Positions 1-64,000 of a stretch of DNA of 64,000 nucleotides are shown here, one piece after another. Every line of letters starts with the position of its first letter. Within the stretch, counting starts at the first letter, position 1. The stretch comes from Phocaeicola plebeius. GTDB taxonomy: Bacteria; Bacteroidota; Bacteroidia; Bacteroidales; Bacteroidaceae. The notes under the pieces were generated by a model. The model ran no database searches and was not told the origin of the DNA. It saw only the letters and a program-made list of their open reading frames with translations. Location: assembly GCF_003437535.1 (NCBI RefSeq), contig NZ_QSQT01000020.1, positions 1 through 64,000 of the forward strand, written 5' to 3'. The position numbers were made by a program, and so were the translations under genes.

Positions 1-33
1 ATCTTCAGCGGCTCTCCCTCTCGAAAGCGGTTG

Positions 34-63
34 CAAAGGTACAGACTTTTTCCGTTTCCGCAA
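34..63 (-). promoter_or_regulatory. Promoter for a minus-strand gene beyond the left edge
   Basis: Read on the minus strand, 41-34 is TACCTTTG, an exact TAnnTTTG -7 box, with a TTG-containing -33 candidate about 16 bp upstream (63-58). The transcript would leave the window to the left, so its gene is not visible; a tRNA or rRNA operon is one possibility, but that is a guess. Confidence 0.5.
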
Positions 64-124
64 CTTTTACACCATACTTTTTTGCAGAAATTTTTCAGGT
101 TCTTGCCTAACTCGCTGATTTACT

Positions 125-147
125 TTATGCTATAAAGCATAATTTTT
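125..147 (+). terminator. Terminator-like hairpin
   Basis: A 7-bp stem, TTATGCT (125-131) and AGCATAA (136-142), with a 4-nt loop is followed by TTTTT. No plus-strand gene is seen upstream in the window, so its role is uncertain. Confidence 0.35.
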
Positions 148-192
148 ATTGCAATACGAAAACGGATGTGAAATGACCTACATTATATAATT

Positions 193-216
193 CGTGCGTG
201 CGCGTACGTGTGCGCG
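193..216. other. 24-nt alternating pyrimidine-purine tract
   Basis: Every dinucleotide from 193 to 216 is CG, TG or TA in strict alternation, inside an otherwise AT-rich stretch. Such tracts can adopt left-handed Z-DNA under supercoiling; whether this one does is not known. Confidence 0.6.
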
Positions 217-334
217 AAACGAGACGGAAAAAGTTTTACAAAAAATAGGGGAAAACAGCTGCAAAGCCTGAAGCTGCGAATGGAATACGGAAAAAGGAAC
301 GGAGTTTTTACACGGACAAGGAGGAACTTTTTAC

Positions 335-422
335 GTTTCCGCTACGAAAAACATACGGTTCCGCAACGCAAAACGTACGGTTCGCATGGCGGAAACATAC
401 GTTTCGCCAAAGGAAAACATAA
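335..422. repeat. 22-bp palindromic tandem array, copy 1 (4 units)
   Basis: Four head-to-tail units start at 335, 357, 379 and 401 with an exact 22-bp period. Each unit is an interrupted dyad (GTTTCCGC to GCGGAAAC type; the third is GGTTCGCATGGCGGAAAC) followed by ATAC or ATAA. Units differ by several substitutions, so this is an old array. The same unit and unit count occur at 22420-22507 in front of an intact HU-like gene. Confidence 0.85.
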
Positions 423-427
423 AAATA

Positions 428-466
428 ATGGAAACATTACACGGTTTTCTACCCGAGGTTTTCTAA
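428..466 (+). pseudogene. Relic 5' end of an HU-like gene (12 codons)
   Basis: The frame starting at 428 reads METLHGFLPEVF and stops at 464-466. Its first nine codons match those of the HU-like gene at 22535 (MEALYDFLP) with six nucleotide differences in 27, all transitions, and both sit just after the same 22-bp array: 5 nt after it here, 27 nt (5 plus one 22-bp unit) after it there. After the ninth codon the similarity ends. I read this as the remnant of a duplicated array-plus-gene unit. A functional leader peptide is the alternative. Confidence 0.6.
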
Positions 467-512
467 AAAAACCGGATTCCGGAAAAAAAGACAGCCCTTC
501 GCGTAAGGGCAT

Positions 513-537
513 AAAAAAAGGAGTTCCGCTGAACTCC
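513..537 (-). terminator. Minus-strand terminator-like hairpin
   Basis: A perfect 7-bp stem, GGAGTTC (520-526) with GAACTCC (531-537), is followed on the minus strand by a run of seven T (513-519). A second hairpin, GCCCTT/AAGGGC, sits at 494-510. No minus-strand gene is seen just upstream, so this may instead be a structured leader. Confidence 0.35.
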
Positions 538-565
538 AACCTTTGTTAACCTTAAATCTAATACT

Positions 566-616
566 ATGAAAGACACAGTACAAAGAATTATTTTGAAATC
601 CTCTAAAAGTAAATAA
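566..616 (+). CDS. Possible 16-aa small ORF
   Basis: ATG at 566 opens a 16-codon frame, MKDTVQRIILKSSKSK, strongly basic, ending in TAA at 614. It follows the 520-537 hairpin and precedes the carbonic anhydrase gene. It could be a leader peptide, a small protein or chance; only conservation in relatives would tell. Confidence 0.2.
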   Translation: MKDTVQRIILKSSKSK

Positions 617-660
617 AGTATTTTCCGAAAAATAAAATCGATATTTCTCCCAAAATCCGC

Positions 661-668
661 TAACTTAG
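661..668 (+). promoter_or_regulatory. Candidate -7 box for the carbonic anhydrase gene
   Basis: TAACTTAG differs from TAnnTTTG at one fixed position and lies 23 bp before the ATG at 692. Confidence 0.35.
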
Positions 669-691
669 CCCCTCTTAAAAATGATTTACCT

Positions 692-1222
692 ATGGCACTT
701 ATCAAATCAGTAAGAGGGTTTACTCCTCAAATCGGTGAGAATTGTTATCTGGCCGACAATGCCACCATCATCGGCGATGTAGTAATGGGAAAGGATTGCA
801 GCGTATGGTTCAATGCAGTACTTCGGGGAGATGTAAACTCCATCCGTATCGGCGACCGTGTGAACATTCAAGACGGTACCGTGCTTCATACGTTATATGA
901 GAAATCAACCGTAGAAATAGGCAATGACGTATCTATCGGCCACAACGTGACACTTCACGGAGCTTGTGTGCACGACAATGCCCTGATTGGGATGGGGTCT
1001 ACCCTGCTCGACCATGCCGTAGTAGGCGAAGGAGCCATCGTGGCTGCCGGTGCACTTGTACTTGCCAATACCGTCATTGAACCGCATACGCTTTGGGGCG
1101 GCGTACCCGCCAAGTTTATCAAGAAAGTTGACCCTGCACAGAGCAAGGAACTGAATCAGAAGATTGCCAACGGATATCTGATGTATGCTTCCTGGTTCAA
1201 AGAGGAAGAAACCGAGAAATAA
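692..1222 (+). CDS. Gamma-class carbonic anhydrase family protein
   Basis: This 176-aa protein is a left-handed beta-helix of hexapeptide repeats, the size and shape of the YrdA/PaaY/CaiE branch of gamma carbonic anhydrases. Three histidines at the family's zinc positions are visible: H66 in VLHTL, H84 in IGHNV and H89 in TLHG. Family members are cytoplasmic trimers that hydrate CO2 or have an unproven role; the acyl-transfer fold alone does not prove carbonic anhydrase activity. The gene stands alone, faces the aldolase gene, and shares a terminator with it. Start choice is clear because the N-terminus MALIKSVRGFTPQIG is typical. Confidence 0.88.
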   Translation: MALIKSVRGFTPQIGENCYLADNATIIGDVVMGKDCSVWFNAVLRGDVNSIRIGDRVNIQDGTVLHTLYEKSTVEIGNDVSIGHNVTLHGACVHDNALIGMGSTLLDHAVVGEGAIVAAGALVLANTVIEPHTLWGGVPAKFIKKVDPAQSKELNQKIANGYLMYASWFKEEETEK

Positions 1223-1224
1223 AA

Positions 1225-1284
1225 AACAGCCTCGCAAGGTTTACGGCATTCGATTCCGTAAGTATTGCGAGGCTGTTACTTTTT
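1225..1284. terminator. Bidirectional terminator
   Basis: A 13-bp stem, AACAGCCTCGCAA (1225-1237) with TTGCGAGGCTGTT (1265-1277), contains a nested TTACGG/CCGTAA stem. T-rich sequence follows on the plus strand and A-rich precedes it, so it can end both the carbonic anhydrase and the convergent aldolase transcripts. Confidence 0.85.
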
Positions 1285-1298
1285 ATCTTTACCTAAGA

Positions 1299-2333
1299 TT
1301 ATTTATTCTTCAACTCTTCCAGCAACTCAGCCACATCTTCTTCACGTGTGGCCCAACTGGTCGCGATACGTACCACTGTCGTACCGTCAGCCCGTTTTTC
1401 CCACACCTCAAAGCCGATGCGCTGTGCCAGTTTCTCGTACAAGCTGTTTTCAAGCTGTACAAACAACTGGTTGCTCTGCGGACGAATGTAGAATGTATAA
1501 CCGTTTACTTTCAGTCCTTCCACAATCCGGTCAGCCATATCAATGGCATGACGGGCAATTTTCAGGTACAAGCCATCTGTAAACAAGGTATCAAACTGCA
1601 AACCTAACAGACGTCCCTTTGCCAGCAACACACCCCGCTGTTTGACAATTGTATCAAACTGGCGAATCAGTCCGGGCTGCGGAATTACGACCGCCTCGCC
1701 AAACAAGGCTCCAACCTTCGTTCCGCCAATATAGAAAATATCACACAAGGAAGCGATGTCTTTCAAAGTCACATCCGTATCCCGTGCTGCCAATCCGTAA
1801 CCCAGACGAGCCCCGTCGAGGAACAACGGAATCTTATGCTTACGGCACACGGCAGACAAAGCCTTCAGTTCATCCAGCGTATAAAGTGTACCGTATTCCG
1901 TAGGATGCGATATATACACCATTCCCGGAGCCACCATGTGATCCCAGCTCGGGTCCTGGTAGAAAGCCGTCACATAACGGTCTACTTCTTCCGCATCCAA
2001 CTTTCCTTCATGGTGAGGCAAAGCCAGCACCTTATGTCCTCCTGCTTCCACCGCTCCGGCCTCATGCTGGTTGATGTGGCCCGTTTCTGCTGCAATCACT
2101 CCTTCATACGGACGAAGCAAGGCCGTAATGACCGTGGCATTGGTCTGCGTACCTCCCACCATGAAATGTACTTCCGCCTGCGGACACCCGCAAGCTTCTG
2201 CAATTTTCCGGCGAGCCGATGCACAATACTCATCCGTGCCATAGCCCGAAGTTTTCTCCATATTCGTCTGACACAAGCGCTCCAGAATCAACGGATGCGC
2301 TCCTTCCATGTAATCACTTTTAAAATATTGCAT
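1299..2333 (-). CDS. Threonine aldolase / beta-eliminating lyase family protein
   Basis: This is a 344-aa PLP-dependent fold-type I enzyme. The PLP lysine is K206 in YIGGTKVG, the cofactor-binding aspartate is D173 in FLDGARLGYG, and a glycine-rich GGTQTNA segment sits near residue 60. The family cleaves L-threonine or allo-threonine to glycine and acetaldehyde, but relatives act on other beta-hydroxy amino acids, so the substrate is inferred. It is soluble and cytoplasmic. It lies 19 nt after the response regulator gene on the same strand and is probably cotranscribed with the two-component genes. Confidence 0.82.
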   Translation of the reverse strand: MQYFKSDYMEGAHPLILERLCQTNMEKTSGYGTDEYCASARRKIAEACGCPQAEVHFMVGGTQTNATVITALLRPYEGVIAAETGHINQHEAGAVEAGGHKVLALPHHEGKLDAEEVDRYVTAFYQDPSWDHMVAPGMVYISHPTEYGTLYTLDELKALSAVCRKHKIPLFLDGARLGYGLAARDTDVTLKDIASLCDIFYIGGTKVGALFGEAVVIPQPGLIRQFDTIVKQRGVLLAKGRLLGLQFDTLFTDGLYLKIARHAIDMADRIVEGLKVNGYTFYIRPQSNQLFVQLENSLYEKLAQRIGFEVWEKRADGTTVVRIATSWATREEDVAELLEELKNK

Positions 2334-2352
2334 ATTCGTTTTGTATTTTAAA

Positions 2353-3063
2353 TTAGACTTTTTCTTCCAACATCAAACCCACTCCCTTCACGGTCTTCAG
2401 TTCCACCGTATCATCGGCCACTAACAGTTTGCGCAAGCGAGACACGAATACATCCAAACTGCGCGAAGCAAAGTAATCTTCCTCCGTATTCCATAGACGC
2501 GACAAGATGACTTCCCGCCGCACAATCTGTCCCTTATGCTCACACAACATACGCAGCAAATCAGCTTCCCGCGCCGTCAGCATCCGTTCTTCTCCCCTTT
2601 TCTGTTTCCATACGCCACGCACCGTATCAAAGGAAAACAGTTTCCCGATGGGTACCTCCCGGACTTCTTTCTGCGCCGACATCCCTCGCGTCAGTTTCAA
2701 CAGTGCCGTGATATGTGCATGCAGTTCCTCGGCCAGAAATGGCTTTTTGACATAGTTATTCACACCCAGTTCATAACCTTTCACCACATCTTTCGGTGAC
2801 ACACGCCCGGAAGTAAACAAGATGGGCACATGCTCATCCTGCTCCCGGATACGCCGTACCATCTCATATCCGTCCATTACCGGCATCTCAATGTCGGCTA
2901 CGATGACATCCGGCTGCTGTGCCTTCCAAACGGCCAGTCCTTCCTCGCCATTGGATGCCGTCAGCACCTTATACCCTCCAATCATATCCTCCAGACCACC
3001 CTGAATGATATAACACAGATTCGCGTCATCTTCCACCAACAACAATTTGATTATCTCTTCCAT
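2353..3063 (-). CDS. OmpR-family response regulator
   Basis: The protein is 236 aa. The N-terminal receiver domain has acidic residues ED at 11-12, phosphoacceptor D57 in VIVADIEMP, and K107 in VKKPF; the C-terminal winged helix (about 140-236) carries the RSLDVFVSRLRKLL recognition region. I use ATG 3063 rather than an upstream in-frame ATG at 3192, because that one lies inside the kinase gene; from 3063 the protein begins right at the receiver fold and only 1 nt separates it from the kinase stop. It is the obvious partner of the kinase and likely binds the 11-bp repeats at 4492-4524. Confidence 0.92.
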   Translation of the reverse strand: MEEIIKLLLVEDDANLCYIIQGGLEDMIGGYKVLTASNGEEGLAVWKAQQPDVIVADIEMPVMDGYEMVRRIREQDEHVPILFTSGRVSPKDVVKGYELGVNNYVKKPFLAEELHAHITALLKLTRGMSAQKEVREVPIGKLFSFDTVRGVWKQKRGEERMLTAREADLLRMLCEHKGQIVRREVILSRLWNTEEDYFASRSLDVFVSRLRKLLVADDTVELKTVKGVGLMLEEKV

Positions 3064-3064
3064 T

Positions 3065-4462
3065 TCATCGTTCCTCTTTTTTATTCTCCAGGGCACTCTC
3101 CGGAGGAAAAGCCAAGGTAAACCGGCTGTATTCCCCCTCCATGCTTTCCAGCGTGACCCGTCCGCCGTGTGCTTCCATAATCCGAAGCACATAATTCAGT
3201 CCCAGTCCGAAACCAGATGCTCCACCGGAACGACTGCGTTCACTGGCTGCCGCCCGTTCGTATTTCTCAAAAATCTTCCGCTGGTCTTTCAACGGAATAC
3301 CGAAACCATTGTCGGCCACCGTCACACAGACTGTTCCATCCGCTTTCCGTTCCGAAAGAAATGTAATTTCCACGGCTTCACCCGAATATTTCAATGCATT
3401 GTCTATCAAATTACTGAGCGCTTCCCTCAGAAATTCTTCGTCTGCCCAAACCACTTCTTCCTGCAAGTTCCATACAAACGCAACCTGCTTAGCAGTTTTT
3501 GCCTTATACTTCTCCGCCAAATCCTCCAGAATCGGGCGTAGCAGACAATCCGTCTGTTGCAATTTCAATGCATGATTCTCCAGTTTGGAAAGCGTCAGTA
3601 CCTTGTTGGTCAACGCCAGCAGATGCTCTCCTTCCTCTTTCACAATACGAAAATAACGTTCTTTCTTTTCCGGCTGTCCGTCCAGGCGTCCGCTTTCCAG
3701 AATCTCCGTCCCCATCAGGATGGAGCTCAGCGGAGTCTTCATGTCGTGAATCATGGCATACGAGAAATCCTCCCTCACCTTGGCTATCTTGTCCTGCCGG
3801 ATAATGACACGAATCTGATACACAATACAGATAATGACCAGTACCATAATCAGCACCGTGGCAATCAGCAACAAAGTCATACGCTGGAAAATCACCCAGT
3901 AAGGATTCAGAATCACCCCTTGCAGATAGCGGGTATATGCCCTATTAATAGGCACCAGCCTTGTTCTCAAGTATTTTTGTCCTTCCAGTTTTGCCTGTGG
4001 AGAGGATGCCCGCAACACATTACCTAACGAATCCGTCATACAAGTCGATACCTTGGCCGAGATACCGACCGAATCCAGCATGTGGGCATAAATAGAATCC
4101 AGATTATGCAAGGACACATCCATCTTGAACGTATTCGATACCCCTTCCTGTATGGCGATGAACACAGCCGATTCAATAAACTGACGTGTTTCCGGAGTTG
4201 GAGTCTGTGTTTCGTCATCCTCCACGTCCTCATTCAGGTCAAACCGATACGTGTACGTGGAATCCTTCTTCCCATGCAACTCTTTCCAAAGGCCTATCCG
4301 ATCAAAAGCCTCCTTAAGTGCCGCATCCTTAAAAAGCTCATGGCTCTGCCGCATGACGTTCTCACGGGTCAGTTTGTAAGTGTTGACCAGCCAGACATAC
4401 TGTAGTTCGACAATCGCAATCAGTCCCACTACCGCAATCCAGCGAATGTGTTTCATCTTCAT
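3065..4462 (-). CDS. Membrane sensor histidine kinase
   Basis: A 465-aa HisKA-type kinase. An N-terminal transmembrane helix (about 8-26) and a second at about 193-216 flank a periplasmic sensor region of about 165 residues with no recognised domain. The phosphoacceptor is H239 in AMIHDMKTPLSS; the ATPase domain shows the N box (LSNLIDNALKYS), G1 (VADNGFGIP) and G2 (GFGLGLN). It autophosphorylates and passes phosphate to the regulator encoded just downstream. The gene is divergent from an outer-membrane barrel gene, which suggests envelope sensing; the signal is unknown. Confidence 0.92.
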   Translation of the reverse strand: MKMKHIRWIAVVGLIAIVELQYVWLVNTYKLTRENVMRQSHELFKDAALKEAFDRIGLWKELHGKKDSTYTYRFDLNEDVEDDETQTPTPETRQFIESAVFIAIQEGVSNTFKMDVSLHNLDSIYAHMLDSVGISAKVSTCMTDSLGNVLRASSPQAKLEGQKYLRTRLVPINRAYTRYLQGVILNPYWVIFQRMTLLLIATVLIMVLVIICIVYQIRVIIRQDKIAKVREDFSYAMIHDMKTPLSSILMGTEILESGRLDGQPEKKERYFRIVKEEGEHLLALTNKVLTLSKLENHALKLQQTDCLLRPILEDLAEKYKAKTAKQVAFVWNLQEEVVWADEEFLREALSNLIDNALKYSGEAVEITFLSERKADGTVCVTVADNGFGIPLKDQRKIFEKYERAAASERSRSGGASGFGLGLNYVLRIMEAHGGRVTLESMEGEYSRFTLAFPPESALENKKEER

Positions 4463-4491
4463 AAGCGTATATTCTTCACGTAAACGAAAGA

Positions 4492-4524
4492 CGTTAACGT
4501 AGCGTTAACCTTGCCTTAACCCAA
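4492..4524. promoter_or_regulatory. Three 11-bp direct repeats, probable response-regulator operator
   Basis: CGTTAACGTAG, CGTTAACCTTG and CCTTAACCCAA follow each other with no gap. Direct repeats at 10-11 bp spacing are the usual binding pattern of OmpR-family regulators. They lie just upstream of the barrel gene promoter (activator position) and inside the 5' leader of the kinase transcript (repressor position). Confidence 0.6.
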
Positions 4525-4542
4525 AAAGCGAAACGGGCTTTT

Positions 4543-4550
4543 TAGTTTTG
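4543..4550 (+). promoter_or_regulatory. -7 box of the outer-membrane barrel gene
   Basis: TAGTTTTG is an exact TAnnTTTG match. Transcription would start near 4557, which favours ATG 4589 over the in-frame ATGs at 4553 and 4565. Confidence 0.6.
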
Positions 4551-4556
4551 CAGTGT

Positions 4557-4564
4557 CAAAGATA
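4557..4564 (-). promoter_or_regulatory. -7 box of the kinase-regulator operon
   Basis: The minus strand reads TATCTTTG. The leader to the kinase ATG would be about 88 nt. This box lies downstream of the divergent plus-strand -7 box, so the two promoters face into each other. Confidence 0.5.
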
Positions 4565-4588
4565 ATGAAAGATAAAGACACGAACGAT

Positions 4589-6874
4589 ATGAAAAAGTAT
4601 TTTTTAGTGAGCATCTTGTTACTGCTCGGTACGATGCTCGGAACAGCCACCGCACAAATCATCACAGGCAAAGTTACCGACCCTTCCCGTCAGCCTATTG
4701 ACGGGGCTACGGTCGTGCTTCAAACACCCGATTCCATATTTGTAGAAGCTACCATTACAAATGCTGACGGTACTTTCCTGCTGAATCACCAGCCGGCACA
4801 CTATCGTCTGCTGTTCCAACACCTGCTGTATGAACCGCAGGAGAAAGAAGGCACAGGGACTGATGCCGGTACGTTTACACTGCAACCGAAAGACTACGCA
4901 CTTCAGGAAGTCGTAGTACAAGGCGAACGCCCGCTGGTCACCGTGGAAGGCAGCCGACTGACCTATGACATGCCGCAGCTGACCTCCCAACGGCTAGTCA
5001 CCAACGCGTACGAAGCCCTCAAACAACTTCCGGGCGTTATCGAACAGAACGATGTACTGACACTGGCCGGAGCAGGCAGAGTCAGTTTGCTGCTGAACGG
5101 ACGTCCCTCGTCCATGACCTACGAACAACTCATCACTCTCTTAAAGGGTATGCCGGCCTCGCGCGTGGAAAAAGCGGAAGTAATGTACAGTGCTCCTCCG
5201 CAATACCACGTGCGCGGTGCGGCTATCAACCTTGTACTGAAAGGATATAAACCCGGCGAAGGAGGCTTGCAAGGAGAAGTCAACGGTGAATATAAACAGC
5301 AGAAGGAAGCCGGAGGCAACGGAGGCGTCACACTGGCCTATACTTCTCCTAAAATTGACCTCGATTTCATGTACAACCTTCAGAGCAACTATACCCGTGG
5401 CTACATTGATTTCATCGCCCGTCATACGGTGAAGGAGCAGATATATGACGTGAATCAGGTGACGGACAATGAAGGACGTAGCCTGACGCACACCCTGCGC
5501 GTCGGAGGGACGTATAAATTTGATAAAGACAACTCGCTGAACTTGTCCTATACCACCCAGTTCAGTCCGGACAAAACCGGCGACAGCCATTCCAACGGGA
5601 ATATTTCCGAATCATTCAATCATTCTCAGGCTCACCACCAGATGCACAATGCCGCATTGTATTATACCTCCGGATTCGGATTTCAAGCAGGAGCCGACTA
5701 CACGTATTTTACCTCGACCGATACACAAGACTTTTTCGACCGTAGTCCGGAAGAGGTAGAAACCCGCTTCATAAGCTGTTCCGACCAGTACATTGACCGC
5801 TGGAAAATCTATGCCGACCAGCATCACACACTGTCACAAAACTGGACCCTGAACTACGGAACTTCTTTTACTTACGTCAACAACCGGAACACTCAAAACT
5901 ATGATTTGCCGGAAATGCAAGGCAACAACCTGCACAGCCGTATCCGTGAATACACCTATAACGTCTACGCCGGATTCGACAAACCGTTCAACTCCCAATG
6001 GACCCTGAGTGCCTCTGCCACAATAGAATACTACCAGATGCAAGAGTACCGGAAATGGGCTGTCTACCCCACCCTCCAGTTGAACTACATGCCGTCTGCC
6101 TCGCACATTCTCCAGTTGTCTTTCAGTTCTGACAAGACTTATCCCGATTACTGGACACTGAGTGGCGCCACCAGCTACCTGAACGGTTACAACGAAAGTC
6201 TGGGCAATCCGTTCCTTCGTCCCTACACCGATTACAACGTCGACCTGACCTACATTCTGAAAAGCAAATACATTTTTCAGGCAAGTTACAGCTATACACC
6301 CGACTACTTCATGCAGACCGTTTACCTGGATTCCGACCGTCTGAAAGCCATCTACAACTGGCAGAACTGGGATTACGCTCAGGACCTTTCTTTCACGGCC
6401 ATTCTCCCTTTCAAGGCAGGAAGCTGGTGGGACAGCCGTCTCACCCTACAGGCTACCTTGAAACACGACAAGGCCAGTGTATATTACGATGCACCTTTCA
6501 ATCAGAAGCAATGGGTCGGCGTAGGACACTGGACACATACCTTCCAGCTATGCCGCCAGCCTAACCTGAAAATGGAGGTTACCGCTTTCGGACAAACAAA
6601 ATCCATACAAGGCAGTTACGACATTCAGCCAGTGGCCTTCGTAGATGCAGCCTTGCGCTATACCTTTGCCAAAGACAAAGCCATGCTTCAACTGAAAGGA
6701 CGTGACCTATTCAATACGATGAATCCCAAAACAAAAGTCCGGAACGGTGCGCAACATCTCGACATGAACACCAAAAGCTACATGCAGAGCATTACCCTTT
6801 CGTTCAGCTACCGCTTTGGCGGCTACAAGAAAAAAGAAGTGAAGGAAGTGGATACCTCACGGTTTGGGAACTGA
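4589..6874 (+). CDS. Outer-membrane beta-barrel protein, TonB-receptor-like
   Basis: From ATG 4589 the protein has 761 aa and a signal peptide (MKKYFLVSILLLLG..., cleavage after ATA at about 23). Residues about 24-100 form a carboxypeptidase-regulatory-like beta sandwich (IITGKVTDPSRQPIDGATV), followed by a plug-like segment (TNAYEALKQLPGV, RVSLLLNGRPS) and a long barrel ending in aromatic strands. It matches the OMP_b-brl_3 type, shorter than SusC (about 1000 aa), and I see no SusD partner. Upstream in-frame ATGs at 4553 and 4565 would lengthen the signal peptide. Cargo is unknown. Expression is probably controlled by the divergent two-component system. Confidence 0.85.
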   Translation: MKKYFLVSILLLLGTMLGTATAQIITGKVTDPSRQPIDGATVVLQTPDSIFVEATITNADGTFLLNHQPAHYRLLFQHLLYEPQEKEGTGTDAGTFTLQPKDYALQEVVVQGERPLVTVEGSRLTYDMPQLTSQRLVTNAYEALKQLPGVIEQNDVLTLAGAGRVSLLLNGRPSSMTYEQLITLLKGMPASRVEKAEVMYSAPPQYHVRGAAINLVLKGYKPGEGGLQGEVNGEYKQQKEAGGNGGVTLAYTSPKIDLDFMYNLQSNYTRGYIDFIARHTVKEQIYDVNQVTDNEGRSLTHTLRVGGTYKFDKDNSLNLSYTTQFSPDKTGDSHSNGNISESFNHSQAHHQMHNAALYYTSGFGFQAGADYTYFTSTDTQDFFDRSPEEVETRFISCSDQYIDRWKIYADQHHTLSQNWTLNYGTSFTYVNNRNTQNYDLPEMQGNNLHSRIREYTYNVYAGFDKPFNSQWTLSASATIEYYQMQEYRKWAVYPTLQLNYMPSASHILQLSFSSDKTYPDYWTLSGATSYLNGYNESLGNPFLRPYTDYNVDLTYILKSKYIFQASYSYTPDYFMQTVYLDSDRLKAIYNWQNWDYAQDLSFTAILPFKAGSWWDSRLTLQATLKHDKASVYYDAPFNQKQWVGVGHWTHTFQLCRQPNLKMEVTAFGQTKSIQGSYDIQPVAFVDAALRYTFAKDKAMLQLKGRDLFNTMNPKTKVRNGAQHLDMNTKSYMQSITLSFSYRFGGYKKKEVKEVDTSRFGN

Positions 6875-6884
6875 TATTAAACAA

Positions 6885-6926
6885 AAATATCCTGTTGCCA
6901 ACCTACATATTGACAACAGGATATTT
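6885..6926. terminator. Bidirectional terminator
   Basis: A 13-bp stem, AAATATCCTGTTG (6885-6897) with CAACAGGATATTT (6914-6926), separates the barrel gene from the convergent end of the SusCD operon. Confidence 0.75.
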
Positions 6927-6954
6927 AAATTTCTCCTTCTAAAGGAAACAGGTA

Positions 6955-7425
6955 TTATTTCAGGCTTCTGCTCCCATTCAGAATATCTTCAGGAATTTCA
7001 GCACAACGTGTATATACAGATACGTCTTCTGCATTATCCTTTACAGTCCACTTCATTGTTTCATCTGTCATTTCTGATACAATGTATTCTTTCAACGGGT
7101 CATGTGAATAATCATACTCACCTGTCAAAATATACCCTAAATCTTCATCTTCTTCAATTTCAAAAGAACCTGTAGATTTATGCGAATACATACTTCCCAT
7201 ATTTTCATACATTTCAAAAGTATGTTCCTTTCTATTAAAAGTGATGTATACATACTGACCTTCTTGTAAAGGTGCCCCATTGAACTCAGTCAACATCCAC
7301 GTTCCATTCATAGTGGCATAATTTACCTCCTGATATACCACTGGAGCTTCTTCATCCTTGCTGCAAGCCGTCGTCATTGCTAACAACGAGATGCACATCA
7401 TAATTCTAAATATGAATTTTACCAT
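6955..7425 (-). CDS. Small lipoprotein, lipocalin-like, last gene of the SusCD operon
   Basis: A 156-aa protein with a lipoprotein signal ending in TTAC at about residue 21, then SKDEE, an acidic stretch of the kind that sends Bacteroidetes lipoproteins to the cell surface. The rest (MNGTWMLTEFNGAPL... and alternating strands) looks like a small beta-barrel of the lipocalin-like type used in many Bacteroides lipoproteins. I recognise no ligand or catalytic motif. It lies 22 nt after the DUF1573 gene, ahead of the operon terminator. Confidence 0.7.
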   Translation of the reverse strand: MVKFIFRIMMCISLLAMTTACSKDEEAPVVYQEVNYATMNGTWMLTEFNGAPLQEGQYVYITFNRKEHTFEMYENMGSMYSHKSTGSFEIEEDEDLGYILTGEYDYSHDPLKEYIVSEMTDETMKWTVKDNAEDVSVYTRCAEIPEDILNGSRSLK

Positions 7426-7447
7426 ATCTTCCTATTTATAAATATTA

Positions 7448-8245
7448 TTATTTTATATCCATATTGATTTTTATTGTCCTATCGGATGGTCGTCCGGAAA
7501 CACCTTCAAGTAAAACATTGAATGACTTTTTCCCCTTCTGCCCGGAAAGTTTTCTTCCATCCAGTTCTACCATCAATAAGCCTTCTTGTCCAGGTTCTAA
7601 AACCTCCGGTTCCGTTCTTAACTTCAAAAATTCTGGAAGAAATCCCTTTACAGCACTTACCTTTAAAGGCTCATTTCCTGCATTAGCGCAAGCTATCCGC
7701 TCGACTCTGCGGTGCATAGTCGCAGTGACAGTTCCCATGTTTATTGTCTTAGCACGTATTTTTAAATGCCCCATGGTATACCTGTAATCTCTCCATAAAG
7801 CCGATGAAGGAGTAACCTTTCCTGAAATGGTCAATGCAGCAATTGGTTTCTTTTCCGAAATGCTTACATATACAAATGCCCGGGTATAAATAGTTCCTGG
7901 TTGTCCGAACGGATTATAAGTCAGTTGAATCACAGCCTTTTCTCCCGGATTTATCACTGGAGAATCTATATGAGCGTTTGTACATCCACATGTAGTAGAA
8001 ATCTTTGTGACTACTATCTTCTGTTTTCCGACATTCGTGCAAGTAAAAGTAAAAACTTGCGGCTTGTCATCCTCAGACAGAGTTCCTGCATTTATCTCCA
8101 TACGTTCAAAGCGAAGCATTTCTTCCGCATGCTCCATCAATACAGGATTCAATACGGCATCCAGTTCTTTTTGGGAGAAAACTTTCTGTGCCATCAAAAA
8201 AGGCACAGAAAGTAATATGAACATCCAGATAATTACAGTTCTCAT
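7448..8245 (-). CDS. Exported DUF1573 domain protein
   Basis: From ATG 8245 the protein has 265 aa with a signal peptide (MRTVIIWMFILLSVPFLMAQ). A DUF1573 immunoglobulin-like domain follows, with the characteristic INAGTL, FTCTNVGKQKI and CGCT-N segments, and a second similar domain (INMGTVTA, ACANAGNEPL) fills the C-terminal half. It has no lipobox, so it is likely periplasmic, unlike its neighbours. DUF1573 proteins are common in Bacteroidetes but their role is not established. It lies 15 nt after the subtilisin gene. An alternative start at 8254 adds three residues. Confidence 0.8.
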   Translation of the reverse strand: MRTVIIWMFILLSVPFLMAQKVFSQKELDAVLNPVLMEHAEEMLRFERMEINAGTLSEDDKPQVFTFTCTNVGKQKIVVTKISTTCGCTNAHIDSPVINPGEKAVIQLTYNPFGQPGTIYTRAFVYVSISEKKPIAALTISGKVTPSSALWRDYRYTMGHLKIRAKTINMGTVTATMHRRVERIACANAGNEPLKVSAVKGFLPEFLKLRTEPEVLEPGQEGLLMVELDGRKLSGQKGKKSFNVLLEGVSGRPSDRTIKINMDIK

Positions 8246-8260
8246 AAAAATCAAACAAGA

Positions 8261-10306
8261 TTACATCCATCCATTTCCAGTAGCCTTACGCACCGTAATC
8301 ACAAATTCTTGTGTCTTGCCATCGCTATTGGTCACAGAAGCTTTAGTGGTTCCAACTTTGGTACCTTTTACCTTCAGCTGATTATTATCCAACGATACAG
8401 CCGCAATACTGCTATCCACGACATTAAATTCCGTAGCTGTCACATTATCCGCATAGATTCTGTTCAAATTCACCGTTTCTGTGGCGTCAAGTGCTACGTA
8501 CACGTTAGGTACACGCATTGGCTGGGCACCAAAATTACTGCCATCAATATTGGCCAGCACAGCCTGTGCATCGATTAAGCCTCCTATATTACCTCTATAA
8601 GCCGGTAAGTTCATTCTCAAATGAGGAGCAGCCTCACCTACACTTCCCCAATTTTCCCAATAACTCTTCTCATCTGAGAGATTGCCACTCAAATCTCTCA
8701 CCGACGCCAGCAGCAAATCTTTAAAATCCGACGCACGATAATGCTTACGCAATTTTGCTGCATACGACAAACCTAAAGCTGCTACCCCCGATACATGCGG
8801 ACAAGCCATTGAAGTCCCATCCATATAACCATATCCACTTTGGCTTGCGGTAAGGTCAGAACCCTCAATAGCTGAATTCGGCATAGTAGAAAGGATAGAA
8901 GCCTTTTCATCCTTAAAGGCATTCGCATCACCACCAGGAGCTGCAATCAGGTTCTTGCTTCCACTCGGGCTGACATAATTCGTATAACAAGAAGGTTTTC
9001 CTGCCGGATCAAGTGCAGTAACACAAATAAAGTCACCATACGCTCCCGGGTAGCTGACCATAGGAGCATATTCATTACCTGCTGCAAATATGGCAATACC
9101 TCCATCAATCACCCCATTCGGATCACCCGCATTATGAATAAAATATTCTAACGCTTCTTTCTGAAGTACCACCGAGTTAGACCATTCCTCATCCGATGTA
9201 AAACCAGGAGTACCCATCAATGGATTGATACGTCCAGAAGCTGCCGACCAACTACACTGAAGAATAACAGCCCCATTATCTGCTGCATACTTAATGGCCT
9301 TAGCTTGATTCAGTACAGAAGAAGCCCCTTCTCCACTAAAAATCTGGCAAGACATTATTTTCACACCAGTTTTAGGAGTTCCATCCCCTCCAGCAATACC
9401 TCGAATACCGATCCCATTGTTATCTGCAGCAATTACTCCAGCCACGTGGGTCGCATGTCCCGTATCTCCCGTTTGAGTATATGAAATATGACCATTCCCT
9501 GCAACAAAATTATAACCATATTTGTCACCAGCATATCCATTGCCATCTGCATCTTCATCAGAACCAAATGTTTCTGCTGGATTAATCCACATATTATTGG
9601 CTAAGTCTTCATGGTTATACATCACCCCTTCGTCCACTACGGCCACAATAATAGAAGGGTCACCCTGGCATTTTTCCCAGGCCGGTACACAATTTACATC
9701 GTATCCGGTAACAGCACCTGTAACTACACTTCCATCATTTCCTATACCCCACTGAAGTTTCATATTTTCAGTCTGGGTCTGGCTGCCTAATGTTTGAATG
9801 GCTTCTCTTGTAGCCCTGTTTAAACCCTTCGCTTTCTTGGTGGTATCATAACCTCTCTTTATCACCTGGTTATATTCCACGGTTGCCACTTCCGAAAGCT
9901 TAGACATATCCAAAGCCACCTTATTCAAGTCCATATCTTTATCAAACTTCACCACATACCACAAATGCAAACCATTTTTACGGGTACGTTCTTCATGACG
10001 TTTGTCTACAGGGAAAACACGTTCAAAGGTATATGCTCCGGCAATATCTAGGATTTCATCTACCGAAGGAATACTCGAACGAGTCTGTACCCCGCTACGA
10101 CTTAAAATCTGAGCTTTTTCAAGCACCTCTTCCACTTCCGGCTTAAACTTGATGAGAAGTTCACCTTCCACTGCCTCATCAGCCAAACCAGATATAGGGG
10201 CCACTATATTCTCTTGCACTCCAGATTCTAAAAACGTTTCAGAATCAGAGCAGGAGAACAACCCCATAGCACTCACAAGAGCGGCAAAAATATATTTTTT
10301 CTTCAT
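8261..10306 (-). CDS. Subtilisin-family (S8) serine peptidase, surface lipoprotein
   Basis: A 681-aa protein with a lipoprotein signal (lipobox cysteine C19, then SDSE). An inhibitor-like propeptide region spans about 45-150. The catalytic triad is clear: D225 in AVVDEGV, H284 in HATHVAG and S499 in GTSMACPHVSG, with the oxyanion asparagine N411 in AAGNE. A C-terminal Ig-like Big2-type domain (about 600-675) follows. It should cut proteins at the cell surface, which would supply peptides to the SusCD pair of the same operon. I start at 10306 because MKKKYIFAAL is a standard lipoprotein signal; an upstream ATG at 10336 adds ten residues. A 110-nt gap with a hairpin separates it from the gene upstream. 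Confidence 0.93.
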   Translation of the reverse strand: MKKKYIFAALVSAMGLFSCSDSETFLESGVQENIVAPISGLADEAVEGELLIKFKPEVEEVLEKAQILSRSGVQTRSSIPSVDEILDIAGAYTFERVFPVDKRHEERTRKNGLHLWYVVKFDKDMDLNKVALDMSKLSEVATVEYNQVIKRGYDTTKKAKGLNRATREAIQTLGSQTQTENMKLQWGIGNDGSVVTGAVTGYDVNCVPAWEKCQGDPSIIVAVVDEGVMYNHEDLANNMWINPAETFGSDEDADGNGYAGDKYGYNFVAGNGHISYTQTGDTGHATHVAGVIAADNNGIGIRGIAGGDGTPKTGVKIMSCQIFSGEGASSVLNQAKAIKYAADNGAVILQCSWSAASGRINPLMGTPGFTSDEEWSNSVVLQKEALEYFIHNAGDPNGVIDGGIAIFAAGNEYAPMVSYPGAYGDFICVTALDPAGKPSCYTNYVSPSGSKNLIAAPGGDANAFKDEKASILSTMPNSAIEGSDLTASQSGYGYMDGTSMACPHVSGVAALGLSYAAKLRKHYRASDFKDLLLASVRDLSGNLSDEKSYWENWGSVGEAAPHLRMNLPAYRGNIGGLIDAQAVLANIDGSNFGAQPMRVPNVYVALDATETVNLNRIYADNVTATEFNVVDSSIAAVSLDNNQLKVKGTKVGTTKASVTNSDGKTQEFVITVRKATGNGWM

Positions 10307-10340
10307 TTTTAATCGTTTAATTTTCGAGCCATGCAAGCCC

Positions 10341-10362
10341 CGGCCTACAGGTTTGCAGGCCG
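10341..10362 (-). other. Intra-operon hairpin before the peptidase gene
   Basis: CGGCCTACAG and TTGCAGGCCG can pair with one mismatch, giving a GC-rich hairpin in the only long gap of the operon. No T-run follows on the minus strand, so it is more likely an mRNA processing or stability element than a terminator. Confidence 0.45.
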
Positions 10363-10416
10363 AAAGCTTTACAAAGTTCTATTTTATATCATTCCACAAA
10401 AATTACTTTAACGAAA

Positions 10417-12342
10417 TCAATTCCCCTCTTCCGATTCATCTGTTATCTGAGGTTTTCTCTTAGGATACATCTCATAATAACTCATCTTTCTCGTTATGCC
10501 ATCATCTTCAAACCCATAGTTACTCAAGTTTGTAGGCTCATTACTGAACTTTGTAATAACCTCACCCTTTGTATTTTTAGCCTTTGAAGACGTTGTACTA
10601 AGTTCCTGCTGGAAAATCATGGTAAACGGATCCCAGAAGCTCAGGTACGGATGATATAATATCCAGTCAGGTAGTTTTCCGTTCATGAAGTTCAGGTTTA
10701 AAGAAAGCTTCTTCATTCTTGGCCAAACTTTTGGAGCACCAATCAAATACTTCTTAGCGTCTTCAATTGTATCTTTATTGGCTGCATTATCAATATCAAT
10801 TTGTGTATAAGCTTTAATACCTAAATTCAACAAATCCTGATCCGAAGGCAATTCTCCATCCAGCATATTTAAAGACAATGACAGATATTCCAGATTTTCC
10901 CATTGCAACAACTTCTTAAAATAAGTATTATTATATCCATCTGACGGTCCAGGGAATCCATCTCCACCATAACCAGTAGTCCAACGGAAACCAAGTTTAT
11001 CATCTTTTCCTTTATAGGCTGAAAGATCTTTTGTCGTATCATAACGATTTATCTTTGTCAAATCCAATTTGCGCAAATAAGGGAAATGGTCCTGCGTAAT
11101 ACTTTCGATACCGATAACCTTCACGCCGTCTATTGTGGTTCCAGCTTCGCCCATCACTTCAAAGTTATTGCTGCCCAAGTCCAAAGAGATAAGCGTATTA
11201 CCCAACTCGGTAAAGTTTTCCGGCAATCCCACCAGACCATAAGCGCATATCGCTAAATTACGCAGATTTCCATATTTCACCAGTTCACAAATCTCATTTC
11301 CCAATACGATATCCTTGAGGAATGTATTCGAGTTTCCTGAGAATGTAATTGATTCAGCAGTTTTAAGATATTTCACCTGATAAGGAAGTGATTTCTTTGT
11401 TTCAAACGCAATAAATTCTACAGATTTCAAACGGCCAATCAATTCTTTAGGGACAGGAGCGGAATAATCAATCGTTCTATCTGGATTTAACTTAATATAC
11501 TTATCAGTAGCTTCCCAAAGTTCTACACCTTTCCAGTATCTCATGTTTTCACTGGCATCCCAAGTAAAAATACCATTCATGCTACTATATATGGAAAGAA
11601 GAGCCAAAGAGTCTCCGGCACGGTCATCCGTAATTACCGGAGCAGGTTTCTGAGTAACAACCAGTTTTATTGAACCATCCCCCTCAGTATCAGACGTTTC
11701 ATGCGGAGTAATAATTACCTCTGCAGTACGAGCCTTCTCAGCCATGTTGACATCCCAGTCAAAATGCAGTTTCAACAAGCGTGGACGGTCTCCATAATCA
11801 TAATTAGGCGTTTCTTTCTTGTACTTCAGCCATTCCTTGTCTGAAACGGTTCCATCTTCATCTGGCAAATTATTGACCCTTACATCAAAATTCACATTGG
11901 CCATCATTGTAACCTCAAAGAAACGCTCCTCCAGTTTCGCAGAGTTTTCCAAAGAGATGGTTCTGTCTTCTTCACTTACAAAAATACCTTTTGCATACCC
12001 CATCTGCATTACTTTCACTGTAGTTGCAGTGGTCTGGCCTGCTGCCATAAAAGTGATAACTCCTTCACGTGGTTCAGCCACTACAGACGAGTCTACCAGA
12101 ACTTCACAAGTAGCAGCTCCTTCTCCATTGGAAGGACTGAATTTCAACCAGGAAGATTCAGAAGTACCCTGCCATTTCACATTGCCTTTTATTTCCAGCA
12201 GTTCGCTGCCTCCATCAGCCCCGACAGCAATCTCCGTCTTGTCGATAGAGAATTCAGACACGACATTGTCTTCTTCCTTACAGGAAACAGCCAATACCAT
12301 GCAGGCCGAAATAACCATTATAATATTTAAAAATCTTTTCAT
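10417..12342 (-). CDS. BACON and leucine-rich-repeat surface lipoprotein
   Basis: A 641-aa lipoprotein with lipobox ending LAVSC at about 21 and then KEED, a surface-export type acidic tag. One BACON domain spans about 30-110 (VKWQGTSESSWLKFSPSNG) and a second follows to about 230. The C-terminal half has leucine-rich repeats (LRNLAICAYGLVGLPENFTEL, ending at LSLNLNFMNGKLPDW). BACON domains are usually attached to surface glycan or mucin enzymes as spacers or binders; the repeats suggest protein or glycoprotein binding. No catalytic motif is seen. It lies 15 nt after the next LRR gene. Confidence 0.82.
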   Translation of the reverse strand: MKRFLNIIMVISACMVLAVSCKEEDNVVSEFSIDKTEIAVGADGGSELLEIKGNVKWQGTSESSWLKFSPSNGEGAATCEVLVDSSVVAEPREGVITFMAAGQTTATTVKVMQMGYAKGIFVSEEDRTISLENSAKLEERFFEVTMMANVNFDVRVNNLPDEDGTVSDKEWLKYKKETPNYDYGDRPRLLKLHFDWDVNMAEKARTAEVIITPHETSDTEGDGSIKLVVTQKPAPVITDDRAGDSLALLSIYSSMNGIFTWDASENMRYWKGVELWEATDKYIKLNPDRTIDYSAPVPKELIGRLKSVEFIAFETKKSLPYQVKYLKTAESITFSGNSNTFLKDIVLGNEICELVKYGNLRNLAICAYGLVGLPENFTELGNTLISLDLGSNNFEVMGEAGTTIDGVKVIGIESITQDHFPYLRKLDLTKINRYDTTKDLSAYKGKDDKLGFRWTTGYGGDGFPGPSDGYNNTYFKKLLQWENLEYLSLSLNMLDGELPSDQDLLNLGIKAYTQIDIDNAANKDTIEDAKKYLIGAPKVWPRMKKLSLNLNFMNGKLPDWILYHPYLSFWDPFTMIFQQELSTTSSKAKNTKGEVITKFSNEPTNLSNYGFEDDGITRKMSYYEMYPKRKPQITDESEEGN

Positions 12343-12357
12343 ACGTTACTCGTTAAA

Positions 12358-14928
12358 TTATTCCAAAGTCAGATAATCACATCCACGAATATCTTGTGTT
12401 GTATCATAAATCAGCAGATACATACCAGCCTTGATATAAGGACAAACAGACGATACATTCAGAACGATACTTGGGTTATCACTTACATCCAGCGTATTAA
12501 TGAGGTACGAAAGTCTTTCCGTTTCGGGAACCTTTCCAATATCATTTCCACCTAAAAGCAATGCACGCAAGCCTTTATGGTTACCAATATTTGTAGGCCA
12601 TTCCTTATATACTCGGTTACCGTCATCATCACGCTGGTTACGCATAATCAACGTGTTCAGATAAGAAATATTTGCCAATCCCCATGGGAATGCCGAGAAC
12701 TGATTTCCACTTATATCAATACCATACAAATGCGGCATATATGTTCCATTCATATCATCCGGTAATTTCTTCAAACGATTGTTCGACAGGTCAAGACTTG
12801 TCATCATATACGTTTTTTCACCCTTAATGTCATCATTCGTAATCTCCTCGATTTGGTTCCCGCTAAGATTCAACACGGTCAAAGGAGATCCGGACGTGAA
12901 CAAGTCTTTCGGGAAGGTTTTCAATGCATTACCAGCCAAAGACAAATTATTCGTATTGATACCCTTATCTGTCGTTACTTCTGTAATCTCATTATAAGAG
13001 AAGTCAATGGAAGCCATTATGTAAATTGACTTGGCATCAAATATATCCGGAAATTCTGTCAGTTCATTATGTGAGAAAGACAGTGATTCCACATCATCCA
13101 TACCACAAAAGTATCCATCCGCATCTTTTTCGATACGTGCAATCTCATTATAATCAAAAGTACCCTGAACCAAGTTCACATCCTTTCCAAAAGCAGGAAG
13201 AGCTGTCAACTTATTGTATATCAAATCAATCTTACCCAACGTCTTCATCTTAGAGACTTCTGTAGGTAAAGATGCAATATTATTATAACCTAAATATAGA
13301 ATCTGTAAAGATTCACCGGCTTTACCCTCTGCCAATGTTTTAATTCCTTCTGGGAACGCTGCCGCTAACTGAGGATTCATTGCCATATTCAGCTGAGTCA
13401 GGTTCTCCATTTCAGCCAACTGATCAGGGAAAGCTGTCAAGCGTGGGCAGTTGTAAATTTCAAGGTCTGTGCAACTTTTCAAATCACCTAATGACTCAGG
13501 CAAGCTAGTAATAGGTGAGTTGGCTATATACAATACTTCAAGTTTCTTCAGGTTTCCAATTGCCTTATCAATCCCCGTAATACCGTTGGTCAAGTCACCA
13601 TGGATTATATCCTTGGGCTGTACAATCGATTTTTTAATGGCCGGCTGTCCAGCCTCTACCATACAACGCTGCATCTGCACGTCCCAGTCCTGTCTGGAGT
13701 CGCGCAATGCAAAGTTATCCATATAATCAGAACGTAGCTTTTCAAGCACAGCAGGAGTCAAACCACCCTTTAAATCAGCCAGTGGGTTTTCTCCCGGACG
13801 CAATTTATCATTGTGTGTACCTAAAGCCAGACTTTGAAGTTCTTCAAACTCACCAATCACTGCAGGCACAATTCCTGTCGGATTAAAATCGCCAATAGAC
13901 AAACCAATAACACGGCCATTCTTGTCAAGGCTTACTCCCGGCTGGTCACCCCACATGTCTATATCTTTATTATCAAAATCCCAGTTGGTTCCTTTCGGAT
14001 AGCTTTCGCCTACATAAGACCAGTTTGGGCCTCCCAGCTCCTCCCACAAAGTACGAAGATTATAATAATCTTTTATGTTTGCAGCTGTTTCCATAATAGT
14101 AACAGGCACCTTTGCATCTGTCTGCTTGTTATCTGTCACCGTAAAGGTAGCCTCACCCAATACTTCATCATTAAAATATTGCAGAAGTTCCGTACGATTA
14201 TATGCAGCATACGAAAGAATCTTGTAATTTCCAGCCTCAGCTGTAACAAGCGTATCAATTCTTCCGACAGAAGTACGATAGCCTATACCCCGGTCATCAA
14301 AATCTTCTACATAAGTTACCTTCAAAGACTTAAACTCTTGCGTCTTTTTGGTATCCATGTTCTGAATCTTAATATCCACCTTATTAATATCGCTAAACGG
14401 ATAGGGGTCGGAATCACTTGCACCACGAGATTGGATATTTTTAATCAGTTCAAACTTAACCAAGCCTCTTCCTATTGCATCCACCAGCAAATCCTGCACA
14501 ACAAGCCCACCACTTACAATTGTAAAGGTTGTTTTTTCAGATGGAATACCGGCAAAAATAGGTTCTTTCTCTGCTCTATCATAAAGATAAAATCCTACTA
14601 CTGTATATTCACCGGTCTGCAGTTCCAGTTTATCACTACGCAAACCATACTCTGCGCTTTGCTCATCATAAGCATGCAACATAAGTGTCTGAGAGAAGTC
14701 ATAATCATTGCTTCTCAACACTACTTTCACTTTATTTGCTTCATAAAGTGAATCAAGCACGTTTCCACTTGCACGAGAGGTCTCATTTTTTACATAAGAC
14801 TCACTCTTGTACACCTTAAACTGTACGTAACCCTTATCAGCCTGAAATACTTCTTTGTCATCAGTACAAGCATATAACAGAAAACAAAGAATATAAAAAA
14901 TAAATCTACAATAAGATAATCTATTCAT
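12358..14928 (-). CDS. DUF4458-like leucine-rich-repeat surface lipoprotein
   Basis: An 856-aa lipoprotein (lipobox LLYAC at about 21, followed by TDDKE). The N-terminal 270 residues form two beta-sandwich modules; the first (GYVQFKVYKSES..., ELQTGEYTVVGFYLYDRAEK) resembles DUF4458. From about 290 onward there are at least a dozen leucine-rich repeats such as LEVLYIANSPITSLPESLG and LNLSGNQIEEI. The repeats are long and irregular, as in other Bacteroides surface binding proteins. I infer capture of a protein substrate. It lies 4 nt after the gene upstream, so translation is probably coupled. Confidence 0.82.
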   Translation of the reverse strand: MNRLSYCRFIFYILCFLLYACTDDKEVFQADKGYVQFKVYKSESYVKNETSRASGNVLDSLYEANKVKVVLRSNDYDFSQTLMLHAYDEQSAEYGLRSDKLELQTGEYTVVGFYLYDRAEKEPIFAGIPSEKTTFTIVSGGLVVQDLLVDAIGRGLVKFELIKNIQSRGASDSDPYPFSDINKVDIKIQNMDTKKTQEFKSLKVTYVEDFDDRGIGYRTSVGRIDTLVTAEAGNYKILSYAAYNRTELLQYFNDEVLGEATFTVTDNKQTDAKVPVTIMETAANIKDYYNLRTLWEELGGPNWSYVGESYPKGTNWDFDNKDIDMWGDQPGVSLDKNGRVIGLSIGDFNPTGIVPAVIGEFEELQSLALGTHNDKLRPGENPLADLKGGLTPAVLEKLRSDYMDNFALRDSRQDWDVQMQRCMVEAGQPAIKKSIVQPKDIIHGDLTNGITGIDKAIGNLKKLEVLYIANSPITSLPESLGDLKSCTDLEIYNCPRLTAFPDQLAEMENLTQLNMAMNPQLAAAFPEGIKTLAEGKAGESLQILYLGYNNIASLPTEVSKMKTLGKIDLIYNKLTALPAFGKDVNLVQGTFDYNEIARIEKDADGYFCGMDDVESLSFSHNELTEFPDIFDAKSIYIMASIDFSYNEITEVTTDKGINTNNLSLAGNALKTFPKDLFTSGSPLTVLNLSGNQIEEITNDDIKGEKTYMMTSLDLSNNRLKKLPDDMNGTYMPHLYGIDISGNQFSAFPWGLANISYLNTLIMRNQRDDDGNRVYKEWPTNIGNHKGLRALLLGGNDIGKVPETERLSYLINTLDVSDNPSIVLNVSSVCPYIKAGMYLLIYDTTQDIRGCDYLTLE

Positions 14929-14932
14929 AATA

Positions 14933-16468
14933 TCACTCCCTATAAATTAAAATTGCAGCAACTATTGGAGAAGATTGGGATTGCTCATCCCATTTGCGTA
15001 CAACAATGCATAAAGGTTTTAATACATCTCCTTTTTCATCATATCCATTAGTTTCGCTTATTCCATTCCCAAAAATATACGAAGACATATAATCACAAAA
15101 ATCATTAGTGCCCCAAGATGGGTATTTCACTGGATCTTCTTGAGATAAATTATGCCATGAATATACCTCAAAATCGGCATATACATTAGAAACAATTTTA
15201 AAAGTTGAATATGATGTATGAGACTGTAAACGCACCTTATAAATATTATTAGTTCCACAATATTCGATATCTTCATCGGAAGGAGAATCAACTTTTAAAA
15301 CCATAATAGGTTCTTGACTATCTGAAATCACTTCAAAATCACTTGACGTAATGAAAGCACTTTTTTGTGAAATAGCAATCAATACATATTTGTCTGCACA
15401 ATCTGTAAAAACTCCGGAAGAGGTTAATAAATTATCACGACCAATAAAACCCAATGTATCTTTTGGCATAATCATTACCACACCAGATCGTTCTCTATTT
15501 CCTTCATTGTTTTTTACTGATAATTGAGCTTCTTTTAACTCAGAATTCTGTTGTTGATTCACTTTTAGACTCATCCAAGCATCTTGATTATCAACTAAAA
15601 CATATTGATTTGCAATTTGCTCTTCAAAATACAAAACTTCATAATCATTTCCATTTACCAATACATTTTGCATAACCAAAGGAGCATCAAACTCATCAGA
15701 TTCACCCGTCATGCTATTGGAGGTAGAATATTTGCCTCCATCAGAATTGAAAGTCCATCCTCCCCAAGCATTCTTATCAGAACTAACTCTATCAATACCA
15801 TAAAAATTCACTGGTATATTAACAAAATCGTCAGTTCCTGTCCTTTTCACTTTTATATCACCTTTTTTAGCAAAAGCACTAAACTCATCCTTTACAGTAA
15901 CAGAAATATTTCCCGGACGAAAACCAAGACCTTTCAGAGGAGCTTCATTCACCACTAACCATTCGGGATATTCCTCAACAGTCCAATCATAATTAGTAGT
16001 AAAATTAATGTCAACTCCTTTTCCTATTTCCCTATAAAAAAACGGTATTAGGTTTTCCTCTGAAAAATAATTCCCATTAGCATCTGTCACCCATAAGCCT
16101 TCTCCCTGACGGGTCAACTTTGCAATAACTTTTTCCATGTCACCTTGTTTCAAAGTGATTTCAGCCTGCATTTCTCCATAACTCAGTATTTCTTCATTTA
16201 CAGACACCTGCACAGTCTGCTTTCCTGCCTGTCCGCTAATAGAAGTCATTCCATTAGAGAATCTGCACCACAAAGTTGAAGAATACAGTTTCCAATCCAT
16301 TGACGCCTCAAAAACGAGGTCAACAGACTCTCCTGCCTTCACTGAGAGGATTTGCTCTTCTTCTGGGAAAGAAGGAGTCACAGGTGCCCCCTCATCCTCA
16401 GAACAAGCCACAACCATCACAGCTACAGCCATAAGCCACATTTTTGATAATATGTTTATATATTTCAT
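14933..16468 (-). CDS. Surface lipoprotein with BACON/DUF5003-like domains
   Basis: A 511-aa lipoprotein with lipobox VVAC at about 22 followed by SEDEG. The first 230 residues hold two Ig-like modules of BACON type (SMDWKLYSSTLWCRFS; NYDWTVEEYPEWLVV). The C-terminal part resembles the DUF5003 type, which I assign only from general appearance. AT content and use of rare codons look higher than in the flanking genes. No enzyme motif. It lies 25 nt after the DUF4843-like gene and is one of four surface-tagged accessory proteins in the operon. Confidence 0.7.
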   Translation of the reverse strand: MKYINILSKMWLMAVAVMVVACSEDEGAPVTPSFPEEEQILSVKAGESVDLVFEASMDWKLYSSTLWCRFSNGMTSISGQAGKQTVQVSVNEEILSYGEMQAEITLKQGDMEKVIAKLTRQGEGLWVTDANGNYFSEENLIPFFYREIGKGVDINFTTNYDWTVEEYPEWLVVNEAPLKGLGFRPGNISVTVKDEFSAFAKKGDIKVKRTGTDDFVNIPVNFYGIDRVSSDKNAWGGWTFNSDGGKYSTSNSMTGESDEFDAPLVMQNVLVNGNDYEVLYFEEQIANQYVLVDNQDAWMSLKVNQQQNSELKEAQLSVKNNEGNRERSGVVMIMPKDTLGFIGRDNLLTSSGVFTDCADKYVLIAISQKSAFITSSDFEVISDSQEPIMVLKVDSPSDEDIEYCGTNNIYKVRLQSHTSYSTFKIVSNVYADFEVYSWHNLSQEDPVKYPSWGTNDFCDYMSSYIFGNGISETNGYDEKGDVLKPLCIVVRKWDEQSQSSPIVAAILIYRE

Positions 16469-16493
16469 ACGTCTATTCTTTTGACATTACATG

Positions 16494-17390
16494 TTAATAT
16501 CCTTGTTTCTTCAGATAATCATACTCCTCCTTAGAAATCCATTCAACCACAGTCGGGTATGTACCTAACGGACCAGCTGATTCGTATCCTTCTACATAGA
16601 AAGTATGATACAGCAGAGCAAATCCCTGACATACATTAAAGTATGAAACTACTCCAGTATAAGGCACGGCCAAAATCATATCCGTACCCAATACTGCTCC
16701 ACCTGTAACTTCAGATAATTTGGTAACAACCTGAGTTTCCATCTCAACTTTGGGTTCAAGTGGTTTCTGCGTATTAAAACTGATTTTCAAGTCCATTCCA
16801 TCCAAGAAGAAATCATTAATGATTACCCCATTTTCCTTTTCCGGATCTTGTTCCACAGTCACCAGGCGGAAACTTGTATTCTGCATATAGTCTGCAAAGA
16901 AATTAGACGTTACTTTGGCATATCCTACAAAACGCTGAATATCAAACGGACAAATCTTTACCAACTGCACTTTCGTCTCATCTCCATATATATCCCAGAT
17001 TTTATCTTGTGGCGCAACCAGTCTCAAATTAATACCCAAAGAGTCCATATCTTCAAAGTTATCATAAAAACCTTTGATTTTTACAGAAGAAGCCAACTCG
17101 CCAGCTTTAATGGTAACCGAGTTTGACTGCAGTTCATAATGTAATCCTTCAATGGCATTACTTCCTTTATCGACTACCTCTACGGCGTAAGTACGATCAT
17201 AGTCGCATGCCGTAGTAGCAGATATAGGAATATCATAATAAGTATCCGAACTTTGTATGGCAATGGTCTGCAACGAATCTGAGAACATTACATAGTCAGG
17301 ACCCGCATAGGAAACACGATCTTCACTGCATCCAACAAATAATGTGGCAGCAAAGGCAAATATTCCCAATTTTCCGAAAAATCTTTTCAT
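16494..17390 (-). CDS. DUF4843-like lipoprotein
   Basis: A 298-aa lipoprotein (lipobox LFVGC at about 21, then SEDR). The segment YVMFSDSLQTIAIQSSD and the repeated ...IEGLHYELQSNSVTIKAGE are typical of DUF4843, a family found next to SusC/SusD genes and probably an accessory surface binder. Position directly after SusD, with a 23-nt gap, fits. The function within such loci is not known. Confidence 0.75.
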   Translation of the reverse strand: MKRFFGKLGIFAFAATLFVGCSEDRVSYAGPDYVMFSDSLQTIAIQSSDTYYDIPISATTACDYDRTYAVEVVDKGSNAIEGLHYELQSNSVTIKAGELASSVKIKGFYDNFEDMDSLGINLRLVAPQDKIWDIYGDETKVQLVKICPFDIQRFVGYAKVTSNFFADYMQNTSFRLVTVEQDPEKENGVIINDFFLDGMDLKISFNTQKPLEPKVEMETQVVTKLSEVTGGAVLGTDMILAVPYTGVVSYFNVCQGFALLYHTFYVEGYESAGPLGTYPTVVEWISKEEYDYLKKQGY

Positions 17391-17413
17391 CGTTATTCCT
17401 TTATATTATTTCG

Positions 17414-18928
17414 TTATTTATTACTTTCATTCGGTTCAATGGCAGAGCCCGGCAAGTCAAGTTCATGCTGAGGAATCGGCCATACAAACAAAGGATTGCC
17501 GGCCTCTATTTTCAGGCTGCTTCCATCTCTCACACTTTGTTCCTGCGGCTTACGTTCAAAACCTTTACCCCAACGTTTCAAGTCCTGCAAACGGAATCCT
17601 TCCATGAACAACTCACGGAGACGTTCCTTGTCAATTTCGTCCAGCCAGTTTTCTGAAGTCAAAGTGGCAGAACCATACGTTTGATAGCGAGCCTGACGCA
17701 AGGTAGAAATGTCTGCAGACGCTTTTGCAAAGTCTTCTTTCTGGCAATATGCCTCTGCACGAATCAGATATTGTTCTGATAAACGGAATACTTTCGGCAT
17801 ATTTACATGATAAATACGGTAATTGGAAACAAACTCCATGTTTCCATAATACTTTACCAGCAACGGCCAAACAAGCCCGTGAGCATATCCGGTAGGCATA
17901 TCCTGGAAGAATGAAACATAACGCAAGTCATTACCTTCATACGTATTCAGTGCTGCTTGTCCAGGTACATAATCCGGGCGATAACTAATTTCATCAAAGT
18001 TCAAGAACACCTGTCCCAATTTTCCTCCATAAGATGTAGGAAGGAAGCCGACTTTCCAAATAGTCTCAGTGGAAGCATCATATTTCCACATATAGTCATA
18101 ATATGACATATCGTTCGTATAGACTGTGGTAGCACTTGAAAGCATATACAAATCGCTGTCAATCAGTTCGGAAGAATACTTAATTGCATTATCCCAATCC
18201 TGCATATAGAGATATACACGAGCCATCAGTGCCTGCACCGTAAATTCATTGAAATAAGGCGAATCATAATAATCAGATGCCACAAGCGTAGTGCCTTCCT
18301 CCGGTTCCATGTAATCGTATGCTTTTGTCAAATCATCCAGAACAAACTGATATGAATCATACAAAGAGGCACGCTTCATTTCGCCCGGATTAGAATAACT
18401 TGATACAAGCACCACACCCAGTTCATCTTTAGCCGTAGCCGGATCGTATGCCTTACAGAAACATTTAATTAATTCTGAATAAGCCAATGCACGGGCAAAA
18501 TGCACTTCACCCTTATAAGCTTCCAGTTTCTCGTAAGCATCATCATCCACAATGTTATTCTCCCATTTAGCCACTTGTTCAAAGAAGAAGTTACAGTCGC
18601 CGATAACCTTGTAAAGTGAGCCGTAAACGGCTTCAATATCCGCATTGGTAGGATTGATGTTCCAGCGCCAAATATCACCATAAGCATTGGAATAGCCATT
18701 TACTGCGTATACCAAATCAGACTGGATGTCAGGCAGCAAAGTCAAGTTACCGCTATACAAATAGCGGCTCATAAAGTCTGAGTAAATTCCCATGACAGCC
18801 TGATTGGCTTCTTCCACTGTAGTAATGGATTGATCGGCCAGAATAGCATGTGTAGGGTCCTTGTCCAAACATGAAGTAGAGAACAACATCGCCGCTACTC
18901 CCAATAAATATATTTTAAAGTTTCTCAT
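17414..18928 (-). CDS. SusD/RagB-family surface substrate-binding lipoprotein
   Basis: A 504-aa SusD homologue with lipobox STSC (about residue 20) followed by LDKD. SusD landmarks are present: the helical TPR-like core (HFARALAYSELIKCF), the RAEAYCQKEDFAKASADI segment and the C-terminal RLRELFMEGFRLQDLKRWG helix. SusD proteins form the lid of a SusC barrel and capture ligand at the surface. The ligand is not readable from sequence; the operon partners point to peptides. It starts 15 nt after SusC. Confidence 0.95.
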   Translation of the reverse strand: MRNFKIYLLGVAAMLFSTSCLDKDPTHAILADQSITTVEEANQAVMGIYSDFMSRYLYSGNLTLLPDIQSDLVYAVNGYSNAYGDIWRWNINPTNADIEAVYGSLYKVIGDCNFFFEQVAKWENNIVDDDAYEKLEAYKGEVHFARALAYSELIKCFCKAYDPATAKDELGVVLVSSYSNPGEMKRASLYDSYQFVLDDLTKAYDYMEPEEGTTLVASDYYDSPYFNEFTVQALMARVYLYMQDWDNAIKYSSELIDSDLYMLSSATTVYTNDMSYYDYMWKYDASTETIWKVGFLPTSYGGKLGQVFLNFDEISYRPDYVPGQAALNTYEGNDLRYVSFFQDMPTGYAHGLVWPLLVKYYGNMEFVSNYRIYHVNMPKVFRLSEQYLIRAEAYCQKEDFAKASADISTLRQARYQTYGSATLTSENWLDEIDKERLRELFMEGFRLQDLKRWGKGFERKPQEQSVRDGSSLKIEAGNPLFVWPIPQHELDLPGSAIEPNESNK

Positions 18929-18943
18929 CGTTGTCTTCAGCTT

Positions 18944-21877
18944 TTAAAAATTCAATTCTACGCCCAAAGTAAACTGACGTGACATAGGATATTGCGCACG
19001 GTATATATTAGCAGAGAATTCCGGGTCAAGTCCGGTGAACTTAGTAAATGTCAATAAGTTCTGTCCTTGTACATATACACGTGCTCCGTTAAAGAATTTC
19101 GTACTTTTCAATACACTCTGAGGAAGATTGTAAGAAAGCATCAGGTTCTTCAAACGCAGGAAAGAAGCATTTTCCAGGTAATGGGTATCAAACTGAGGAG
19201 TAACTCCATGACGCGGAATGTCTGTCACATCTCCCGGTTCTTTCCAGCGGTCATAAAGCAAACGTTTTGACTGGTTGTAAGAAGTATACAAACCATTACT
19301 TTCGTCCATAATGCGGTCATTATTATACGCCCAACGGTCAGCCATCCAGCTGAACTGTGCAGAAAGCATCAAGCCCTTCCATGAAAGGGTTGTTCCGAAA
19401 CCTCCTTGCCACGGAGCGATGAAGCTCTTTCCTTCAATCAGCACACGGTCTTCTTCACTGAACACATTGGTTATTTCACCGTCTTTAGTATACCAGAGTG
19501 CATCTCCGTTTGCCGGATTCACACCTGCATAACGTACCATGTAGAAGTTTGCTACGTCATGTCCTACCGCATACATGTTTACGTTGCTGTCTACATACTG
19601 GTCGATTCCGTTATAAAGTTCCGTAAGCTTGTTTTTATTGTAAGAAGCATTGGCAAACACATTCCATGTAAAATCTTTTGTACGAATGATGTCAGCATCT
19701 ACCGAGAGCTCGATACCACGGTTAACCATTGCACCTACGTTATCCCAATAAGCTCCGTAACCTCCGTCTGCATAACTTACCGGTACCTGCATCAACATAT
19801 CAGAAGTCAGCTTGTTATAGAACTCTGCCGTAAAGTTTACGCGATTAAAAAAGCCCAGACGCAATCCTACGTTAGTAGTCCAAAGCTTTTCCCAAGTAAG
19901 ATTCTCATTTCCACGCTGTGAGGGTTTGATACCTGTTTCACCCAAATAGTTAGAGCTACCCGTTACCAAAGCCAGATGTTCATAGTTAGAAATAGAGGAG
20001 TTACCAGAAGTACCTGTACTGAAAGTCAACTGAGCATTGGTAAGCCAGTCGTAACCTTCAAAGAATTCTTCCTTCTTGAAATCCCACATCAATCCTACAG
20101 ACCAGAATCCGGCCCAACGATTATCTTTACCAAAACGTGAAGAAGCATCTGCACGTACAGAGAAATCTGCATAATATTTACCATCCAGGTTATACTCGCC
20201 ACGGCCAAAGAAAGACAAGAATGCATATTCTGTAGTAGAATCCCCCCATGAACCAGCAAATGAACCTGATGAAAGATTAACCAATGCATCATTGTTCTGC
20301 TTGCTTGTGGTTACATTGAAATTCTCTGAATGATAATTCACGCCTTCCTGTCCCAACATAAAGTTAAAGTCATGACGGTTTTTCAGGTTGAAGTGATAAT
20401 TAGCCGTATTAGTAATGGTCAGGGTCAGATTATCCAAAGATGAACGTCCGGCGCTACCCAGTCCTGCATTCAAAGAATAACTTGGAGTAGAAGTTGAGAA
20501 ACCAGTATCATGTGAATAGTCTACACCAAACTGCGAACGAATAGTAAGTCCCTCAATCGGAGTCACTTCCGCAAAGACAGATGAAATAACCTTGTAAGTC
20601 TTATATTTTATCGGATTGTTTATCAACCACTCAATAGGGTTCACTCCGCTTCCTTTCCAGGTTCCATCATTGGTAGAGGCCAAAGAACCGTCTTCATTGT
20701 AAGGATTCCAGTAAGGCAACATAAAGTGTGAAGCAGAAATAGGTGCATAAATTGCATAATCTCCATCCACAGCCTGCTCGGTTTCCTGATAAGCAAGCAT
20801 GGTACTTGTTCCTAATTTCAGCCATTCTTTTGCACGGTTTTCCACATTGGCACGTACATTATAACGACGGAAAGAAGAACCGAAAGTAATACCATCCTGA
20901 TCAAAGAATCCTCCAGAAACATAATAGTTAGTCTTATCAGTAGCGCCATTTACAGAAAGCTCATAACTCTGGGTAGGAGCATTGTTGTTAAACACTTCAT
21001 CCATCCAGTTTACGTCTATACCTTTCACCTTATCATAATATTCATCACCGAGGTCAAGACCGATTTCTTTTTCATACTGTATACGCTCTGTCGTATTCAT
21101 CATGTCCCAGTTGCTTCCAGCCAGCTGTGAGAATCCCCACTGACCTCGGAAAGTGACATTGGCATCTCCTACATTGCGTCCACGCTTAGTAGTAATCACC
21201 ACTACCCCATTGGCAGCACGCGCTCCATAAATAGAAGTAGAAGAAGCATCTTTCAACACAGAGATACTCTCGATGTCACTAGGGTTAATTGAATTAAAAC
21301 TTGATGATTCTACAGGCACCCCATCCAAGATAAACAACGGAGTTGTTCCAGAGTTAATAGAGTTAGTACCACGAATCTGGAAAGTAGCCGCACGGCTAGG
21401 CTCACCAGAAGCGGCCATTACAGTCAATCCCGGAGTCTGTCCCTGCAATGCCTGATCAAAGCTGGCCGTAGGTACATTTTCCAGTTTTTCACTTTTCACA
21501 GTCGACACAGAACCGGCAATGGTGCCTTTCTTACGTACACCATACGCTACGACTACCACATCGTCAATCATCTGTGAATCGTCCAACATTGTTACATTCA
21601 GCACACCGGTATGTGAATTCACTTTCAGCTCCTGCGTCTGCATACCGATATAAGAGAAGACCAAAGTAGCTTCGCCACCCTGAATCTGCAACTCATAGTT
21701 ACCATCAATGTCGGTAACCACTCCATTAGTAGTTCCTTTTTGCAGGATAGATACTCCAATCAGCGGTTCATCGCCTGTCTTCGACACGACATTACCTTTA
21801 ACCCTATACGACTGGGCTAAGGCTGACTGAATACCCAACACAGCAAAAAAGAGTAACCAAAGACTAAATCTTTTCAT
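18944..21877 (-). CDS. SusC/RagA-family TonB-linked outer-membrane transporter
   Basis: From ATG 21877 the protein has 977 aa with a signal peptide (MKRFSLWLLFFAVLGIQSALAQ). A carboxypeptidase-like domain (about 23-100) is followed by a TonB-box-like DDVVVVAYG, the plug (SFDQALQGQTPGLTV; FQIRGTNSINSG; GRNVGDANVT) and a C-terminal barrel ending in ELNF. It should import the ligand captured by SusD using TonB energy. No N-terminal anti-sigma-interacting extension is present, so control is not by a trans-envelope sigma pathway. An upstream ATG at 21943 would spoil the signal peptide. It heads a nine-gene operon. Confidence 0.95.
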   Translation of the reverse strand: MKRFSLWLLFFAVLGIQSALAQSYRVKGNVVSKTGDEPLIGVSILQKGTTNGVVTDIDGNYELQIQGGEATLVFSYIGMQTQELKVNSHTGVLNVTMLDDSQMIDDVVVVAYGVRKKGTIAGSVSTVKSEKLENVPTASFDQALQGQTPGLTVMAASGEPSRAATFQIRGTNSINSGTTPLFILDGVPVESSSFNSINPSDIESISVLKDASSTSIYGARAANGVVVITTKRGRNVGDANVTFRGQWGFSQLAGSNWDMMNTTERIQYEKEIGLDLGDEYYDKVKGIDVNWMDEVFNNNAPTQSYELSVNGATDKTNYYVSGGFFDQDGITFGSSFRRYNVRANVENRAKEWLKLGTSTMLAYQETEQAVDGDYAIYAPISASHFMLPYWNPYNEDGSLASTNDGTWKGSGVNPIEWLINNPIKYKTYKVISSVFAEVTPIEGLTIRSQFGVDYSHDTGFSTSTPSYSLNAGLGSAGRSSLDNLTLTITNTANYHFNLKNRHDFNFMLGQEGVNYHSENFNVTTSKQNNDALVNLSSGSFAGSWGDSTTEYAFLSFFGRGEYNLDGKYYADFSVRADASSRFGKDNRWAGFWSVGLMWDFKKEEFFEGYDWLTNAQLTFSTGTSGNSSISNYEHLALVTGSSNYLGETGIKPSQRGNENLTWEKLWTTNVGLRLGFFNRVNFTAEFYNKLTSDMLMQVPVSYADGGYGAYWDNVGAMVNRGIELSVDADIIRTKDFTWNVFANASYNKNKLTELYNGIDQYVDSNVNMYAVGHDVANFYMVRYAGVNPANGDALWYTKDGEITNVFSEEDRVLIEGKSFIAPWQGGFGTTLSWKGLMLSAQFSWMADRWAYNNDRIMDESNGLYTSYNQSKRLLYDRWKEPGDVTDIPRHGVTPQFDTHYLENASFLRLKNLMLSYNLPQSVLKSTKFFNGARVYVQGQNLLTFTKFTGLDPEFSANIYRAQYPMSRQFTLGVELNF

Positions 21878-22028
21878 CTTTTGCCTGTTATAAAATAAAT
21901 TAATGATTAAATAAAAAGTTCTTATTAAACAAAACAGCACCATACCAGCTTCACTAACCTTTCAAAGCCAGGCACGGTTATTCAAGCATTCATTACATGA
22001 ACACTCAAAAAAGAGAAATAGTAGAAAC

Positions 22029-22111
22029 GGAATACCAAAGCCAATCCCTTGATATTCCGATGAAAGTTATTGCTAGAATGAATCGCGAGATTTTACATTG
22101 CGGAATACCAA
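22029..22111 (-). promoter_or_regulatory. Hairpin and direct repeat in the SusC 5' leader
   Basis: GGAATACCAA (22029-22038) and TTGATATTCC (22049-22058) form an inverted repeat with one mismatch. CGGAATACCAA occurs again at 22101-22111, again followed by TTGAT. Both copies lie between the predicted start of transcription and the SusC start codon, so they may act as RNA. Confidence 0.5.
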
Positions 22112-22187
22112 TTCTTGATTATCAACCCCTATAATCACATAAAATAAATTCACATTCATGTCCCTCTATCTATATAATTCTAAGCCG

Positions 22188-22195
22188 CAAAGATA
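22188..22195 (-). promoter_or_regulatory. -7 box of the SusCD operon
   Basis: The minus strand reads TATCTTTG, an exact match. The leader before the SusC ATG would be about 300 nt, long enough for a regulatory RNA element. Confidence 0.55.
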
Positions 22196-22326
22196 TATAA
22201 AAAACTATAACATGATATATTTTACCTATCACTTTTAACGAATTTCAGTATATAAATCTATAAATTATCATCAGAACGCGTATTTTTACTCACTAAATAT
22301 ACATTCTGAATAGCCAAATATTTTTA

Positions 22327-22376
22327 AATGTCTTCGAAAATCCTCAAATGTCTTCAAATGTCCTCAAATGTCTACA
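22327..22376. repeat. Five tandem 10-bp repeats upstream of the HU promoter
   Basis: AATGTCTTCG, AAAATCCTCA, AATGTCTTCA, AATGTCCTCA and AATGTCTACA follow one another with no gap. A 10-bp period is one helical turn, so a bound protein would see the same face five times. The block ends 19 bp before the HU -7 box. Confidence 0.8.
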
Positions 22377-22395
22377 TAGCCCCTAAGTGACCTTT

Positions 22396-22403
22396 TATAT
22401 TTG
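22396..22403 (+). promoter_or_regulatory. -7 box of the HU-like gene
   Basis: TATATTTG is an exact TAnnTTTG match. Transcription starting near 22410 puts the whole 22-bp array in the mRNA leader. Confidence 0.6.
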
Positions 22404-22419
22404 TACCGGAAACAACAAT

Positions 22420-22507
22420 GTTTCCCTAACGGGAACCCTACGTTTTCCGAACGAGAAACATAAGGTTCCGCAAGGAGAAACATACAGTTCAGCCAGCGGA
22501 AACATAA
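22420..22507. repeat. 22-bp palindromic tandem array, copy 2 (4 units)
   Basis: Units start at 22420, 22442, 22464 and 22486 with an exact 22-bp period, each an interrupted GTTTCC/GGAAAC-type dyad followed by ATAC, ATAA or a close variant. The array lies between the HU-gene promoter and its start codon, so in RNA it could form four consecutive small hairpins. It is the same family as the array at 335-422. Confidence 0.85.
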
Positions 22508-22534
22508 ATAACAACTTGTAATATTTCAAAAGAT

Positions 22535-23224
22535 ATGGAAGCATTGTATGATTTTTTACCCGTACCGGGAACAAAGAACAGCGAAAAGAGCCCGAAACTT
22601 TACCCTAAACTTGTAACCAGAGGAGCTGTACCCTTCAGCGAAATCATCCGGCAGATAGCCCGTTCTTCCGGATTCAAGGAAGGAACCGTAATTGGAGTAA
22701 TGGAAGAAGTGGAGAAATGGACATCTTTCTACATTTCCAGAGGAGAATGCGTAGAAATAGGACACATGGCCTATGCCGTGGCCAACCTGAAGGCAGGGAA
22801 AGAGATAACCGACGAAGGCGAAATTCACGCCCAGACCATCCGATTCGATAAAGTACGGTTTCGCACAAGCAAGAGTTTCAACCGAAGATGCAGGGGACAG
22901 GAACTTTCCCGAGTCAAGACAGAATGGAAATTCCAGAAAAGTTCCGCCCGATACACGGAAGAGGAACGCCTGCACCTGCTCATGGAGTATCTAAAGCAGC
23001 ATCCGTTCATCACAAGGACAGAATACGGTCAGCTGACCGGACTTCAGAAATCAAAAGCCTGGAAGGACCTGAACGGATGGATAAAAAGCAAGATATTAGG
23101 AAGCAAAGGAAAAGCTCCCCACAAAATTTATATACTTCCACCGGAGACTATTTCGACAGCAACCGGCGACTCAGGTAGCGCACCGGATACCATACAGACA
23201 GAAAACCTACAGCCAGTACGGTAA
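22535..23224 (+). CDS. HU-like DNA-binding protein with C-terminal winged helix
   Basis: A 229-aa protein of the HU-HIG type. Residues about 1-120 match the HU fold of this Bacteroidetes family (PKLVTRGAVPFSEIIRQIA, ECVEIGHMAYAV). A basic linker (about 115-138) leads to a putative winged helix (YTEEERLHLLMEYLKQHPFITRTEYGQL..., about 142-205) and a polar tail. It probably binds and bends DNA; a role in capsule or mobile-element control has been suggested for relatives but is not shown here. The last 77 bp overlap the 3' end of the permease gene on the other strand. Its leader is the 22-bp array, which may be an autoregulatory target. Confidence 0.75.
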   Translation: MEALYDFLPVPGTKNSEKSPKLYPKLVTRGAVPFSEIIRQIARSSGFKEGTVIGVMEEVEKWTSFYISRGECVEIGHMAYAVANLKAGKEITDEGEIHAQTIRFDKVRFRTSKSFNRRCRGQELSRVKTEWKFQKSSARYTEEERLHLLMEYLKQHPFITRTEYGQLTGLQKSKAWKDLNGWIKSKILGSKGKAPHKIYILPPETISTATGDSGSAPDTIQTENLQPVR

Positions 23225-24377
23225 AGAAAATGAGCGCCACGTCTTCCCAGTGTACACTGACGGGATAAGCGTCGACAATAAAACTGCCGGCTGCTCCTAA
23301 GGAAATCAGTCCGAAAGTCTGTTGCAACCAGCAAAGCAGCACACCTAACACAATACCCGACACGGCTCCGATAAATGAAATCAGTCGCCCTTCAAAAAGG
23401 AAGATACGCACAATCTGCCGGTCATTGGCCCCTAAGTTACGAAGCGTCACCACATCGTCACGCTTATCAATAATGAGCATGGACAGGGAACCGATGACAT
23501 TGAAGCAGGCTATCATCAGGATGAAGGTCAAGAATAGATAGGATATGAATTTCTCTATCTTCATGATGCGGAACGTGTCGGCCTGCTGTTCGTAACGGTC
23601 GAACACACGAAAACGTTCGCCCAGGTGTTTTTCCAGTTTACGCTTAAAGGCATCTATATCGGTGCCTTCTTTCATTTTTAGATTGATGGCACTGACTTCA
23701 GTGGTGTATTGAAACAATTGTCGGGCAAATTTCAAAGAAGTAAGGATATAGGAGCCATCGTATTTCTCCTGATTTACGGCAAACACCAGTCCGGACGAGA
23801 ACAGGTTTCCTCCTGTAAAGGAAGCTGCCGGATTGGCCATGTTCACCTTAGCCCCTCGCTTGGGAGCATACACTTCTAACGGGTCAAGGAAACGGATGCC
23901 GGTACCCAAAGTAGCTAATAACTGTACACCGGGAATAGCATAATCTACCACCTCATCATGCAGCAGCAACTCTCCTCTTCCGAAAAGAATGGTATCAATC
24001 GGTGTCAGTTCTTCAAAATTATCTTCCACTCCTTTTATGACAGCCATGGCCTGACGCCCCTGATACTGCACCAAAGCATTGTCTTCCAACGACTCGGACA
24101 CCAAGGCTACTTCAGGCATTTTCCGGATGGCTGCAATAGCTTTATCCTGGCCGTCGAACACTTTTCCGGTAGCAGGCACAATTTTCAGCTCCGGATCGAA
24201 AGCCGTGAACAAATTAGATACCAGGTCCTGAAAACCGTTGAACACGGAAAGCGTACAAACCAGCGCCAATGTGGCCAGTGCCACTCCACACACGGATATA
24301 CCGGAAATCACATTGATGGCATTGTGTGATTTCTTGGAGAACAAATATCGCCGGGCTATGTAAAAAGGAAAGTTCAC
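23148..24377 (-). CDS. FtsX/LolC-LolE-like ABC transporter permease
   Basis: A 409-aa permease with an N-terminal amphipathic start (MNFPFYIARRYLFSKK), one transmembrane helix at about 25-47, a periplasmic MacB-type domain (about 48-265) and three C-terminal helices (about 275-400). Size and layout match the LolC/LolE family, which extracts lipoproteins from the inner membrane in other phyla. No ATPase partner lies beside it, so the partner must be elsewhere. Its last 77 bp overlap the HU-like gene. The canonical C-terminus shows the permease end is intact. Confidence 0.85.
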   Translation of the reverse strand: MNFPFYIARRYLFSKKSHNAINVISGISVCGVALATLALVCTLSVFNGFQDLVSNLFTAFDPELKIVPATGKVFDGQDKAIAAIRKMPEVALVSESLEDNALVQYQGRQAMAVIKGVEDNFEELTPIDTILFGRGELLLHDEVVDYAIPGVQLLATLGTGIRFLDPLEVYAPKRGAKVNMANPAASFTGGNLFSSGLVFAVNQEKYDGSYILTSLKFARQLFQYTTEVSAINLKMKEGTDIDAFKRKLEKHLGERFRVFDRYEQQADTFRIMKIEKFISYLFLTFILMIACFNVIGSLSMLIIDKRDDVVTLRNLGANDRQIVRIFLFEGRLISFIGAVSGIVLGVLLCWLQQTFGLISLGAAGSFIVDAYPVSVHWEDVALIFFTVLAVGFLSVWYPVRYLSRRLLSK

Positions 24378-24399
24378 CGTTATACCTTATTTATATATA

Positions 24400-24452
24400 A
24401 CACAAAATAAAAACCCACAGAAGCCGGAAGCAACGTTCCATGTTCTTCTGTG
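24400..24452 (-). terminator. Terminator of the aroQ-pyk-rbfA operon
   Basis: On the minus strand CACAGAAG (24452-24445) pairs with CTTCTGTG (24423-24416), with an inner GGAA/TTCC stem, and is followed by GGTTTTTATTTT. It falls just after rbfA; the permease gene beyond may need read-through or its own promoter. Confidence 0.75.
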
Positions 24453-24477
24453 AGTATTTACTAAAATATCAGATACA

Positions 24478-24813
24478 TTATTTCTTCAACAGTTCGTCAA
24501 TTTTCTCTGCATAATCCAGAGAATCGTCCACGAAGAACTTCAGTTCGGGAATGATGCGCAACTGATGGCGTACGCGGTTTCCCAGCTCAAAACGAATTGA
24601 CTTCATATTGGCATTGATGTTCTTCACGATTTCTTCACTTCTATCTGAAGGGAAGACGCTCAGATATACACGCGCATAACTCATATCGGGACTGATGCGG
24701 ACAATGCTGACCGAAACCAGCACACCAGGCATTGACTTGGTCTGCAAAAGAAAGATTTCGCTCAGTTCCTTCTGAATGAGGCGGGCAATCTTGTTTTGTC
24801 TGGTTGTTTCCAT
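24478..24813 (-). CDS. rbfA: Ribosome-binding factor A
   Basis: A 111-aa single KH-like domain protein with the family pattern RLIQKELSEIFL near the N-terminus, VSIVRISPDMSYARVYLSVFP in the centre and RHQLRIIPELKFFVDDSLDYAEKIDELL at the end. RbfA binds the 30S subunit and helps 16S rRNA 5'-end maturation. It is the last gene of the operon, 9 nt after the methyltransferase gene. Confidence 0.95.
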   Translation of the reverse strand: METTRQNKIARLIQKELSEIFLLQTKSMPGVLVSVSIVRISPDMSYARVYLSVFPSDRSEEIVKNINANMKSIRFELGNRVRHQLRIIPELKFFVDDSLDYAEKIDELLKK

Positions 24814-24822
24814 ATTACCTTT

Positions 24823-25461
24823 TTATTTTTTACGTATGATAGTCAGACCGTCACGCAAGGGCAGGATTACCTTTTCCACCCGTGTATCGGCAGCCACCAG
24901 GTCATTGAATTTCTTGATTCCGATGGTCTGCGTGTCCGTGTGATGCGGTTCTTCAAGCACATGTCCGTCCCACAAGGTATTGTCGGCTATGATATAACCG
25001 CCGGAATGCATCTTTTGCAGAATCATTTCATAATATTCTACATAGAAACGCTTGTTCCCATCCACAAATGCCAAGTCGAACACGATGTCCATGCCGGGCA
25101 CAATTTCAAGGGCATCACCGATATAAAACTTGATTTTATCGGCATAGGGTGAATTTTCCAGCCACGGACGAGTGAAATCTTCCTGCTCGTCGTTGATTTC
25201 AAAAGTATGGAGCATAGCTCCTTCCTCCAGTCCCTCTGCCAGACAAAGTGCGGAGTATCCGCTATAGGTACCTATCTCAAGCACCTGCTTCGGACGTATC
25301 ATCTGCACGAACATCTTCAGCATACGACCTTGCAAATGCCCCGAAGCCATACGGGGACGCAACAGTTTTACGTGCGTCGCCCGGTACAGCGCTTTCAGGT
25401 AGTCGTTCTCTTCATCAATATGCTGAAGAATGTATTCATCGAGCGCGTCAGTCTCTTTCAT
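24823..25461 (-). CDS. O-methyltransferase, class I SAM-dependent
   Basis: A 212-aa family 3 O-methyltransferase (catechol/caffeoyl-CoA type). The SAM-binding motif is VLEIGTYSGYSALCLAEGL (about 66-84), followed by HTFEIN and, later, FDLAFVDGNKRFY with the conserved aspartate and the metal-binding region IADNTLWDGHV. The bacterial substrate is not known. It lies between pyk and rbfA, 2 nt from the pyk stop, in a compact operon. Confidence 0.9.
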   Translation of the reverse strand: MKETDALDEYILQHIDEENDYLKALYRATHVKLLRPRMASGHLQGRMLKMFVQMIRPKQVLEIGTYSGYSALCLAEGLEEGAMLHTFEINDEQEDFTRPWLENSPYADKIKFYIGDALEIVPGMDIVFDLAFVDGNKRFYVEYYEMILQKMHSGGYIIADNTLWDGHVLEEPHHTDTQTIGIKKFNDLVAADTRVEKVILPLRDGLTIIRKK

Positions 25462-25463
25462 GA

Positions 25464-26924
25464 TTACAAGTAACGGTTACGGTTGGGTAAAACGTAGTCA
25501 TCTCCGCTCTTCAACACATCACCCACCTGGTTGATTTCGAGGAATGAAGTATGAGTACCTTGTTTACCACCGCTCAGATAAGCCACCATTTCGTTTTCTG
25601 ACAGCACACCGTCGTCCATCAGCTTACGCAATGCAGCGAAATAATATTCCTGTCCGTTGGCTTTTTCCGGCATATAGATAGCTTCTACACCGTATGACAA
25701 TGCCAGGTGACGCATGGTCTTTTCCTTATAACAGATAGCCAATACCGGATATTTTCCACGGAAAGCAGCCAGGTTGCGGGCAGTCAAACCGCTGAAGCTA
25801 TCGGTAATGATGGCACGGATAGGCATCAGGTTAGTAGCGCGTACTGCCTGTTTTGCCAGGAAGCTGGTTACATCGGTATTTGCCGGAGTCAAAGGAATTG
25901 GAATATCGTTTTCTTCCATCTTGTCTTTTTCAGCCTGAGCTGCAATCTTCGCCATAGTCTTCACAGCTTCTACCGGATATTTACCATACGCAGTTTCTCC
26001 ACTCAGCATCAATGCATCGGTACGATAGTAGATGGCATTTGCAATGTCAGTAACCTCTGCACGAGTCGGACGCGGATTGTTAATCATGGTGTGTAACATC
26101 TGAGTAGCCACGATTACCGGTTTCTTAGCCAGGATACATTTCTTAATCAAGATACGCTGGATACCCGGAATACGTTCCTGCGGCACTTCGATACCCAGGT
26201 CACCACGAGCTACCATTACGCCGTCGGCTACTTCCAGAATTTCATCGATGTTATCCACACCTTCCTGGTTCTCAATCTTAGCGATAATCTTAATGTCGCT
26301 GTGGTGTGCATCCAGGATTTCACGAATATCAAGTACATCCTGACGATTACGGACAAATGAATGCGCAATGAAATCGATGTCTTTTTCAATCGCGTACAAA
26401 ATATTGTTGCGGTCTTTTTCAGTCAAAGAAGGCAGGTTGATGCGTACACCCGGCACATTCACACTCTTGCGGCTTCCCAAAGTAGCATCATTGCGTACTT
26501 CACAGAACAAAGTATCTTCATTCTTATCAATAACCTTCAGTGCCAGTTCACCGTCGTCCATCAACACATCTGCTCCGACTGACAGGTCGTGCACAAATCC
26601 CGGATATGTCACAGCAATACATTCATGAGTAGTTTCCTGCTCCGGATTTCCTACAATACGAACTTTTTCACCTGTCTTGAAGTCAATCGGGCCTTCTGCA
26701 CTGGCCGTAGTACGTACTTCCGGACCTTTGGTATCCATCAGAATACCGATACGGTTAGAAACGGTACGCACATTATTAATCAACTTTTCAAAACCTTCAC
26801 GGCTGGCATGTGCGGTATTCATACGTACCACGTTCATACCTGCATTAAAAAGGTCTCTGATAAAATCTACTTCGCAGCGCAAGTCCGAAATGGACGCAAC
26901 GATTTTTGTTTGTTTAAGCATCAT
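25464..26924 (-). CDS. pyk: Pyruvate kinase
   Basis: A 486-aa pyruvate kinase of the usual length. It shows the N-terminal KIVASISD segment, MNTAH (RxNxSH position), VMVARGDLGIEVP, VATQMLHTM and the MLSGETAYGKYPVEA motif; the C-terminal regulatory domain begins near 350. It makes pyruvate and ATP from phosphoenolpyruvate in the cytoplasm. Two adjacent ATGs (26924, 26921) are equally good starts. It lies 10 nt after aroQ. Confidence 0.96.
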   Translation of the reverse strand: MMLKQTKIVASISDLRCEVDFIRDLFNAGMNVVRMNTAHASREGFEKLINNVRTVSNRIGILMDTKGPEVRTTASAEGPIDFKTGEKVRIVGNPEQETTHECIAVTYPGFVHDLSVGADVLMDDGELALKVIDKNEDTLFCEVRNDATLGSRKSVNVPGVRINLPSLTEKDRNNILYAIEKDIDFIAHSFVRNRQDVLDIREILDAHHSDIKIIAKIENQEGVDNIDEILEVADGVMVARGDLGIEVPQERIPGIQRILIKKCILAKKPVIVATQMLHTMINNPRPTRAEVTDIANAIYYRTDALMLSGETAYGKYPVEAVKTMAKIAAQAEKDKMEENDIPIPLTPANTDVTSFLAKQAVRATNLMPIRAIITDSFSGLTARNLAAFRGKYPVLAICYKEKTMRHLALSYGVEAIYMPEKANGQEYYFAALRKLMDDGVLSENEMVAYLSGGKQGTHTSFLEINQVGDVLKSGDDYVLPNRNRYL

Positions 26925-26934
26925 AATAAATATA

Positions 26935-27366
26935 CTATAATTTGTTGTTGTCTAATACAATGGATTCTACTGCCAGACGATAAGAATTCAGTCCGAATCC
27001 GCAGATTACTCCTAGGCATGCACAGGAAATCATTGATTTGTGACGAAACTCCTCCCGCCGATGAACATTGGAAATATGTACCTCCACGACTGGAGACGTA
27101 ACTGCACGGATGGCATCCTGCAAGGCTATGGACGTGTGAGTATACGCACCGGCATTCAGCACAATGCCATCATACGAAAAGCCTGTTTCATGAATTTTAT
27201 TTATCAGCTCTCCTTCCACATTCGACTGGTAATACGCAAACTCTACCGATGGATACCACTCTTTCAATTTTTCCAAATAACTTTCAAAAGATTCGGCTCC
27301 ATAAATGGAAGGCTCCCGTTTGCCCAACAAGTTGATGTTCGGGCCATTGATTATTTGTATTCTCAT
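26935..27366 (-). CDS. aroQ: Type II 3-dehydroquinate dehydratase
   Basis: From ATG 27366 the protein has 143 aa, the family length. The NGPNINLLGKREPSIYG start with the catalytic tyrosine, the NAGAYTHTSIALQDA loop and the EVHISNVHRREEFRHKS motif are all present. It removes water from 3-dehydroquinate in the shikimate pathway. An upstream in-frame ATG at 27414 would put the start at or before the predicted promoter and was rejected. First gene of the operon with pyk, the methyltransferase gene and rbfA. Confidence 0.96.
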   Translation of the reverse strand: MRIQIINGPNINLLGKREPSIYGAESFESYLEKLKEWYPSVEFAYYQSNVEGELINKIHETGFSYDGIVLNAGAYTHTSIALQDAIRAVTSPVVEVHISNVHRREEFRHKSMISCACLGVICGFGLNSYRLAVESIVLDNNKL

Positions 27367-27390
27367 CTGTATACTTCTGCTGAATTTTAA

Positions 27391-27398
27391 TAACTTTG
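27391..27398 (+). promoter_or_regulatory. -7 box of xerD
   Basis: TAACTTTG is an exact match, 33 bp before the xerD ATG at 27432. Confidence 0.6.
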
Positions 27399-27413
27399 TA
27401 GAAGAATTTGGCA

Positions 27414-27421
27414 CAAAGATA
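27414..27421 (-). promoter_or_regulatory. -7 box of the aroQ operon
   Basis: The minus strand reads TATCTTTG. It lies to the right of the xerD -7 box, so the xerD and aroQ promoters overlap face to face. Confidence 0.6.
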
Positions 27422-27431
27422 CGAAAAAGAA

Positions 27432-28343
27432 ATGAAAAAGGCCGATAAAAAAAACATAATAATAAAGTATAAGCAATACCTGAAACTAGAAAAGTCGCTT
27501 TCGGCCAACACGGTAGAGGCCTACCTTACGGATTTGGACAAGCTGTTCGCCTTTTTGGAACTGGAAAACATTCACTTTACAGATGTCACTTTGGAAAATC
27601 TGGAAACTTTTTCAGCCGGATTACGTGACATTGGCATTCACCCACGTTCCCAGGCCCGCATCCTGTCTGGAATACGTTCCTTTTTCCGTTTTCTTCTGCT
27701 TGAAGACTACATACAGCAAGACCCGTCAGAACTATTGGAATCGCCACAAATCGGCAAACACCTGCCCGACGTACTGACGGTAGAAGAGATTGACACCCTT
27801 ATCGGCAGCATTGACCGGAGCACACGGGAAGGACAGCGTAACCGGGCTATTTTGGAAACCCTATACAGTTGCGGACTGCGTGTGTCCGAATTATGTAATC
27901 TTAAACTGTCCGACCTTTACCTGAAAGAGAAATTTATCAAAGTAGAAGGTAAAGGAAGCAAGCAGCGCCTGGTTCCCATTTCTTCACGTGCCATACGCGA
28001 ACTGGAACTGTACTTTCCAGACCGCAACGAAGGACTGATAAAGCCCGGATATGAAGATTTTGTATTTATCAGCCGCTTCGGAAAAAACATTTCACGCATC
28101 ATGGTGTTCCACATCATCAAAGAACTGGCAGAACAAACCGGACTGAAGAAAACCATCAGCCCTCATACTTTCCGCCATTCCTTCGCTACCCATCTGCTGG
28201 AAGGAGGAGCCAATCTGCGCGCCATACAGTGCATGCTAGGGCATGAAAGCATAGGCACTACCGAAATCTATACCCACCTTGACCGCAGCCGATTACGGCA
28301 GGAAATCTTGGAACATCACCCTAGAAATCGACTTAAAAATTAG
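27432..28343 (+). CDS. xerD: Site-specific tyrosine recombinase XerD
   Basis: From ATG 27432 the protein has 303 aa, the usual length. The N-terminal SAM-like core-binding domain (about 5-95) is followed by the catalytic domain with all active-site residues: R150 (SCGLRVSEL), K174 (EGKGSKQR), H245 and R248 (SPHTFRHSFATHLL), H271 (LGHESIGTTEIYTH) and nucleophile Y280. It should resolve chromosome dimers at dif with a second Xer protein. An ATG at 27408 adds eight residues but lies at the predicted transcription start. No mobile element flanks it. Confidence 0.93.
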   Translation: MKKADKKNIIIKYKQYLKLEKSLSANTVEAYLTDLDKLFAFLELENIHFTDVTLENLETFSAGLRDIGIHPRSQARILSGIRSFFRFLLLEDYIQQDPSELLESPQIGKHLPDVLTVEEIDTLIGSIDRSTREGQRNRAILETLYSCGLRVSELCNLKLSDLYLKEKFIKVEGKGSKQRLVPISSRAIRELELYFPDRNEGLIKPGYEDFVFISRFGKNISRIMVFHIIKELAEQTGLKKTISPHTFRHSFATHLLEGGANLRAIQCMLGHESIGTTEIYTHLDRSRLRQEILEHHPRNRLKN

Positions 28344-28401
28344 AGAAATGCGTTTTTTTAAGCTTTTTTCGAACGGACCTACAAAAAAAAACAGATAATG
28401 A

Positions 28402-28432
28402 TTAACACGTAATAGAGTTTTTCTTATCTTTG
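28402..28432 (+). promoter_or_regulatory. Promoter of the TPR lipoprotein gene
   Basis: -7 box TATCTTTG (28425-28432) with a TTAACA -33 candidate at 28402-28407, 17 bp apart. The leader is about 50 nt. The gene's strong codon bias implies this promoter is very active. Confidence 0.6.
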
Positions 28433-28488
28433 CCCCAAATAATCAAACAATAAGATTATTCATTTATACAAACTAAATATTTAACATC

Positions 28489-30165
28489 ATGATTAAGAAG
28501 TTGTATTTGCCGTTAGTGGCATTGTTAGTCCTTGCTTTCTCTTCATGTAGCAAGATGGGCGAATTATCTCCTGACTACTTCACTACCAACCCTGAAGTGT
28601 TGGAAGCTATTGGTGGTAAGGTACCTGTAACTATTACAGGAAAATTCCCGGAAAAATACTTCAAGAAAAACGCAACAGTTGAAGTTACTCCGGTTTTGAG
28701 ATGGGAAGGTGGCGAAGCTAAAGGTCAGCCAGCTACATTCCAGGGTGAAAAAGTACAAGGTAACGACCAGACTATCTCTTACAAGACTGGTGGTACTTAT
28801 ACAATGAAAGCCTCTTTCGACTATGTTCCTGAAATGGCTAAATCTGAACTTTACCTGGATTTCAAAATTAAGAAAGGTAAAAAAGAATACACTATCCCTT
28901 CTGTAAAGATTGCTGACGGTGTAATCGCTACTTCAGAACTTCCTACTGTAAACTCTGCTAATGCTGCTTACGCTCCGGATGCATTCCAGCGTATCATCAA
29001 GCAGGCTAAAGAAGCTCAGATCATGTTCTTGATCCAGCAGGCTAACCTCCGCGCAAGCGAATTGAAGTCTGACAGCTTGAAAGCATTCCACAAACAAGTA
29101 GTAGCTGTAGCTGGTGACACTAAGAACTACAAACTGAACAACATCGAAATTTCTGCTTACGCTTCACCTGATGGTGGTGTTGAACTGAATACTACTCTGG
29201 CTGAAAACCGTCAGAACAACACTGAAAAATACATGAACCAGCAGTTAAAGAAAGGTAAGATTGAAACTGAAGTAGATGCTAAATACACTGCTCAGGACTG
29301 GGACGGATTCCAGGAATTGGTTTCTAAATCTAACATCCAGGATAAAGACTTGATCTTGCGTGTTCTTTCTATGTACAGCGATCCAGAACAGCGTGAAACT
29401 GAAATCAAGAACATTTCTTCAGTTTACAAAACTTTGGCTGACGAAATCCTGCCTCAGTTGCGTCGTGCTCGCTTGACTGCTAACTACGATGTAATCGGAC
29501 GTAGCGACGAAGAAATCAACGCTGCATTCGATACTGACGCTAAAGTATTGAGCAACGATGAATTGCTGTATGCTGCAACTCTGACTAACGACAACGCTCG
29601 TAAAGAAGCTATCTATAAGAAAACTGTTGAATTGTATCCGAACGACTTCCGTGCTTACAACAACTTGGGTATGATGGCTTATGCTAACGGTGACTTGGCT
29701 ACTGCTGAAAACTACTTCAAACAGGCTGCAAGCAAGAACGCTAACGCTGCTGAAGTTAACACTAACCTTGGTTTGATTGAATTGACTAAGGGTAACGTAG
29801 CTAACGCTGAAACTTACTTGAGCAAGTCTACTGGTGCTAACACAGCTAACGAAGCTTTGGGTAACTTGTACATCAAACAAGGTCAGTATGACCGCGCTGT
29901 ACAGGCATTCGGTGACACTAAGACCAACTCAGCTGCTTTGGCTCAGATCTTGGCTAAAGATTACAACAAAGCTAAATCTACTCTGTCTGCAGTGAAGAAT
30001 CCGGACGCTTACACTAACTACCTGATGGCAGTTGTAGGTGCTAGAACTAACAACGCTGACTTGGTTAAGAGCAGCATGGATAAAGTAAAACAGCAGGATG
30101 CTGCTTTGGCTGCTAAAGCTCAGAACGACCGCGAATTTGCAAAATATGCAAACGAAGTAAAGTAA
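28489..30165 (+). CDS. Abundant TPR lipoprotein with OmpA-like segment
   Basis: A 558-aa lipoprotein (lipobox FSSC near residue 20, then SKMGE, which lacks the acidic surface tag and so suggests a periplasm-facing location). Residues about 30-145 form beta-rich domains, about 215-260 resemble an OmpA-type peptidoglycan-binding motif (IEISAYASPDGG..., LAENRQNNTEKYM), and from about 390 there are tetratricopeptide repeats (PNDFRAYNNLGMMAYANGDLATAENYF). Codon use is extremely restricted (GCT, GAA, AAC, CTG/TTG), far stronger than in neighbouring genes, as in very highly expressed genes. The function is unknown; an envelope scaffold is likely. Confidence 0.8.
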   Translation: MIKKLYLPLVALLVLAFSSCSKMGELSPDYFTTNPEVLEAIGGKVPVTITGKFPEKYFKKNATVEVTPVLRWEGGEAKGQPATFQGEKVQGNDQTISYKTGGTYTMKASFDYVPEMAKSELYLDFKIKKGKKEYTIPSVKIADGVIATSELPTVNSANAAYAPDAFQRIIKQAKEAQIMFLIQQANLRASELKSDSLKAFHKQVVAVAGDTKNYKLNNIEISAYASPDGGVELNTTLAENRQNNTEKYMNQQLKKGKIETEVDAKYTAQDWDGFQELVSKSNIQDKDLILRVLSMYSDPEQRETEIKNISSVYKTLADEILPQLRRARLTANYDVIGRSDEEINAAFDTDAKVLSNDELLYAATLTNDNARKEAIYKKTVELYPNDFRAYNNLGMMAYANGDLATAENYFKQAASKNANAAEVNTNLGLIELTKGNVANAETYLSKSTGANTANEALGNLYIKQGQYDRAVQAFGDTKTNSAALAQILAKDYNKAKSTLSAVKNPDAYTNYLMAVVGARTNNADLVKSSMDKVKQQDAALAAKAQNDREFAKYANEVK

Positions 30166-30187
30166 TCTGACTTAATTACATAAAAGG

Positions 30188-30221
30188 AACCGGAATCGTG
30201 TCAAGTGATTCCGGTTTTTTT
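30188..30221 (+). terminator. Terminator of the TPR lipoprotein gene
   Basis: Perfect 10-bp stem, AACCGGAATC with GATTCCGGTT, and a run of seven T. Confidence 0.92.
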
Positions 30222-30303
30222 ATGCCTTTATGGGAAAGAATCGGGAGAAGATGAAAGATTATAAGATGAAAATATGTATTTTCGCAAAAATAAAATACAG
30301 TTT

Positions 30304-31320
30304 ATGAAAAAATTATATCTGCTCCTCTTATCTGTATATCTGTTGTTTTGCCTGGATTCATGCAGACAAAGCGATGAATTTGAGCTCAAAGGGGAACTGG
30401 AAGGTATTACTTCCGACATGATTCTGGTAGTTTTCGACGATCCTGAGTCTAAATTGGATACCATCTACCCACGAGAAGGTAAGTTCACCTATACTTTCAC
30501 TCCCGACACCCTGAATATATTCCGTCTGGTGAACGATTCCGGTGAAACATTCCCAATATTTGCAGAAAAGGGCTGGAAGGTTTCTATAAAAGGAAGCTTG
30601 GCACATCCGGAAATCAAAGGAGAAGGGGCCAACAATGAATATCAGGAATTTTTGCAAAGCATAGCTACGCTGAAGGATTCTGCACAAGTGTGCAAGCAAG
30701 CTGAAAGTTTCATCAAGAGCCATCCAGCTTCACCTGCTTCAGCTTATATCTTGCAACGGTATTTCTCACAATCAGCCAATCCGAACTTAGACCTCATCGC
30801 CCGACTGGCGGAACCGCTGACTGGTAAGGTGAAAGATTGCAGAGTATTGAACGAAGTTTTACAAAAGTTACCCGAAAAAGGGAAAAACACATCGGCCTAC
30901 CTAAACTACATGTCCGTAAAGAAAAGAAATGGAGAATATTTGTCTTGGAGCAGCAGTAGCACGCAAAAACAATATTCACTCATAAACTTCTGGGCGAGCT
31001 GGGATAAGGAAAGTATAGAAATAAAAGATTCCTTGTATACTCTATGCGAGAAATTCTCAAAAAACAACCTCCGGATTGTCAACTTTTCATTGGATTATAA
31101 CAAGGAAGAATGGCAGAAAAATACCCGGAAAGATACGGAACAATGGATTGAGGTATGCGACTATAAAGGATGGAATAATCAGATTCTGAAGCAACAAAAC
31201 GTGCAGCGTCTTCCATTCAACATACTGATAGACCGAAACCGGAAGATTTTAGGCAGCAATCTTTACGGAAAAGCATTACAGACCAAGATTGAAGCCTTGA
31301 TAGCGGAAGACAAAAAATAA
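30304..31320 (+). CDS. Thioredoxin-fold lipoprotein without the CxxC motif
   Basis: From ATG 30304 the protein has 338 aa with a lipoprotein signal (lipobox LDSC near 19). The N-terminal half resembles DUF4369 (FELKGELEGITSDMILVVFDD), the C-terminal half is a TlpA/thioredoxin fold. Where thiol enzymes have WCxxC it reads FWASWDKES, so both cysteines are gone and disulfide chemistry is unlikely. A binding or structural role is probable. It precedes the YifB gene by 24 nt and may be cotranscribed. Confidence 0.8.
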   Translation: MKKLYLLLLSVYLLFCLDSCRQSDEFELKGELEGITSDMILVVFDDPESKLDTIYPREGKFTYTFTPDTLNIFRLVNDSGETFPIFAEKGWKVSIKGSLAHPEIKGEGANNEYQEFLQSIATLKDSAQVCKQAESFIKSHPASPASAYILQRYFSQSANPNLDLIARLAEPLTGKVKDCRVLNEVLQKLPEKGKNTSAYLNYMSVKKRNGEYLSWSSSSTQKQYSLINFWASWDKESIEIKDSLYTLCEKFSKNNLRIVNFSLDYNKEEWQKNTRKDTEQWIEVCDYKGWNNQILKQQNVQRLPFNILIDRNRKILGSNLYGKALQTKIEALIAEDKK

Positions 31321-31344
31321 AACACAACTTAAAAACGACCTTAA

Positions 31345-32883
31345 ATGCTTGTCAAACTTTTTGGAGCCGCCGTACAAGGCATTGACGCCACTATCGTGAC
31401 AATTGAAGTCAACTGTTCACGCGGTATAAAATTTTACCTGGTAGGACTTCCGGACTCTGCTGTCAAGGAGAGCCACGAACGTATCGTATCCGCTCTGCAA
31501 GTAAACGGATACAAATTTCCTGCACGACAAATAGTAGTCAACATGGCTCCAGCCGATATCCGGAAAGAAGGTGCCTCGTACGACCTTCCGCTGGCTATCG
31601 GTATCTTAGCTGCCAATGAAACAATCTCCTCTGAACACTTGGCAGACTACCTCATCATTGGGGAACTAAGCCTGGACGGAAGTCTGCAGCCCATCAAAGG
31701 AGCACTCCCTATCGCCATTGCGGCTCGCCAACAAGGTTTTAAGGGAATTATTCTTCCGCAACAGAATGCTTCGGAAGCCGCTGTCGTAAATAACCTGGAT
31801 GTATATGGTGTGGAACGCATTACAGAAGTGATTGATTTTCTGAACGGCACACGAATCTTACAGCCTACCATTGTCAACACGCGTGAGGAATTCTACAAAC
31901 ACCAATCTATTTTTCCGTTTGACTTTGCAGAAGTAAAGGGACAGGAAAATGTGAAGCGAGCACTGGAAGTTGCAGCTGCAGGCGGACATAATGTACTGCT
32001 CATCGGTGCCCCAGGCAGTGGTAAGTCTATGATGGCTAAACGCCTTCCCAGCATTCTTCCCCCGCTTTCATTAGGAGAAAGCCTGGAAACGACCAAAATA
32101 CACTCAGTGGCCGGGAAGTTAAAAAAGGGTTCTTCACTTATTGCTACCCGACCGTTCCGCAGTCCGCACCACACCATTTCTCAGGTAGCCATGGTGGGCG
32201 GAGGAGCTACGCCTCAACCCGGAGAAATCAGTCTGGCACATAATGGAGTGCTGTTTCTTGATGAACTTCCAGAATTTAGTAGAAGTGTACTAGAAGTGCT
32301 TCGCCAACCTCTTGAAGACCATCGTATCACTATTTCAAGAGCAAAGTACAGTCTGGAATATCCGGCCAATTTCCAGTTAATCGCATCGATGAACCCTTGC
32401 CCATGTGGATACTACAATCATCCCACACGAAACTGTGTATGTAGTCCGGGACAAGTACAACGATACCTTAACAAGATTTCCGGTCCCTTACTCGACCGCA
32501 TTGACATCCAAATTGAGATTGTGCCCGTTCCCTTTGAAGAAATCTCCAAGATCACCCCGGGAGAAAGCAGTGCCTGCATCCGCGAACGTGTAATCCGTGC
32601 CCGACAGATACAAGCCCAGCGTTTTGCAAACGAACCGGGAATCTACAGCAACGCCCAAATGACACCCAAACTGCTGCATCTCTACGCACAGCCGGATGCT
32701 GCCGGACTGGAACTGTTAAGAAATGCCATGAACCGGCTGAATCTTTCAGCCCGTGCCTACGACCGCATACTGAAGGTTTCACGTACCATTGCCGATTTGG
32801 AAGGAAGTAATGAGATACGTCCAGCACATTTGGCAGAGGCTATCAGCTATCGCAATCTGGACAGAGAAAACTGGGCCGGATAA
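31345..32883 (+). CDS. YifB/ComM-family Mg-chelatase-like AAA+ ATPase
   Basis: A 512-aa protein with an N-terminal Lon-like ribosomal S5 fold (about 1-170), an AAA+ domain with Walker A GAPGSGKSMMAKR (about 219-231) and Walker B VLFLDELPEF, a cysteine cluster (NPCPCGYYNHPTRNCVC) and a C-terminal Mg-chelatase-type domain. In other bacteria ComM is a helicase that extends strand branches during natural transformation; that role is not shown in Bacteroides. Confidence 0.92.
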   Translation: MLVKLFGAAVQGIDATIVTIEVNCSRGIKFYLVGLPDSAVKESHERIVSALQVNGYKFPARQIVVNMAPADIRKEGASYDLPLAIGILAANETISSEHLADYLIIGELSLDGSLQPIKGALPIAIAARQQGFKGIILPQQNASEAAVVNNLDVYGVERITEVIDFLNGTRILQPTIVNTREEFYKHQSIFPFDFAEVKGQENVKRALEVAAAGGHNVLLIGAPGSGKSMMAKRLPSILPPLSLGESLETTKIHSVAGKLKKGSSLIATRPFRSPHHTISQVAMVGGGATPQPGEISLAHNGVLFLDELPEFSRSVLEVLRQPLEDHRITISRAKYSLEYPANFQLIASMNPCPCGYYNHPTRNCVCSPGQVQRYLNKISGPLLDRIDIQIEIVPVPFEEISKITPGESSACIRERVIRARQIQAQRFANEPGIYSNAQMTPKLLHLYAQPDAAGLELLRNAMNRLNLSARAYDRILKVSRTIADLEGSNEIRPAHLAEAISYRNLDRENWAG

Positions 32884-32901
32884 TTATCTATCCAGCCCAG
32901 A
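32871..32901. terminator. Hairpin between convergent YifB and GH106 genes
   Basis: CTGGGC (32871-32876) with GCCCAG (32895-32900), plus inner GGATA/TATCC. It overlaps the YifB stop codon. On the minus strand TTTTCTCT follows, so it may terminate the GH106 transcript. Confidence 0.6.
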
Positions 32902-32904
32902 CAA

Positions 32905-35676
32905 TCAAAATAAATATTTAACAGGTATCAACCGGACTATTCCGTTCAACCCGGAAGGAAGTGTTTCCCAATGTCCGTAAGTACCTTTCTCGTAATTCAG
33001 CTTAGCCATATTGATGTCCTCAAAAATGCGCCATTGCTTACCCTGACGGTCCATCTCAGCAATACTATTTGCCGGAAGGTTGGTGACTTCCACTTCTATG
33101 AGATTCTTACCAGACTTTAGCAATTGCCCTATGCTTAAACGGAAGAGAGCAGCCCAGGCTATACCAGCTTCTTGCCCATTTATACGCACACGTGCACTCT
33201 CACGCACGTCACCCAGGTCCAAAACCCAGTCATCCGCCGATAATTCAGGCAAATCCAACTCCAATGAATACAATGCAGTACCCCGGTTAATCTTCGCAGC
33301 CGGATGTGCAACCTCTGTCCATGAAGAAGGCGTATCTATTTTAAACTCCCCTTCAATAGCCGGATAGCTTTCCACGAATCTCAGTTTCCAACCATGATCC
33401 AAACTCAAACTATAGTCCATTTCCTTCCTATATTTCCATTCAGGCTCTCCTTGCAAGGAACGAGTAAAAGTTTGAAGAATGATACTCTCTCCCGACTTCA
33501 ATTGCATATATACTTGAGTTTTTCCTTCCACCTCGCGCGTTTTTGCAATTCCCCGTTTACCCGTCATCGGGTCAAAACACATGATATGTTTTTCAGGCAC
33601 ATTCAATGTTACCCATCCTTCCACATCGTTAGCCTGTAAGTCGGAAATAAAATAATGATGTCCTTCCGTATGTGTACGCCGGATAAACTGTACCCCCCAA
33701 CGTGTCTTCAGTTCTTCTGCCGGAACTCCCGTACGCTCTAATGTCTCATGGTAATCACTTCCCACGATGATACGCCCTTTCCCAAAATTAAAAGCCTGTG
33801 TGCCTCGGAAAGACTTTTCTCCTGGCAACTGTTCCAGCAATGCAAATAGTTGCTCCCGATTCTGTTTCAATGAAGCATATCCAGGCACATCTTCCGGATA
33901 ATGTTCCACAAATACTACAGTTGCCCCCTGACGTGCCAATGCGACCAACTTCTTTAAGGTAGAAACTGGAATCAATTTTACTGCAGGTACGATGAGTGCT
34001 TTATAACAAGCACCTCCACGTGTCTTCAGCATACCATCCTGACACGATGTACTTTTAATAAAAGAATCAGAAATATAGTCTACATCATAGCCACCTGCCA
34101 TAATGGTTTGTATCGTCTTGATAAACTTCGGCGCATACTGATCCATCTTGTGAATATCAAAGCCAACAAAACGTCCTGGAATGTCATTCCACATATCATA
34201 AACCGGAAGATAAACCAGGAAGTCATTATCAGGCTTACCTAATTGAAGAAAAGACTGACAACGAGTTATATACTCAAAGAAAGCCGGCGCGTCACGCCAT
34301 ATCGTATTGGTGGGCGACATGTTTATCGTAGCATAAAATAGCCAACCAGGCCAGGCTGCTTCTTTCGGAGAATAGGGGGTACCATGAAAAAATGCATGAT
34401 TAACACCCGACACAAACATCAAATCCATATCAGGCTTACACTGTGAGAGGGAAGTACGAAAATGCTCCGTCAACCAGGTGAATGTTTCAGAAGAAGTGTA
34501 AGGTTTTCCCGCAATATGTGCAGCCGAAGAAGCATATTTCAGCATGGAAATATCTGAAAAATTAGGACGTGTAAGCGAATCACGCCTCAATCTCCTAATA
34601 TGAAAATCAGTCAACCCAAACCCTTCGCACTCCGGAATATCCGCCGAAGCATACGTATCAATCAGATTGGCAGGAGATCCATGTGCCTGATTACGGGTCG
34701 TACTTCCATGCCCATGCGCCCATTTGGTCCATGCAGTCGTAAAGTTCTCAACCAGAAGTTCTCCCAATGTTTCCCTATAATCAGACACTAGACGACGTGT
34801 CAGTTCAGTTCGTTCCTGTGAGATAAACTCCGGAAAATGATTCTCTAGCCGATAACCACGACGTGCGGCAAATTCTTTCAAGAAAGCAGGAGTCCAATCG
34901 GCTCCGTACACCTCATACGAATCATTGAAGAAGGTACGGGGAAAGTTGACCTTGTTTGTCTTGAAAGCCTTATCAAACTTCTCAAAGTAAGATTTTACGG
35001 CCACCGGACTAAAATGATCCATAACATACCCTTCTCCCCCGGGAGCCGCACGCTTTACTTTCTGAAAAGTCCGTCCCACAAACAATGCCACCAGCTTCCA
35101 GTCTCCTGTCGGAGCATCCCACTGTAAATATCCGTCTTTAACTTTCCTGGTCAGATTCACCACTTTTCCGTCTGCCCCATAAGCCATCAGACAATCCAGG
35201 TAAGCCACATCCCGCTGTTTCTCTTCTTTAGTATCACGAATGTCGATTTCCAACTTTACCGATTCACCTCCCTTTACCTCATAACATTCAAAAATAGCTT
35301 TTGCTGCTGCTTGTGAGAGAGATACCTCGGGGCCTCCGAAAGGCCATCCTGTTCCGGTATTCATATCAATGTCTATCCCGTTCATCTTACCCACCTCCTG
35401 CGTATAACGGAACATTTCCATCCATTCGGGTGACAGAAAGCGGATATTATGAGATTCATTTCCCTTTACCCCATAAATAGGCGTAACCTCCAGACTTCCC
35501 AGCCCGGCTTTCCCATATTCCTTCAGGTTATAATTCAGATTATCTTTATCGACGGCACTTCCTAACCACCACCAGCGGCTGCCGGGACGTGCTTCAGGTC
35601 TCACCTCCGGCCAGTTTTGTGCAGCCGCCCCCATCGCAGAGCACAAAAGAAATAATAAGATGCTGTTCTTTTTCAT
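32905..35676 (-). CDS. GH106-family alpha-L-rhamnosidase
   Basis: A 923-aa enzyme with a signal peptide (MKKNSILLFLLCSAMGAAAQ) and no lipobox, so periplasmic. The start of the mature protein (WPEVRPEARPGSRWWWLGSAVDKDNLNYNLKEY) is typical of GH106, with a TIM-barrel catalytic region and C-terminal beta-sandwich domains (DWVLDLGDVRESARVRINGQEAG). GH106 enzymes remove rhamnose from rhamnogalacturonan and related glycans; in B. thetaiotaomicron one acts on RG-II. It is divergent from a GH2 gene, and GH28 and GH105 genes follow, which fits pectin degradation. Confidence 0.88.
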   Translation of the reverse strand: MKKNSILLFLLCSAMGAAAQNWPEVRPEARPGSRWWWLGSAVDKDNLNYNLKEYGKAGLGSLEVTPIYGVKGNESHNIRFLSPEWMEMFRYTQEVGKMNGIDIDMNTGTGWPFGGPEVSLSQAAAKAIFECYEVKGGESVKLEIDIRDTKEEKQRDVAYLDCLMAYGADGKVVNLTRKVKDGYLQWDAPTGDWKLVALFVGRTFQKVKRAAPGGEGYVMDHFSPVAVKSYFEKFDKAFKTNKVNFPRTFFNDSYEVYGADWTPAFLKEFAARRGYRLENHFPEFISQERTELTRRLVSDYRETLGELLVENFTTAWTKWAHGHGSTTRNQAHGSPANLIDTYASADIPECEGFGLTDFHIRRLRRDSLTRPNFSDISMLKYASSAAHIAGKPYTSSETFTWLTEHFRTSLSQCKPDMDLMFVSGVNHAFFHGTPYSPKEAAWPGWLFYATINMSPTNTIWRDAPAFFEYITRCQSFLQLGKPDNDFLVYLPVYDMWNDIPGRFVGFDIHKMDQYAPKFIKTIQTIMAGGYDVDYISDSFIKSTSCQDGMLKTRGGACYKALIVPAVKLIPVSTLKKLVALARQGATVVFVEHYPEDVPGYASLKQNREQLFALLEQLPGEKSFRGTQAFNFGKGRIIVGSDYHETLERTGVPAEELKTRWGVQFIRRTHTEGHHYFISDLQANDVEGWVTLNVPEKHIMCFDPMTGKRGIAKTREVEGKTQVYMQLKSGESIILQTFTRSLQGEPEWKYRKEMDYSLSLDHGWKLRFVESYPAIEGEFKIDTPSSWTEVAHPAAKINRGTALYSLELDLPELSADDWVLDLGDVRESARVRINGQEAGIAWAALFRLSIGQLLKSGKNLIEVEVTNLPANSIAEMDRQGKQWRIFEDINMAKLNYEKGTYGHWETLPSGLNGIVRLIPVKYLF

Positions 35677-35703
35677 GGAATTACAAATTAGGTTTCATAC
35701 TTG

Positions 35704-35711
35704 CAAAGATA
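35704..35711 (-). promoter_or_regulatory. -7 box of the GH106 gene
   Basis: Minus strand reads TATCTTTG, 27 bp before the start codon. Confidence 0.6.
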
Positions 35712-35741
35712 AAAGTTATACAGCCCTTACAACTATAGGAA

Positions 35742-35799
35742 TGTACAGATTCATGGATTTTTGTACGCCTGATACACAATCTTCCGAGCAAGATGTACA
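35742..35799. promoter_or_regulatory. Two TGTACA sites between divergent GH106 and GH2 promoters
   Basis: TGTACA occurs at 35742-35747 and 35794-35799, 52 bp apart (about five helical turns), with a partial TGTAC at 35762. They could be operator half-sites shared by both genes; six-base sites are also expected by chance. Confidence 0.25.
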
Positions 35800-35830
35800 T
35801 TATTCCATTCATTCATTTCATGAAGGTGCG

Positions 35831-35838
35831 TATCTTTG
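35831..35838 (+). promoter_or_regulatory. -7 box of the GH2 gene
   Basis: TATCTTTG, 26 bp before ATG 35865. It supports that start over ATG 35793, which would lie upstream of the promoter. Confidence 0.6.
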
Positions 35839-35864
35839 TAGAAAACAAATCAATAAACACGGAT

Positions 35865-38777
35865 ATGAAAAACAACTTTATCAGACTGACCCTACTTGCC
35901 AGCCTTTTCTGCAACGTGCCTGGCTTGCATTTGCAAGCGCAAGCCCCACATCCGGAACGAATTTATCTTTCAGGAACCGGTATTGACAATACCGTGACAT
36001 GGGACTTTCTCTGCTCAAAAGGACAAAACAGCGGCAAATGGAAAAAGATAGAAGTTCCCTGCAACTGGGAACTGCAAGGATTTGGAGAATATACTTACGG
36101 ACGATGGTATACCATCAAAGGTGCCAAACCAAGTGATGAAACAGGTATTTATCGCCACAAATTCGAGGCTCCCAAATCATGGAGCGGCCAGCGGGTAAAA
36201 ATTTATTTTGACGGAGTCATGACCGATACGGAAGTCTTAATCAACGGCAAACTGGCCGGAGAAATGCATCAGGGCGGATTCAACCGTTTTTGTTATGACA
36301 TCACCGACTTACTCACCCTCGGAAAGAAAAATACACTTGAAGTAAAAGTCGCTAAGGAATCTGCTAATTCATCCATCAACGCCGCAGAACGTAAAGCTGA
36401 CTGGTGGCTTTATGGAGGAATTTATCGTCCGGTATGGCTGGAAGTTGTTCCACAGGTACACATTGAACACTTTGTACTTAATGCCGACCAGCATGGCAAA
36501 TTTCAAGCTTCATGTGAAATGTATGGCGATGCGAAAGGATATGAACTTCACGTATCGGTACGAGGCCTGAAAGACGGAAAGACTGCCCTGACAAATACGG
36601 GACAATCTGCACTTTCCAAGAAAATTACAGATTCCGGCAAGGAACAACAGATAGAAGGACAATGGGCAGACATTCAAACCTGGTCCACAGAAGATCCTAA
36701 CCTGTATGTAGCTCGTCTGGAGTTGAAATCACCGGAAGGAAAGGTGATTCAGACACGTGAAACCAGAATCGGCTTCCGTACCGTCGAGTTTTTCCCACAA
36801 GACGGAGTATATCTGAACGGAACCAAACTCGTCGTAAAAGGTATTAACCGCCATTCATTCTCCGTAGACGGAGGAAGAGCCACCAGTGCAGCCATGAGTC
36901 GTCAGGACGCACTTCTCATCAAGGAAATGAACATGAACGCGGTAAGATCGCACTATGCCCCCGACGAACATTTCCTGGATATGTGCGATTCACTGGGTAT
37001 CGTATACATGGATGAACTGGCAGGATGGCAGAATTGCTACGACGAAAAAGTGGGTAGCAAACTGGTGAAAGAGATGGTACAGCGCGATGTCAATCATCCG
37101 TCCATCATCATCTGGAGTAATGGAAATGAAGGAGGATGGAATTATCAACTGGATAAACTATTTGCTCAATACGACAAGCTTCAAAAACGGCATGTAGTCC
37201 ACCCATGGGCCGACTTTAACGACCTGGATACGCACCATTATCCGGCTTATCTGACAGGAGTAGCCCGATTTACCAATGGCTATAAGGTCTTTATGCCTAC
37301 AGAATTCATGCATGCCATGTACGACCAAGGAGGAGGTGCCGGATTACGGGATTTCTGGGATCGCTGGAATACGAACCCGCTATTTGCCGGAGGATTTATC
37401 TGGGTATTCTGCGATGAAGCTCCCAAACGGAGTGACAAAGGAGGTATTCTGGATTCTGACAAATCGAATGCACCTGATGGAGTAGTTGGTCCTCGCCGTG
37501 AAAAAGAAGGCAGCTTCTATGCCATCCGTGCCCAATGGTCACCCATCCAGCTGAAACCACTACTCATCACCTCTCATTTTAACGGTAATTTCCTGGTTAC
37601 CAACGAATATACTTACACGAATCTGAAGGAATGCAAAATGACATACAAAGTATTGTCATGTGACACTCCATTGAAAGGTGTAACACAATCCATTGAATTA
37701 AGCCACGGAGAAGTTACTCTCCCTGCTATCCAGCCAGGAGAAACCGGCACAGCCCATTTCGACCTTCCGGACAACTTCCATGAAGGTGATGTACTGGAAC
37801 TGGAAGCTTTCGATAAAAATGGACATAGCATCTGCAACTGGAGCTACCCCATCCGCCTGGTAAAACAATATTTTGACCATAAGATGGCACAATCACCCAT
37901 GACCCTGGAAGCACTTCCCAAAGCTACCGCCTCACGCAATGCCAGCCACATCGTACTGAACAGTGCGAAGGTAAGTGTAACGTTTGATGCCACTACCGGT
38001 ATCATCAAGCAAGTAAAAGCAGGAGAAACAGAGGTTCCGTTCAAGGACGGTCCGGTAGCTGTAGGAATGAAAATGCGCTATGAGCCTTCACTCAGTTACG
38101 TGCGTGAGACACAAGAAGAAGCTATATTCTGTGCCAAATATAAAGGAGCAGCCGACTCCATTGTCTGGCGTCTGACCGATCAAGGACTGCTTTATATGGA
38201 TGCCATCCTACTGAACCGCGCATCCGGAGGAGGAGGATTTGACGATGCCTTTATGGATACCAAGGTATACAACCTCGGATTGACCTTCTCTTACCCGGAA
38301 GCAAACTGTACCGGCATGAAATGGCTGGGACGTGGTCCCTATCGTGTATGGAAGAACCGTATCCCTGGTACCAACTATAACATCTGGCATAAAGATTACA
38401 ACAATACCATTACAGGAGAAAGTTTTGAAAATCTGATTTATCCAGAATTTAAAGGATATCATGCCCACATGTACTGGGCTACACTGGAAAGCGACAAAAC
38501 ACCGTTTACTGTTTATTCAAGAAACGATGGAATCTTCTATCACATCTTTACGCCGGAAGAACCCGTAGGACGTGTCAGAAGAACTATGCCGCAATTCCCT
38601 GAGGGTGATATATCTTTCTTGCTTGACATACCGGCTATTTGCTCCTTCAAACCCATCGAGCAACAAGGCCCCAACAGCCAACCTGGAAATATCCGCATTA
38701 AACAAGGGGATGAAGGATTACATTTGAACCTGATGTTCGACTTCCGCCCGTCTGCCAATATCAATACCTCAAGATAG
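35865..38777 (+). CDS. GH2-family beta-galactosidase-like glycoside hydrolase
   Basis: From ATG 35865 the protein has 970 aa with a signal peptide (MKNNFIRLTLLASLFCNVPGLHLQAQA). The GH2 order is jelly roll (about 40-195), Ig-like domain (about 200-305), TIM barrel (about 306-600) and C-terminal sandwich. The acid/base is E422 in WSNGNEGG and the likely nucleophile is E480 in MPTEFMHA. The substrate is probably a beta-linked galactosyl or related residue in pectic side chains, inferred from the GH106, GH28 and GH105 genes nearby. It is periplasmic or secreted; no lipobox. Confidence 0.9.
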   Translation: MKNNFIRLTLLASLFCNVPGLHLQAQAPHPERIYLSGTGIDNTVTWDFLCSKGQNSGKWKKIEVPCNWELQGFGEYTYGRWYTIKGAKPSDETGIYRHKFEAPKSWSGQRVKIYFDGVMTDTEVLINGKLAGEMHQGGFNRFCYDITDLLTLGKKNTLEVKVAKESANSSINAAERKADWWLYGGIYRPVWLEVVPQVHIEHFVLNADQHGKFQASCEMYGDAKGYELHVSVRGLKDGKTALTNTGQSALSKKITDSGKEQQIEGQWADIQTWSTEDPNLYVARLELKSPEGKVIQTRETRIGFRTVEFFPQDGVYLNGTKLVVKGINRHSFSVDGGRATSAAMSRQDALLIKEMNMNAVRSHYAPDEHFLDMCDSLGIVYMDELAGWQNCYDEKVGSKLVKEMVQRDVNHPSIIIWSNGNEGGWNYQLDKLFAQYDKLQKRHVVHPWADFNDLDTHHYPAYLTGVARFTNGYKVFMPTEFMHAMYDQGGGAGLRDFWDRWNTNPLFAGGFIWVFCDEAPKRSDKGGILDSDKSNAPDGVVGPRREKEGSFYAIRAQWSPIQLKPLLITSHFNGNFLVTNEYTYTNLKECKMTYKVLSCDTPLKGVTQSIELSHGEVTLPAIQPGETGTAHFDLPDNFHEGDVLELEAFDKNGHSICNWSYPIRLVKQYFDHKMAQSPMTLEALPKATASRNASHIVLNSAKVSVTFDATTGIIKQVKAGETEVPFKDGPVAVGMKMRYEPSLSYVRETQEEAIFCAKYKGAADSIVWRLTDQGLLYMDAILLNRASGGGGFDDAFMDTKVYNLGLTFSYPEANCTGMKWLGRGPYRVWKNRIPGTNYNIWHKDYNNTITGESFENLIYPEFKGYHAHMYWATLESDKTPFTVYSRNDGIFYHIFTPEEPVGRVRRTMPQFPEGDISFLLDIPAICSFKPIEQQGPNSQPGNIRIKQGDEGLHLNLMFDFRPSANINTSR

Positions 38778-38798
38778 AACAAACACACTGTAACAAAG

Positions 38799-38828
38799 AG
38801 CCGTCTTGCATTGCGAGGCGGCTTTTTT
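38799..38828 (+). terminator. Terminator of the GH2 gene
   Basis: An 11-bp stem with two G-U pairs, AGCCGTCTTGC and GCGAGGCGGCT, loop ATT, then a T-run. Confidence 0.9.
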
Positions 38829-38838
38829 ACTTTTATAC

Positions 38839-38889
38839 AAAAATCACGGTTTTCCGTGTTTCCCTTCCTCATAAGACAGACTATATTTG
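38839..38889 (+). promoter_or_regulatory. Dyad operator and promoter of the LytTR gene
   Basis: AAAAAT (38839-38844) is followed by the perfect dyad CACGGTTTTCCGTG (38845-38858). The exact -7 box TATATTTG (38882-38889) begins 37 bp after the dyad start. The same A-run and a near-identical dyad stand 37 bp before the -7 box of the NarL-type regulator gene at 41371, so one regulator probably binds both. Confidence 0.6.
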
Positions 38890-38918
38890 GCCCTAAAGGA
38901 ATAGAAAACACAGGAAAG

Positions 38919-39329
38919 ATGGAAATGACAGAAATACAACGATACAAAATAGCCTTAGAACGTCTTAAGCAACTTTCCGACATAAGATTGGGGAAACCTC
39001 TGCTTATTCAAACCTTAATGGGAAACCTGCGTGTCCTACACTCCAACCACATCGGTTATTTCAAATACATCTCAACCAAAAAGAGTTGGGAGATAGCATT
39101 AACCGACGGCTCCTTTGTCCGGCTAAAAGAAAACCTGCGCGCGAAAAATTTATGTGCATATAATGACCGATTTATACAAATCCATCAATCCTATATCATC
39201 AACATACAGTATCTGTGCATGATACAAAACAACCACTGCATCATGTATCCTCCTTTTCATCATATCAATGAACTCTGTATCTCACAAAAATACAAAAGGG
39301 AACTGACCGCCTATTTCTACCAATTCTGA
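38919..39329 (+). CDS. Small LytTR-type DNA-binding protein
   Basis: A 136-aa protein carrying a LytTR DNA-binding domain in its C-terminal 90 residues (IGYFKYISTKKSWEIALTDGSFVRLKENL, IQIHQSYIINIQYL). There is no receiver domain, so it is not directly phosphorylated. The promoter at 38882 excludes the in-frame ATG at 38811, which lies inside the GH2 terminator; ATG 38919 or 38925 fits. It precedes a sensor kinase gene and shares an operator-like dyad with the regulator gene beyond it. The target is unknown; the neighbouring pectin enzymes are candidates. Confidence 0.8.
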   Translation: MEMTEIQRYKIALERLKQLSDIRLGKPLLIQTLMGNLRVLHSNHIGYFKYISTKKSWEIALTDGSFVRLKENLRAKNLCAYNDRFIQIHQSYIINIQYLCMIQNNHCIMYPPFHHINELCISQKYKRELTAYFYQF

Positions 39330-39456
39330 AGCGGATAACCCAGCTCACAATGTCATATCATTCAATCATTTCAGTCAAAATCCAAGATATTTTCCTCTGA
39401 AATTTGTATATTCCACAAAAAGGAATTATTTTGTCAAAATCACAAAAATACATTAC

Positions 39457-41364
39457 ATGAAAAAGCATATCCTTTTACTTGGCATCTTCTTGAGCCTTAC
39501 AGTTTTCCTGTCAGTACAAGCAGGAAATACGGTAATCGACAGTCTAAAACAGGAAATACGACAAGCCGAACGAGAACCCTCTTCCAAAGAAAAATTAATT
39601 GAATTATATCAATTCCTGGGTGCAGAATATGAAACTCTGGACCACGATTCATCCTACCATTATATACAAAAGGGACTCTCTCTTTACCCGCAACCTGCCT
39701 TTGAGGAAGAAGGCTACCTGCAACTGCTCAACTCATTGGCCAACTATCTTTTCATGGAGGGAAAGTTAGAACAAGCCAAAGAAACATTCAAGACAGTAGC
39801 CGCACATGCCCCCAAGCTCAAAGAACGAAGATACGATCTGGAAGGAGTCGTAGAATCTTCCATTGGCGTTTGCTACCGTAAATTAGGCATGTTCGATTCA
39901 GCCGTATATCACTATAATCGCGCGCTCGATTTCTGTAAGAAAACAGAAAAATACGAAGACATCGCCTCCACTTATTACAATATTGGCGTACTTTACCATC
40001 TCAACAAACGCTATGAAGAGGCCTTGGAACAAGGAAAGTTAGCGGCAGACTATGCCCGAAAGGCAAAAGACACATTAATGGAATTATATGCCAACACGCT
40101 TATCGGCGGATGCTATTGCAACATGGGGAAATATGCAGAAGCCAGTCAGATTCTAAAAAGAAATGTCCAAAAAGCATTAGAGATAGAATATCCCCTACTT
40201 GCCATGAGTTCTCTAAGCCCCTTACTAAGTACCTACCAATTGTGGAATAAAAAAGATTCTGTCAGAATTTTTCTGAAAAAAGGAGAAGAACTGATCCATC
40301 AGATTCCGGAAAACAGTCCGACAGCACTTGAATTTTATGGCACTCAAGCCAGCCTGTACAACTGGATTGGAGAATTTCAGAAAAGTCTCGATATCCTGAC
40401 AAACAAGTCGTTGATTCAAACGCAACTTCCATACGACAAGTATCATATTTTGATGGCACGTAATTACGAAGGGCTGGGCAACTATCAGAAAGCATTCCAC
40501 TGCATGCAGGAAGCATGTATTTATAAAGATTCCGTTTTCGATGGAAAAATAAAAAATGAGCTGTCGGAGCTGAATGAAAAATTAAGAAATAGCGACAAGG
40601 AATTGAAGATTGCTCTTCTGGAAAGAAATCAGGCACAAGAGAAAGAAACCCGCCTGCGCCATACCGTCTACTACCTTACGGTTATCGGACTGCTTTTAAT
40701 TGCCATCTCCATCCTGCTGCATAAACGGAAAGTACAGAAGAAAGAGACCGAACTGATAGCTGCACGTCAGTACATTGAAGGCCTGGAAAATGAACGTAAA
40801 CGGCTTGCCAAGGATTTACACGATGGAGTTTGCAACGACCTGTTAGGAGCCATACTCCAAATACAGCAGCATATTTCTTCCGAAGAACAAAAGACAACTA
40901 CCATTCAGACGCTGGAAGAAATACGCAATGGCGTAAGAGCCATCTCGCACGAATTGATGCCACCTAATTTCCAGTTTACTGATTTGAACGAAATGCTGGC
41001 CGACTATTTTGCGAAAATGCAGGAAGTATCAGGAGTGAACATATCCTATGCTCCCCACGCCCACACAGACTGGACCACTATTCCGGAACACATAGGATAT
41101 GAAATCTACCGCATCATGCAGGAAACCATCGGAAACATCTTAAAACATACTCAGGCAAAGCAGATTCACATTCAACTAAAAAAAGAAGACACCCAACTTG
41201 TCATTCACCTGCATTATGACGGAGACTGGAATCCGCATGCCGATTCATCCAAAGGAATCGGCCTACGTACCATCAACGACCGATTAAAAACCATTGGAGG
41301 GAATTACAAGATAGAAAAAGACGATACAGGAGTAAATATCCATATTCATACATTTCTTCATTGA
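39457..41364 (+). CDS. TPR-containing NarL-type sensor histidine kinase
   Basis: A 635-aa kinase. A signal peptide (MKKHILLLGIFLSLTVFLSVQAG) is followed by a periplasmic array of tetratricopeptide repeats (about 50-390, e.g. YEDIASTYYNIGVLYHLNKRYEEAL), a transmembrane helix (about 403-421), a coiled coil and a HisKA_3 dimerisation region with H455 in LAKDLHDGVCNDLLGA, then HATPase_c (ILKHTQAKQ, KGIGLRTINDRL). It phosphorylates NarL/LuxR-type regulators, here surely the one encoded 71 bp downstream. The ligand is unknown; TPR sensors may respond to proteins or peptides. Confidence 0.92.
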   Translation: MKKHILLLGIFLSLTVFLSVQAGNTVIDSLKQEIRQAEREPSSKEKLIELYQFLGAEYETLDHDSSYHYIQKGLSLYPQPAFEEEGYLQLLNSLANYLFMEGKLEQAKETFKTVAAHAPKLKERRYDLEGVVESSIGVCYRKLGMFDSAVYHYNRALDFCKKTEKYEDIASTYYNIGVLYHLNKRYEEALEQGKLAADYARKAKDTLMELYANTLIGGCYCNMGKYAEASQILKRNVQKALEIEYPLLAMSSLSPLLSTYQLWNKKDSVRIFLKKGEELIHQIPENSPTALEFYGTQASLYNWIGEFQKSLDILTNKSLIQTQLPYDKYHILMARNYEGLGNYQKAFHCMQEACIYKDSVFDGKIKNELSELNEKLRNSDKELKIALLERNQAQEKETRLRHTVYYLTVIGLLLIAISILLHKRKVQKKETELIAARQYIEGLENERKRLAKDLHDGVCNDLLGAILQIQQHISSEEQKTTTIQTLEEIRNGVRAISHELMPPNFQFTDLNEMLADYFAKMQEVSGVNISYAPHAHTDWTTIPEHIGYEIYRIMQETIGNILKHTQAKQIHIQLKKEDTQLVIHLHYDGDWNPHADSSKGIGLRTINDRLKTIGGNYKIEKDDTGVNIHIHTFLH

Positions 41365-41415
41365 AAAAATCACGGTTTTCAGTGAAAATCTTCTCGATGA
41401 ATCTTTTTTTCTTTG
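41365..41415 (+). promoter_or_regulatory. Dyad operator and promoter of the NarL-type regulator gene
   Basis: AAAAAT and CACGGTTTTCAGTG (41371-41384) differ from the LytTR-gene element only at one base of the dyad. The -7 box TTTCTTTG (41408-41415), one mismatch to TAnnTTTG, again starts 37 bp after the dyad start. Confidence 0.55.
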
Positions 41416-41435
41416 CAGTATAAAAATGCGACAAA

Positions 41436-42083
41436 ATGACAAGTCAAAAAGCCAAAATACTATTAGTCGATGACCATACCCTCATACTGCAAGGCATCAA
41501 GCATGTGGTTTCCCAAATGCCTGAAATAGAAAAGGTATATACCGCCTCATCGGGCGCTGAAGCGATGCTCCTGATAGACATGCAGCCATTTGACATTTAT
41601 CTGCTTGATGTGGAACTTCCGGATACCAACGGATTTGAACTGATAGACAAGATTCTGCAAAAACATCCGGAAGCACGCATCTTGGTTAATACCATGCACG
41701 AAGAAATATGGATACTCAAAAGGCTTACCAAAGCATCCATCAGCGGAGCTATACTAAAGTCGGCAGATATTAACGAACTGACACTGGCCATCCAGACTAT
41801 TTTGAAAGGAGGACAATATCTTTGTAAACGGTTCAAAACGATTTTAAACCGGATGCAAACAGAGGAACAAATCAAGGAACAGCTCACGCTAAGAGAGATG
41901 GAAGTATTGCAAGCCATTGCCAAAGGATTCAACACAAGAGAGATTGCAGATTTACTTCATGTTTCCAACAATACGATTGAAACACACCGGAAAAGTCTCA
42001 TGAGTAAACTGGAAGCAAGAAATGCGGTAGATCTTGTTCTAAAAGCCATTAACCTTGGAATAATCCCACTGGATTCGAAATAA
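41436..42083 (+). CDS. NarL/LuxR-type response regulator
   Basis: A 215-aa regulator with a receiver domain (VDDH at 11-14, phosphoacceptor D58 in IYLLDVELP) and a C-terminal LuxR helix-turn-helix (about 150-210: LTLREMEVLQAIAKGFNTREIADLLHVSNNTIETH). It pairs with the TPR kinase upstream. Its gene has its own promoter with a dyad shared with the LytTR gene, which suggests autoregulation or cross-regulation. Confidence 0.94.
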   Translation: MTSQKAKILLVDDHTLILQGIKHVVSQMPEIEKVYTASSGAEAMLLIDMQPFDIYLLDVELPDTNGFELIDKILQKHPEARILVNTMHEEIWILKRLTKASISGAILKSADINELTLAIQTILKGGQYLCKRFKTILNRMQTEEQIKEQLTLREMEVLQAIAKGFNTREIADLLHVSNNTIETHRKSLMSKLEARNAVDLVLKAINLGIIPLDSK

Positions 42084-42121
42084 AAATCCACCCGTTTTTA
42101 GGGCTCATATTCTTTTTTTCG

Positions 42122-42129
42122 TATATTTG
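42122..42129 (+). promoter_or_regulatory. -7 box of ndk
   Basis: TATATTTG, an exact match, 40 bp before the start codon. Confidence 0.55.
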
Positions 42130-42169
42130 AGCGCAATGAATCTTTGTATCACCTTAATATAAACGAACT

Positions 42170-42646
42170 ATGAGTCTCGAAAAAACATTAGTGATTCTAA
42201 AACCAAGTACCGTACAACGCGGACTTATTGGAGAAATAACCCATAGATTTGAACGTAAAGGCTTGCGCTTGGCGGGCATGAAAATGATGCAGCTTACCGA
42301 AGACCTGCTCAATGAACATTATGCACACCTGGCCGGGAAACCGTTCTTTTCTCGTGTAAAAGCATCCATGATGGCCTGCCCGGTTATCGTATGCTGTTAT
42401 GAAGGAGTCGATGCCATTCAGGTGGTACGTTCCATGACAGGAGCTACCAATGGTCGTGTAGCAGTTCCGGGGACTATTCGAGGTGACTATTGTGTAAGTT
42501 CACAGGAAAACATCATCCACACCTCCGATTCACCCAAAACGGCTATCGAAGAAATAGAACGATTCTTCAAGCCTGAAGAACTGTTTGAATACGAAAGAGC
42601 TGTTATCGACTTTGTTTACTATCCGGATGAATATAAACTAACATAA
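42170..42646 (+). CDS. ndk: Nucleoside diphosphate kinase
   Basis: A 158-aa NDK, slightly longer than the usual 140-150. The active-site histidine is H117 in NIIHTSDSP, with the KPSTVQRGLIG start and the RSMTGATN...PGTIRGDY segment. It moves the gamma-phosphate between nucleoside triphosphates and diphosphates. It has its own promoter and terminator and is not functionally tied to the pectin genes around it. Confidence 0.96.
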   Translation: MSLEKTLVILKPSTVQRGLIGEITHRFERKGLRLAGMKMMQLTEDLLNEHYAHLAGKPFFSRVKASMMACPVIVCCYEGVDAIQVVRSMTGATNGRVAVPGTIRGDYCVSSQENIIHTSDSPKTAIEEIERFFKPEELFEYERAVIDFVYYPDEYKLT

Positions 42647-42650
42647 TTTT

Positions 42651-42686
42651 AAAAAGCTGGCAGAAAATTGCTCTGCCAGCTTTTTT
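42651..42686. terminator. Bidirectional terminator
   Basis: A perfect 14-bp stem, AAAAAGCTGGCAGA with TCTGCCAGCTTTTT, serves ndk and the convergent GH28 gene. Confidence 0.95.
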
Positions 42687-44021
42687 CTATTTTAAACGTA
42701 CACCATTTACTACCACATTCCGAAGTTGCAGTCCATGAATGTATCCCTTTTGGATAGTCCCCGATTTGCGTGCCGTAATTTCGAGATTCTCAAACAGAAA
42801 ATCCGACAGTTTATACTGTGTCTCGTCCTTCTTGACTGCAAAAAGTACATCACAGTCCAACCGAATATCACGCATGGTAACATGGCTTGAATAAGAAAAA
42901 GGAATATCTTTTCTATCTTTCAAATCAAAAAATTGTGTCCAAGGCTGGGCAAACAAGAAATTGACCACAGAGCCTGTAATATTCTCCAGTCGGATATACT
43001 CATAATTTTGCGGTGTATCCGGACGCATTTTCAACCAAAGCAAACGCTGGGCATGTTCCACCGTACAACGCCGCACCAGAACATTACGGTTATGAATGGA
43101 TTCACTTCCGCAAGTCAATGCACTGTGGCAGACCCCCCATACACAATCTTCTATGATTATGTTCAAGTTGCTCCCGTTATTTACCTTATCCTGATCTGCC
43201 CAAGGTCCTTTTCCGCCTTTCAAAGCTATTGCATCGTCATTCACCGACATATAACACCCTTTCACCAGTACATTCTTACAGACATCAATATCAATAGCAT
43301 CACTGCTCGGTGCTTTTACCGGTGAACGGGGAGCAAAAATGGAAAGATTCAGCAACTTTACATTCTCACACCGGTATAAATGGGTTGTCCAGAAGGGAGA
43401 ATTCTCCAATCTGACTCCAGACAACTGTACGTCTTTTGAATCTGCAATATATACCAGTCGCGGACGTAATTCCTCCAGATTCGTACATTGAGGATTGACC
43501 TGCCGACGCAACCAGAAAGATTTCCAGAAACGAAGTCCGTTCCCGTTTATCTTTCCTTCTCCCGAAAGTGTAAATCCGTCCACCCCTATGGCATTGACCA
43601 GGGCCGCGAAATATTTCAAGTTCTGCCCCTCCAGGCGTGTATCAATCACATCAAAATGACTGATGTCATCACTACCTTTCAACACAGCTCCTTTTTCCAG
43701 ATAAAGGTGGGTGCGAGGTTTGAAAAAAAGTGATCCTGATAAAAACGTACCTTGTGGTATACAAATTACTCCGCCTCCTTCTTGAGCTGCCTTGTCAATG
43801 ACTGCCTGAATCTGTTCCGTCTGTAACAGTGTGCTGTCATTCTGCACTCCATAATCCGTAATACGGTAAATTCCGCCCAACTCCTTTACCGGGGTCACCC
43901 GGCTGTCTGCAAACCAATCCGGTATTGGAGTACCGTCAGGAAACTTTTCCTGAGCAAATACACTTCCAGCCAGCCACAAAAAACAACATAGAAACAAATA
44001 CTTGATAGAATATTCCCTCAT
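42687..44021 (-). CDS. GH28-family polygalacturonase-like enzyme
   Basis: A 444-aa enzyme with a signal peptide (MREYSIKYLFLCCFLWLAGSVFAQ) and a right-handed parallel beta-helix. GH28 catalytic aspartates appear as SDAIDID and the NDDAIALKGG pair; the usual GHG is read here as CHSALTCGSE, a variation shared by relatives acting on rhamnogalacturonan or related chains. It should hydrolyse alpha-1,4 galacturonide links or similar bonds in pectin. It is divergent from the GH105 gene. Periplasmic or secreted, no lipobox. Confidence 0.88.
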   Translation of the reverse strand: MREYSIKYLFLCCFLWLAGSVFAQEKFPDGTPIPDWFADSRVTPVKELGGIYRITDYGVQNDSTLLQTEQIQAVIDKAAQEGGGVICIPQGTFLSGSLFFKPRTHLYLEKGAVLKGSDDISHFDVIDTRLEGQNLKYFAALVNAIGVDGFTLSGEGKINGNGLRFWKSFWLRRQVNPQCTNLEELRPRLVYIADSKDVQLSGVRLENSPFWTTHLYRCENVKLLNLSIFAPRSPVKAPSSDAIDIDVCKNVLVKGCYMSVNDDAIALKGGKGPWADQDKVNNGSNLNIIIEDCVWGVCHSALTCGSESIHNRNVLVRRCTVEHAQRLLWLKMRPDTPQNYEYIRLENITGSVVNFLFAQPWTQFFDLKDRKDIPFSYSSHVTMRDIRLDCDVLFAVKKDETQYKLSDFLFENLEITARKSGTIQKGYIHGLQLRNVVVNGVRLK

Positions 44022-44227
44022 TTTTCAAATACTTTTAAATCAAAACCATACGGAAAGCAAAATAGGAAACTTTTTCGACAAAAGGAAATAGAAAATCATG
44101 CAATAACATGTCTTTTTGTACAAAACTTCACTTGTATTCTTTAATACTTGGAGATAACTCCTGAAATCATATAACAGCGGCAATTCTTATGTACACCTTT
44201 ATACAAAAGAAAGAATGACTTGACAAA

Positions 44228-44319
44228 TTCTCTGTTTCACACTGTGGGATACAAAAACCACAGTGTGGGATACATATTTCACACTGTGAAATACATATCC
44301 CGCAGTATGAAACAGAGAA
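44228..44319. repeat. 21-bp palindromic tandem array (4 units) with flanking inverted repeat
   Basis: Units start at 44235, 44256, 44277 and 44298 with an exact 21-bp period. The third is TTTCACACTGTGAAA plus ATACATA; the others exchange TTTCAC/GTGAAA and CCCAC/GTGGG arms. The whole block is enclosed by an inverted repeat, TTCTCTGTTTCA (44228-44239) and TGAAACAGAGAA (44308-44319). The unit sequence is unrelated to the other arrays. Confidence 0.85.
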
Positions 44320-44422
44320 ATGTCCGGGAGATTTCTGAAAATATAAACCTTACTTCAGCACTTAACAAAGAGCATTAGCATGTTTTAGAGGAACAGTTAC
44401 TACATCAAGTGAAGAAATTTGA

Positions 44423-44456
44423 ATGATTTTCAATGTATTTGCATGATTTTCCATGT
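44423..44456 (+). promoter_or_regulatory. Two 14-bp direct repeats upstream of the GH105 promoter
   Basis: ATGATTTTCAATGT (44423-44436) and ATGATTTTCCATGT (44443-44456) differ at one base and are spaced 20 bp start to start. The second ends 20 bp before the -7 box, an activator position. Direct repeats at this spacing suit an AraC or hybrid two-component regulator. Confidence 0.6.
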
Positions 44457-44476
44457 GCAGATGTTAGTATATCCGC

Positions 44477-44484
44477 TACATTTG
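44477..44484 (+). promoter_or_regulatory. -7 box of the GH105 gene
   Basis: TACATTTG, an exact match, 34 bp before the ATG at 44519. Confidence 0.6.
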
Positions 44485-44518
44485 CAATTATAAATTTTAA
44501 ACCAATACCTTATTTGAT

Positions 44519-45649
44519 ATGCGAAAAATTCTTGTTGTATTATTGCTTACAATAAGTGCAGGATTTACTACTTCTTCTGCACAAAAACTACCACCACAAA
44601 AAGAAACGCTCGATGTGGTAATGAAAGTAAACAAATATTTCATGGAGAAATATGCCGATTATCGGACTCCCAGTTTCGTTCGTAATGTTACCCGCCCCAG
44701 CAATATCTGGACTCGAGGAGTGTACTATGAAGGATTAATGGCTCTATATTCCATCTATCCTCGTGCAGAATTCTACGATTATGCATACAACTGGGCTGAA
44801 TACCACGAATGGGGAATGCGAAATGGCAACACCACACGCAATGCCGACGACTATTGCTGCGGACAAACCTATATCGACCTATATAACATTTGCCCCAAAC
44901 CTGAAATGCTGAAGAACATCAAGTCGAACATGAATATGCTGGTCAATACACCGCAGGTAGGCGACTGGACATGGGTAGATGCTATTCAGATGGGAATGCC
45001 CGTACTGGCCAAAATGGGACACCTCACGGGAGAACAAAAATATTTCGACAAGATGTGGGATATGTACGAGTTCTCACGCAATCAACTCGCAGGAAAAGGA
45101 ATGTTCAATCTGGCTGACGGTCTCTGGTGGAGAGACGCTGATTTCTTGCCTCCATACAAAGAGCCCAATGGAGAAGACTGCTACTGGAGCCGGGGAAACG
45201 GATGGGCCTACGCTGCACTGGTACGCGTACTTGACGAAATTCCAGCCAATGAAAAACATCGCCAAGACTACATTAACGATTTCCTGATTATGAGCAAAGC
45301 ATTAAAAAAATGCCAGCGTACAGACGGATTCTGGAATGTAAGTCTTCATGATGCCGGAAATTACGGAGGAAAAGAAACTACAGGTACTGCCCTGTTTGTC
45401 TACGGAATGGCATGGGGAGTACGAAACGAATTACTGGATAAAGAAGAATATTTACCTGTTTTATTAAAAGGATGGAATGCCATGGTAAAGGAGGCAGTCC
45501 ACCCCAACGGTTTCCTGGGTTACGTACAAGGTACCGGGAAAGAGCCTAAAGATGGTCAGCCAGTCACATACGAAAGTGTTCCGGACTTTGAAGACTATGG
45601 AGTGGGATGCTTCCTACTGGCTGGTACGGAAGTCTACAAACTACAATGA
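44519..45649 (+). CDS. GH105-family unsaturated rhamnogalacturonyl hydrolase
   Basis: A 376-aa enzyme with a signal peptide (MRKILVVLLLTISAGFTTSSA) and an (alpha/alpha)6 barrel similar to YteR/GH88. The likely catalytic aspartate is D154 in WTWVDAIQM, and a substrate-binding aspartate pair lies at 110-111 in RNADDYCCGQ. It removes the 4,5-unsaturated uronic acid that lyases leave at the non-reducing end of pectin oligosaccharides. Together with GH28 and GH106 it marks the region as pectin/rhamnogalacturonan-related. Confidence 0.9.
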   Translation: MRKILVVLLLTISAGFTTSSAQKLPPQKETLDVVMKVNKYFMEKYADYRTPSFVRNVTRPSNIWTRGVYYEGLMALYSIYPRAEFYDYAYNWAEYHEWGMRNGNTTRNADDYCCGQTYIDLYNICPKPEMLKNIKSNMNMLVNTPQVGDWTWVDAIQMGMPVLAKMGHLTGEQKYFDKMWDMYEFSRNQLAGKGMFNLADGLWWRDADFLPPYKEPNGEDCYWSRGNGWAYAALVRVLDEIPANEKHRQDYINDFLIMSKALKKCQRTDGFWNVSLHDAGNYGGKETTGTALFVYGMAWGVRNELLDKEEYLPVLLKGWNAMVKEAVHPNGFLGYVQGTGKEPKDGQPVTYESVPDFEDYGVGCFLLAGTEVYKLQ

Positions 45650-45700
45650 TAAGAATAAGCACAATAGGTAGAAACGTTTTGCTTCTTTCCGTAAAAAGAA

Positions 45701-45733
45701 ATGGGTGTGCCTTTCGCACACCCATATTTTATT
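45701..45733. terminator. Bidirectional terminator
   Basis: A perfect 10-bp stem, ATGGGTGTGC with GCACACCCAT and loop CTTTC, with T-rich sequence after it and A-rich sequence before it. It separates GH105 from the convergent SIS gene. Confidence 0.92.
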
Positions 45734-46331
45734 TGCTTAATGCCCGGGAGCGTTCTCCCAAATAACCGCCATGATGGCGCTTGCTGTATTCTTCAATCGT
45801 AAAACCAGTCTTACGCATGGTCTCCACCACCAGAATATCTCCAATAACCGTCATCACAGTGGTAGAAGTCGTAGGAGTCATTCCCAGCAAACAAACTTCA
45901 TCGGGGTGTCCTGTAGCCAGACAAATATCAGCTGCTTCCGCCAGCGGACTATCCGGATTTCCCGTAATGACAATCTTTTTCAATTCCGGATTTAGACGTG
46001 CAGCCAGCTCAGTCAGTTCCACAATCTCTCTTGTCTTACCTGAATTGGAAATCAAGAGTAACAAGTCATTTTTTTGCAGAATACCTAAATCACCATGCTG
46101 CGCCTCACTGGGATGCAAAAACACAGAAGGGATTCCTGTAGAACAGAATGTAGTGGCAATGTTCATGGCTATCTGTCCAGCCTTACCCATACCGCTGGTT
46201 ACCAGCTTTCCGCCTTTCTCATGCACCTGTTCCACAATCAGGTTTACCGCTTTCTCATATCCGTCTGTTACCGGAATGTTCAACACGGCCTGTGCTTCAC
46301 GCTGTAATAAATCTTTTATTGATGAATTCAT
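45729..46331 (-). CDS. SIS-domain protein, D-arabinose-5-phosphate isomerase-like
   Basis: A 200-aa protein consisting only of a sugar-isomerase (SIS) domain, with SGMGKAGQIAMNIATTFCSTG, HPSEAQHGDLG and SNSGKTREI motifs. E. coli KdsD/KpsF carry a tandem CBS regulatory domain after the SIS domain; it is absent here, as in the B. fragilis relative, whose structure is known. It likely makes D-arabinose 5-phosphate, the precursor of KDO for lipopolysaccharide. It follows the LOG-family gene by 23 nt in an operon. Confidence 0.82.
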   Translation of the reverse strand: MNSSIKDLLQREAQAVLNIPVTDGYEKAVNLIVEQVHEKGGKLVTSGMGKAGQIAMNIATTFCSTGIPSVFLHPSEAQHGDLGILQKNDLLLLISNSGKTREIVELTELAARLNPELKKIVITGNPDSPLAEAADICLATGHPDEVCLLGMTPTTSTTVMTVIGDILVVETMRKTGFTIEEYSKRHHGGYLGERSRALSK

Positions 46332-46354
46332 AAGATTATGATTAAATTATAATT

Positions 46355-46888
46355 TTATTCCAATAAGCGGGTCAGTTCTTCCAATGTATTCGCCACTTCA
46401 AAATAATTTTTCAACGGACGGTGTACAAAATGCGTTTCCTCCAGCCGGTTCAAAAAAGCCAGCAGGTCATTCCAGAAACCTTCCACATTATAAAAGATGA
46501 CTTTTTTCTGATGATAGCCTATACTACATGCAGCCATCACATGAAATACCTCGTCCAGTGTACCTATTCCACCCGGCAAGGCTACCATCACGTCCGATTC
46601 CTGCAACATAATATCTTTCCGGTCGCTCAAATTCACAGAATGGAATGTCACGTCAAGCAAATCGCTGACTCTTCCGTGTTCCTCCAGCTTTGTGGGAACA
46701 ACTCCCATAATCATTGCCCCGTTCTCTGTCGCACTTCTTGCCAGGGCTTCCATCAGTCCGGTATTGGAACCACCGTAAACCAGCCACTTACGATGCTGCC
46801 CCAGCCATGCGCCCAGTTCCCGGGCTTTCTCCATAAATACAGGTTCTATCGCATCTGAGGCCGAACAAAAGACTGCAATTTTATTCAT
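46355..46888 (-). CDS. LOG/TIGR00730-family Rossmann-fold protein
   Basis: A 177-aa protein with the PGGIGTLDEVF motif (PGGxGTxxE) and the GGSNTGLMEALA nucleotide-binding loop. Family members hydrolyse nucleoside 5'-monophosphates such as cytokinin ribotides to free base; the old lysine decarboxylase label is wrong. It is cytoplasmic, first gene of a two-gene operon with the SIS protein, divergent from the M16 gene. Confidence 0.88.
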   Translation of the reverse strand: MNKIAVFCSASDAIEPVFMEKARELGAWLGQHRKWLVYGGSNTGLMEALARSATENGAMIMGVVPTKLEEHGRVSDLLDVTFHSVNLSDRKDIMLQESDVMVALPGGIGTLDEVFHVMAACSIGYHQKKVIFYNVEGFWNDLLAFLNRLEETHFVHRPLKNYFEVANTLEELTRLLE

Positions 46889-46957
46889 ATATTAGTTTTA
46901 AATATCACACACTGCAAATATCTGCATTTTTTGAAGAAAGGCAATAGGTATTTATTG

Positions 46958-46965
46958 TAAATTTG
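46958..46965 (+). promoter_or_regulatory. -7 box of the M16 peptidase gene
   Basis: TAAATTTG, an exact match, with TTGAAG at 46931 as -33 candidate. The ATG at 46963 lies in this box, so the start is ATG 46996. Confidence 0.6.
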
Positions 46966-46995
46966 CAGCGAAAAAGAAATTATACTTCTCAATAT

Positions 46996-48219
46996 ATGGC
47001 GTATTCAACTTTTACCCTCCCTAACGGCTTACGACTTATTCATACCACCAGTCCTACAAACGTGGCTTATTGTGGCTTTGCCATCGATGCCGGAACGCGC
47101 GATGAGCTTCCACAAGAACAGGGTATGGCCCATTTTGTAGAGCACCTAATTTTTAAGGGCACAGAAAAGCGAAAAGCCTGGCACATTCTCAATCGTATGG
47201 AAAATGTAGGAGGCGATTTGAATGCCTATACCAACAAGGAAGAAACCGTCATTTACAGCGCTTTTCTGAAAGAGCATTTCAACCGGGCAGCAGAACTACT
47301 GGCTGACATTGTCTTCCATAGTGTATTTCCACAGAATGAAATCGAGAAAGAAGTGGAAGTCATCATCGACGAAATCCAAAGCTATGAAGACAGTCCGTCG
47401 GAACTTATTTTTGACGACTTTGAAGAACTGATTTTCCCCAACCACCCATTAGGCCGAAACATACTTGGCAATCCGGAACTGCTGCGTCAGTTTACAAGTG
47501 AGGATGCACGGAAATTCGTACATTCACATTACCGACCGGAAAACATGATATTTTTCGTTCAAGGAGATATTCCCTTTCAGAAAGTCATCCGTACGCTTGA
47601 GAAAGTAACCTCGGATATTCCCCAATTTGAAGAGGGAAGCAAAACGCGCAAGCTACCGTCTGAATACAAACCCAGCAAACTGATTCTCCACAAGGATACC
47701 CATCAGGCACATGTCATGATTGGCGGAAGAGGATACCACGCTTACGACGAGAAGCGTACCGGACTCTATCTGCTCAACAATATTCTGGGAGGCCCTGGTA
47801 TGAACAGCCGGCTCAACATCTCTTTACGTGAAAAAAGAGGTTTGGTTTACAACGTAGAATCCAATCTGACATCCTATACGGATACGGGTACATTCTGTAT
47901 CTATTTCGGCTGTGACCTGCACGATGCCGACCACTGTATCTCACTGGTGCATAAAGAACTAAAGAAAATCCGTGAGAATGCCCTGACTGAATTGCAACTA
48001 GCTGCGGCAAAGAAACAAATCATCGGACAAATAGGGGTGGTCGGAGACAATTTTGAGAACAATGCGCTCAACATGGGAAAATGCTTTCTGCACTATCATA
48101 CTTACGAAGAAAAAGAAGAAGTCTTCAAGCGGATAGAAAGCCTCACCTCTAGCCAACTCCTTGACATAGCCAATGAAATGTTTGCCGAAGACTATCTTTC
48201 TACCCTGATTTATCAGTAA
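46996..48219 (+). CDS. M16-family zinc peptidase (insulinase type)
   Basis: From ATG 46996 the protein has 407 aa. The zinc motif HxxEH reads H46-F-V-E49-H50, and E126 in VIIDEIQSYEDSP is the third ligand. Two M16 domains follow the usual layout (C-terminal half: RTGLYLLNNILGGPGMNSRLNISLREKRGLVY). There is no signal peptide, so it is cytoplasmic; such bacterial forms act on peptides or processing targets. It stands alone with its own promoter. Confidence 0.93.
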   Translation: MAYSTFTLPNGLRLIHTTSPTNVAYCGFAIDAGTRDELPQEQGMAHFVEHLIFKGTEKRKAWHILNRMENVGGDLNAYTNKEETVIYSAFLKEHFNRAAELLADIVFHSVFPQNEIEKEVEVIIDEIQSYEDSPSELIFDDFEELIFPNHPLGRNILGNPELLRQFTSEDARKFVHSHYRPENMIFFVQGDIPFQKVIRTLEKVTSDIPQFEEGSKTRKLPSEYKPSKLILHKDTHQAHVMIGGRGYHAYDEKRTGLYLLNNILGGPGMNSRLNISLREKRGLVYNVESNLTSYTDTGTFCIYFGCDLHDADHCISLVHKELKKIRENALTELQLAAAKKQIIGQIGVVGDNFENNALNMGKCFLHYHTYEEKEEVFKRIESLTSSQLLDIANEMFAEDYLSTLIYQ

Positions 48220-48348
48220 ATTTATACCGGATAGTACACTTTTTCCGCCACTTAGTAGCAGGATACAGACATATACTCTTAAAGCTCAGTTTTTGTCTTT
48301 TCATACATTTTCAAAACTTCCTAATTTTCGAGAAAAAATAGGGGAACT

Positions 48349-48684
48349 ATGAAAAAGAATGAAATCATTAAAGACAGGTTGGAAGAATGGGTAGAAAGTA
48401 AAGGATTCTTAAACTCCAGGTTTACCATCATAGAATTATGTAAAATTATAGGAATAAACCGGACTTATCTTTCGAACTATATTAACAACACATACGGCTT
48501 AAACTTCAACTTATGGATCAATCACCTGCGCATCGAAGAAGCCAAGCAATTGATGGGCCAAACCCCTAAACGAAGTTTATCGGAAATAGCCGAACGAATA
48601 GGATTCACAGATCTGGCTCACTTCAGCAAACAATTCAAACTCCAGGAAGGAGTCTCTCCGTCTGAATGGAGAAAGAATATGTAA
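48349..48684 (+). CDS. AraC-type DNA-binding domain protein (short)
   Basis: A 111-aa protein that is only an AraC/XylS DNA-binding domain, the size of MarA or SoxS. The two helix-turn-helix units are at about 25-45 (IIELCKIIGINRTYLSNYI) and 75-100 (LSEIAERIGFTDLAHFSKQFK). There is no sensor domain, so control is probably by its own synthesis. It lies between the M16 and argS genes. Targets unknown. Confidence 0.85.
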   Translation: MKKNEIIKDRLEEWVESKGFLNSRFTIIELCKIIGINRTYLSNYINNTYGLNFNLWINHLRIEEAKQLMGQTPKRSLSEIAERIGFTDLAHFSKQFKLQEGVSPSEWRKNM

Positions 48685-48723
48685 TAATACGCAACAGAAC
48701 GGCAGGAAAAGCGTAAAAATCAC

Positions 48724-48731
48724 TATCTTTG
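48724..48731 (+). promoter_or_regulatory. -7 box of argS
   Basis: TATCTTTG, 38 bp before the argS ATG. Confidence 0.6.
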
Positions 48732-48769
48732 TACGCTTAAGATAGGATAATTACATAAACTATATACAC

Positions 48770-50587
48770 ATGAAAATAGAAGATAAACTGACCGAATCTA
48801 TCCTGAACGGTATAAAGACCTTATACAATCAGGAAGTTCCTGCCAAAATGGTTCAACTTCAGAAAACGAAAAAAGAATTTGAAGGCCACCTGACACTGGT
48901 TGTCTTTCCTTTTCTGAAAATGTCTAAGAAAGGTCCGGAACAGACTGCACAAGAAATCGGGGAATACTTGAAACAGAATGAACCGGCCATCGCAAATTAT
49001 AATGTAATCAAAGGTTTCCTGAACCTGACCATTGCATCTGACGTATGGATTGAACTGCTGAACCGCATCCATGCCGATAACCAGTGGGGCATACAAAAAG
49101 CTGACGACAATGCGCCACTTGTCATGATTGAATATTCTTCTCCTAATACCAATAAACCGCTTCACCTGGGTCACGTGCGTAACAACCTGCTGGGAAGTGC
49201 ACTGGCTAACATCATGGCAGCCAACGGCAACAAGGTGGTGAAAACCAACATCGTAAATGACCGTGGTATTCACATCTGTAAGTCTATGCTGGCCTGGTTG
49301 AAATATGGTAACGGTGAAACTCCTGAATCATCGGGCAAGAAAGGTGACCACCTGATTGGTGACTACTACGTAGCTTTCGACAAGCACTACAAAGCTGAAG
49401 TAAAAGAGCTCATGGCTCAATATCAGGCTGAAGGTATGAACGAAGAAGAAGCAAAGGCAAAAGCTGAAGCAAACTCTCCGTTGATGCTGGAAGCACGCGA
49501 AATGCTTCGCAAATGGGAAGCTAATGACCCGGAAGTACGTGCCCTCTGGAAGAAGATGAATGACTGGGTATATGCAGGTTTCGATGAAACTTACAAGATG
49601 ATGGGAGTAAGCTTCGACAAGATATACTACGAATCACAGACTTACCTTGAAGGAAAGGAAAAAGTAATGGAAGGTCTGGAAAAAGGACTGTTCTATCGCA
49701 AGGAAGACGGTTCTGTATGGGCCGACCTGACTCCGGAAGGTTTGGATCACAAATTGCTGCTCCGTGGTGACGGTACTTCTGTATACATGACACAGGACAT
49801 CGGTACTGCCAAGCTGCGCTTCCAGGATTATCCTATCAACAAGATGATTTATGTGGTAGGTAACGAACAGAACTACCACTTCCAGGTATTGTCTATCCTA
49901 CTCGACAAGCTGGGCTTCGAATGGGGTAAAGACCTTGTACACTTCTCTTACGGTATGGTGGAACTGCCAGAAGGTAAGATGAAGAGCCGCGAAGGTACAG
50001 TAGTAGATGCCGACGACCTGATGGAGGCCATGATTGAAACTGCCAAGGAAACCAGCAACGAACTGGGTAAACTGGACGGACTGACTCAGAAAGAGGCAGA
50101 CGACATCGCACGCATCGTAGGTCTGGGTGCCTTGAAATATTTCATCCTGAAAGTAGATGCCCGCAAGAACATGACCTTCAACCCGAAAGAGTCTATCGAC
50201 TTCAACGGAAACACCGGTCCGTTCATCCAATATACATACGCACGTATCCAGTCTATTCTGCGCAAGGCAACAGAAGCCGGACTCAGCATCCCGGCTGTCA
50301 TCCCAAGCGGTATTGAACTGAGTACGAAAGAAGAAGGTCTGATTCAAATGCTGGCCGACTTTACCAACGTAGTGAAACAGGCTGGAACAGATTACAACCC
50401 ATCTATCCTGGCAAACTATGCTTACGACCTGGTAAAAGAATACAACCAGTTCTATCATGACTTCAGCATCCTGCGTGAAGAAAATGAAGCCCTGAAAATA
50501 TTCCGTCTCGCTTTGAGCCAGAATGTAGGCAAAGTAGTCAAACTGGCTATGGGCTTGCTGGGTATCGAAGTACCTGAACGTATGTAA
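48770..50587 (+). CDS. argS: Arginyl-tRNA synthetase
   Basis: A 605-aa class I synthetase. It shows the N-terminal additional domain (about 1-105), the HIGH-type motif HLGHVRNN within SPNTNKPLHLGHVR, the KMSKS-like KMKSREG and the C-terminal anticodon-binding helical domain starting near 465. It charges tRNA-Arg. The gene has an exact -7 box and a strong terminator, and its codon use is fairly biased as in other translation genes. Confidence 0.97.
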   Translation: MKIEDKLTESILNGIKTLYNQEVPAKMVQLQKTKKEFEGHLTLVVFPFLKMSKKGPEQTAQEIGEYLKQNEPAIANYNVIKGFLNLTIASDVWIELLNRIHADNQWGIQKADDNAPLVMIEYSSPNTNKPLHLGHVRNNLLGSALANIMAANGNKVVKTNIVNDRGIHICKSMLAWLKYGNGETPESSGKKGDHLIGDYYVAFDKHYKAEVKELMAQYQAEGMNEEEAKAKAEANSPLMLEAREMLRKWEANDPEVRALWKKMNDWVYAGFDETYKMMGVSFDKIYYESQTYLEGKEKVMEGLEKGLFYRKEDGSVWADLTPEGLDHKLLLRGDGTSVYMTQDIGTAKLRFQDYPINKMIYVVGNEQNYHFQVLSILLDKLGFEWGKDLVHFSYGMVELPEGKMKSREGTVVDADDLMEAMIETAKETSNELGKLDGLTQKEADDIARIVGLGALKYFILKVDARKNMTFNPKESIDFNGNTGPFIQYTYARIQSILRKATEAGLSIPAVIPSGIELSTKEEGLIQMLADFTNVVKQAGTDYNPSILANYAYDLVKEYNQFYHDFSILREENEALKIFRLALSQNVGKVVKLAMGLLGIEVPERM

Positions 50588-50606
50588 TTACAATCTTGTA
50601 TATCAG

Positions 50607-50658
50607 GTGGCTGGCAAAGGAGTGGACCACACTCCTTTTGCACAGCCACTTTCTTTTT
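50607..50658 (+). terminator. Terminator of argS
   Basis: A long stem with outer GTGGCTG/CAGCCAC and inner CAAAGGAGTG/CACTCCTTTTG, then TTTCTTTTT. An in-frame ATG at 50596 would read through it into the RNase H gene and is therefore rejected as a start. Confidence 0.85.
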
Positions 50659-50670
50659 AAAGACCATCTT

Positions 50671-51297
50671 ATGGCTAAACAAAAATTCTACGTGGTCTGG
50701 AAAGGAGTGAATCCGGGTATCTATTCTTCATGGACCGACTGCCAACTGCAAATACAAGGCTATAAAGGGGCTATATATAAGTCTTTTGACTCACAGGAAG
50801 AGGCAGAACATGCCTTTGCGACTCCTGCTTATCAGTACATGAACCGCCACCGTGCATCGTCCTCAGAAAAAACCGAGGTACAACTCCCCGAGAACTTCAA
50901 CTTGAACTGCCTGGCAGTAGATGCTGCCTGTAGCGGTAACCCCGGGCCCATGGAATATCGCGGAGTGTACCTGCTGACAGGACAGGAAATCTTCCATTTC
51001 GGACCGGTTTACGGAACCAACAATATCGGAGAATTCCTGGCCATCGTTCACGGACTGGCACTTCTTAAACAAAAGAACCTGAACATGCCCATCTATTCCG
51101 ACAGCCGTAATGCCCTCTCCTGGGTGAAGCAAAAAAAATGCAAGACCAAACTGGAACGTACTGAAAAAACAGAAGCGCTCTTCCAGTTAATTGAACGGGC
51201 TGAAAAATGGCTGAAAGAAAATACTTATACCACTCCCCTGCTCAAGTGGGAGACTGACGTATGGGGAGAAGTCCCCGCTGACTTCGGACGTAAATAA
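50671..51297 (+). CDS. RNase H family protein with viroplasmin-type N-terminal domain
   Basis: From ATG 50671 the protein has 208 aa. A caulimovirus viroplasmin-type domain (about 3-50, KFYVVWKGVNPGIYSSWTDC) binds RNA-DNA hybrids in eukaryotic RNase H1. The RNase HI domain follows with catalytic acids in LAVDAACSG, NNIGEFLAIV, YSDSRNAL and the final TDVWGEVPADFG. It removes RNA from hybrids. It lies 17 nt before the membrane phosphatase-like gene. Confidence 0.9.
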   Translation: MAKQKFYVVWKGVNPGIYSSWTDCQLQIQGYKGAIYKSFDSQEEAEHAFATPAYQYMNRHRASSSEKTEVQLPENFNLNCLAVDAACSGNPGPMEYRGVYLLTGQEIFHFGPVYGTNNIGEFLAIVHGLALLKQKNLNMPIYSDSRNALSWVKQKKCKTKLERTEKTEALFQLIERAEKWLKENTYTTPLLKWETDVWGEVPADFGRK

Positions 51298-51313
51298 TCA
51301 AAAACTCAAACAG

Positions 51314-53134
51314 ATGAAAAAGAGACTTACATATCTGGGATGCTTTTTCGCCAGCATACTGGGGTATTTCCTGCTTCAGAAACCTGTGTTCATGCTTTAT
51401 AACGGTGCATGTGAGAAAGGAACCGCTTTCACAGACTACCTCCGGGTATTGTTCCATGGCTTTACGCTTGATGCTGCTACCACCGGCTACCTGACGGCTA
51501 TTCCCTGGCTGGTTATTCTCTGTAGTATATGGTTCCGCCGTTTTCCTCTGAAGAAGATACTTATCGGCTACTACGTCTTAATCAGTCTGGCTACCACACT
51601 TATCTTCATTGGCGATATGGCCCTCTATCCGTTCTGGGGATTTAAACTGGACGCTTCCATCTTCCTCTATCTGGACTCACCAAAGAATGCCATGGCCAGC
51701 GTATCCTTGGGATTTATTCTGATACGACTGCTGTGCATCCTCATCTTATCAGCCTTAGTAACATGGGGGCTGTACAAAATTACCCCAGCCAATCTGCCAC
51801 AAGTCCAGAAGCGCATTGCTGGTAGTCTGATAACCATTCTTTTAGGAGGTGTCATCTTCATCATCATACGAGGAGGTGTAACCGAATCCACCAGCAACGT
51901 AGGACAGGCCTATTTCTGCAATGATGAATTTCTGAATCATTCTGCCATTAACCCGGATTTCAGCCTACTATCCTCCATCAGTAAGACAACCGATTTTGCC
52001 CAGCAATTTAATTTCTTCGATGAAGAAAAACGGGCCGACTTATTTGAAGGATTGTATGCAGACACGGGAGAAAATGAAGTTTCATTACTCACTACCAACC
52101 GTCCCAATGTACTGATAATTCTCATGGAAGGTTTTGGAGGAGTATTCGTAGAATCATTAGGAGGAGTACCTGATGTCAGTCCGAATCTGGAGCGTCTGAG
52201 CAAGGAAGGAGTTTTCTTTACCAACTGCTACGCCAACAGTTTCCGCACCGACCGAGGCACAGTCTGTACCTTCAGCGGTTACCAGAGCTTCCCCACTGTT
52301 TCCGTCATGAAATCTCCGGCTAAAAGCCGTACCTTGCCTTCGATTGCCGAAAAACTGCGGGAACAAGGTTACGCCACGGATTTCCTGTATGGAGGTGACA
52401 TCAACTTCACCAACATGAAAAGTTACTTACTGGGCAGTGGATACCAGCATCTGACAGCAGACGTGGATTTCAGCATGGAAGAACGAAAAAATCCATGGGG
52501 AGTAAACGATGATATTACTTTTGAGTACCTCTACCGTCAAATAAAAGAACGGAATACCAACCAGCCCTGGCATACAGCTTTCCTTACCCTGAGTAGCCAT
52601 GAGCCGTTTGAAGTACCTTATCATCGTCTGAAAGAAAAGATTCCCAATACCTTTGCCTTTACTGATGATTGCTTGGGGAAATTTATCGATAAGCTCAAGG
52701 CTCTTCCTCAATGGAAAAACCTGCTTGTCATCTGCCTGCCAGACCATGGCTTCTATTATCCAGAAGAAGGACTGGTGCACGACCCGCGTATCCATCATAT
52801 TCCGATGCTGTGGTTAGGAGGCGCCATCAAGCAGCCTATGGTCATTGACAAACTGATGAACCAAAGTGATATGGCCGCTACCCTACTGGCACAATTGGGA
52901 ATCAGCCACAAGGAATTTAACTTTAGTCGTAACGTGTTAGGAAAGGACTACAACTATCCGTTTGCTTACTACACCTATAACAACGGATTTGCTTTCCGCG
53001 ACAGCACCGGTACTACACTGATTGATAACAATTCCGGCAAGGCATTAATAGAATCCCCAGCTCCGAACGAACGACGCACAGAACTGGGGAAAGCGATTCT
53101 ACAATCTTCTTATGACGATTTGGGGGCGCGATAA
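51314..53134 (+). CDS. LtaS-like membrane sulfatase/phosphotransferase-fold protein
   Basis: A 606-aa protein with five predicted transmembrane helices in the first 185 residues and a periplasmic alkaline-phosphatase-superfamily domain (about 265-590). Metal-site residues appear in ILMEGFGG (E272), the nucleophile threonine is in FRTDRGTV (T312 or T316) and LPDHGFYYP supplies further ligands. Gram-negative relatives add phosphoethanolamine or phosphoglycerol to lipid or glycan, but the acceptor is unknown here. Convergent with the nitroreductase gene, 4 bp apart. Confidence 0.85.
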   Translation: MKKRLTYLGCFFASILGYFLLQKPVFMLYNGACEKGTAFTDYLRVLFHGFTLDAATTGYLTAIPWLVILCSIWFRRFPLKKILIGYYVLISLATTLIFIGDMALYPFWGFKLDASIFLYLDSPKNAMASVSLGFILIRLLCILILSALVTWGLYKITPANLPQVQKRIAGSLITILLGGVIFIIIRGGVTESTSNVGQAYFCNDEFLNHSAINPDFSLLSSISKTTDFAQQFNFFDEEKRADLFEGLYADTGENEVSLLTTNRPNVLIILMEGFGGVFVESLGGVPDVSPNLERLSKEGVFFTNCYANSFRTDRGTVCTFSGYQSFPTVSVMKSPAKSRTLPSIAEKLREQGYATDFLYGGDINFTNMKSYLLGSGYQHLTADVDFSMEERKNPWGVNDDITFEYLYRQIKERNTNQPWHTAFLTLSSHEPFEVPYHRLKEKIPNTFAFTDDCLGKFIDKLKALPQWKNLLVICLPDHGFYYPEEGLVHDPRIHHIPMLWLGGAIKQPMVIDKLMNQSDMAATLLAQLGISHKEFNFSRNVLGKDYNYPFAYYTYNNGFAFRDSTGTTLIDNNSGKALIESPAPNERRTELGKAILQSSYDDLGAR

Positions 53135-53138
53135 ATTT

Positions 53139-53786
53139 TTACTCCACAAACATCACTTTCGATGCATCACGCGGTTTAGCAGCCGGTGATTCATCCGGAT
53201 ATCCGAAGGCTATGCAATACAACAATTCATAGCCTTCGGGTATATTCAGGCGTTTCAGATAGTCTGCTACCTGAGGCTCTGTCTTCATAAAGCGTATAGG
53301 GCTTCCCAAACAGCAGGAACCGATACCCATTGACCAGGCCGAAAGAATCATATTTTCTCCCAGCAGTCCACAGTCTATCTGCGACATATCATACGAGGTA
53401 TCATTGGCAATAAATACTACCGTAGGCGCATTGCGGAACATATTCTTGAATCCCGGATCTTCTGCCATTTTGGGATTCAACTTCTTATACACTTCCGTAA
53501 TACCATTAATAAACTCCGGATTGTCTACCACGCGTACTGCCCACGACTGCTTATTCTGTCCATTGGGTGCATGAATACCACAGTCCAGAATCATCTGCAT
53601 TGTATCACGGTTTACCGGCTGCGGCAGATATTTTCGCACACTCCGTCGCGTCATGATAGTTTCAATCACCTGATTCTTAGCCGAAGACTTATCAACCGCA
53701 GGGGTCTGTTCCGTCTGCGTCTGTCCACCACAGCTGGAGAGGCACAATAACCCTGCTCCTAACATTGAATAAATTACTTTTTTCAT
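53139..53786 (-). CDS. Exported nitroreductase-family lipoprotein
   Basis: A 215-aa flavoprotein-fold nitroreductase with the RRSVRKYLPQPVNRD FMN-binding start. An N-terminal lipoprotein signal (LLCLSSC, cysteine near 19) replaces the usual cytoplasmic start; FMN would have to be available outside the inner membrane. Nitroreductases reduce nitro groups or quinones, but here the substrate is unknown. It follows the fucosidase gene by 20 nt and is probably cotranscribed. Confidence 0.82.
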   Translation of the reverse strand: MKKVIYSMLGAGLLCLSSCGGQTQTEQTPAVDKSSAKNQVIETIMTRRSVRKYLPQPVNRDTMQMILDCGIHAPNGQNKQSWAVRVVDNPEFINGITEVYKKLNPKMAEDPGFKNMFRNAPTVVFIANDTSYDMSQIDCGLLGENMILSAWSMGIGSCCLGSPIRFMKTEPQVADYLKRLNIPEGYELLYCIAFGYPDESPAAKPRDASKVMFVE

Positions 53787-53806
53787 AAACTCTTATTTTC
53801 ACCTAG

Positions 53807-55690
53807 TTATTTCACCCTTAATTCGGCAAATCCCATCGGTTCGCCCGCACGAATCATACGCGTAGCCTTCAACTCTATATAACGGGCTTTTACCGGAGTA
53901 AAGAATACCGACTGCATCACCGGATTATTCTGTATATTTGAGAACTCACCCGATTTGACCAGTTGATTCACTGCATCCTTGCTTGTGCCAACCCGTATCT
54001 CGTAATTGGCAATCAAGCCTTTGTTGGGTTCACCCTGATCAGGCAAGAAATGAAGAGAAGAAACTAGTCGCTCTTCCTGTAAATCAATCAACAAACGGTC
54101 ACCTTCTACAAAACAAGTGGTCTGCGCCTGCTTGTCAGAAGCCTTTGCAGTCTCTTCTGCTTTTACATCCGGCAAAAGGTAAGGTACAGATTCAATGTCT
54201 TCCACCTTCTCTACAAAGGAATCAGAAACATTTCCTGCATCATACACTCCTACGTTACTCAAACAAAGCGGACCACGTGCATCCGTAATCCGAATACGTA
54301 TACCCTTTGTTTCCACCGTTTCAAAACGTAGCAGACGTTTGTATCCAATGGTAGTAGTTTCTTCATTCAGTTTCACCGGAAGCCATGTATCCTTGTCGAG
54401 GTATTCCACCACAAATGCTTTTACACGCTGCCCCAATGGAATATATTCCTGAAGCATCATACGGTTCATTCGAGTAGGCGTATCAAACGAGAACTCAATA
54501 TCAGCTGTAGTTACCCCGTCTTCTGTAGCCCAGTAAGTATCAAAATTATCATCGGTCAAAGCTGATGCCACAAAATCTCCTCCACGTTCATTTGAAACCT
54601 TAGGCGTCATTCCTGCCACCAAATTCGTCTTCAGCTGCTGCTGAATCATTTCATGGAAACGAACCGCATTAGCAGAATCTACCGGATGAATCAATCCTCT
54701 CCGGTCAACCGGGAAGTTCAACAACAAAGTGGCATTATGCCCCACACTGCGGTAATACAAATCCACCAGCTGATCCGGACTTTTTACTCTGTCATCTTCC
54801 TCCGGATGATAGAACCATCCCGGACGGATAGACACATCACACTCTGCAGGCACCCACTGATTTCCATCCGGATGTCCATACTGCAATTCATAGCTCTTAT
54901 CATATCCCGGATGCACCTCTCCCTTTCGCAGGAATGACCAGTTGGTAGCCCCGGCAAAACCTTTCTCATTACCTACCCAACGGCAACCAGGTCCTCCATC
55001 CGAGAAAATGATGGCCTGAGGCTGAATACTATCCAGCATTTCATAAATACGAGGATAATTATAATAGTTCTTGCGATCGATGGTACGTATGTCCTTGGCA
55101 CCGCCATACCATCCGTCACCACCATTCGCTCCGTCAAACCATACTTCAAATACCGGTCCATAGTTTGTCAGCAGGTCATGTAACTGTGCATAAAAGTAAG
55201 GCAAATACTCAGGTGTACCATAATTAGCCTGATGGCGATCCCATGGCGAAAGATAAACGGCAAACTTAAGACCATATTTCTTACAAGCCTCCGACAATTC
55301 TTTCACCACATTTCCCTGTCCGTTTTTCCACGGAGAGTTTTTCACACTATAGTCTGTACCTTCAAACGGCCACAAACAGAATCCGTCATGATGTTTGGCA
55401 GTAAGAATCACTCCTTTCATACCAGCTTTCACCAGCGTCTGTGCCCATTGCTCACAATCCAGATTCGTCGGATTAAACGTTTTCGGATCCGTATCTCCAT
55501 ATCCCCATTCCCGGTCATTAAACGTGTTCAAACCGAAATGGATAAAAGCATACGTTTCCATCTGCTGCCATTCCACCTGCTTGGGTTCAGGTACAGGAAG
55601 AATCGGTTCAGGCGGAAGCACCTTGCCGGATGTACACGACAAGCAACAAGCTACAACTGGAATAGATAGAAGATGAATAGACTTTTTCAT
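53807..55690 (-). CDS. GH29-family alpha-L-fucosidase
   Basis: A 627-aa lipoprotein (lipobox CLSC near 19, then TSGK, without the acidic surface tag). The GH29 catalytic barrel (about 40-345) has the FHFGLN-type start and nucleophile D186 in VWFDGANGGDGW. Two F5/8 type C (discoidin-like) domains follow (about 355-490 and 545-620). It releases alpha-linked fucose from host or plant glycans. The nitroreductase gene follows. Confidence 0.93.
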   Translation of the reverse strand: MKKSIHLLSIPVVACCLSCTSGKVLPPEPILPVPEPKQVEWQQMETYAFIHFGLNTFNDREWGYGDTDPKTFNPTNLDCEQWAQTLVKAGMKGVILTAKHHDGFCLWPFEGTDYSVKNSPWKNGQGNVVKELSEACKKYGLKFAVYLSPWDRHQANYGTPEYLPYFYAQLHDLLTNYGPVFEVWFDGANGGDGWYGGAKDIRTIDRKNYYNYPRIYEMLDSIQPQAIIFSDGGPGCRWVGNEKGFAGATNWSFLRKGEVHPGYDKSYELQYGHPDGNQWVPAECDVSIRPGWFYHPEEDDRVKSPDQLVDLYYRSVGHNATLLLNFPVDRRGLIHPVDSANAVRFHEMIQQQLKTNLVAGMTPKVSNERGGDFVASALTDDNFDTYWATEDGVTTADIEFSFDTPTRMNRMMLQEYIPLGQRVKAFVVEYLDKDTWLPVKLNEETTTIGYKRLLRFETVETKGIRIRITDARGPLCLSNVGVYDAGNVSDSFVEKVEDIESVPYLLPDVKAEETAKASDKQAQTTCFVEGDRLLIDLQEERLVSSLHFLPDQGEPNKGLIANYEIRVGTSKDAVNQLVKSGEFSNIQNNPVMQSVFFTPVKARYIELKATRMIRAGEPMGFAELRVK

Positions 55691-55722
55691 AATTAATTAG
55701 ATTTACGAATTAAAACTACGAC

Positions 55723-55730
55723 CAAAGATA
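55723..55730 (-). promoter_or_regulatory. -7 box of the fucosidase operon
   Basis: Minus strand reads TATCTTTG. It lies right at the T-run of the pckA terminator. Confidence 0.55.
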
Positions 55731-55731
55731 C

Positions 55732-55762
55732 AAAAAAAGCGGCTTCCCGAAGGAAACCGCTT
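55732..55762 (-). terminator. Terminator of pckA
   Basis: On the minus strand AAGCGGTTTCC pairs with GGAAGCCGCTT (11 bp, one G-U), loop about 3-4 nt, followed by a run of T. Confidence 0.92.
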
Positions 55763-55789
55763 TCATATTTAAGATTTTGTAAGTCTGAA

Positions 55790-57394
55790 TTACAATTTCG
55801 GACCAGCAGCAACCAAAGCCTTACCAGCTTCGTTACCTGTAAACTTAGCGAAGTTCTTGATGAAACGTCCAGCCAAGTCTTCAGCTTTCTTAGTCCATTC
55901 AGCAGCATCAGCGTAAGTGTCACGCGGATCCAAGATTTTCGGATCAACACCCGGCAATTCTGTCGGAACAACGAAATCGAAGTAAGGAATAGTCTTAGTA
56001 GGAGCTTTTTCGATAGAACCATCCAAGATAGCGTCGATGATACCACGAGTATCACGGATAGAAATACGTTTGCCAGTTCCGTTCCAACCAGTGTTAACCA
56101 AGTATGCTTTTGCACCAGTCATTTCCATCTTCTTAACCAGTTCTTCTGCATATTTAGTAGGATGCAAGCTCAAGAAAGCAGCACCGAAGCAAGCAGAGAA
56201 TGTCGGAGTCGGTTCAGTGATACCACGTTCTGTACCAGCCAACTTAGCAGTAAATCCAGACAAGAAGTAGTACTGAGCCTGTGCAGGATTCAAGATAGAT
56301 ACTGGAGGCAATACACCGAATGCATCAGCTGACAAGAAGATAACTTGTTTAGCGTGAGGACCCTTAGAGATAGGTTTCACGATGTTTTCGATATGGTGGA
56401 TAGGATAAGAAACACGAGTGTTTTCAGTTACGCTCTTATCAGCGAAGTCAATCTTACCGTTAGCATCTACTGTTACGTTTTCCAACAGAGCGTCACGTTT
56501 GATTGCGTTGTAGATATCTGGTTCAGATTCTTTATCCAGGTTGATAACCTTAGCGTAGCAACCACCTTCGTAGTTGAATACACCTTCGTTATCCCATCCG
56601 TGTTCGTCATCACCAATCAACTTACGTTTCGGGTCTGTAGACAAAGTAGTCTTACCAGTACCAGACAAACCGAAGAAGATAGCTGATTCAGTTTCTTCCA
56701 TGTTAGTGTTAGCAGAACAGTGCATAGAAGCGATACCACGCAACGGGTTGAAGTAGTTCATCATAGAGAACATACCTTTCTTCATTTCACCACCGTACCA
56801 AGTGTTCAGGATAACCTGTTCTTTAGTAGTCAAGTTGAACACAACTGCAGTTTCTGAGTTCAGACCCAGTTCTTTGTAGTTTTCAACTTTAGCCTTAGAA
56901 GCGTTGTAAACAACGAAATCAGGTTCGAAGTTTTCCAACTGTTCTTTAGACGGACGGATGAACATGTTAGTTACGAAGTGAGCCTGCCATGCAACTTCCA
57001 TGATGAAACGAACTTTCAAGCAAGTAGCTTCGTTAGCGCCGCAGAAACCATCAACAACATACAATTTCTTGTTTGACAATTCTTTAGCAGCCAATTCTTT
57101 CAATACATTCCAAGTTTCTGTAGTTACAGGCTTGTTGTCGTTTTTATATTCTTCTGAAGTCCACCATACAGTGTTTTCACTTGTAGCGTCTTTTACCAAG
57201 AATTTATCTTTAGGAGAACGACCAGTATAGATACCAGTCATTACGTTTACTGCACCCAGTTCAGTTACCTGACCTTTTTCGAAGCCTTCCAAACCAGCTT
57301 TTGTTTCTTCTGCAAACAATACATCGTAAGAAGGATTGTGTACGATTTCTACGGTTCCAGTGATACCGTACTTAGTAAGATCTAAATTTGCCAT
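55790..57394 (-). CDS. pckA: Phosphoenolpyruvate carboxykinase (ATP)
   Basis: A 534-aa PEP carboxykinase of normal length. The kinase loop is [27 protein letters not shown], and the [10 protein letters not shown] and [17 protein letters not shown] segments are present. In Bacteroides it fixes CO2 onto PEP to make oxaloacetate on the way to succinate, as well as running gluconeogenesis. Codon use is strongly biased. It has its own promoter and terminator and is divergent from upp. Confidence 0.97.
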
Positions 57395-57497
57395 TGTTCA
57401 AATGATTAATTTGGTTATTATATCAAATGTTTATTGTCTAAATCTGTAAGCCTAATCCGCTTTTCTGCTCTTCAACATCTCCTTGTTTTAGGCGCTA

Positions 57498-57525
57498 CAA
57501 AAGTAGTAGATATTTTTAATTCAAA
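57498..57525 (-). promoter_or_regulatory. Promoter of pckA
   Basis: Minus strand -7 box TACTTTTG (57505-57498) and a TTTG -33 candidate (57525-57522). The leader would be about 95 nt. Confidence 0.5.
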
Positions 57526-57673
57526 GAAGTTATTACAGAAAAAAATCCGTAATCATTTAAAGATTTATACTTGTGTAACAAAATTGCCAAATCCACTTTA
57601 CAAATCAATTTTATTTTGTTTCTTTGCAAACTGGAATCTAAATAATAAAACCCCTAAGAACCTGAAAATGTTT

Positions 57674-58327
57674 ATGAAAATAATCAACTTTAACCAAAGC
57701 AACAGCCTTTTCAACCAGTTCCTTTCTGAAATCCGTGATGTGCATATACAAGGTGACCGCATCCGCTTCCGCCGCAACATAGAGCGTGTAGGCGAAATCA
57801 TGGCATACGAAATCAGCCGGACGCTTCCTTACCATCCGGTATCCGTACAAACCCCATTGGCTACAGCCGTAGAGAATGTACCTTCCGAGCAACCTGTGGT
57901 AGCCACCATCCTGCGTGCAGGACTTCCGCTTCATCAGGGCTTCATCAACTATTTTGACCATGCGGAAAATGCCTTCGTATCGGCCTATCGTAAATACATC
58001 AACGAAGATAACTTCGACATTCACATTGAATACATCGCTTCTCCACGACTGGACGGAAAGATTCTGATTCTGACCGACCCGATGCTGGCTACCGGCAGTT
58101 CCATGGAACTGGCATACGAAGCCTTGCTTACCAAGGGAGAACCATCTCATATACACATTGCTTCAGTCATTGCCAGTCGTCAGGCCATCGAGCATATCAA
58201 AAAGGTGTTCCCTACTGAAAAAACCACCGTATGGTGCGGCGCCATCGACCCGGAACTGAATGCCCATTCCTATATCGTGCCGGGACTGGGAGATGCAGGC
58301 GATTTGTGTTATGGAGAAAAAGAATAA
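57674..58327 (+). CDS. upp: Uracil phosphoribosyltransferase
   Basis: From ATG 57674 the protein has 217 aa. The PRPP loop is ILTDPMLATGSSM and the C-terminal uracil-binding part ends with HSYIVPGLGDAGDLCYG. It makes UMP from uracil and PRPP (salvage). ATG 57668 adds two residues; much earlier in-frame ATGs run into the divergent promoter region and were rejected. The promoter is less clear than others; TTTCTTTG at 57619 is a candidate. Confidence 0.94.
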   Translation: MKIINFNQSNSLFNQFLSEIRDVHIQGDRIRFRRNIERVGEIMAYEISRTLPYHPVSVQTPLATAVENVPSEQPVVATILRAGLPLHQGFINYFDHAENAFVSAYRKYINEDNFDIHIEYIASPRLDGKILILTDPMLATGSSMELAYEALLTKGEPSHIHIASVIASRQAIEHIKKVFPTEKTTVWCGAIDPELNAHSYIVPGLGDAGDLCYGEKE

Positions 58328-58333
58328 AGACAA

Positions 58334-58375
58334 AAAAGGAGCCAGACGAAAAAATCACTGGCTCCTTTTCTTTTT
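58334..58375. terminator. Bidirectional terminator
   Basis: A 12-bp stem, AAAAGGAGCCAG with CTGGCTCCTTTT, then TCTTTTT. It serves upp and the convergent korB. Confidence 0.92.
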
Positions 58376-58387
58376 ATCATGTCAGAT

Positions 58388-59398
58388 TTATTTAATCTCC
58401 CACGTATCATTCGTTTCCAGCAATTCGGCAAACGTGTGATACTTTTTCTTGGCTGAAACCTCTTCAATCTGGGCTTCTACTGCCTCATCGTATGTCGGTG
58501 CATCCACATCACGAATCACACCCAAGGCTATCGGGAAATCCGGGCCTTCCATCAGCGCAAGTTTCAACTGAAGGGTGTGATCTTCACAATGGGCATCGTG
58601 CACTAAGATGTCTTTTTCCGTGATACCGTTCTCACCCAGTTTCACCACTTTCAGCCCGAAGCCTTCCTGCATCAGACCGAATTCTTTGTTCGGACCAAAG
58701 AGCATAGGCTTACCGTGCTCCAGATAAATCGCATTGCGTTCACGATCTTCCTTCTTGGCTACGGCATTATGCGTACCGTCATTGAAGATGACACAGTTCT
58801 GCAATACTTCCACTACCGACGTACCTTTATGACGGGCAGCTGCTTTCAGCACTTCCACAGAGGGGCCGCCATCTACTGCCGCACAACGGGCAAAGAAACG
58901 GCCGCGAGCTCCGAAACACAAATCTGCCGGACGGAAAGGATCTTCCACCGTACCGTAGGGAGAAGATTTACTTACAAACCCACGGGCTGAAGTCGGAGAA
59001 TACTGTCCCTTGGTCAATCCGTAAATACGGTTATTCAACAGGATGATGTTAATATCTACATTACGACGGATAGCATGGATAAAATGGTTACCACCGATGG
59101 CCAGGCCGTCACCGTCACCGGAAATCTGCCAGATAGTAAGATTCGGATTAGCCACCTTGGCTCCCGTAGCAATGGCAGCCGCACGTCCGTGAATGGTGTG
59201 CATGCCATACGTATTCATGTAATAAGGCAAACGCGAAGAACATCCGATACCGGAAATCACCGCAATTTCATGGGGAGGTACTCCCAGTTCGGCCAAAGCC
59301 TTGTGAAAAGAATTCAGGAAAGCGTGGTCGCCGCAGCCCGGACACCAGCGAGGCTGTCCGGATTTGTAATCTGCTGCCGTATATTTTGTTTCACTCAT
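58388..59398 (-). CDS. korB: 2-oxoacid:ferredoxin oxidoreductase, beta subunit
   Basis: A 336-aa subunit with the CPGCGDH cysteine motif (near 18-24), CSSR, and the thiamine pyrophosphate motif GDGDGLAIGGNHFIHA...NNRIYGLTKGQ. With the alpha subunit it should convert 2-oxoglutarate (or a related 2-oxoacid) to its CoA ester with reduction of ferredoxin, running in either direction in anaerobes. It starts 33 nt after korA. No ferredoxin-like gene is seen beside it. Confidence 0.93.
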   Translation of the reverse strand: MSETKYTAADYKSGQPRWCPGCGDHAFLNSFHKALAELGVPPHEIAVISGIGCSSRLPYYMNTYGMHTIHGRAAAIATGAKVANPNLTIWQISGDGDGLAIGGNHFIHAIRRNVDINIILLNNRIYGLTKGQYSPTSARGFVSKSSPYGTVEDPFRPADLCFGARGRFFARCAAVDGGPSVEVLKAAARHKGTSVVEVLQNCVIFNDGTHNAVAKKEDRERNAIYLEHGKPMLFGPNKEFGLMQEGFGLKVVKLGENGITEKDILVHDAHCEDHTLQLKLALMEGPDFPIALGVIRDVDAPTYDEAVEAQIEEVSAKKKYHTFAELLETNDTWEIK

Positions 59399-59431
59399 TG
59401 TTATTCCTCCAGAATATTTATTGATGAATCA

Positions 59432-61279
59432 TTAAAAAAGTTGACTGAAAGCCTCTACCAGCTCTTTCACTACGAACGGCTGGCCTTTTACCTGATTGAA
59501 CTGATGCAGGTGAATACCTTCCACTTTCATGCGGAGATAGCCTGCCAGCTGTCCCATATTTTGCTCGGCCACCACGATGGTCTTGTATTTTCGTAATACT
59601 TCGGCTGTATTTTTCGGCAACGGGTTGATGACACGGAAATGTGCCAGCGCTGCTTTCTTTCCCATGGCGTTCAACTGATCCATGGCAGAATGCAAGTGTC
59701 CGTAAGTACCTCCAAAACCTACAATCAGCAAATCGGCATCCGGATCGCCTTCCACTGTAAGCGGTGGCAATGAATCGGCAATCTTTTCTACCTTTTCGGC
59801 ACGCAACTTCGTCATCAGGAAGTGGTTTTCCGGTTCCGTAGAAATGGCTCCGGTTTCGTTACTCTTTTCCAATCCTCCGATACGGTGCATAAAGCCCGGG
59901 GTACCCGGTGTAGCCCAGTAACGCACGCCTGTCTGCGGATCACGCTGGAACGGTGTCCACGAATCAGCCATTTCCAGCTTCACGTAAGGCGGACAGATGG
60001 ATGGATAAGTATTCAAATCGGGCAAACGCCATGCAGCAGAACCGTTGGCAATATAGGCATCGGTCAACAAAACGACCGGAGTCATGTGTTCCAGAGCAAT
60101 CTTGCAGGCCAGATAAGCCGCATCAAAGCAGTCGGTCGGTGAAGAAGCCGCCACCACAGGCATCGGACTTTCTCCATTACGTCCGAACAGCACCTGAAGC
60201 AAGTCGGTCTGTTCCGATTTGGTCGGTAGTCCGGTAGAAGGGCCTCCACGCTGTACGTCTACAATCACCAGCGGAAGTTCCGTAATCACCGCCAGATTCA
60301 TGGCCTCACTCTTCAAACAAATACCCGGTCCGGAAGTGGTCGTTACAGCCAATGCGCCGGCAAACGAAGCTCCTACAGCAGAAGCACATCCGGCAATCTC
60401 ATCTTCACACTGCACCGTTTTCACGCCCAGCGATTTATGTTTGGCCAGTTCATGCAGAATATCTGTGGCCGGTGTAATCGGGTAGGAACCCAGATACAAT
60501 TGCAAACCTGCTTTCTCTGCAGCCGCCATCAGACCGTATGCCGTCGCTTTATTACCGTTGATATCCATGTATTTTCCCGGCTCTTTCTGTGCCTTGCTCG
60601 GCACGGTATAGCTCATCGATACAGAAGCATGGGTATTCTCACCAAAATGATAACCGTCGTAAAGTACCTTCACATTGGCTTCGGCAATTTCCGGTTTCTT
60701 GGCAAATTTCTCGCGCAGAATTTTTTCGCCCACCTTCACATCGCGATGGAACAACCAGCATACCAATCCCAGAGCAAACATGTTCTTTGTTCGCAAGATA
60801 GACTTGTTGTCCAGCCCGCTGTCTTTCAGGCTTTCCTTACACATGGTAGTGATAGCTGCCGACACGACTTCATTCTTGATACCCAGTTCCGAGAAGGGAT
60901 TTTCCAACGTAAACTTAGCCTTTTCCAGGTCACGTTTGGTAAACGAATCGGAGTCGATAATAATTACCGCCTGCGGTTTACAAAATTTATACTGTGTTTT
61001 CAAGGCTGCCGGATTCATGGCTACCAGCACATCGCACTTATCGCCCGGAGTATATACCTTTCCGGCACCAATATGCACCTGAAAGCCAGACACACCAGTC
61101 AATGAACCTTGCGGGGCGCGAATGTCCGCCGGGTAATCCGGGAATGTACTGATATCGTTTCCTTCGGTTGCCGAAATATTGGAGAACATATTTCCGGCCA
61201 GCTGCATTCCGTCACCGGAATCACCCGAGAAACGGACTACTACCTCGTCCAGTTCCTTGACAATCATTTCTTCTGCCAT
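59432..61279 (-). CDS. korA: 2-oxoacid:ferredoxin oxidoreductase, fused gamma-alpha subunit
   Basis: A 615-aa protein joining an N-terminal gamma domain (about 10-190, VVRFSGDSGDGMQLAGNMF) to the alpha domain (about 215-600, YPITPATDILHELA; VQRGGPSTGLPTKSEQTDL). This is the usual KorA layout in Bacteroidetes. It is the first gene of the korAB operon. The exact 2-oxoacid (2-oxoglutarate or other) is inferred from family resemblance. A 22-bp repeat array lies about 100 bp upstream. Confidence 0.93.
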   Translation of the reverse strand: MAEEMIVKELDEVVVRFSGDSGDGMQLAGNMFSNISATEGNDISTFPDYPADIRAPQGSLTGVSGFQVHIGAGKVYTPGDKCDVLVAMNPAALKTQYKFCKPQAVIIIDSDSFTKRDLEKAKFTLENPFSELGIKNEVVSAAITTMCKESLKDSGLDNKSILRTKNMFALGLVCWLFHRDVKVGEKILREKFAKKPEIAEANVKVLYDGYHFGENTHASVSMSYTVPSKAQKEPGKYMDINGNKATAYGLMAAAEKAGLQLYLGSYPITPATDILHELAKHKSLGVKTVQCEDEIAGCASAVGASFAGALAVTTTSGPGICLKSEAMNLAVITELPLVIVDVQRGGPSTGLPTKSEQTDLLQVLFGRNGESPMPVVAASSPTDCFDAAYLACKIALEHMTPVVLLTDAYIANGSAAWRLPDLNTYPSICPPYVKLEMADSWTPFQRDPQTGVRYWATPGTPGFMHRIGGLEKSNETGAISTEPENHFLMTKLRAEKVEKIADSLPPLTVEGDPDADLLIVGFGGTYGHLHSAMDQLNAMGKKAALAHFRVINPLPKNTAEVLRKYKTIVVAEQNMGQLAGYLRMKVEGIHLHQFNQVKGQPFVVKELVEAFSQLF

Positions 61280-61380
61280 ATCGTATTTATTTAAAGTTCA
61301 CAAAATCAATTTTGGCAAAATTGGGGAAGTTCCGTAAAAAAACAAAATAAATCGGGAGATATTTTCTGCAACCTCTCAAA

Positions 61381-61490
61381 AAACGCAAGTGCATTTGATA
61401 TAAAACGCAAGGGCGTTTCACTTCAAACGCAAGGACGTTTGATCTTAAACGCAAGTGCGTTTTGGATTGAACGCAAGTGCGTTTTTTCAC
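61381..61490. repeat. 22-bp palindromic tandem array (5 units)
   Basis: Units start at 61381, 61403, 61425, 61447 and 61469, exactly 22 bp apart. Each begins with the dyad AAACGC-AAGT-GCGTTT or a one- or two-base variant, followed by about six unconserved bases. The unit is unrelated in sequence to the arrays at 335, 22420 and 44235 but has the same geometry. Confidence 0.9.
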
Positions 61491-61720
61491 ACTCGTCAAT
61501 ACGCAGACCTTCACGATGGATTAAGATTGTATAACAAACTAAATATCAAACAATTATAAATCAACAATAAATTTTGCAGCAGACTATTGAATCAAGCCCT
61601 CAGCACCACCTTATTATATTATACTATAAAAATTCCTTCAAAAACTACCTAAAATAAATTTAAAATCAAATCTAAGAGCATAATCACCGCTCTGTAAAAA
61701 AGAAATTTACCCTCTTGTAT

Positions 61721-61752
61721 TTTTGCTTTCTCAGGCAAAAAGAATAACTTTG
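61721..61752 (+). promoter_or_regulatory. Promoter of sppA
   Basis: -33 candidate TTTTGC (61721-61726) and exact -7 box TAACTTTG (61745-61752), 18 bp apart, 25 bp before the ATG. Confidence 0.65.
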
Positions 61753-61777
61753 TTTACTAATCTAAAAACGACTGACA

Positions 61778-63538
61778 ATGAAAGAATTTCTTCGAAGCAC
61801 CCTGGCCACCATTACGGGTGTACTGATTTGCGGGTTTATCTTTATCATCTTAGGTGTCACCATGCTGGCAGGATTTGTAGCTTCCTCTGAAAGCGAAACC
61901 ATAGTCATGCCCAATTCTGTTTTTACGCTTGAGCTGAAAGGCACTGTTCAGGAACGCTATCAGCCCAGTCCAGTAGACCAGTTCTTTGAGGACCAGATTT
62001 CCACATACGGACTGGAAGATATTCTAAATTCTATCCAGAAAGCTAAAGAAGACGAACAGATTAAGGGTATCTACTTGCATACTGGAGCATTGACATGTTC
62101 TACAGCCTCTTTGCAGGCCATTCATCGTGCACTGGCTGATTTCAAGCAGAGTGGCAAATTCCTGATTGCCTATGCCGACATGTACACACAGGGCGGTTAT
62201 TATCTGGCCAGCGTAGCTGACAAGGTAATTGTAAACCCTGTAGGAAGTCTCTCCTGGCACGGACTGGCCAGCGAAACTATGTTCCTGAAAGATTTTCTGG
62301 CCAAAATCGGAGTTAAAATGCAGATTTTCCGTGTGGGTACATACAAATCGGCTGTCGAACCGATGACCAATACCGAAATGAGTCCGGCCAACCGTGAACA
62401 AACACAGGCCTTTCTGGAATCTACCTGGAAGAGCATTGTGAGCGATGTAGCTGCTTCCAGAAATATTTCGGTCGATTCCCTAAACTTATTAGCTGACCAG
62501 AATATGGACTTACGCCCAGCCGAAGACTACGTGCGCTGCGGACTGGCCGACACTTTAATGTATAAGGATGAAGTGCTTAGCTACCTGAAATCCCTCGCCG
62601 GACTGACCGAAGAAGATAATCTTCAGACCCTGAGTCTGGACGAAATGACTCGTGTAAAATCAGTCACTCCGAAAAGCAAGACAAGAGACGTGGTAGCCGT
62701 TTATTATGCTTACGGAGAAATTGACAACGGCTCTTCATACGACGAAGGTATTAACTCCGAGAAAGTAGCGAAGGATTTACGCGATTTGCGTAAAGACAAG
62801 AACGTAAAAGCGGTCGTGCTTCGCGTGAACTCTCCGGGAGGAAGTGCCTATGGTTCGGAACAGATTTGGCGTGAAGTGACCTTGCTGAAAGCTGAAAAAC
62901 CGGTCGTCGTATCCATGGGTGACTATGCAGCTTCCGGCGGTTACTACATTTCTTGCGCTGCCAACAAAATCGTAGCTGAACCGACTACTCTGACCGGTTC
63001 CATCGGCATCTTCGGTATGATGCCCGACGCTTCAGAATTACTGACCAATAAACTGGGACTTCATTTTGATGGAGTCAAGACACATAAAATGGCCGACATG
63101 GGCAGCATGAGCCGCCCGTTCAATGCGGAAGAATCGGCCCTAATGCAACAAATGGTGAACCAAGGATATGCCTTGTTTACCAAACGCTGTGCCGAAGGAC
63201 GAAATATTCCGTTAGAGGAGCTCTGCAAGATTGCGGAAGGCCGCGTATGGACCGGAAGCATGGCTAAGGAGCTGAAACTGGTAGACGAACTGGGGGGACT
63301 GGATACTGCCATCCAGCTGGCTGCCGAACTGGGTAAAGTAAAAGACTATAAACTGAAAAGCTACCCGACTAAGCAGGATTTCCTGACAGAACTGCTGAAT
63401 ACCCGCGCTGACCGTTACATTCACAGCCAGTTGCAGGAAACATTCGGTGAATATTATCAAGGTTTTGAATGGTTGCGCCACGTGGAACAGTCTGACCGCC
63501 TGCAAGCCCGTTTGCCATTCAACATGCGTATCCAATAA
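61778..63538 (+). CDS. sppA: Signal peptide peptidase SppA, 67K type
   Basis: A 586-aa inner-membrane serine protease with one N-terminal transmembrane helix (about 10-35) and two peptidase S49 domains. The catalytic lysine of the first domain is in VGTYKSAVEPMTN (about residue 190) and the nucleophile serine of the second in YAASGGYYIS (about 390), giving the Ser-Lys dyad across domains. It degrades signal peptides left in the membrane. lpxK follows 15 nt later. Confidence 0.94.
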   Translation: MKEFLRSTLATITGVLICGFIFIILGVTMLAGFVASSESETIVMPNSVFTLELKGTVQERYQPSPVDQFFEDQISTYGLEDILNSIQKAKEDEQIKGIYLHTGALTCSTASLQAIHRALADFKQSGKFLIAYADMYTQGGYYLASVADKVIVNPVGSLSWHGLASETMFLKDFLAKIGVKMQIFRVGTYKSAVEPMTNTEMSPANREQTQAFLESTWKSIVSDVAASRNISVDSLNLLADQNMDLRPAEDYVRCGLADTLMYKDEVLSYLKSLAGLTEEDNLQTLSLDEMTRVKSVTPKSKTRDVVAVYYAYGEIDNGSSYDEGINSEKVAKDLRDLRKDKNVKAVVLRVNSPGGSAYGSEQIWREVTLLKAEKPVVVSMGDYAASGGYYISCAANKIVAEPTTLTGSIGIFGMMPDASELLTNKLGLHFDGVKTHKMADMGSMSRPFNAEESALMQQMVNQGYALFTKRCAEGRNIPLEELCKIAEGRVWTGSMAKELKLVDELGGLDTAIQLAAELGKVKDYKLKSYPTKQDFLTELLNTRADRYIHSQLQETFGEYYQGFEWLRHVEQSDRLQARLPFNMRIQ

Positions 63539-63540
63539 GC

Positions 63541-63546
63541 AGGAGG
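63541..63546 (+). promoter_or_regulatory. Strong Shine-Dalgarno sequence before lpxK
   Basis: AGGAGG stands 7 nt before ATG 63554. Such a site is uncommon in Bacteroidetes, where most starts lack one. Confidence 0.5.
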
Positions 63547-63553
63547 CGCATTC

Positions 63554-64000
63554 ATGAGCGGAAAATGCAAAATATATTGGGGGCTATGGCCCTTCAGTGT
63601 CCTCTTCGGCATCGGTGTGAGGGTGCGGAATCTCTTGTTCGATGTGGGATGGCTCCACGAAGAACGTTTTCCGTTACCTGTCATCTGCATCGGTAACCTG
63701 ACTGTAGGCGGCACCGGGAAAACTCCTCACACGGAATACCTCATCCGGCTGTTGCAGAACTCGTTCCGGCTGGCCGTACTAAGCCGGGGCTACAAGCGGA
63801 AATCTAAAGGTTTCGTGCTGGCCTCTTCTACCTCCCGGATGGAAGACATCGGTGACGAGCCTTACCAGATGGCCCGCAAGTTTCCCGCCATTCACGTAGC
63901 CGTAGATGGAGACCGCTGCCGGGGTATCCGCCAGCTTACCTCTCCGCAAGGAGCACCCGATACGGAAGTCATCCTGCTGGACGATGCCTTTCAACACCGC
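63554..64000 (+). CDS. lpxK: Tetraacyldisaccharide 4'-kinase (5' part, cut by window end)
   Basis: The first 149 codons are present and open to the window end. The Walker A motif reads GNLTVGGTGKTP, with RGYKRKSKG and the lid motif LDDAFQHR, all diagnostic of LpxK, which phosphorylates the lipid A precursor at the 4' position on the inner membrane. It follows sppA closely and is probably cotranscribed. The C-terminal half lies outside the window. Confidence 0.95.
   Translation, partial: MSGKCKIYWGLWPFSVLFGIGVRVRNLLFDVGWLHEERFPLPVICIGNLTVGGTGKTPHTEYLIRLLQNSFRLAVLSRGYKRKSKGFVLASSTSRMEDIGDEPYQMARKFPAIHVAVDGDRCRGIRQLTSPQGAPDTEVILLDDAFQHR

Follow-up and report, generated by a model that had tools for sequence, protein, structure and literature searches.

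In gut Bacteroidales, arrays of phased palindromes precede many genes of HU-type proteins. Most of the proteins have a palindrome unlike that of the others, a pattern suggesting that each of them reads an address code of its own. HU proteins are usually viewed as sequence-blind DNA benders. The arrays are present in a stretch of 64,000 nucleotides from Phocaeicola plebeius (the window), where the first-pass annotation had placed four of them; direct reading finds all four at those positions, and they are three things: leader arrays of HU-HIG genes (A1 and A2), a dispersed element (B) and a member of a genome-wide family (C). The geometry shared by A and B is likely the operator geometry of HU-HIG proteins. 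The features concerned are as follows (TRF, Tandem Repeats Finder).

335..422, + strand: array A1, leader of a lost HU-HIG gene, same family as A2 (direct reading, TRF)
428..466, + strand: HU-HIG gene-start relic, ATG and 11 codons resembling MEALYDFLPVPG, then a stop (read by eye)
22315..22373, + strand: 10-bp-period repeat AAATGTCYTC just upstream of A2 (TRF)
22396..22403, + strand: TATATTTG, -7-like box 22 bp before the A2 array block (sequence reading)
22420..22507, + strand: array A2 in the leader of a HU-HIG gene, 4 units, 22 bp (direct reading, TRF)
22535..23224, + strand: HU-HIG gene, 229 aa, HU/IHF-like domain and predicted C-terminal winged helix at residues 142-200 (PF18291, E=1e-24)
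42687..44021, - strand: GH28 gene, divergent neighbour of B (Pfam)
44228..44320, no strand: element B, 93 bp, 4 dyads at 21 bp, ends TTCTCTG..CAGAGAA, dispersed repeat (sequence reading, blastn)
44417..44456, no strand: 10/20-bp-period repeat between B and the gene at 44519 (TRF)
44519..45649, + strand: Glyco_hydro_88-domain gene, divergent neighbour of B (Pfam)
59432..61279, - strand: 2-oxoacid:ferredoxin oxidoreductase gene, korA-type by our reading of its domains (Pfam), with C about 100 bp upstream of its start
61381..61484, no strand: array C, 5 units AAACGY-N4-RCGTTT at exactly 22 bp, six-base spacers variable (direct reading, TRF)

Phased Dyad Arrays Exceed Chance

The intergenic bases were scanned, over all periods from 16 to 30, for runs of three dyads in succession, and shuffled intergenic sequence, the comparison that the first-pass annotation had proposed, gives almost no such loci. 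The 5404 intergenic bases of the window hold 2 loci at 22 bp (mean of 20 shuffles, 0.0) and none at the other periods; the 45467 intergenic bases sampled from the relative G008 (20 evenly spaced 20-kb stretches) hold 6 at 22 bp vs. 0.15 in shuffles, and again none elsewhere in the range. In G012, a more distant genome of the same genus, the period of 22 bp yields 1 locus and the other periods 0-2. With 2 window loci the strict dyad test detects only two of the four arrays, all of which are detected by Tandem Repeats Finder. Counts of generic patterns refer to exact triples and not to arrays, and many of the matches listed in an order-wide survey resemble AT-rich noise. Rfam at gathering thresholds places no RNA family over the arrays, the sole match in the window being FopS at 510-576.

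Arrays in the Leaders of HU-HIG Genes

Both A1 and A2 consist of 4 units of 22 bp with imperfect GTTTCC..GGAAAC dyads and ATAC-type spacers (A2: period 22 by autocorrelation, p=0.005; dyad, p=0.02). The earlier description of these two arrays stands, with the addition that A1 leads into a HU-HIG relic and A2 into an intact HU-HIG gene. A 10-bp-period repeat similar to that upstream of A2 also lies upstream of another HU-HIG gene, L002. The window protein scores 87.4 bits against PF18291 (curated cut-off 26.2), and five leader-bearing relatives score 55.3-116.6 bits. Residues 142-200 have an H-H-H-E-E pattern with block means of pLDDT of 82-93 in the AlphaFold model of the near-identical P0001, a model of low confidence in the HU part (mean pLDDT 63.7, pTM 0.35). 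Pfam matches to winged-helix or Myb-like domains over residues 142-200 are weak; Foldseek matches HU/IHF and winged helices, none at E<=0.001, and a sequence search found no solved structural relative of the protein. The model predicts a winged helix as the second domain, one of the three kinds (winged helix, Ig or glycine-rich) expected with PF18291.

The leaders of HU-HIG genes whose proteins carry a winged helix were scored in three sets, the winged helix being assigned by length and by eye from the C-terminal sequence, save where Pfam or a model is cited. The blind set was chosen by protein similarity alone (tblastn with the window protein), its 19 regions coming from 14 records under "plasmids" and 5 under "phages"; no HU-HIG relative in a viral contig was confirmed. 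After removal of L446, whose start codon is unclear, 16 of 18 blind leaders reach p<=0.01 for an array whose period is 21 or 22. The genus set, which comprises the leaders read beforehand and is the source of the rule, gives 15/18 at p<=0.01 and 16/18 at p<=0.05; the third set, without L471 (no open frame found), gives 2/3. Altogether 33 of 39 winged-helix leaders, in 23 groups at 60% protein identity, carry an array, and six fall below the cut (L404, L421, L440, L448, L453 and, with p=0.04, L425). Ordinary upstream regions of G008 and G012 give 0/120 (p<=0.02, 100 shuffles) and housekeeping HU genes 0/6. Two leaders outside the scored sets were read: L001 (by eye) has no array, L003 has a B array. 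Dyad symmetry reaches p<=0.05 in 23/31 arrays, the other 8 being not significantly dyadic.

The consensus of the -7 box is TAnnTTTG. Within -45 to +12 of the array start, 26/33 leaders have a box TAnnTT[TC][GA] vs. 17% of control windows of the same size, and 16/33 vs. 11% have the exact TAnnTTTG. More similar proteins tend to have more similar leaders (Spearman 0.224, permutation p=0.002): dissimilar paralogues have unrelated dyads and close orthologues keep the array, as do those of the window, G008 and G024 with their A-type arrays, which are degenerate in G075 (p=0.04). L414 and L431 are 83% identical, yet have different leader arrays. Among HU-HIG genes without the winged helix arrays are less frequent: 6/21 reach p<=0.01 at period 20-23 (L410 has a simple repeat, and two have period 23). 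The link to arrays is thus not exclusive to winged-helix genes, and since these six also show arrays, the winged helix may not be the reader of the dyad.

Dispersed Arrays of Types A and B

A-type arrays also occur away from HU-HIG genes, none of which was found beside them in 16 loci (12 distinct). They have exactly 4 units in 19/19 examined and a conserved 9-base outward end, CATAAAAAA-like, with no leader-and-tail structure; their spacers are often CGTAGG or CCTACG.

Element B had been described as an array of 4 units of 21 bp at 44235-44318. The array is there, and the description needs the correction that it is one copy of a conserved 93-bp element, the spacers included. Roughly 20 copies are present in each of three relatives (blastn matches with both strands counted: 34 in G001, 36 in G008 and 41 in G024), and one copy is the leader of another HU-HIG gene, whose orthologues in these three genomes are all preceded by the B array. 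G075 has one copy of B, and its 3 strong HU-HIG matches are all of types other than B (five weaker matches reach at most 38.5 bits). A B-like pair of G049 has no HU gene in its 2-kb locus. Among 24 scored contexts, two of them HU-HIG leaders, 11 are divergent, 11 codirectional and 2 convergent; 6 of 30 loci were left aside, five for short flanks or duplication and one for lack of genes on both sides. Near dispersed B copies 21 -7-like boxes point away, at 80-180 bp, vs. 3 that point in. Several copies lie at contig ends. By eye, from the protein starts, no common gene theme was evident beside dispersed A and B arrays.

Array C, a Genome-Wide Family

Arrays of 5 units orthologous to C of the window lie upstream of korA in four relatives; among 80 named korA upstream loci C is present in the four nearest relatives, and one array lies at another distance in L388. 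Two further detector matches of this survey look like noise. C belongs to the largest array family, which is found mostly near gene 3' ends: in four species the median distances are 18.5-57.5 bp to stop codons vs. 119.5-170 bp to starts (L195 and L205, where no array passed the detector, are not counted). In G008 the arrays listed are rare between divergent genes (2/31 vs. 33/114 intergenic regions, p=0.009); in G009 6/18 classified arrays are so placed. The arms are kept while the spacers vary from array to array, and 60 array ends in G008, among the arrays listed, show a short outward T run with weak signals further out. Positions are mostly not shared among G008, G009, G052 and G019 in the parts of the genomes compared, where 12 locus pairs have a similar protein and few have matching placement. 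One large hairpin per array was considered and rejected: in G008, G009 and G052 mirror complementarity stays within the level of shuffles, and in G019 units exceed the pooled shuffle and not the within-array shuffle.

None of the HU-HIG leaders examined contains a C array, and the gene context of C is opposite to that of B. We take the C arrays to be sites of a putative dimeric DNA-binding protein other than HU-HIG, distributed in a way of their own, for the most part at gene 3' ends. For the dispersed families of G018, G052 and G053 no matching HU-HIG leader was found among those examined. Promoter-like boxes pointing into dispersed arrays show no clear enrichment: C in G009 has them on 5/38 sides (control stretch, 1), and the other sets give none.

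Proposed Mechanism and Alternative Explanations

In front of the genes of most winged-helix paralogues there are about four dyads 21-22 bp apart, that is two helical turns, so that all dyads face one side of the helix. Since the array begins just after a -7-like box, it would cover the transcription start and the 5' leader. HU-HIG dimers may bind one dyad each through their winged helices, the HU part would bend or bridge the DNA, and a filled array would close the promoter of the gene, so that the leader array probably makes the HU-HIG gene autoregulated, by repression. Because unrelated paralogues have different dyads and close orthologues retain theirs, each protein would own its address. 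Arrays of the same address (A and B in the clade of the window) are scattered over the genome, B mostly on the 5' sides of genes, and there the same protein may act as a local regulator or architect. As a tentative extension, HU-HIG proteins might form an address system for bacterial chromatin, in which dozens of paralogues in the order each have a private dyad code, written on their own promoter and read at tens of dispersed four-dyad arrays; HU domains stacked two turns apart would form a defined nucleoprotein particle, the codes would turn over from species to species along with the proteins, and C would be a parallel system with another reader.

The first-pass annotation had offered two origins for the common geometry. 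One, a protein family that binds two-turn-phased dyads with differing specificity, is the best explanation for A and B, since HU-HIG leaders carry arrays and dissimilar paralogues have unrelated dyads, an argument by association; C is not accounted for by HU-HIG proteins, given its absence from the examined leaders and its opposite gene context. The other, a general process that multiplies whatever palindrome is there, taken here as a mutational one that works at two-turn spacing and involves no selection, would account for so many unrelated sequences with the same spacing, but it is not needed and is highly improbable, because the array is retained between orthologous genes, none is found in ordinary upstream regions, and in C the arms are kept while spacers vary. 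It is also quite unlikely that the leader arrays act as RNA, as four hairpins of the 5' UTR that the HU-HIG protein binds or that serve as a switch, with the dispersed arrays as decayed copies. Arrays after a -7-like box are probably transcribed, and HU homologues can bind RNA, according to the part of the source available (PMC3969353). However, helical phasing fits duplex DNA, T.G as well as A.C is frequent at the inner positions of the arms among the C units listed for G008, as read on the strand given there, and dispersed B copies lie on 5' sides with boxes pointing away, thus outside the transcripts on which they would act.

Could the arrays be miniature mobile elements, MITE or REP-like, spread by a transposase, with HU-HIG leaders as one landing site? 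The conserved length, inverted ends, copy number and contig-end positions of B would fit, as would the poorly shared positions of C, two C arrays of G024 that lie 23 kb apart and share two consecutive spacers, and two A arrays of G008 (L306 and L309) that are near-identical including the near flanks. Yet the variable parts of most A and C arrays differ from array to array, so that these are not mutual copies, the C ends in G008 offer little beyond the T run, and no target-site duplications around B were seen by eye. The Y1 transposase (PF01797) occurs in 6/61 genomes of the genus, none of them among the eight with the most C-type AAA-N10-TTT triples; it is present in G059 and G018, both with arrays, and was not found in G001, G008, G024, G075, G009, G004, G074, G023, G052 and G019. 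Landing would not explain arrays of paralogue-dependent sequence in 33/39 leaders either, and we consider this reading unlikely. Somewhat less doubtful is that C arrays are bidirectional terminators or RNA elements of 3' ends, with no relation to A and B: they lie close to stop codons, are rare between divergent genes in G008 and end in an outward T tract. Against this speak the divergent placements in G009, stems with only three G:C pairs (by reading), mirror complementarity no higher than in shuffles (G008, G009 and G052) and arrays upstream of genes such as korA, while termination needs neither five tandem units nor a strict period.

If the operator reading of A and B is true, the large HU family of dominant gut bacteria would represent sequence-specific HU-based regulation or chromatin, and the protein-array pairs collected here could serve to work out the residues by which each dyad is recognised. 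Unexplained repeats of Bacteroidales genomes would gain a function, and the reader of the species-specific C arrays would be the remaining puzzle.

Comparison with Known Systems

The first-pass annotation knew of no described element of this kind in Bacteroidales. Neither leader arrays in print nor paralogue-specific HU-HIG operators were found in the search results, and Pfam describes the protein only. Three systems are related but different. The BrickBuilt MITE of Porphyromonas gingivalis is likewise an intergenic tandem repeat of Bacteroidales, with 23-nt repeats (19 copies in one strain); the part of the report available describes a leader and tail with IS-like inverted ends, repeats without spacers and no tie to a HU-HIG gene (PMC4596501). 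Neither A nor C has such ends, given the short T run of C in G008 and the 9-base end of A; element B has inverted ends; the periods of the window arrays and of the winged-helix leaders are 21 or 22, and C has six-base spacers. REP/BIME sequences resemble C in being palindromes specific to a species, in their many copies and in a location that is mostly between genes in convergent or codirectional order, and differ by a GTAG or CGTC tag and, in the part of the source available, by no description of strict 22-bp arrays (PMC3733652). The 3'-biased C shows no such tag by eye, and A, whose spacers often contain GTAG, is not 3'-biased. In P. gingivalis the HU protein PG0121 binds a palindromic region upstream of the operon with which it is co-transcribed, with some preference for a 77-bp inverted repeat over an unrelated 77-mer; by the available part of that report it is a plain HU of about 10 kDa with one large inverted repeat and no phased dyad array (PMC3969353).

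The HU-HIG domain of PF18291 is present in the window gene and in those leader-bearing relatives that were tested, many of which have a winged helix as in Pfam. Multi-site operators and plasmid iterons are phased, repeated protein sites, often autoregulatory. The HU-HIG arrays lie at the promoter-like region of a gene whose product is the putative binder; they differ in that one geometry is combined with many unrelated dyads, which go along with the paralogues of one family.

Phased Arrays in the Window and in Related Genomes

The first-pass annotation had placed four phased palindromic arrays in the window, and 4/4 were confirmed in its sequence, array C having the same geometry as A and B.

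Phased palindromic arrays read from the window sequence
Array A1, 335-422, four 22-bp units
Array A2, 22420-22507, four 22-bp units
Array B, 44235-44318, four 21-bp units
Array C, 61381-61484, five 22-bp units

The supposition that such arrays are commoner than in shuffled intergenic DNA was borne out by a sequence-blind scan, in which three successive dyads at any period of 16-30 bp were sought in intergenic DNA, with 20 shuffles as control. Two 22-bp loci were found in the window (20-shuffle mean 0.0) and six in 20 stretches of the relative G008 (mean 0.15), and with this three-dyad scan both gave zero loci at every other period of the range. G012, a more distant member of the same genus, gave a single 22-bp locus, with 0-2 for the other periods. 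The nearest genome compared, G001, has 30% of sampled 31-letter words in common with the window.

Arrays in the Leaders of HU-HIG Genes

Most leaders of HU-HIG genes (PF18291, HU/IHF-like) with a winged helix in the genus carry arrays, the dyads of which are unrelated to one another (CACGWWCGTG, TTCCATGGGCTGGAA, ACTATAGT etc.). In the genus set 15/18 winged-helix leaders had an array, compared with 1/11 for HU-HIG genes lacking the winged helix, and none of 120 ordinary upstream regions was positive for array periodicity. The rule was then examined blind, by comparing the window protein with plasmid- and phage-labelled records (14 + 5 matches, from P. massiliensis, B. finegoldii, Parabacteroides distasonis and fecal contigs); 19/19 regions were fetched and 18 were scored for periodicity against shuffles, and a period of 21 or 22 was present at p<=0.01 in 16/18 leaders. 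The 14 matched "plasmid" records (OY7257xx-OY7260xx; P. massiliensis, B. finegoldii, P. distasonis) resemble mislabelled pieces of chromosome. A third set gave 2/3 for winged-helix leaders, 5/10 for HU-HIG genes without the winged helix and 0/6 for housekeeping HU genes. In total 33/39 winged-helix leaders, representing 23 protein groups at 60% identity, and 6/21 leaders of HU-HIG genes without the winged helix were positive. Five of the latter kind (L461, L462, L454, L458, L465) contain arrays of 22- or 23-bp repeats.

Dyad symmetry was significant in 23/31 arrays at 0.05 and in 14 at 0.01. In 26/33 leaders, vs 17% of control windows, a box resembling the -7 element (TAnnTT[TC][GA]) is present at -45 to +12 relative to the array start; the exact TAnnTTTG form is present in 16/33 vs 11%. 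The similarity of leaders tracks that of the proteins: 80% of pairs at least 60% identical (n=20) have clearly similar leaders (z>4), and 5% of pairs below 30% identity (n=322) do. The HU-HIG proteins of L414 and L431 are 83% identical and their leader dyads differ, which, judged by sequence, is possibly a recent change of recognition code, and the pair is useful for mapping specificity residues.

Array A and Element B

In the window, an HU-HIG-domain gene (229 aa, Pfam) begins 27 bp past the end of A2, and array A is the leader array of this one HU-HIG gene, distinct from that of B. A1 is followed by an ATG at 428, eleven codons like the start of the HU-HIG gene and then a stop, so read from the sequence it is a kept array ahead of an HU-HIG relic. 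The A-type gene has orthologues preceded by an array of this type in G008 and G024 and by a degenerate one in G075. Array A is also dispersed: the complementary generic pattern detected 15 triples in G008, 31 in G024 and 11 in G075, and 19/19 dispersed arrays examined (G008 and G075) have four units. The same pattern caught a further family in G018 and G073 (TTTCA..TGAAA with CTWTAG) and yet another in G053; no matching readers were found for these array families.

Several observations concern the surroundings of these arrays. G008 has two A arrays, at L306 and L309, that are near-identical and also alike in their near flanks; they are oppositely oriented and separated by 2.8 Mb. The FopS small RNA gene (RF04319; 510-576, minus strand) directly adjoins A1 and the relic, and this RNA is already described in the available text of PMC11697453. 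Repeats with a one-turn (10-bp) period adjoin A2 (22315-22373) and B (44417-44456), and a similar AAATGTCTTC repeat precedes another HU-HIG gene in L002.

Array B recurs as a full 93-bp element, spacers included, in mostly unrelated flanks. Matches by blastn, with both strands counted, numbered 34 in G001, 36 in G008 and 41 in G024; G075, with its one copy, gave 2. In G001, G008 and G024, one copy per genome forms the leader of an HU-HIG gene with a winged helix, the three genes being orthologous; B is a copied element belonging to an HU-HIG gene. Among 24 copies scored from 30 loci, 2 are HU-HIG leaders, and the flanking genes are divergent at 11, codirectional at 11 and convergent at 2, a context opposite to that of C (divergent vs convergent, Fisher p=0.0009). 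Flanking 26 copies, 21 promoter-like boxes face away from B, clustered 80-180 bp off its ends, and 3 face in. Several G001 contigs, among them that of L003, terminate within a copy of B, which means that draft assemblies break there and may undercount B.

Array C as a Genome-Wide Family

A pattern of two C units (<=3 mismatches) is present in 12/40 relatives, five of which have 144-257 matches each, and in 0/16 genomes of other genera; the reversed control also gave zero matches. G008 holds 203 unit pairs at <=1 mismatch, and its arrays, among the matches listed, usually have 4-6 AAACGY-N4-RCGTTT units of 22 bp, with six-base spacers that vary between arrays. The generic AAA-N10-TTT triple at 22 bp occurs in 33/61 genus genomes and its reversed control, which caught further array families, in 17/61. 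The inner ten bases depend on the species (GATACTAATC in G044, CGTCCGTTCG in G052, CACGGCCGTG and others in G019).

The window array, which lies about 100 bp upstream of the start of korA (59432..61279, minus strand), has a five-unit counterpart at the same place in G001, G075, G008 and G024. Spacers and centres in G075 are unlike those of the window despite a best flank match of 93% identity, and many other members of the genus have a tRNA-like sequence (by eye) at this place. Median distances of C-type arrays to stop codons are 51 bp in G008, 56 in G009, 57.5 in G052 and 18.5 in G019, and medians to starts in these genomes are 119.5-170 bp. Among 91 C-type arrays from 93 loci, the flanking genes are codirectional at 44, convergent at 28 and divergent at 12; 2 arrays fall inside open frames and 5 are unclear.

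Two C arrays of G024 (C19:19203 and C19:42271), 23 kb apart, have two consecutive spacers in common, pointing to inter-array copying or conversion. The 12-mer ACACGGCCGTGT is common to the L413 leader of a G019 HU-HIG gene and to dispersed G019 arrays, a possible link between a C-like family and an HU-HIG gene.

In the order, the generic pattern is found in 47/294 genomes. Many of the matches listed resemble AT-rich noise; those listed for other families include clear dyad arrays with other sequences (e.g., G089, G345, G235). An array in G345 (C1:2267017-2267318) is much longer, with >10 units of AAACGTAAGCACGTTT-like dyads.

Protein Structure and Proposed Working

The AlphaFold model used was made for P0001, a database protein one residue apart (by eye) from the window protein. 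It shows the first half as HU-like at low to medium confidence; residues 142-200 form a winged helix, predicted with high confidence. Foldseek returned HU/IHF proteins, a putative DNA-binding protein of Bacteroides vulgatus (4fmr) and small winged-helix regulators, none of them at E<=0.001, and no solved relative was found by sequence alone.

From this anatomy we infer that HU-HIG dimers would bind one dyad each, the two-turn spacing setting four dimers on one face of the DNA, which the HU parts may bend or bridge. Dimers on the array at their own gene would block its promoter; when bound to the dispersed copies of A and B, this protein may influence promoters close by or fold the chromosome on a local scale.

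Comparison with Known Systems

Of named repeat families, BrickBuilt (PMC4596501) and REP (PMC3733652) were compared and both rejected, since the arrays lack defining features of each as given in the available text of these papers. No printed description of the arrays was found in the available text of the literature searched, outside which most subscription papers lie. The nearest printed link found is the study of PG0121 HU (PMC3969353), the available text of which connects a palindromic region with an HU protein from Bacteroidales.
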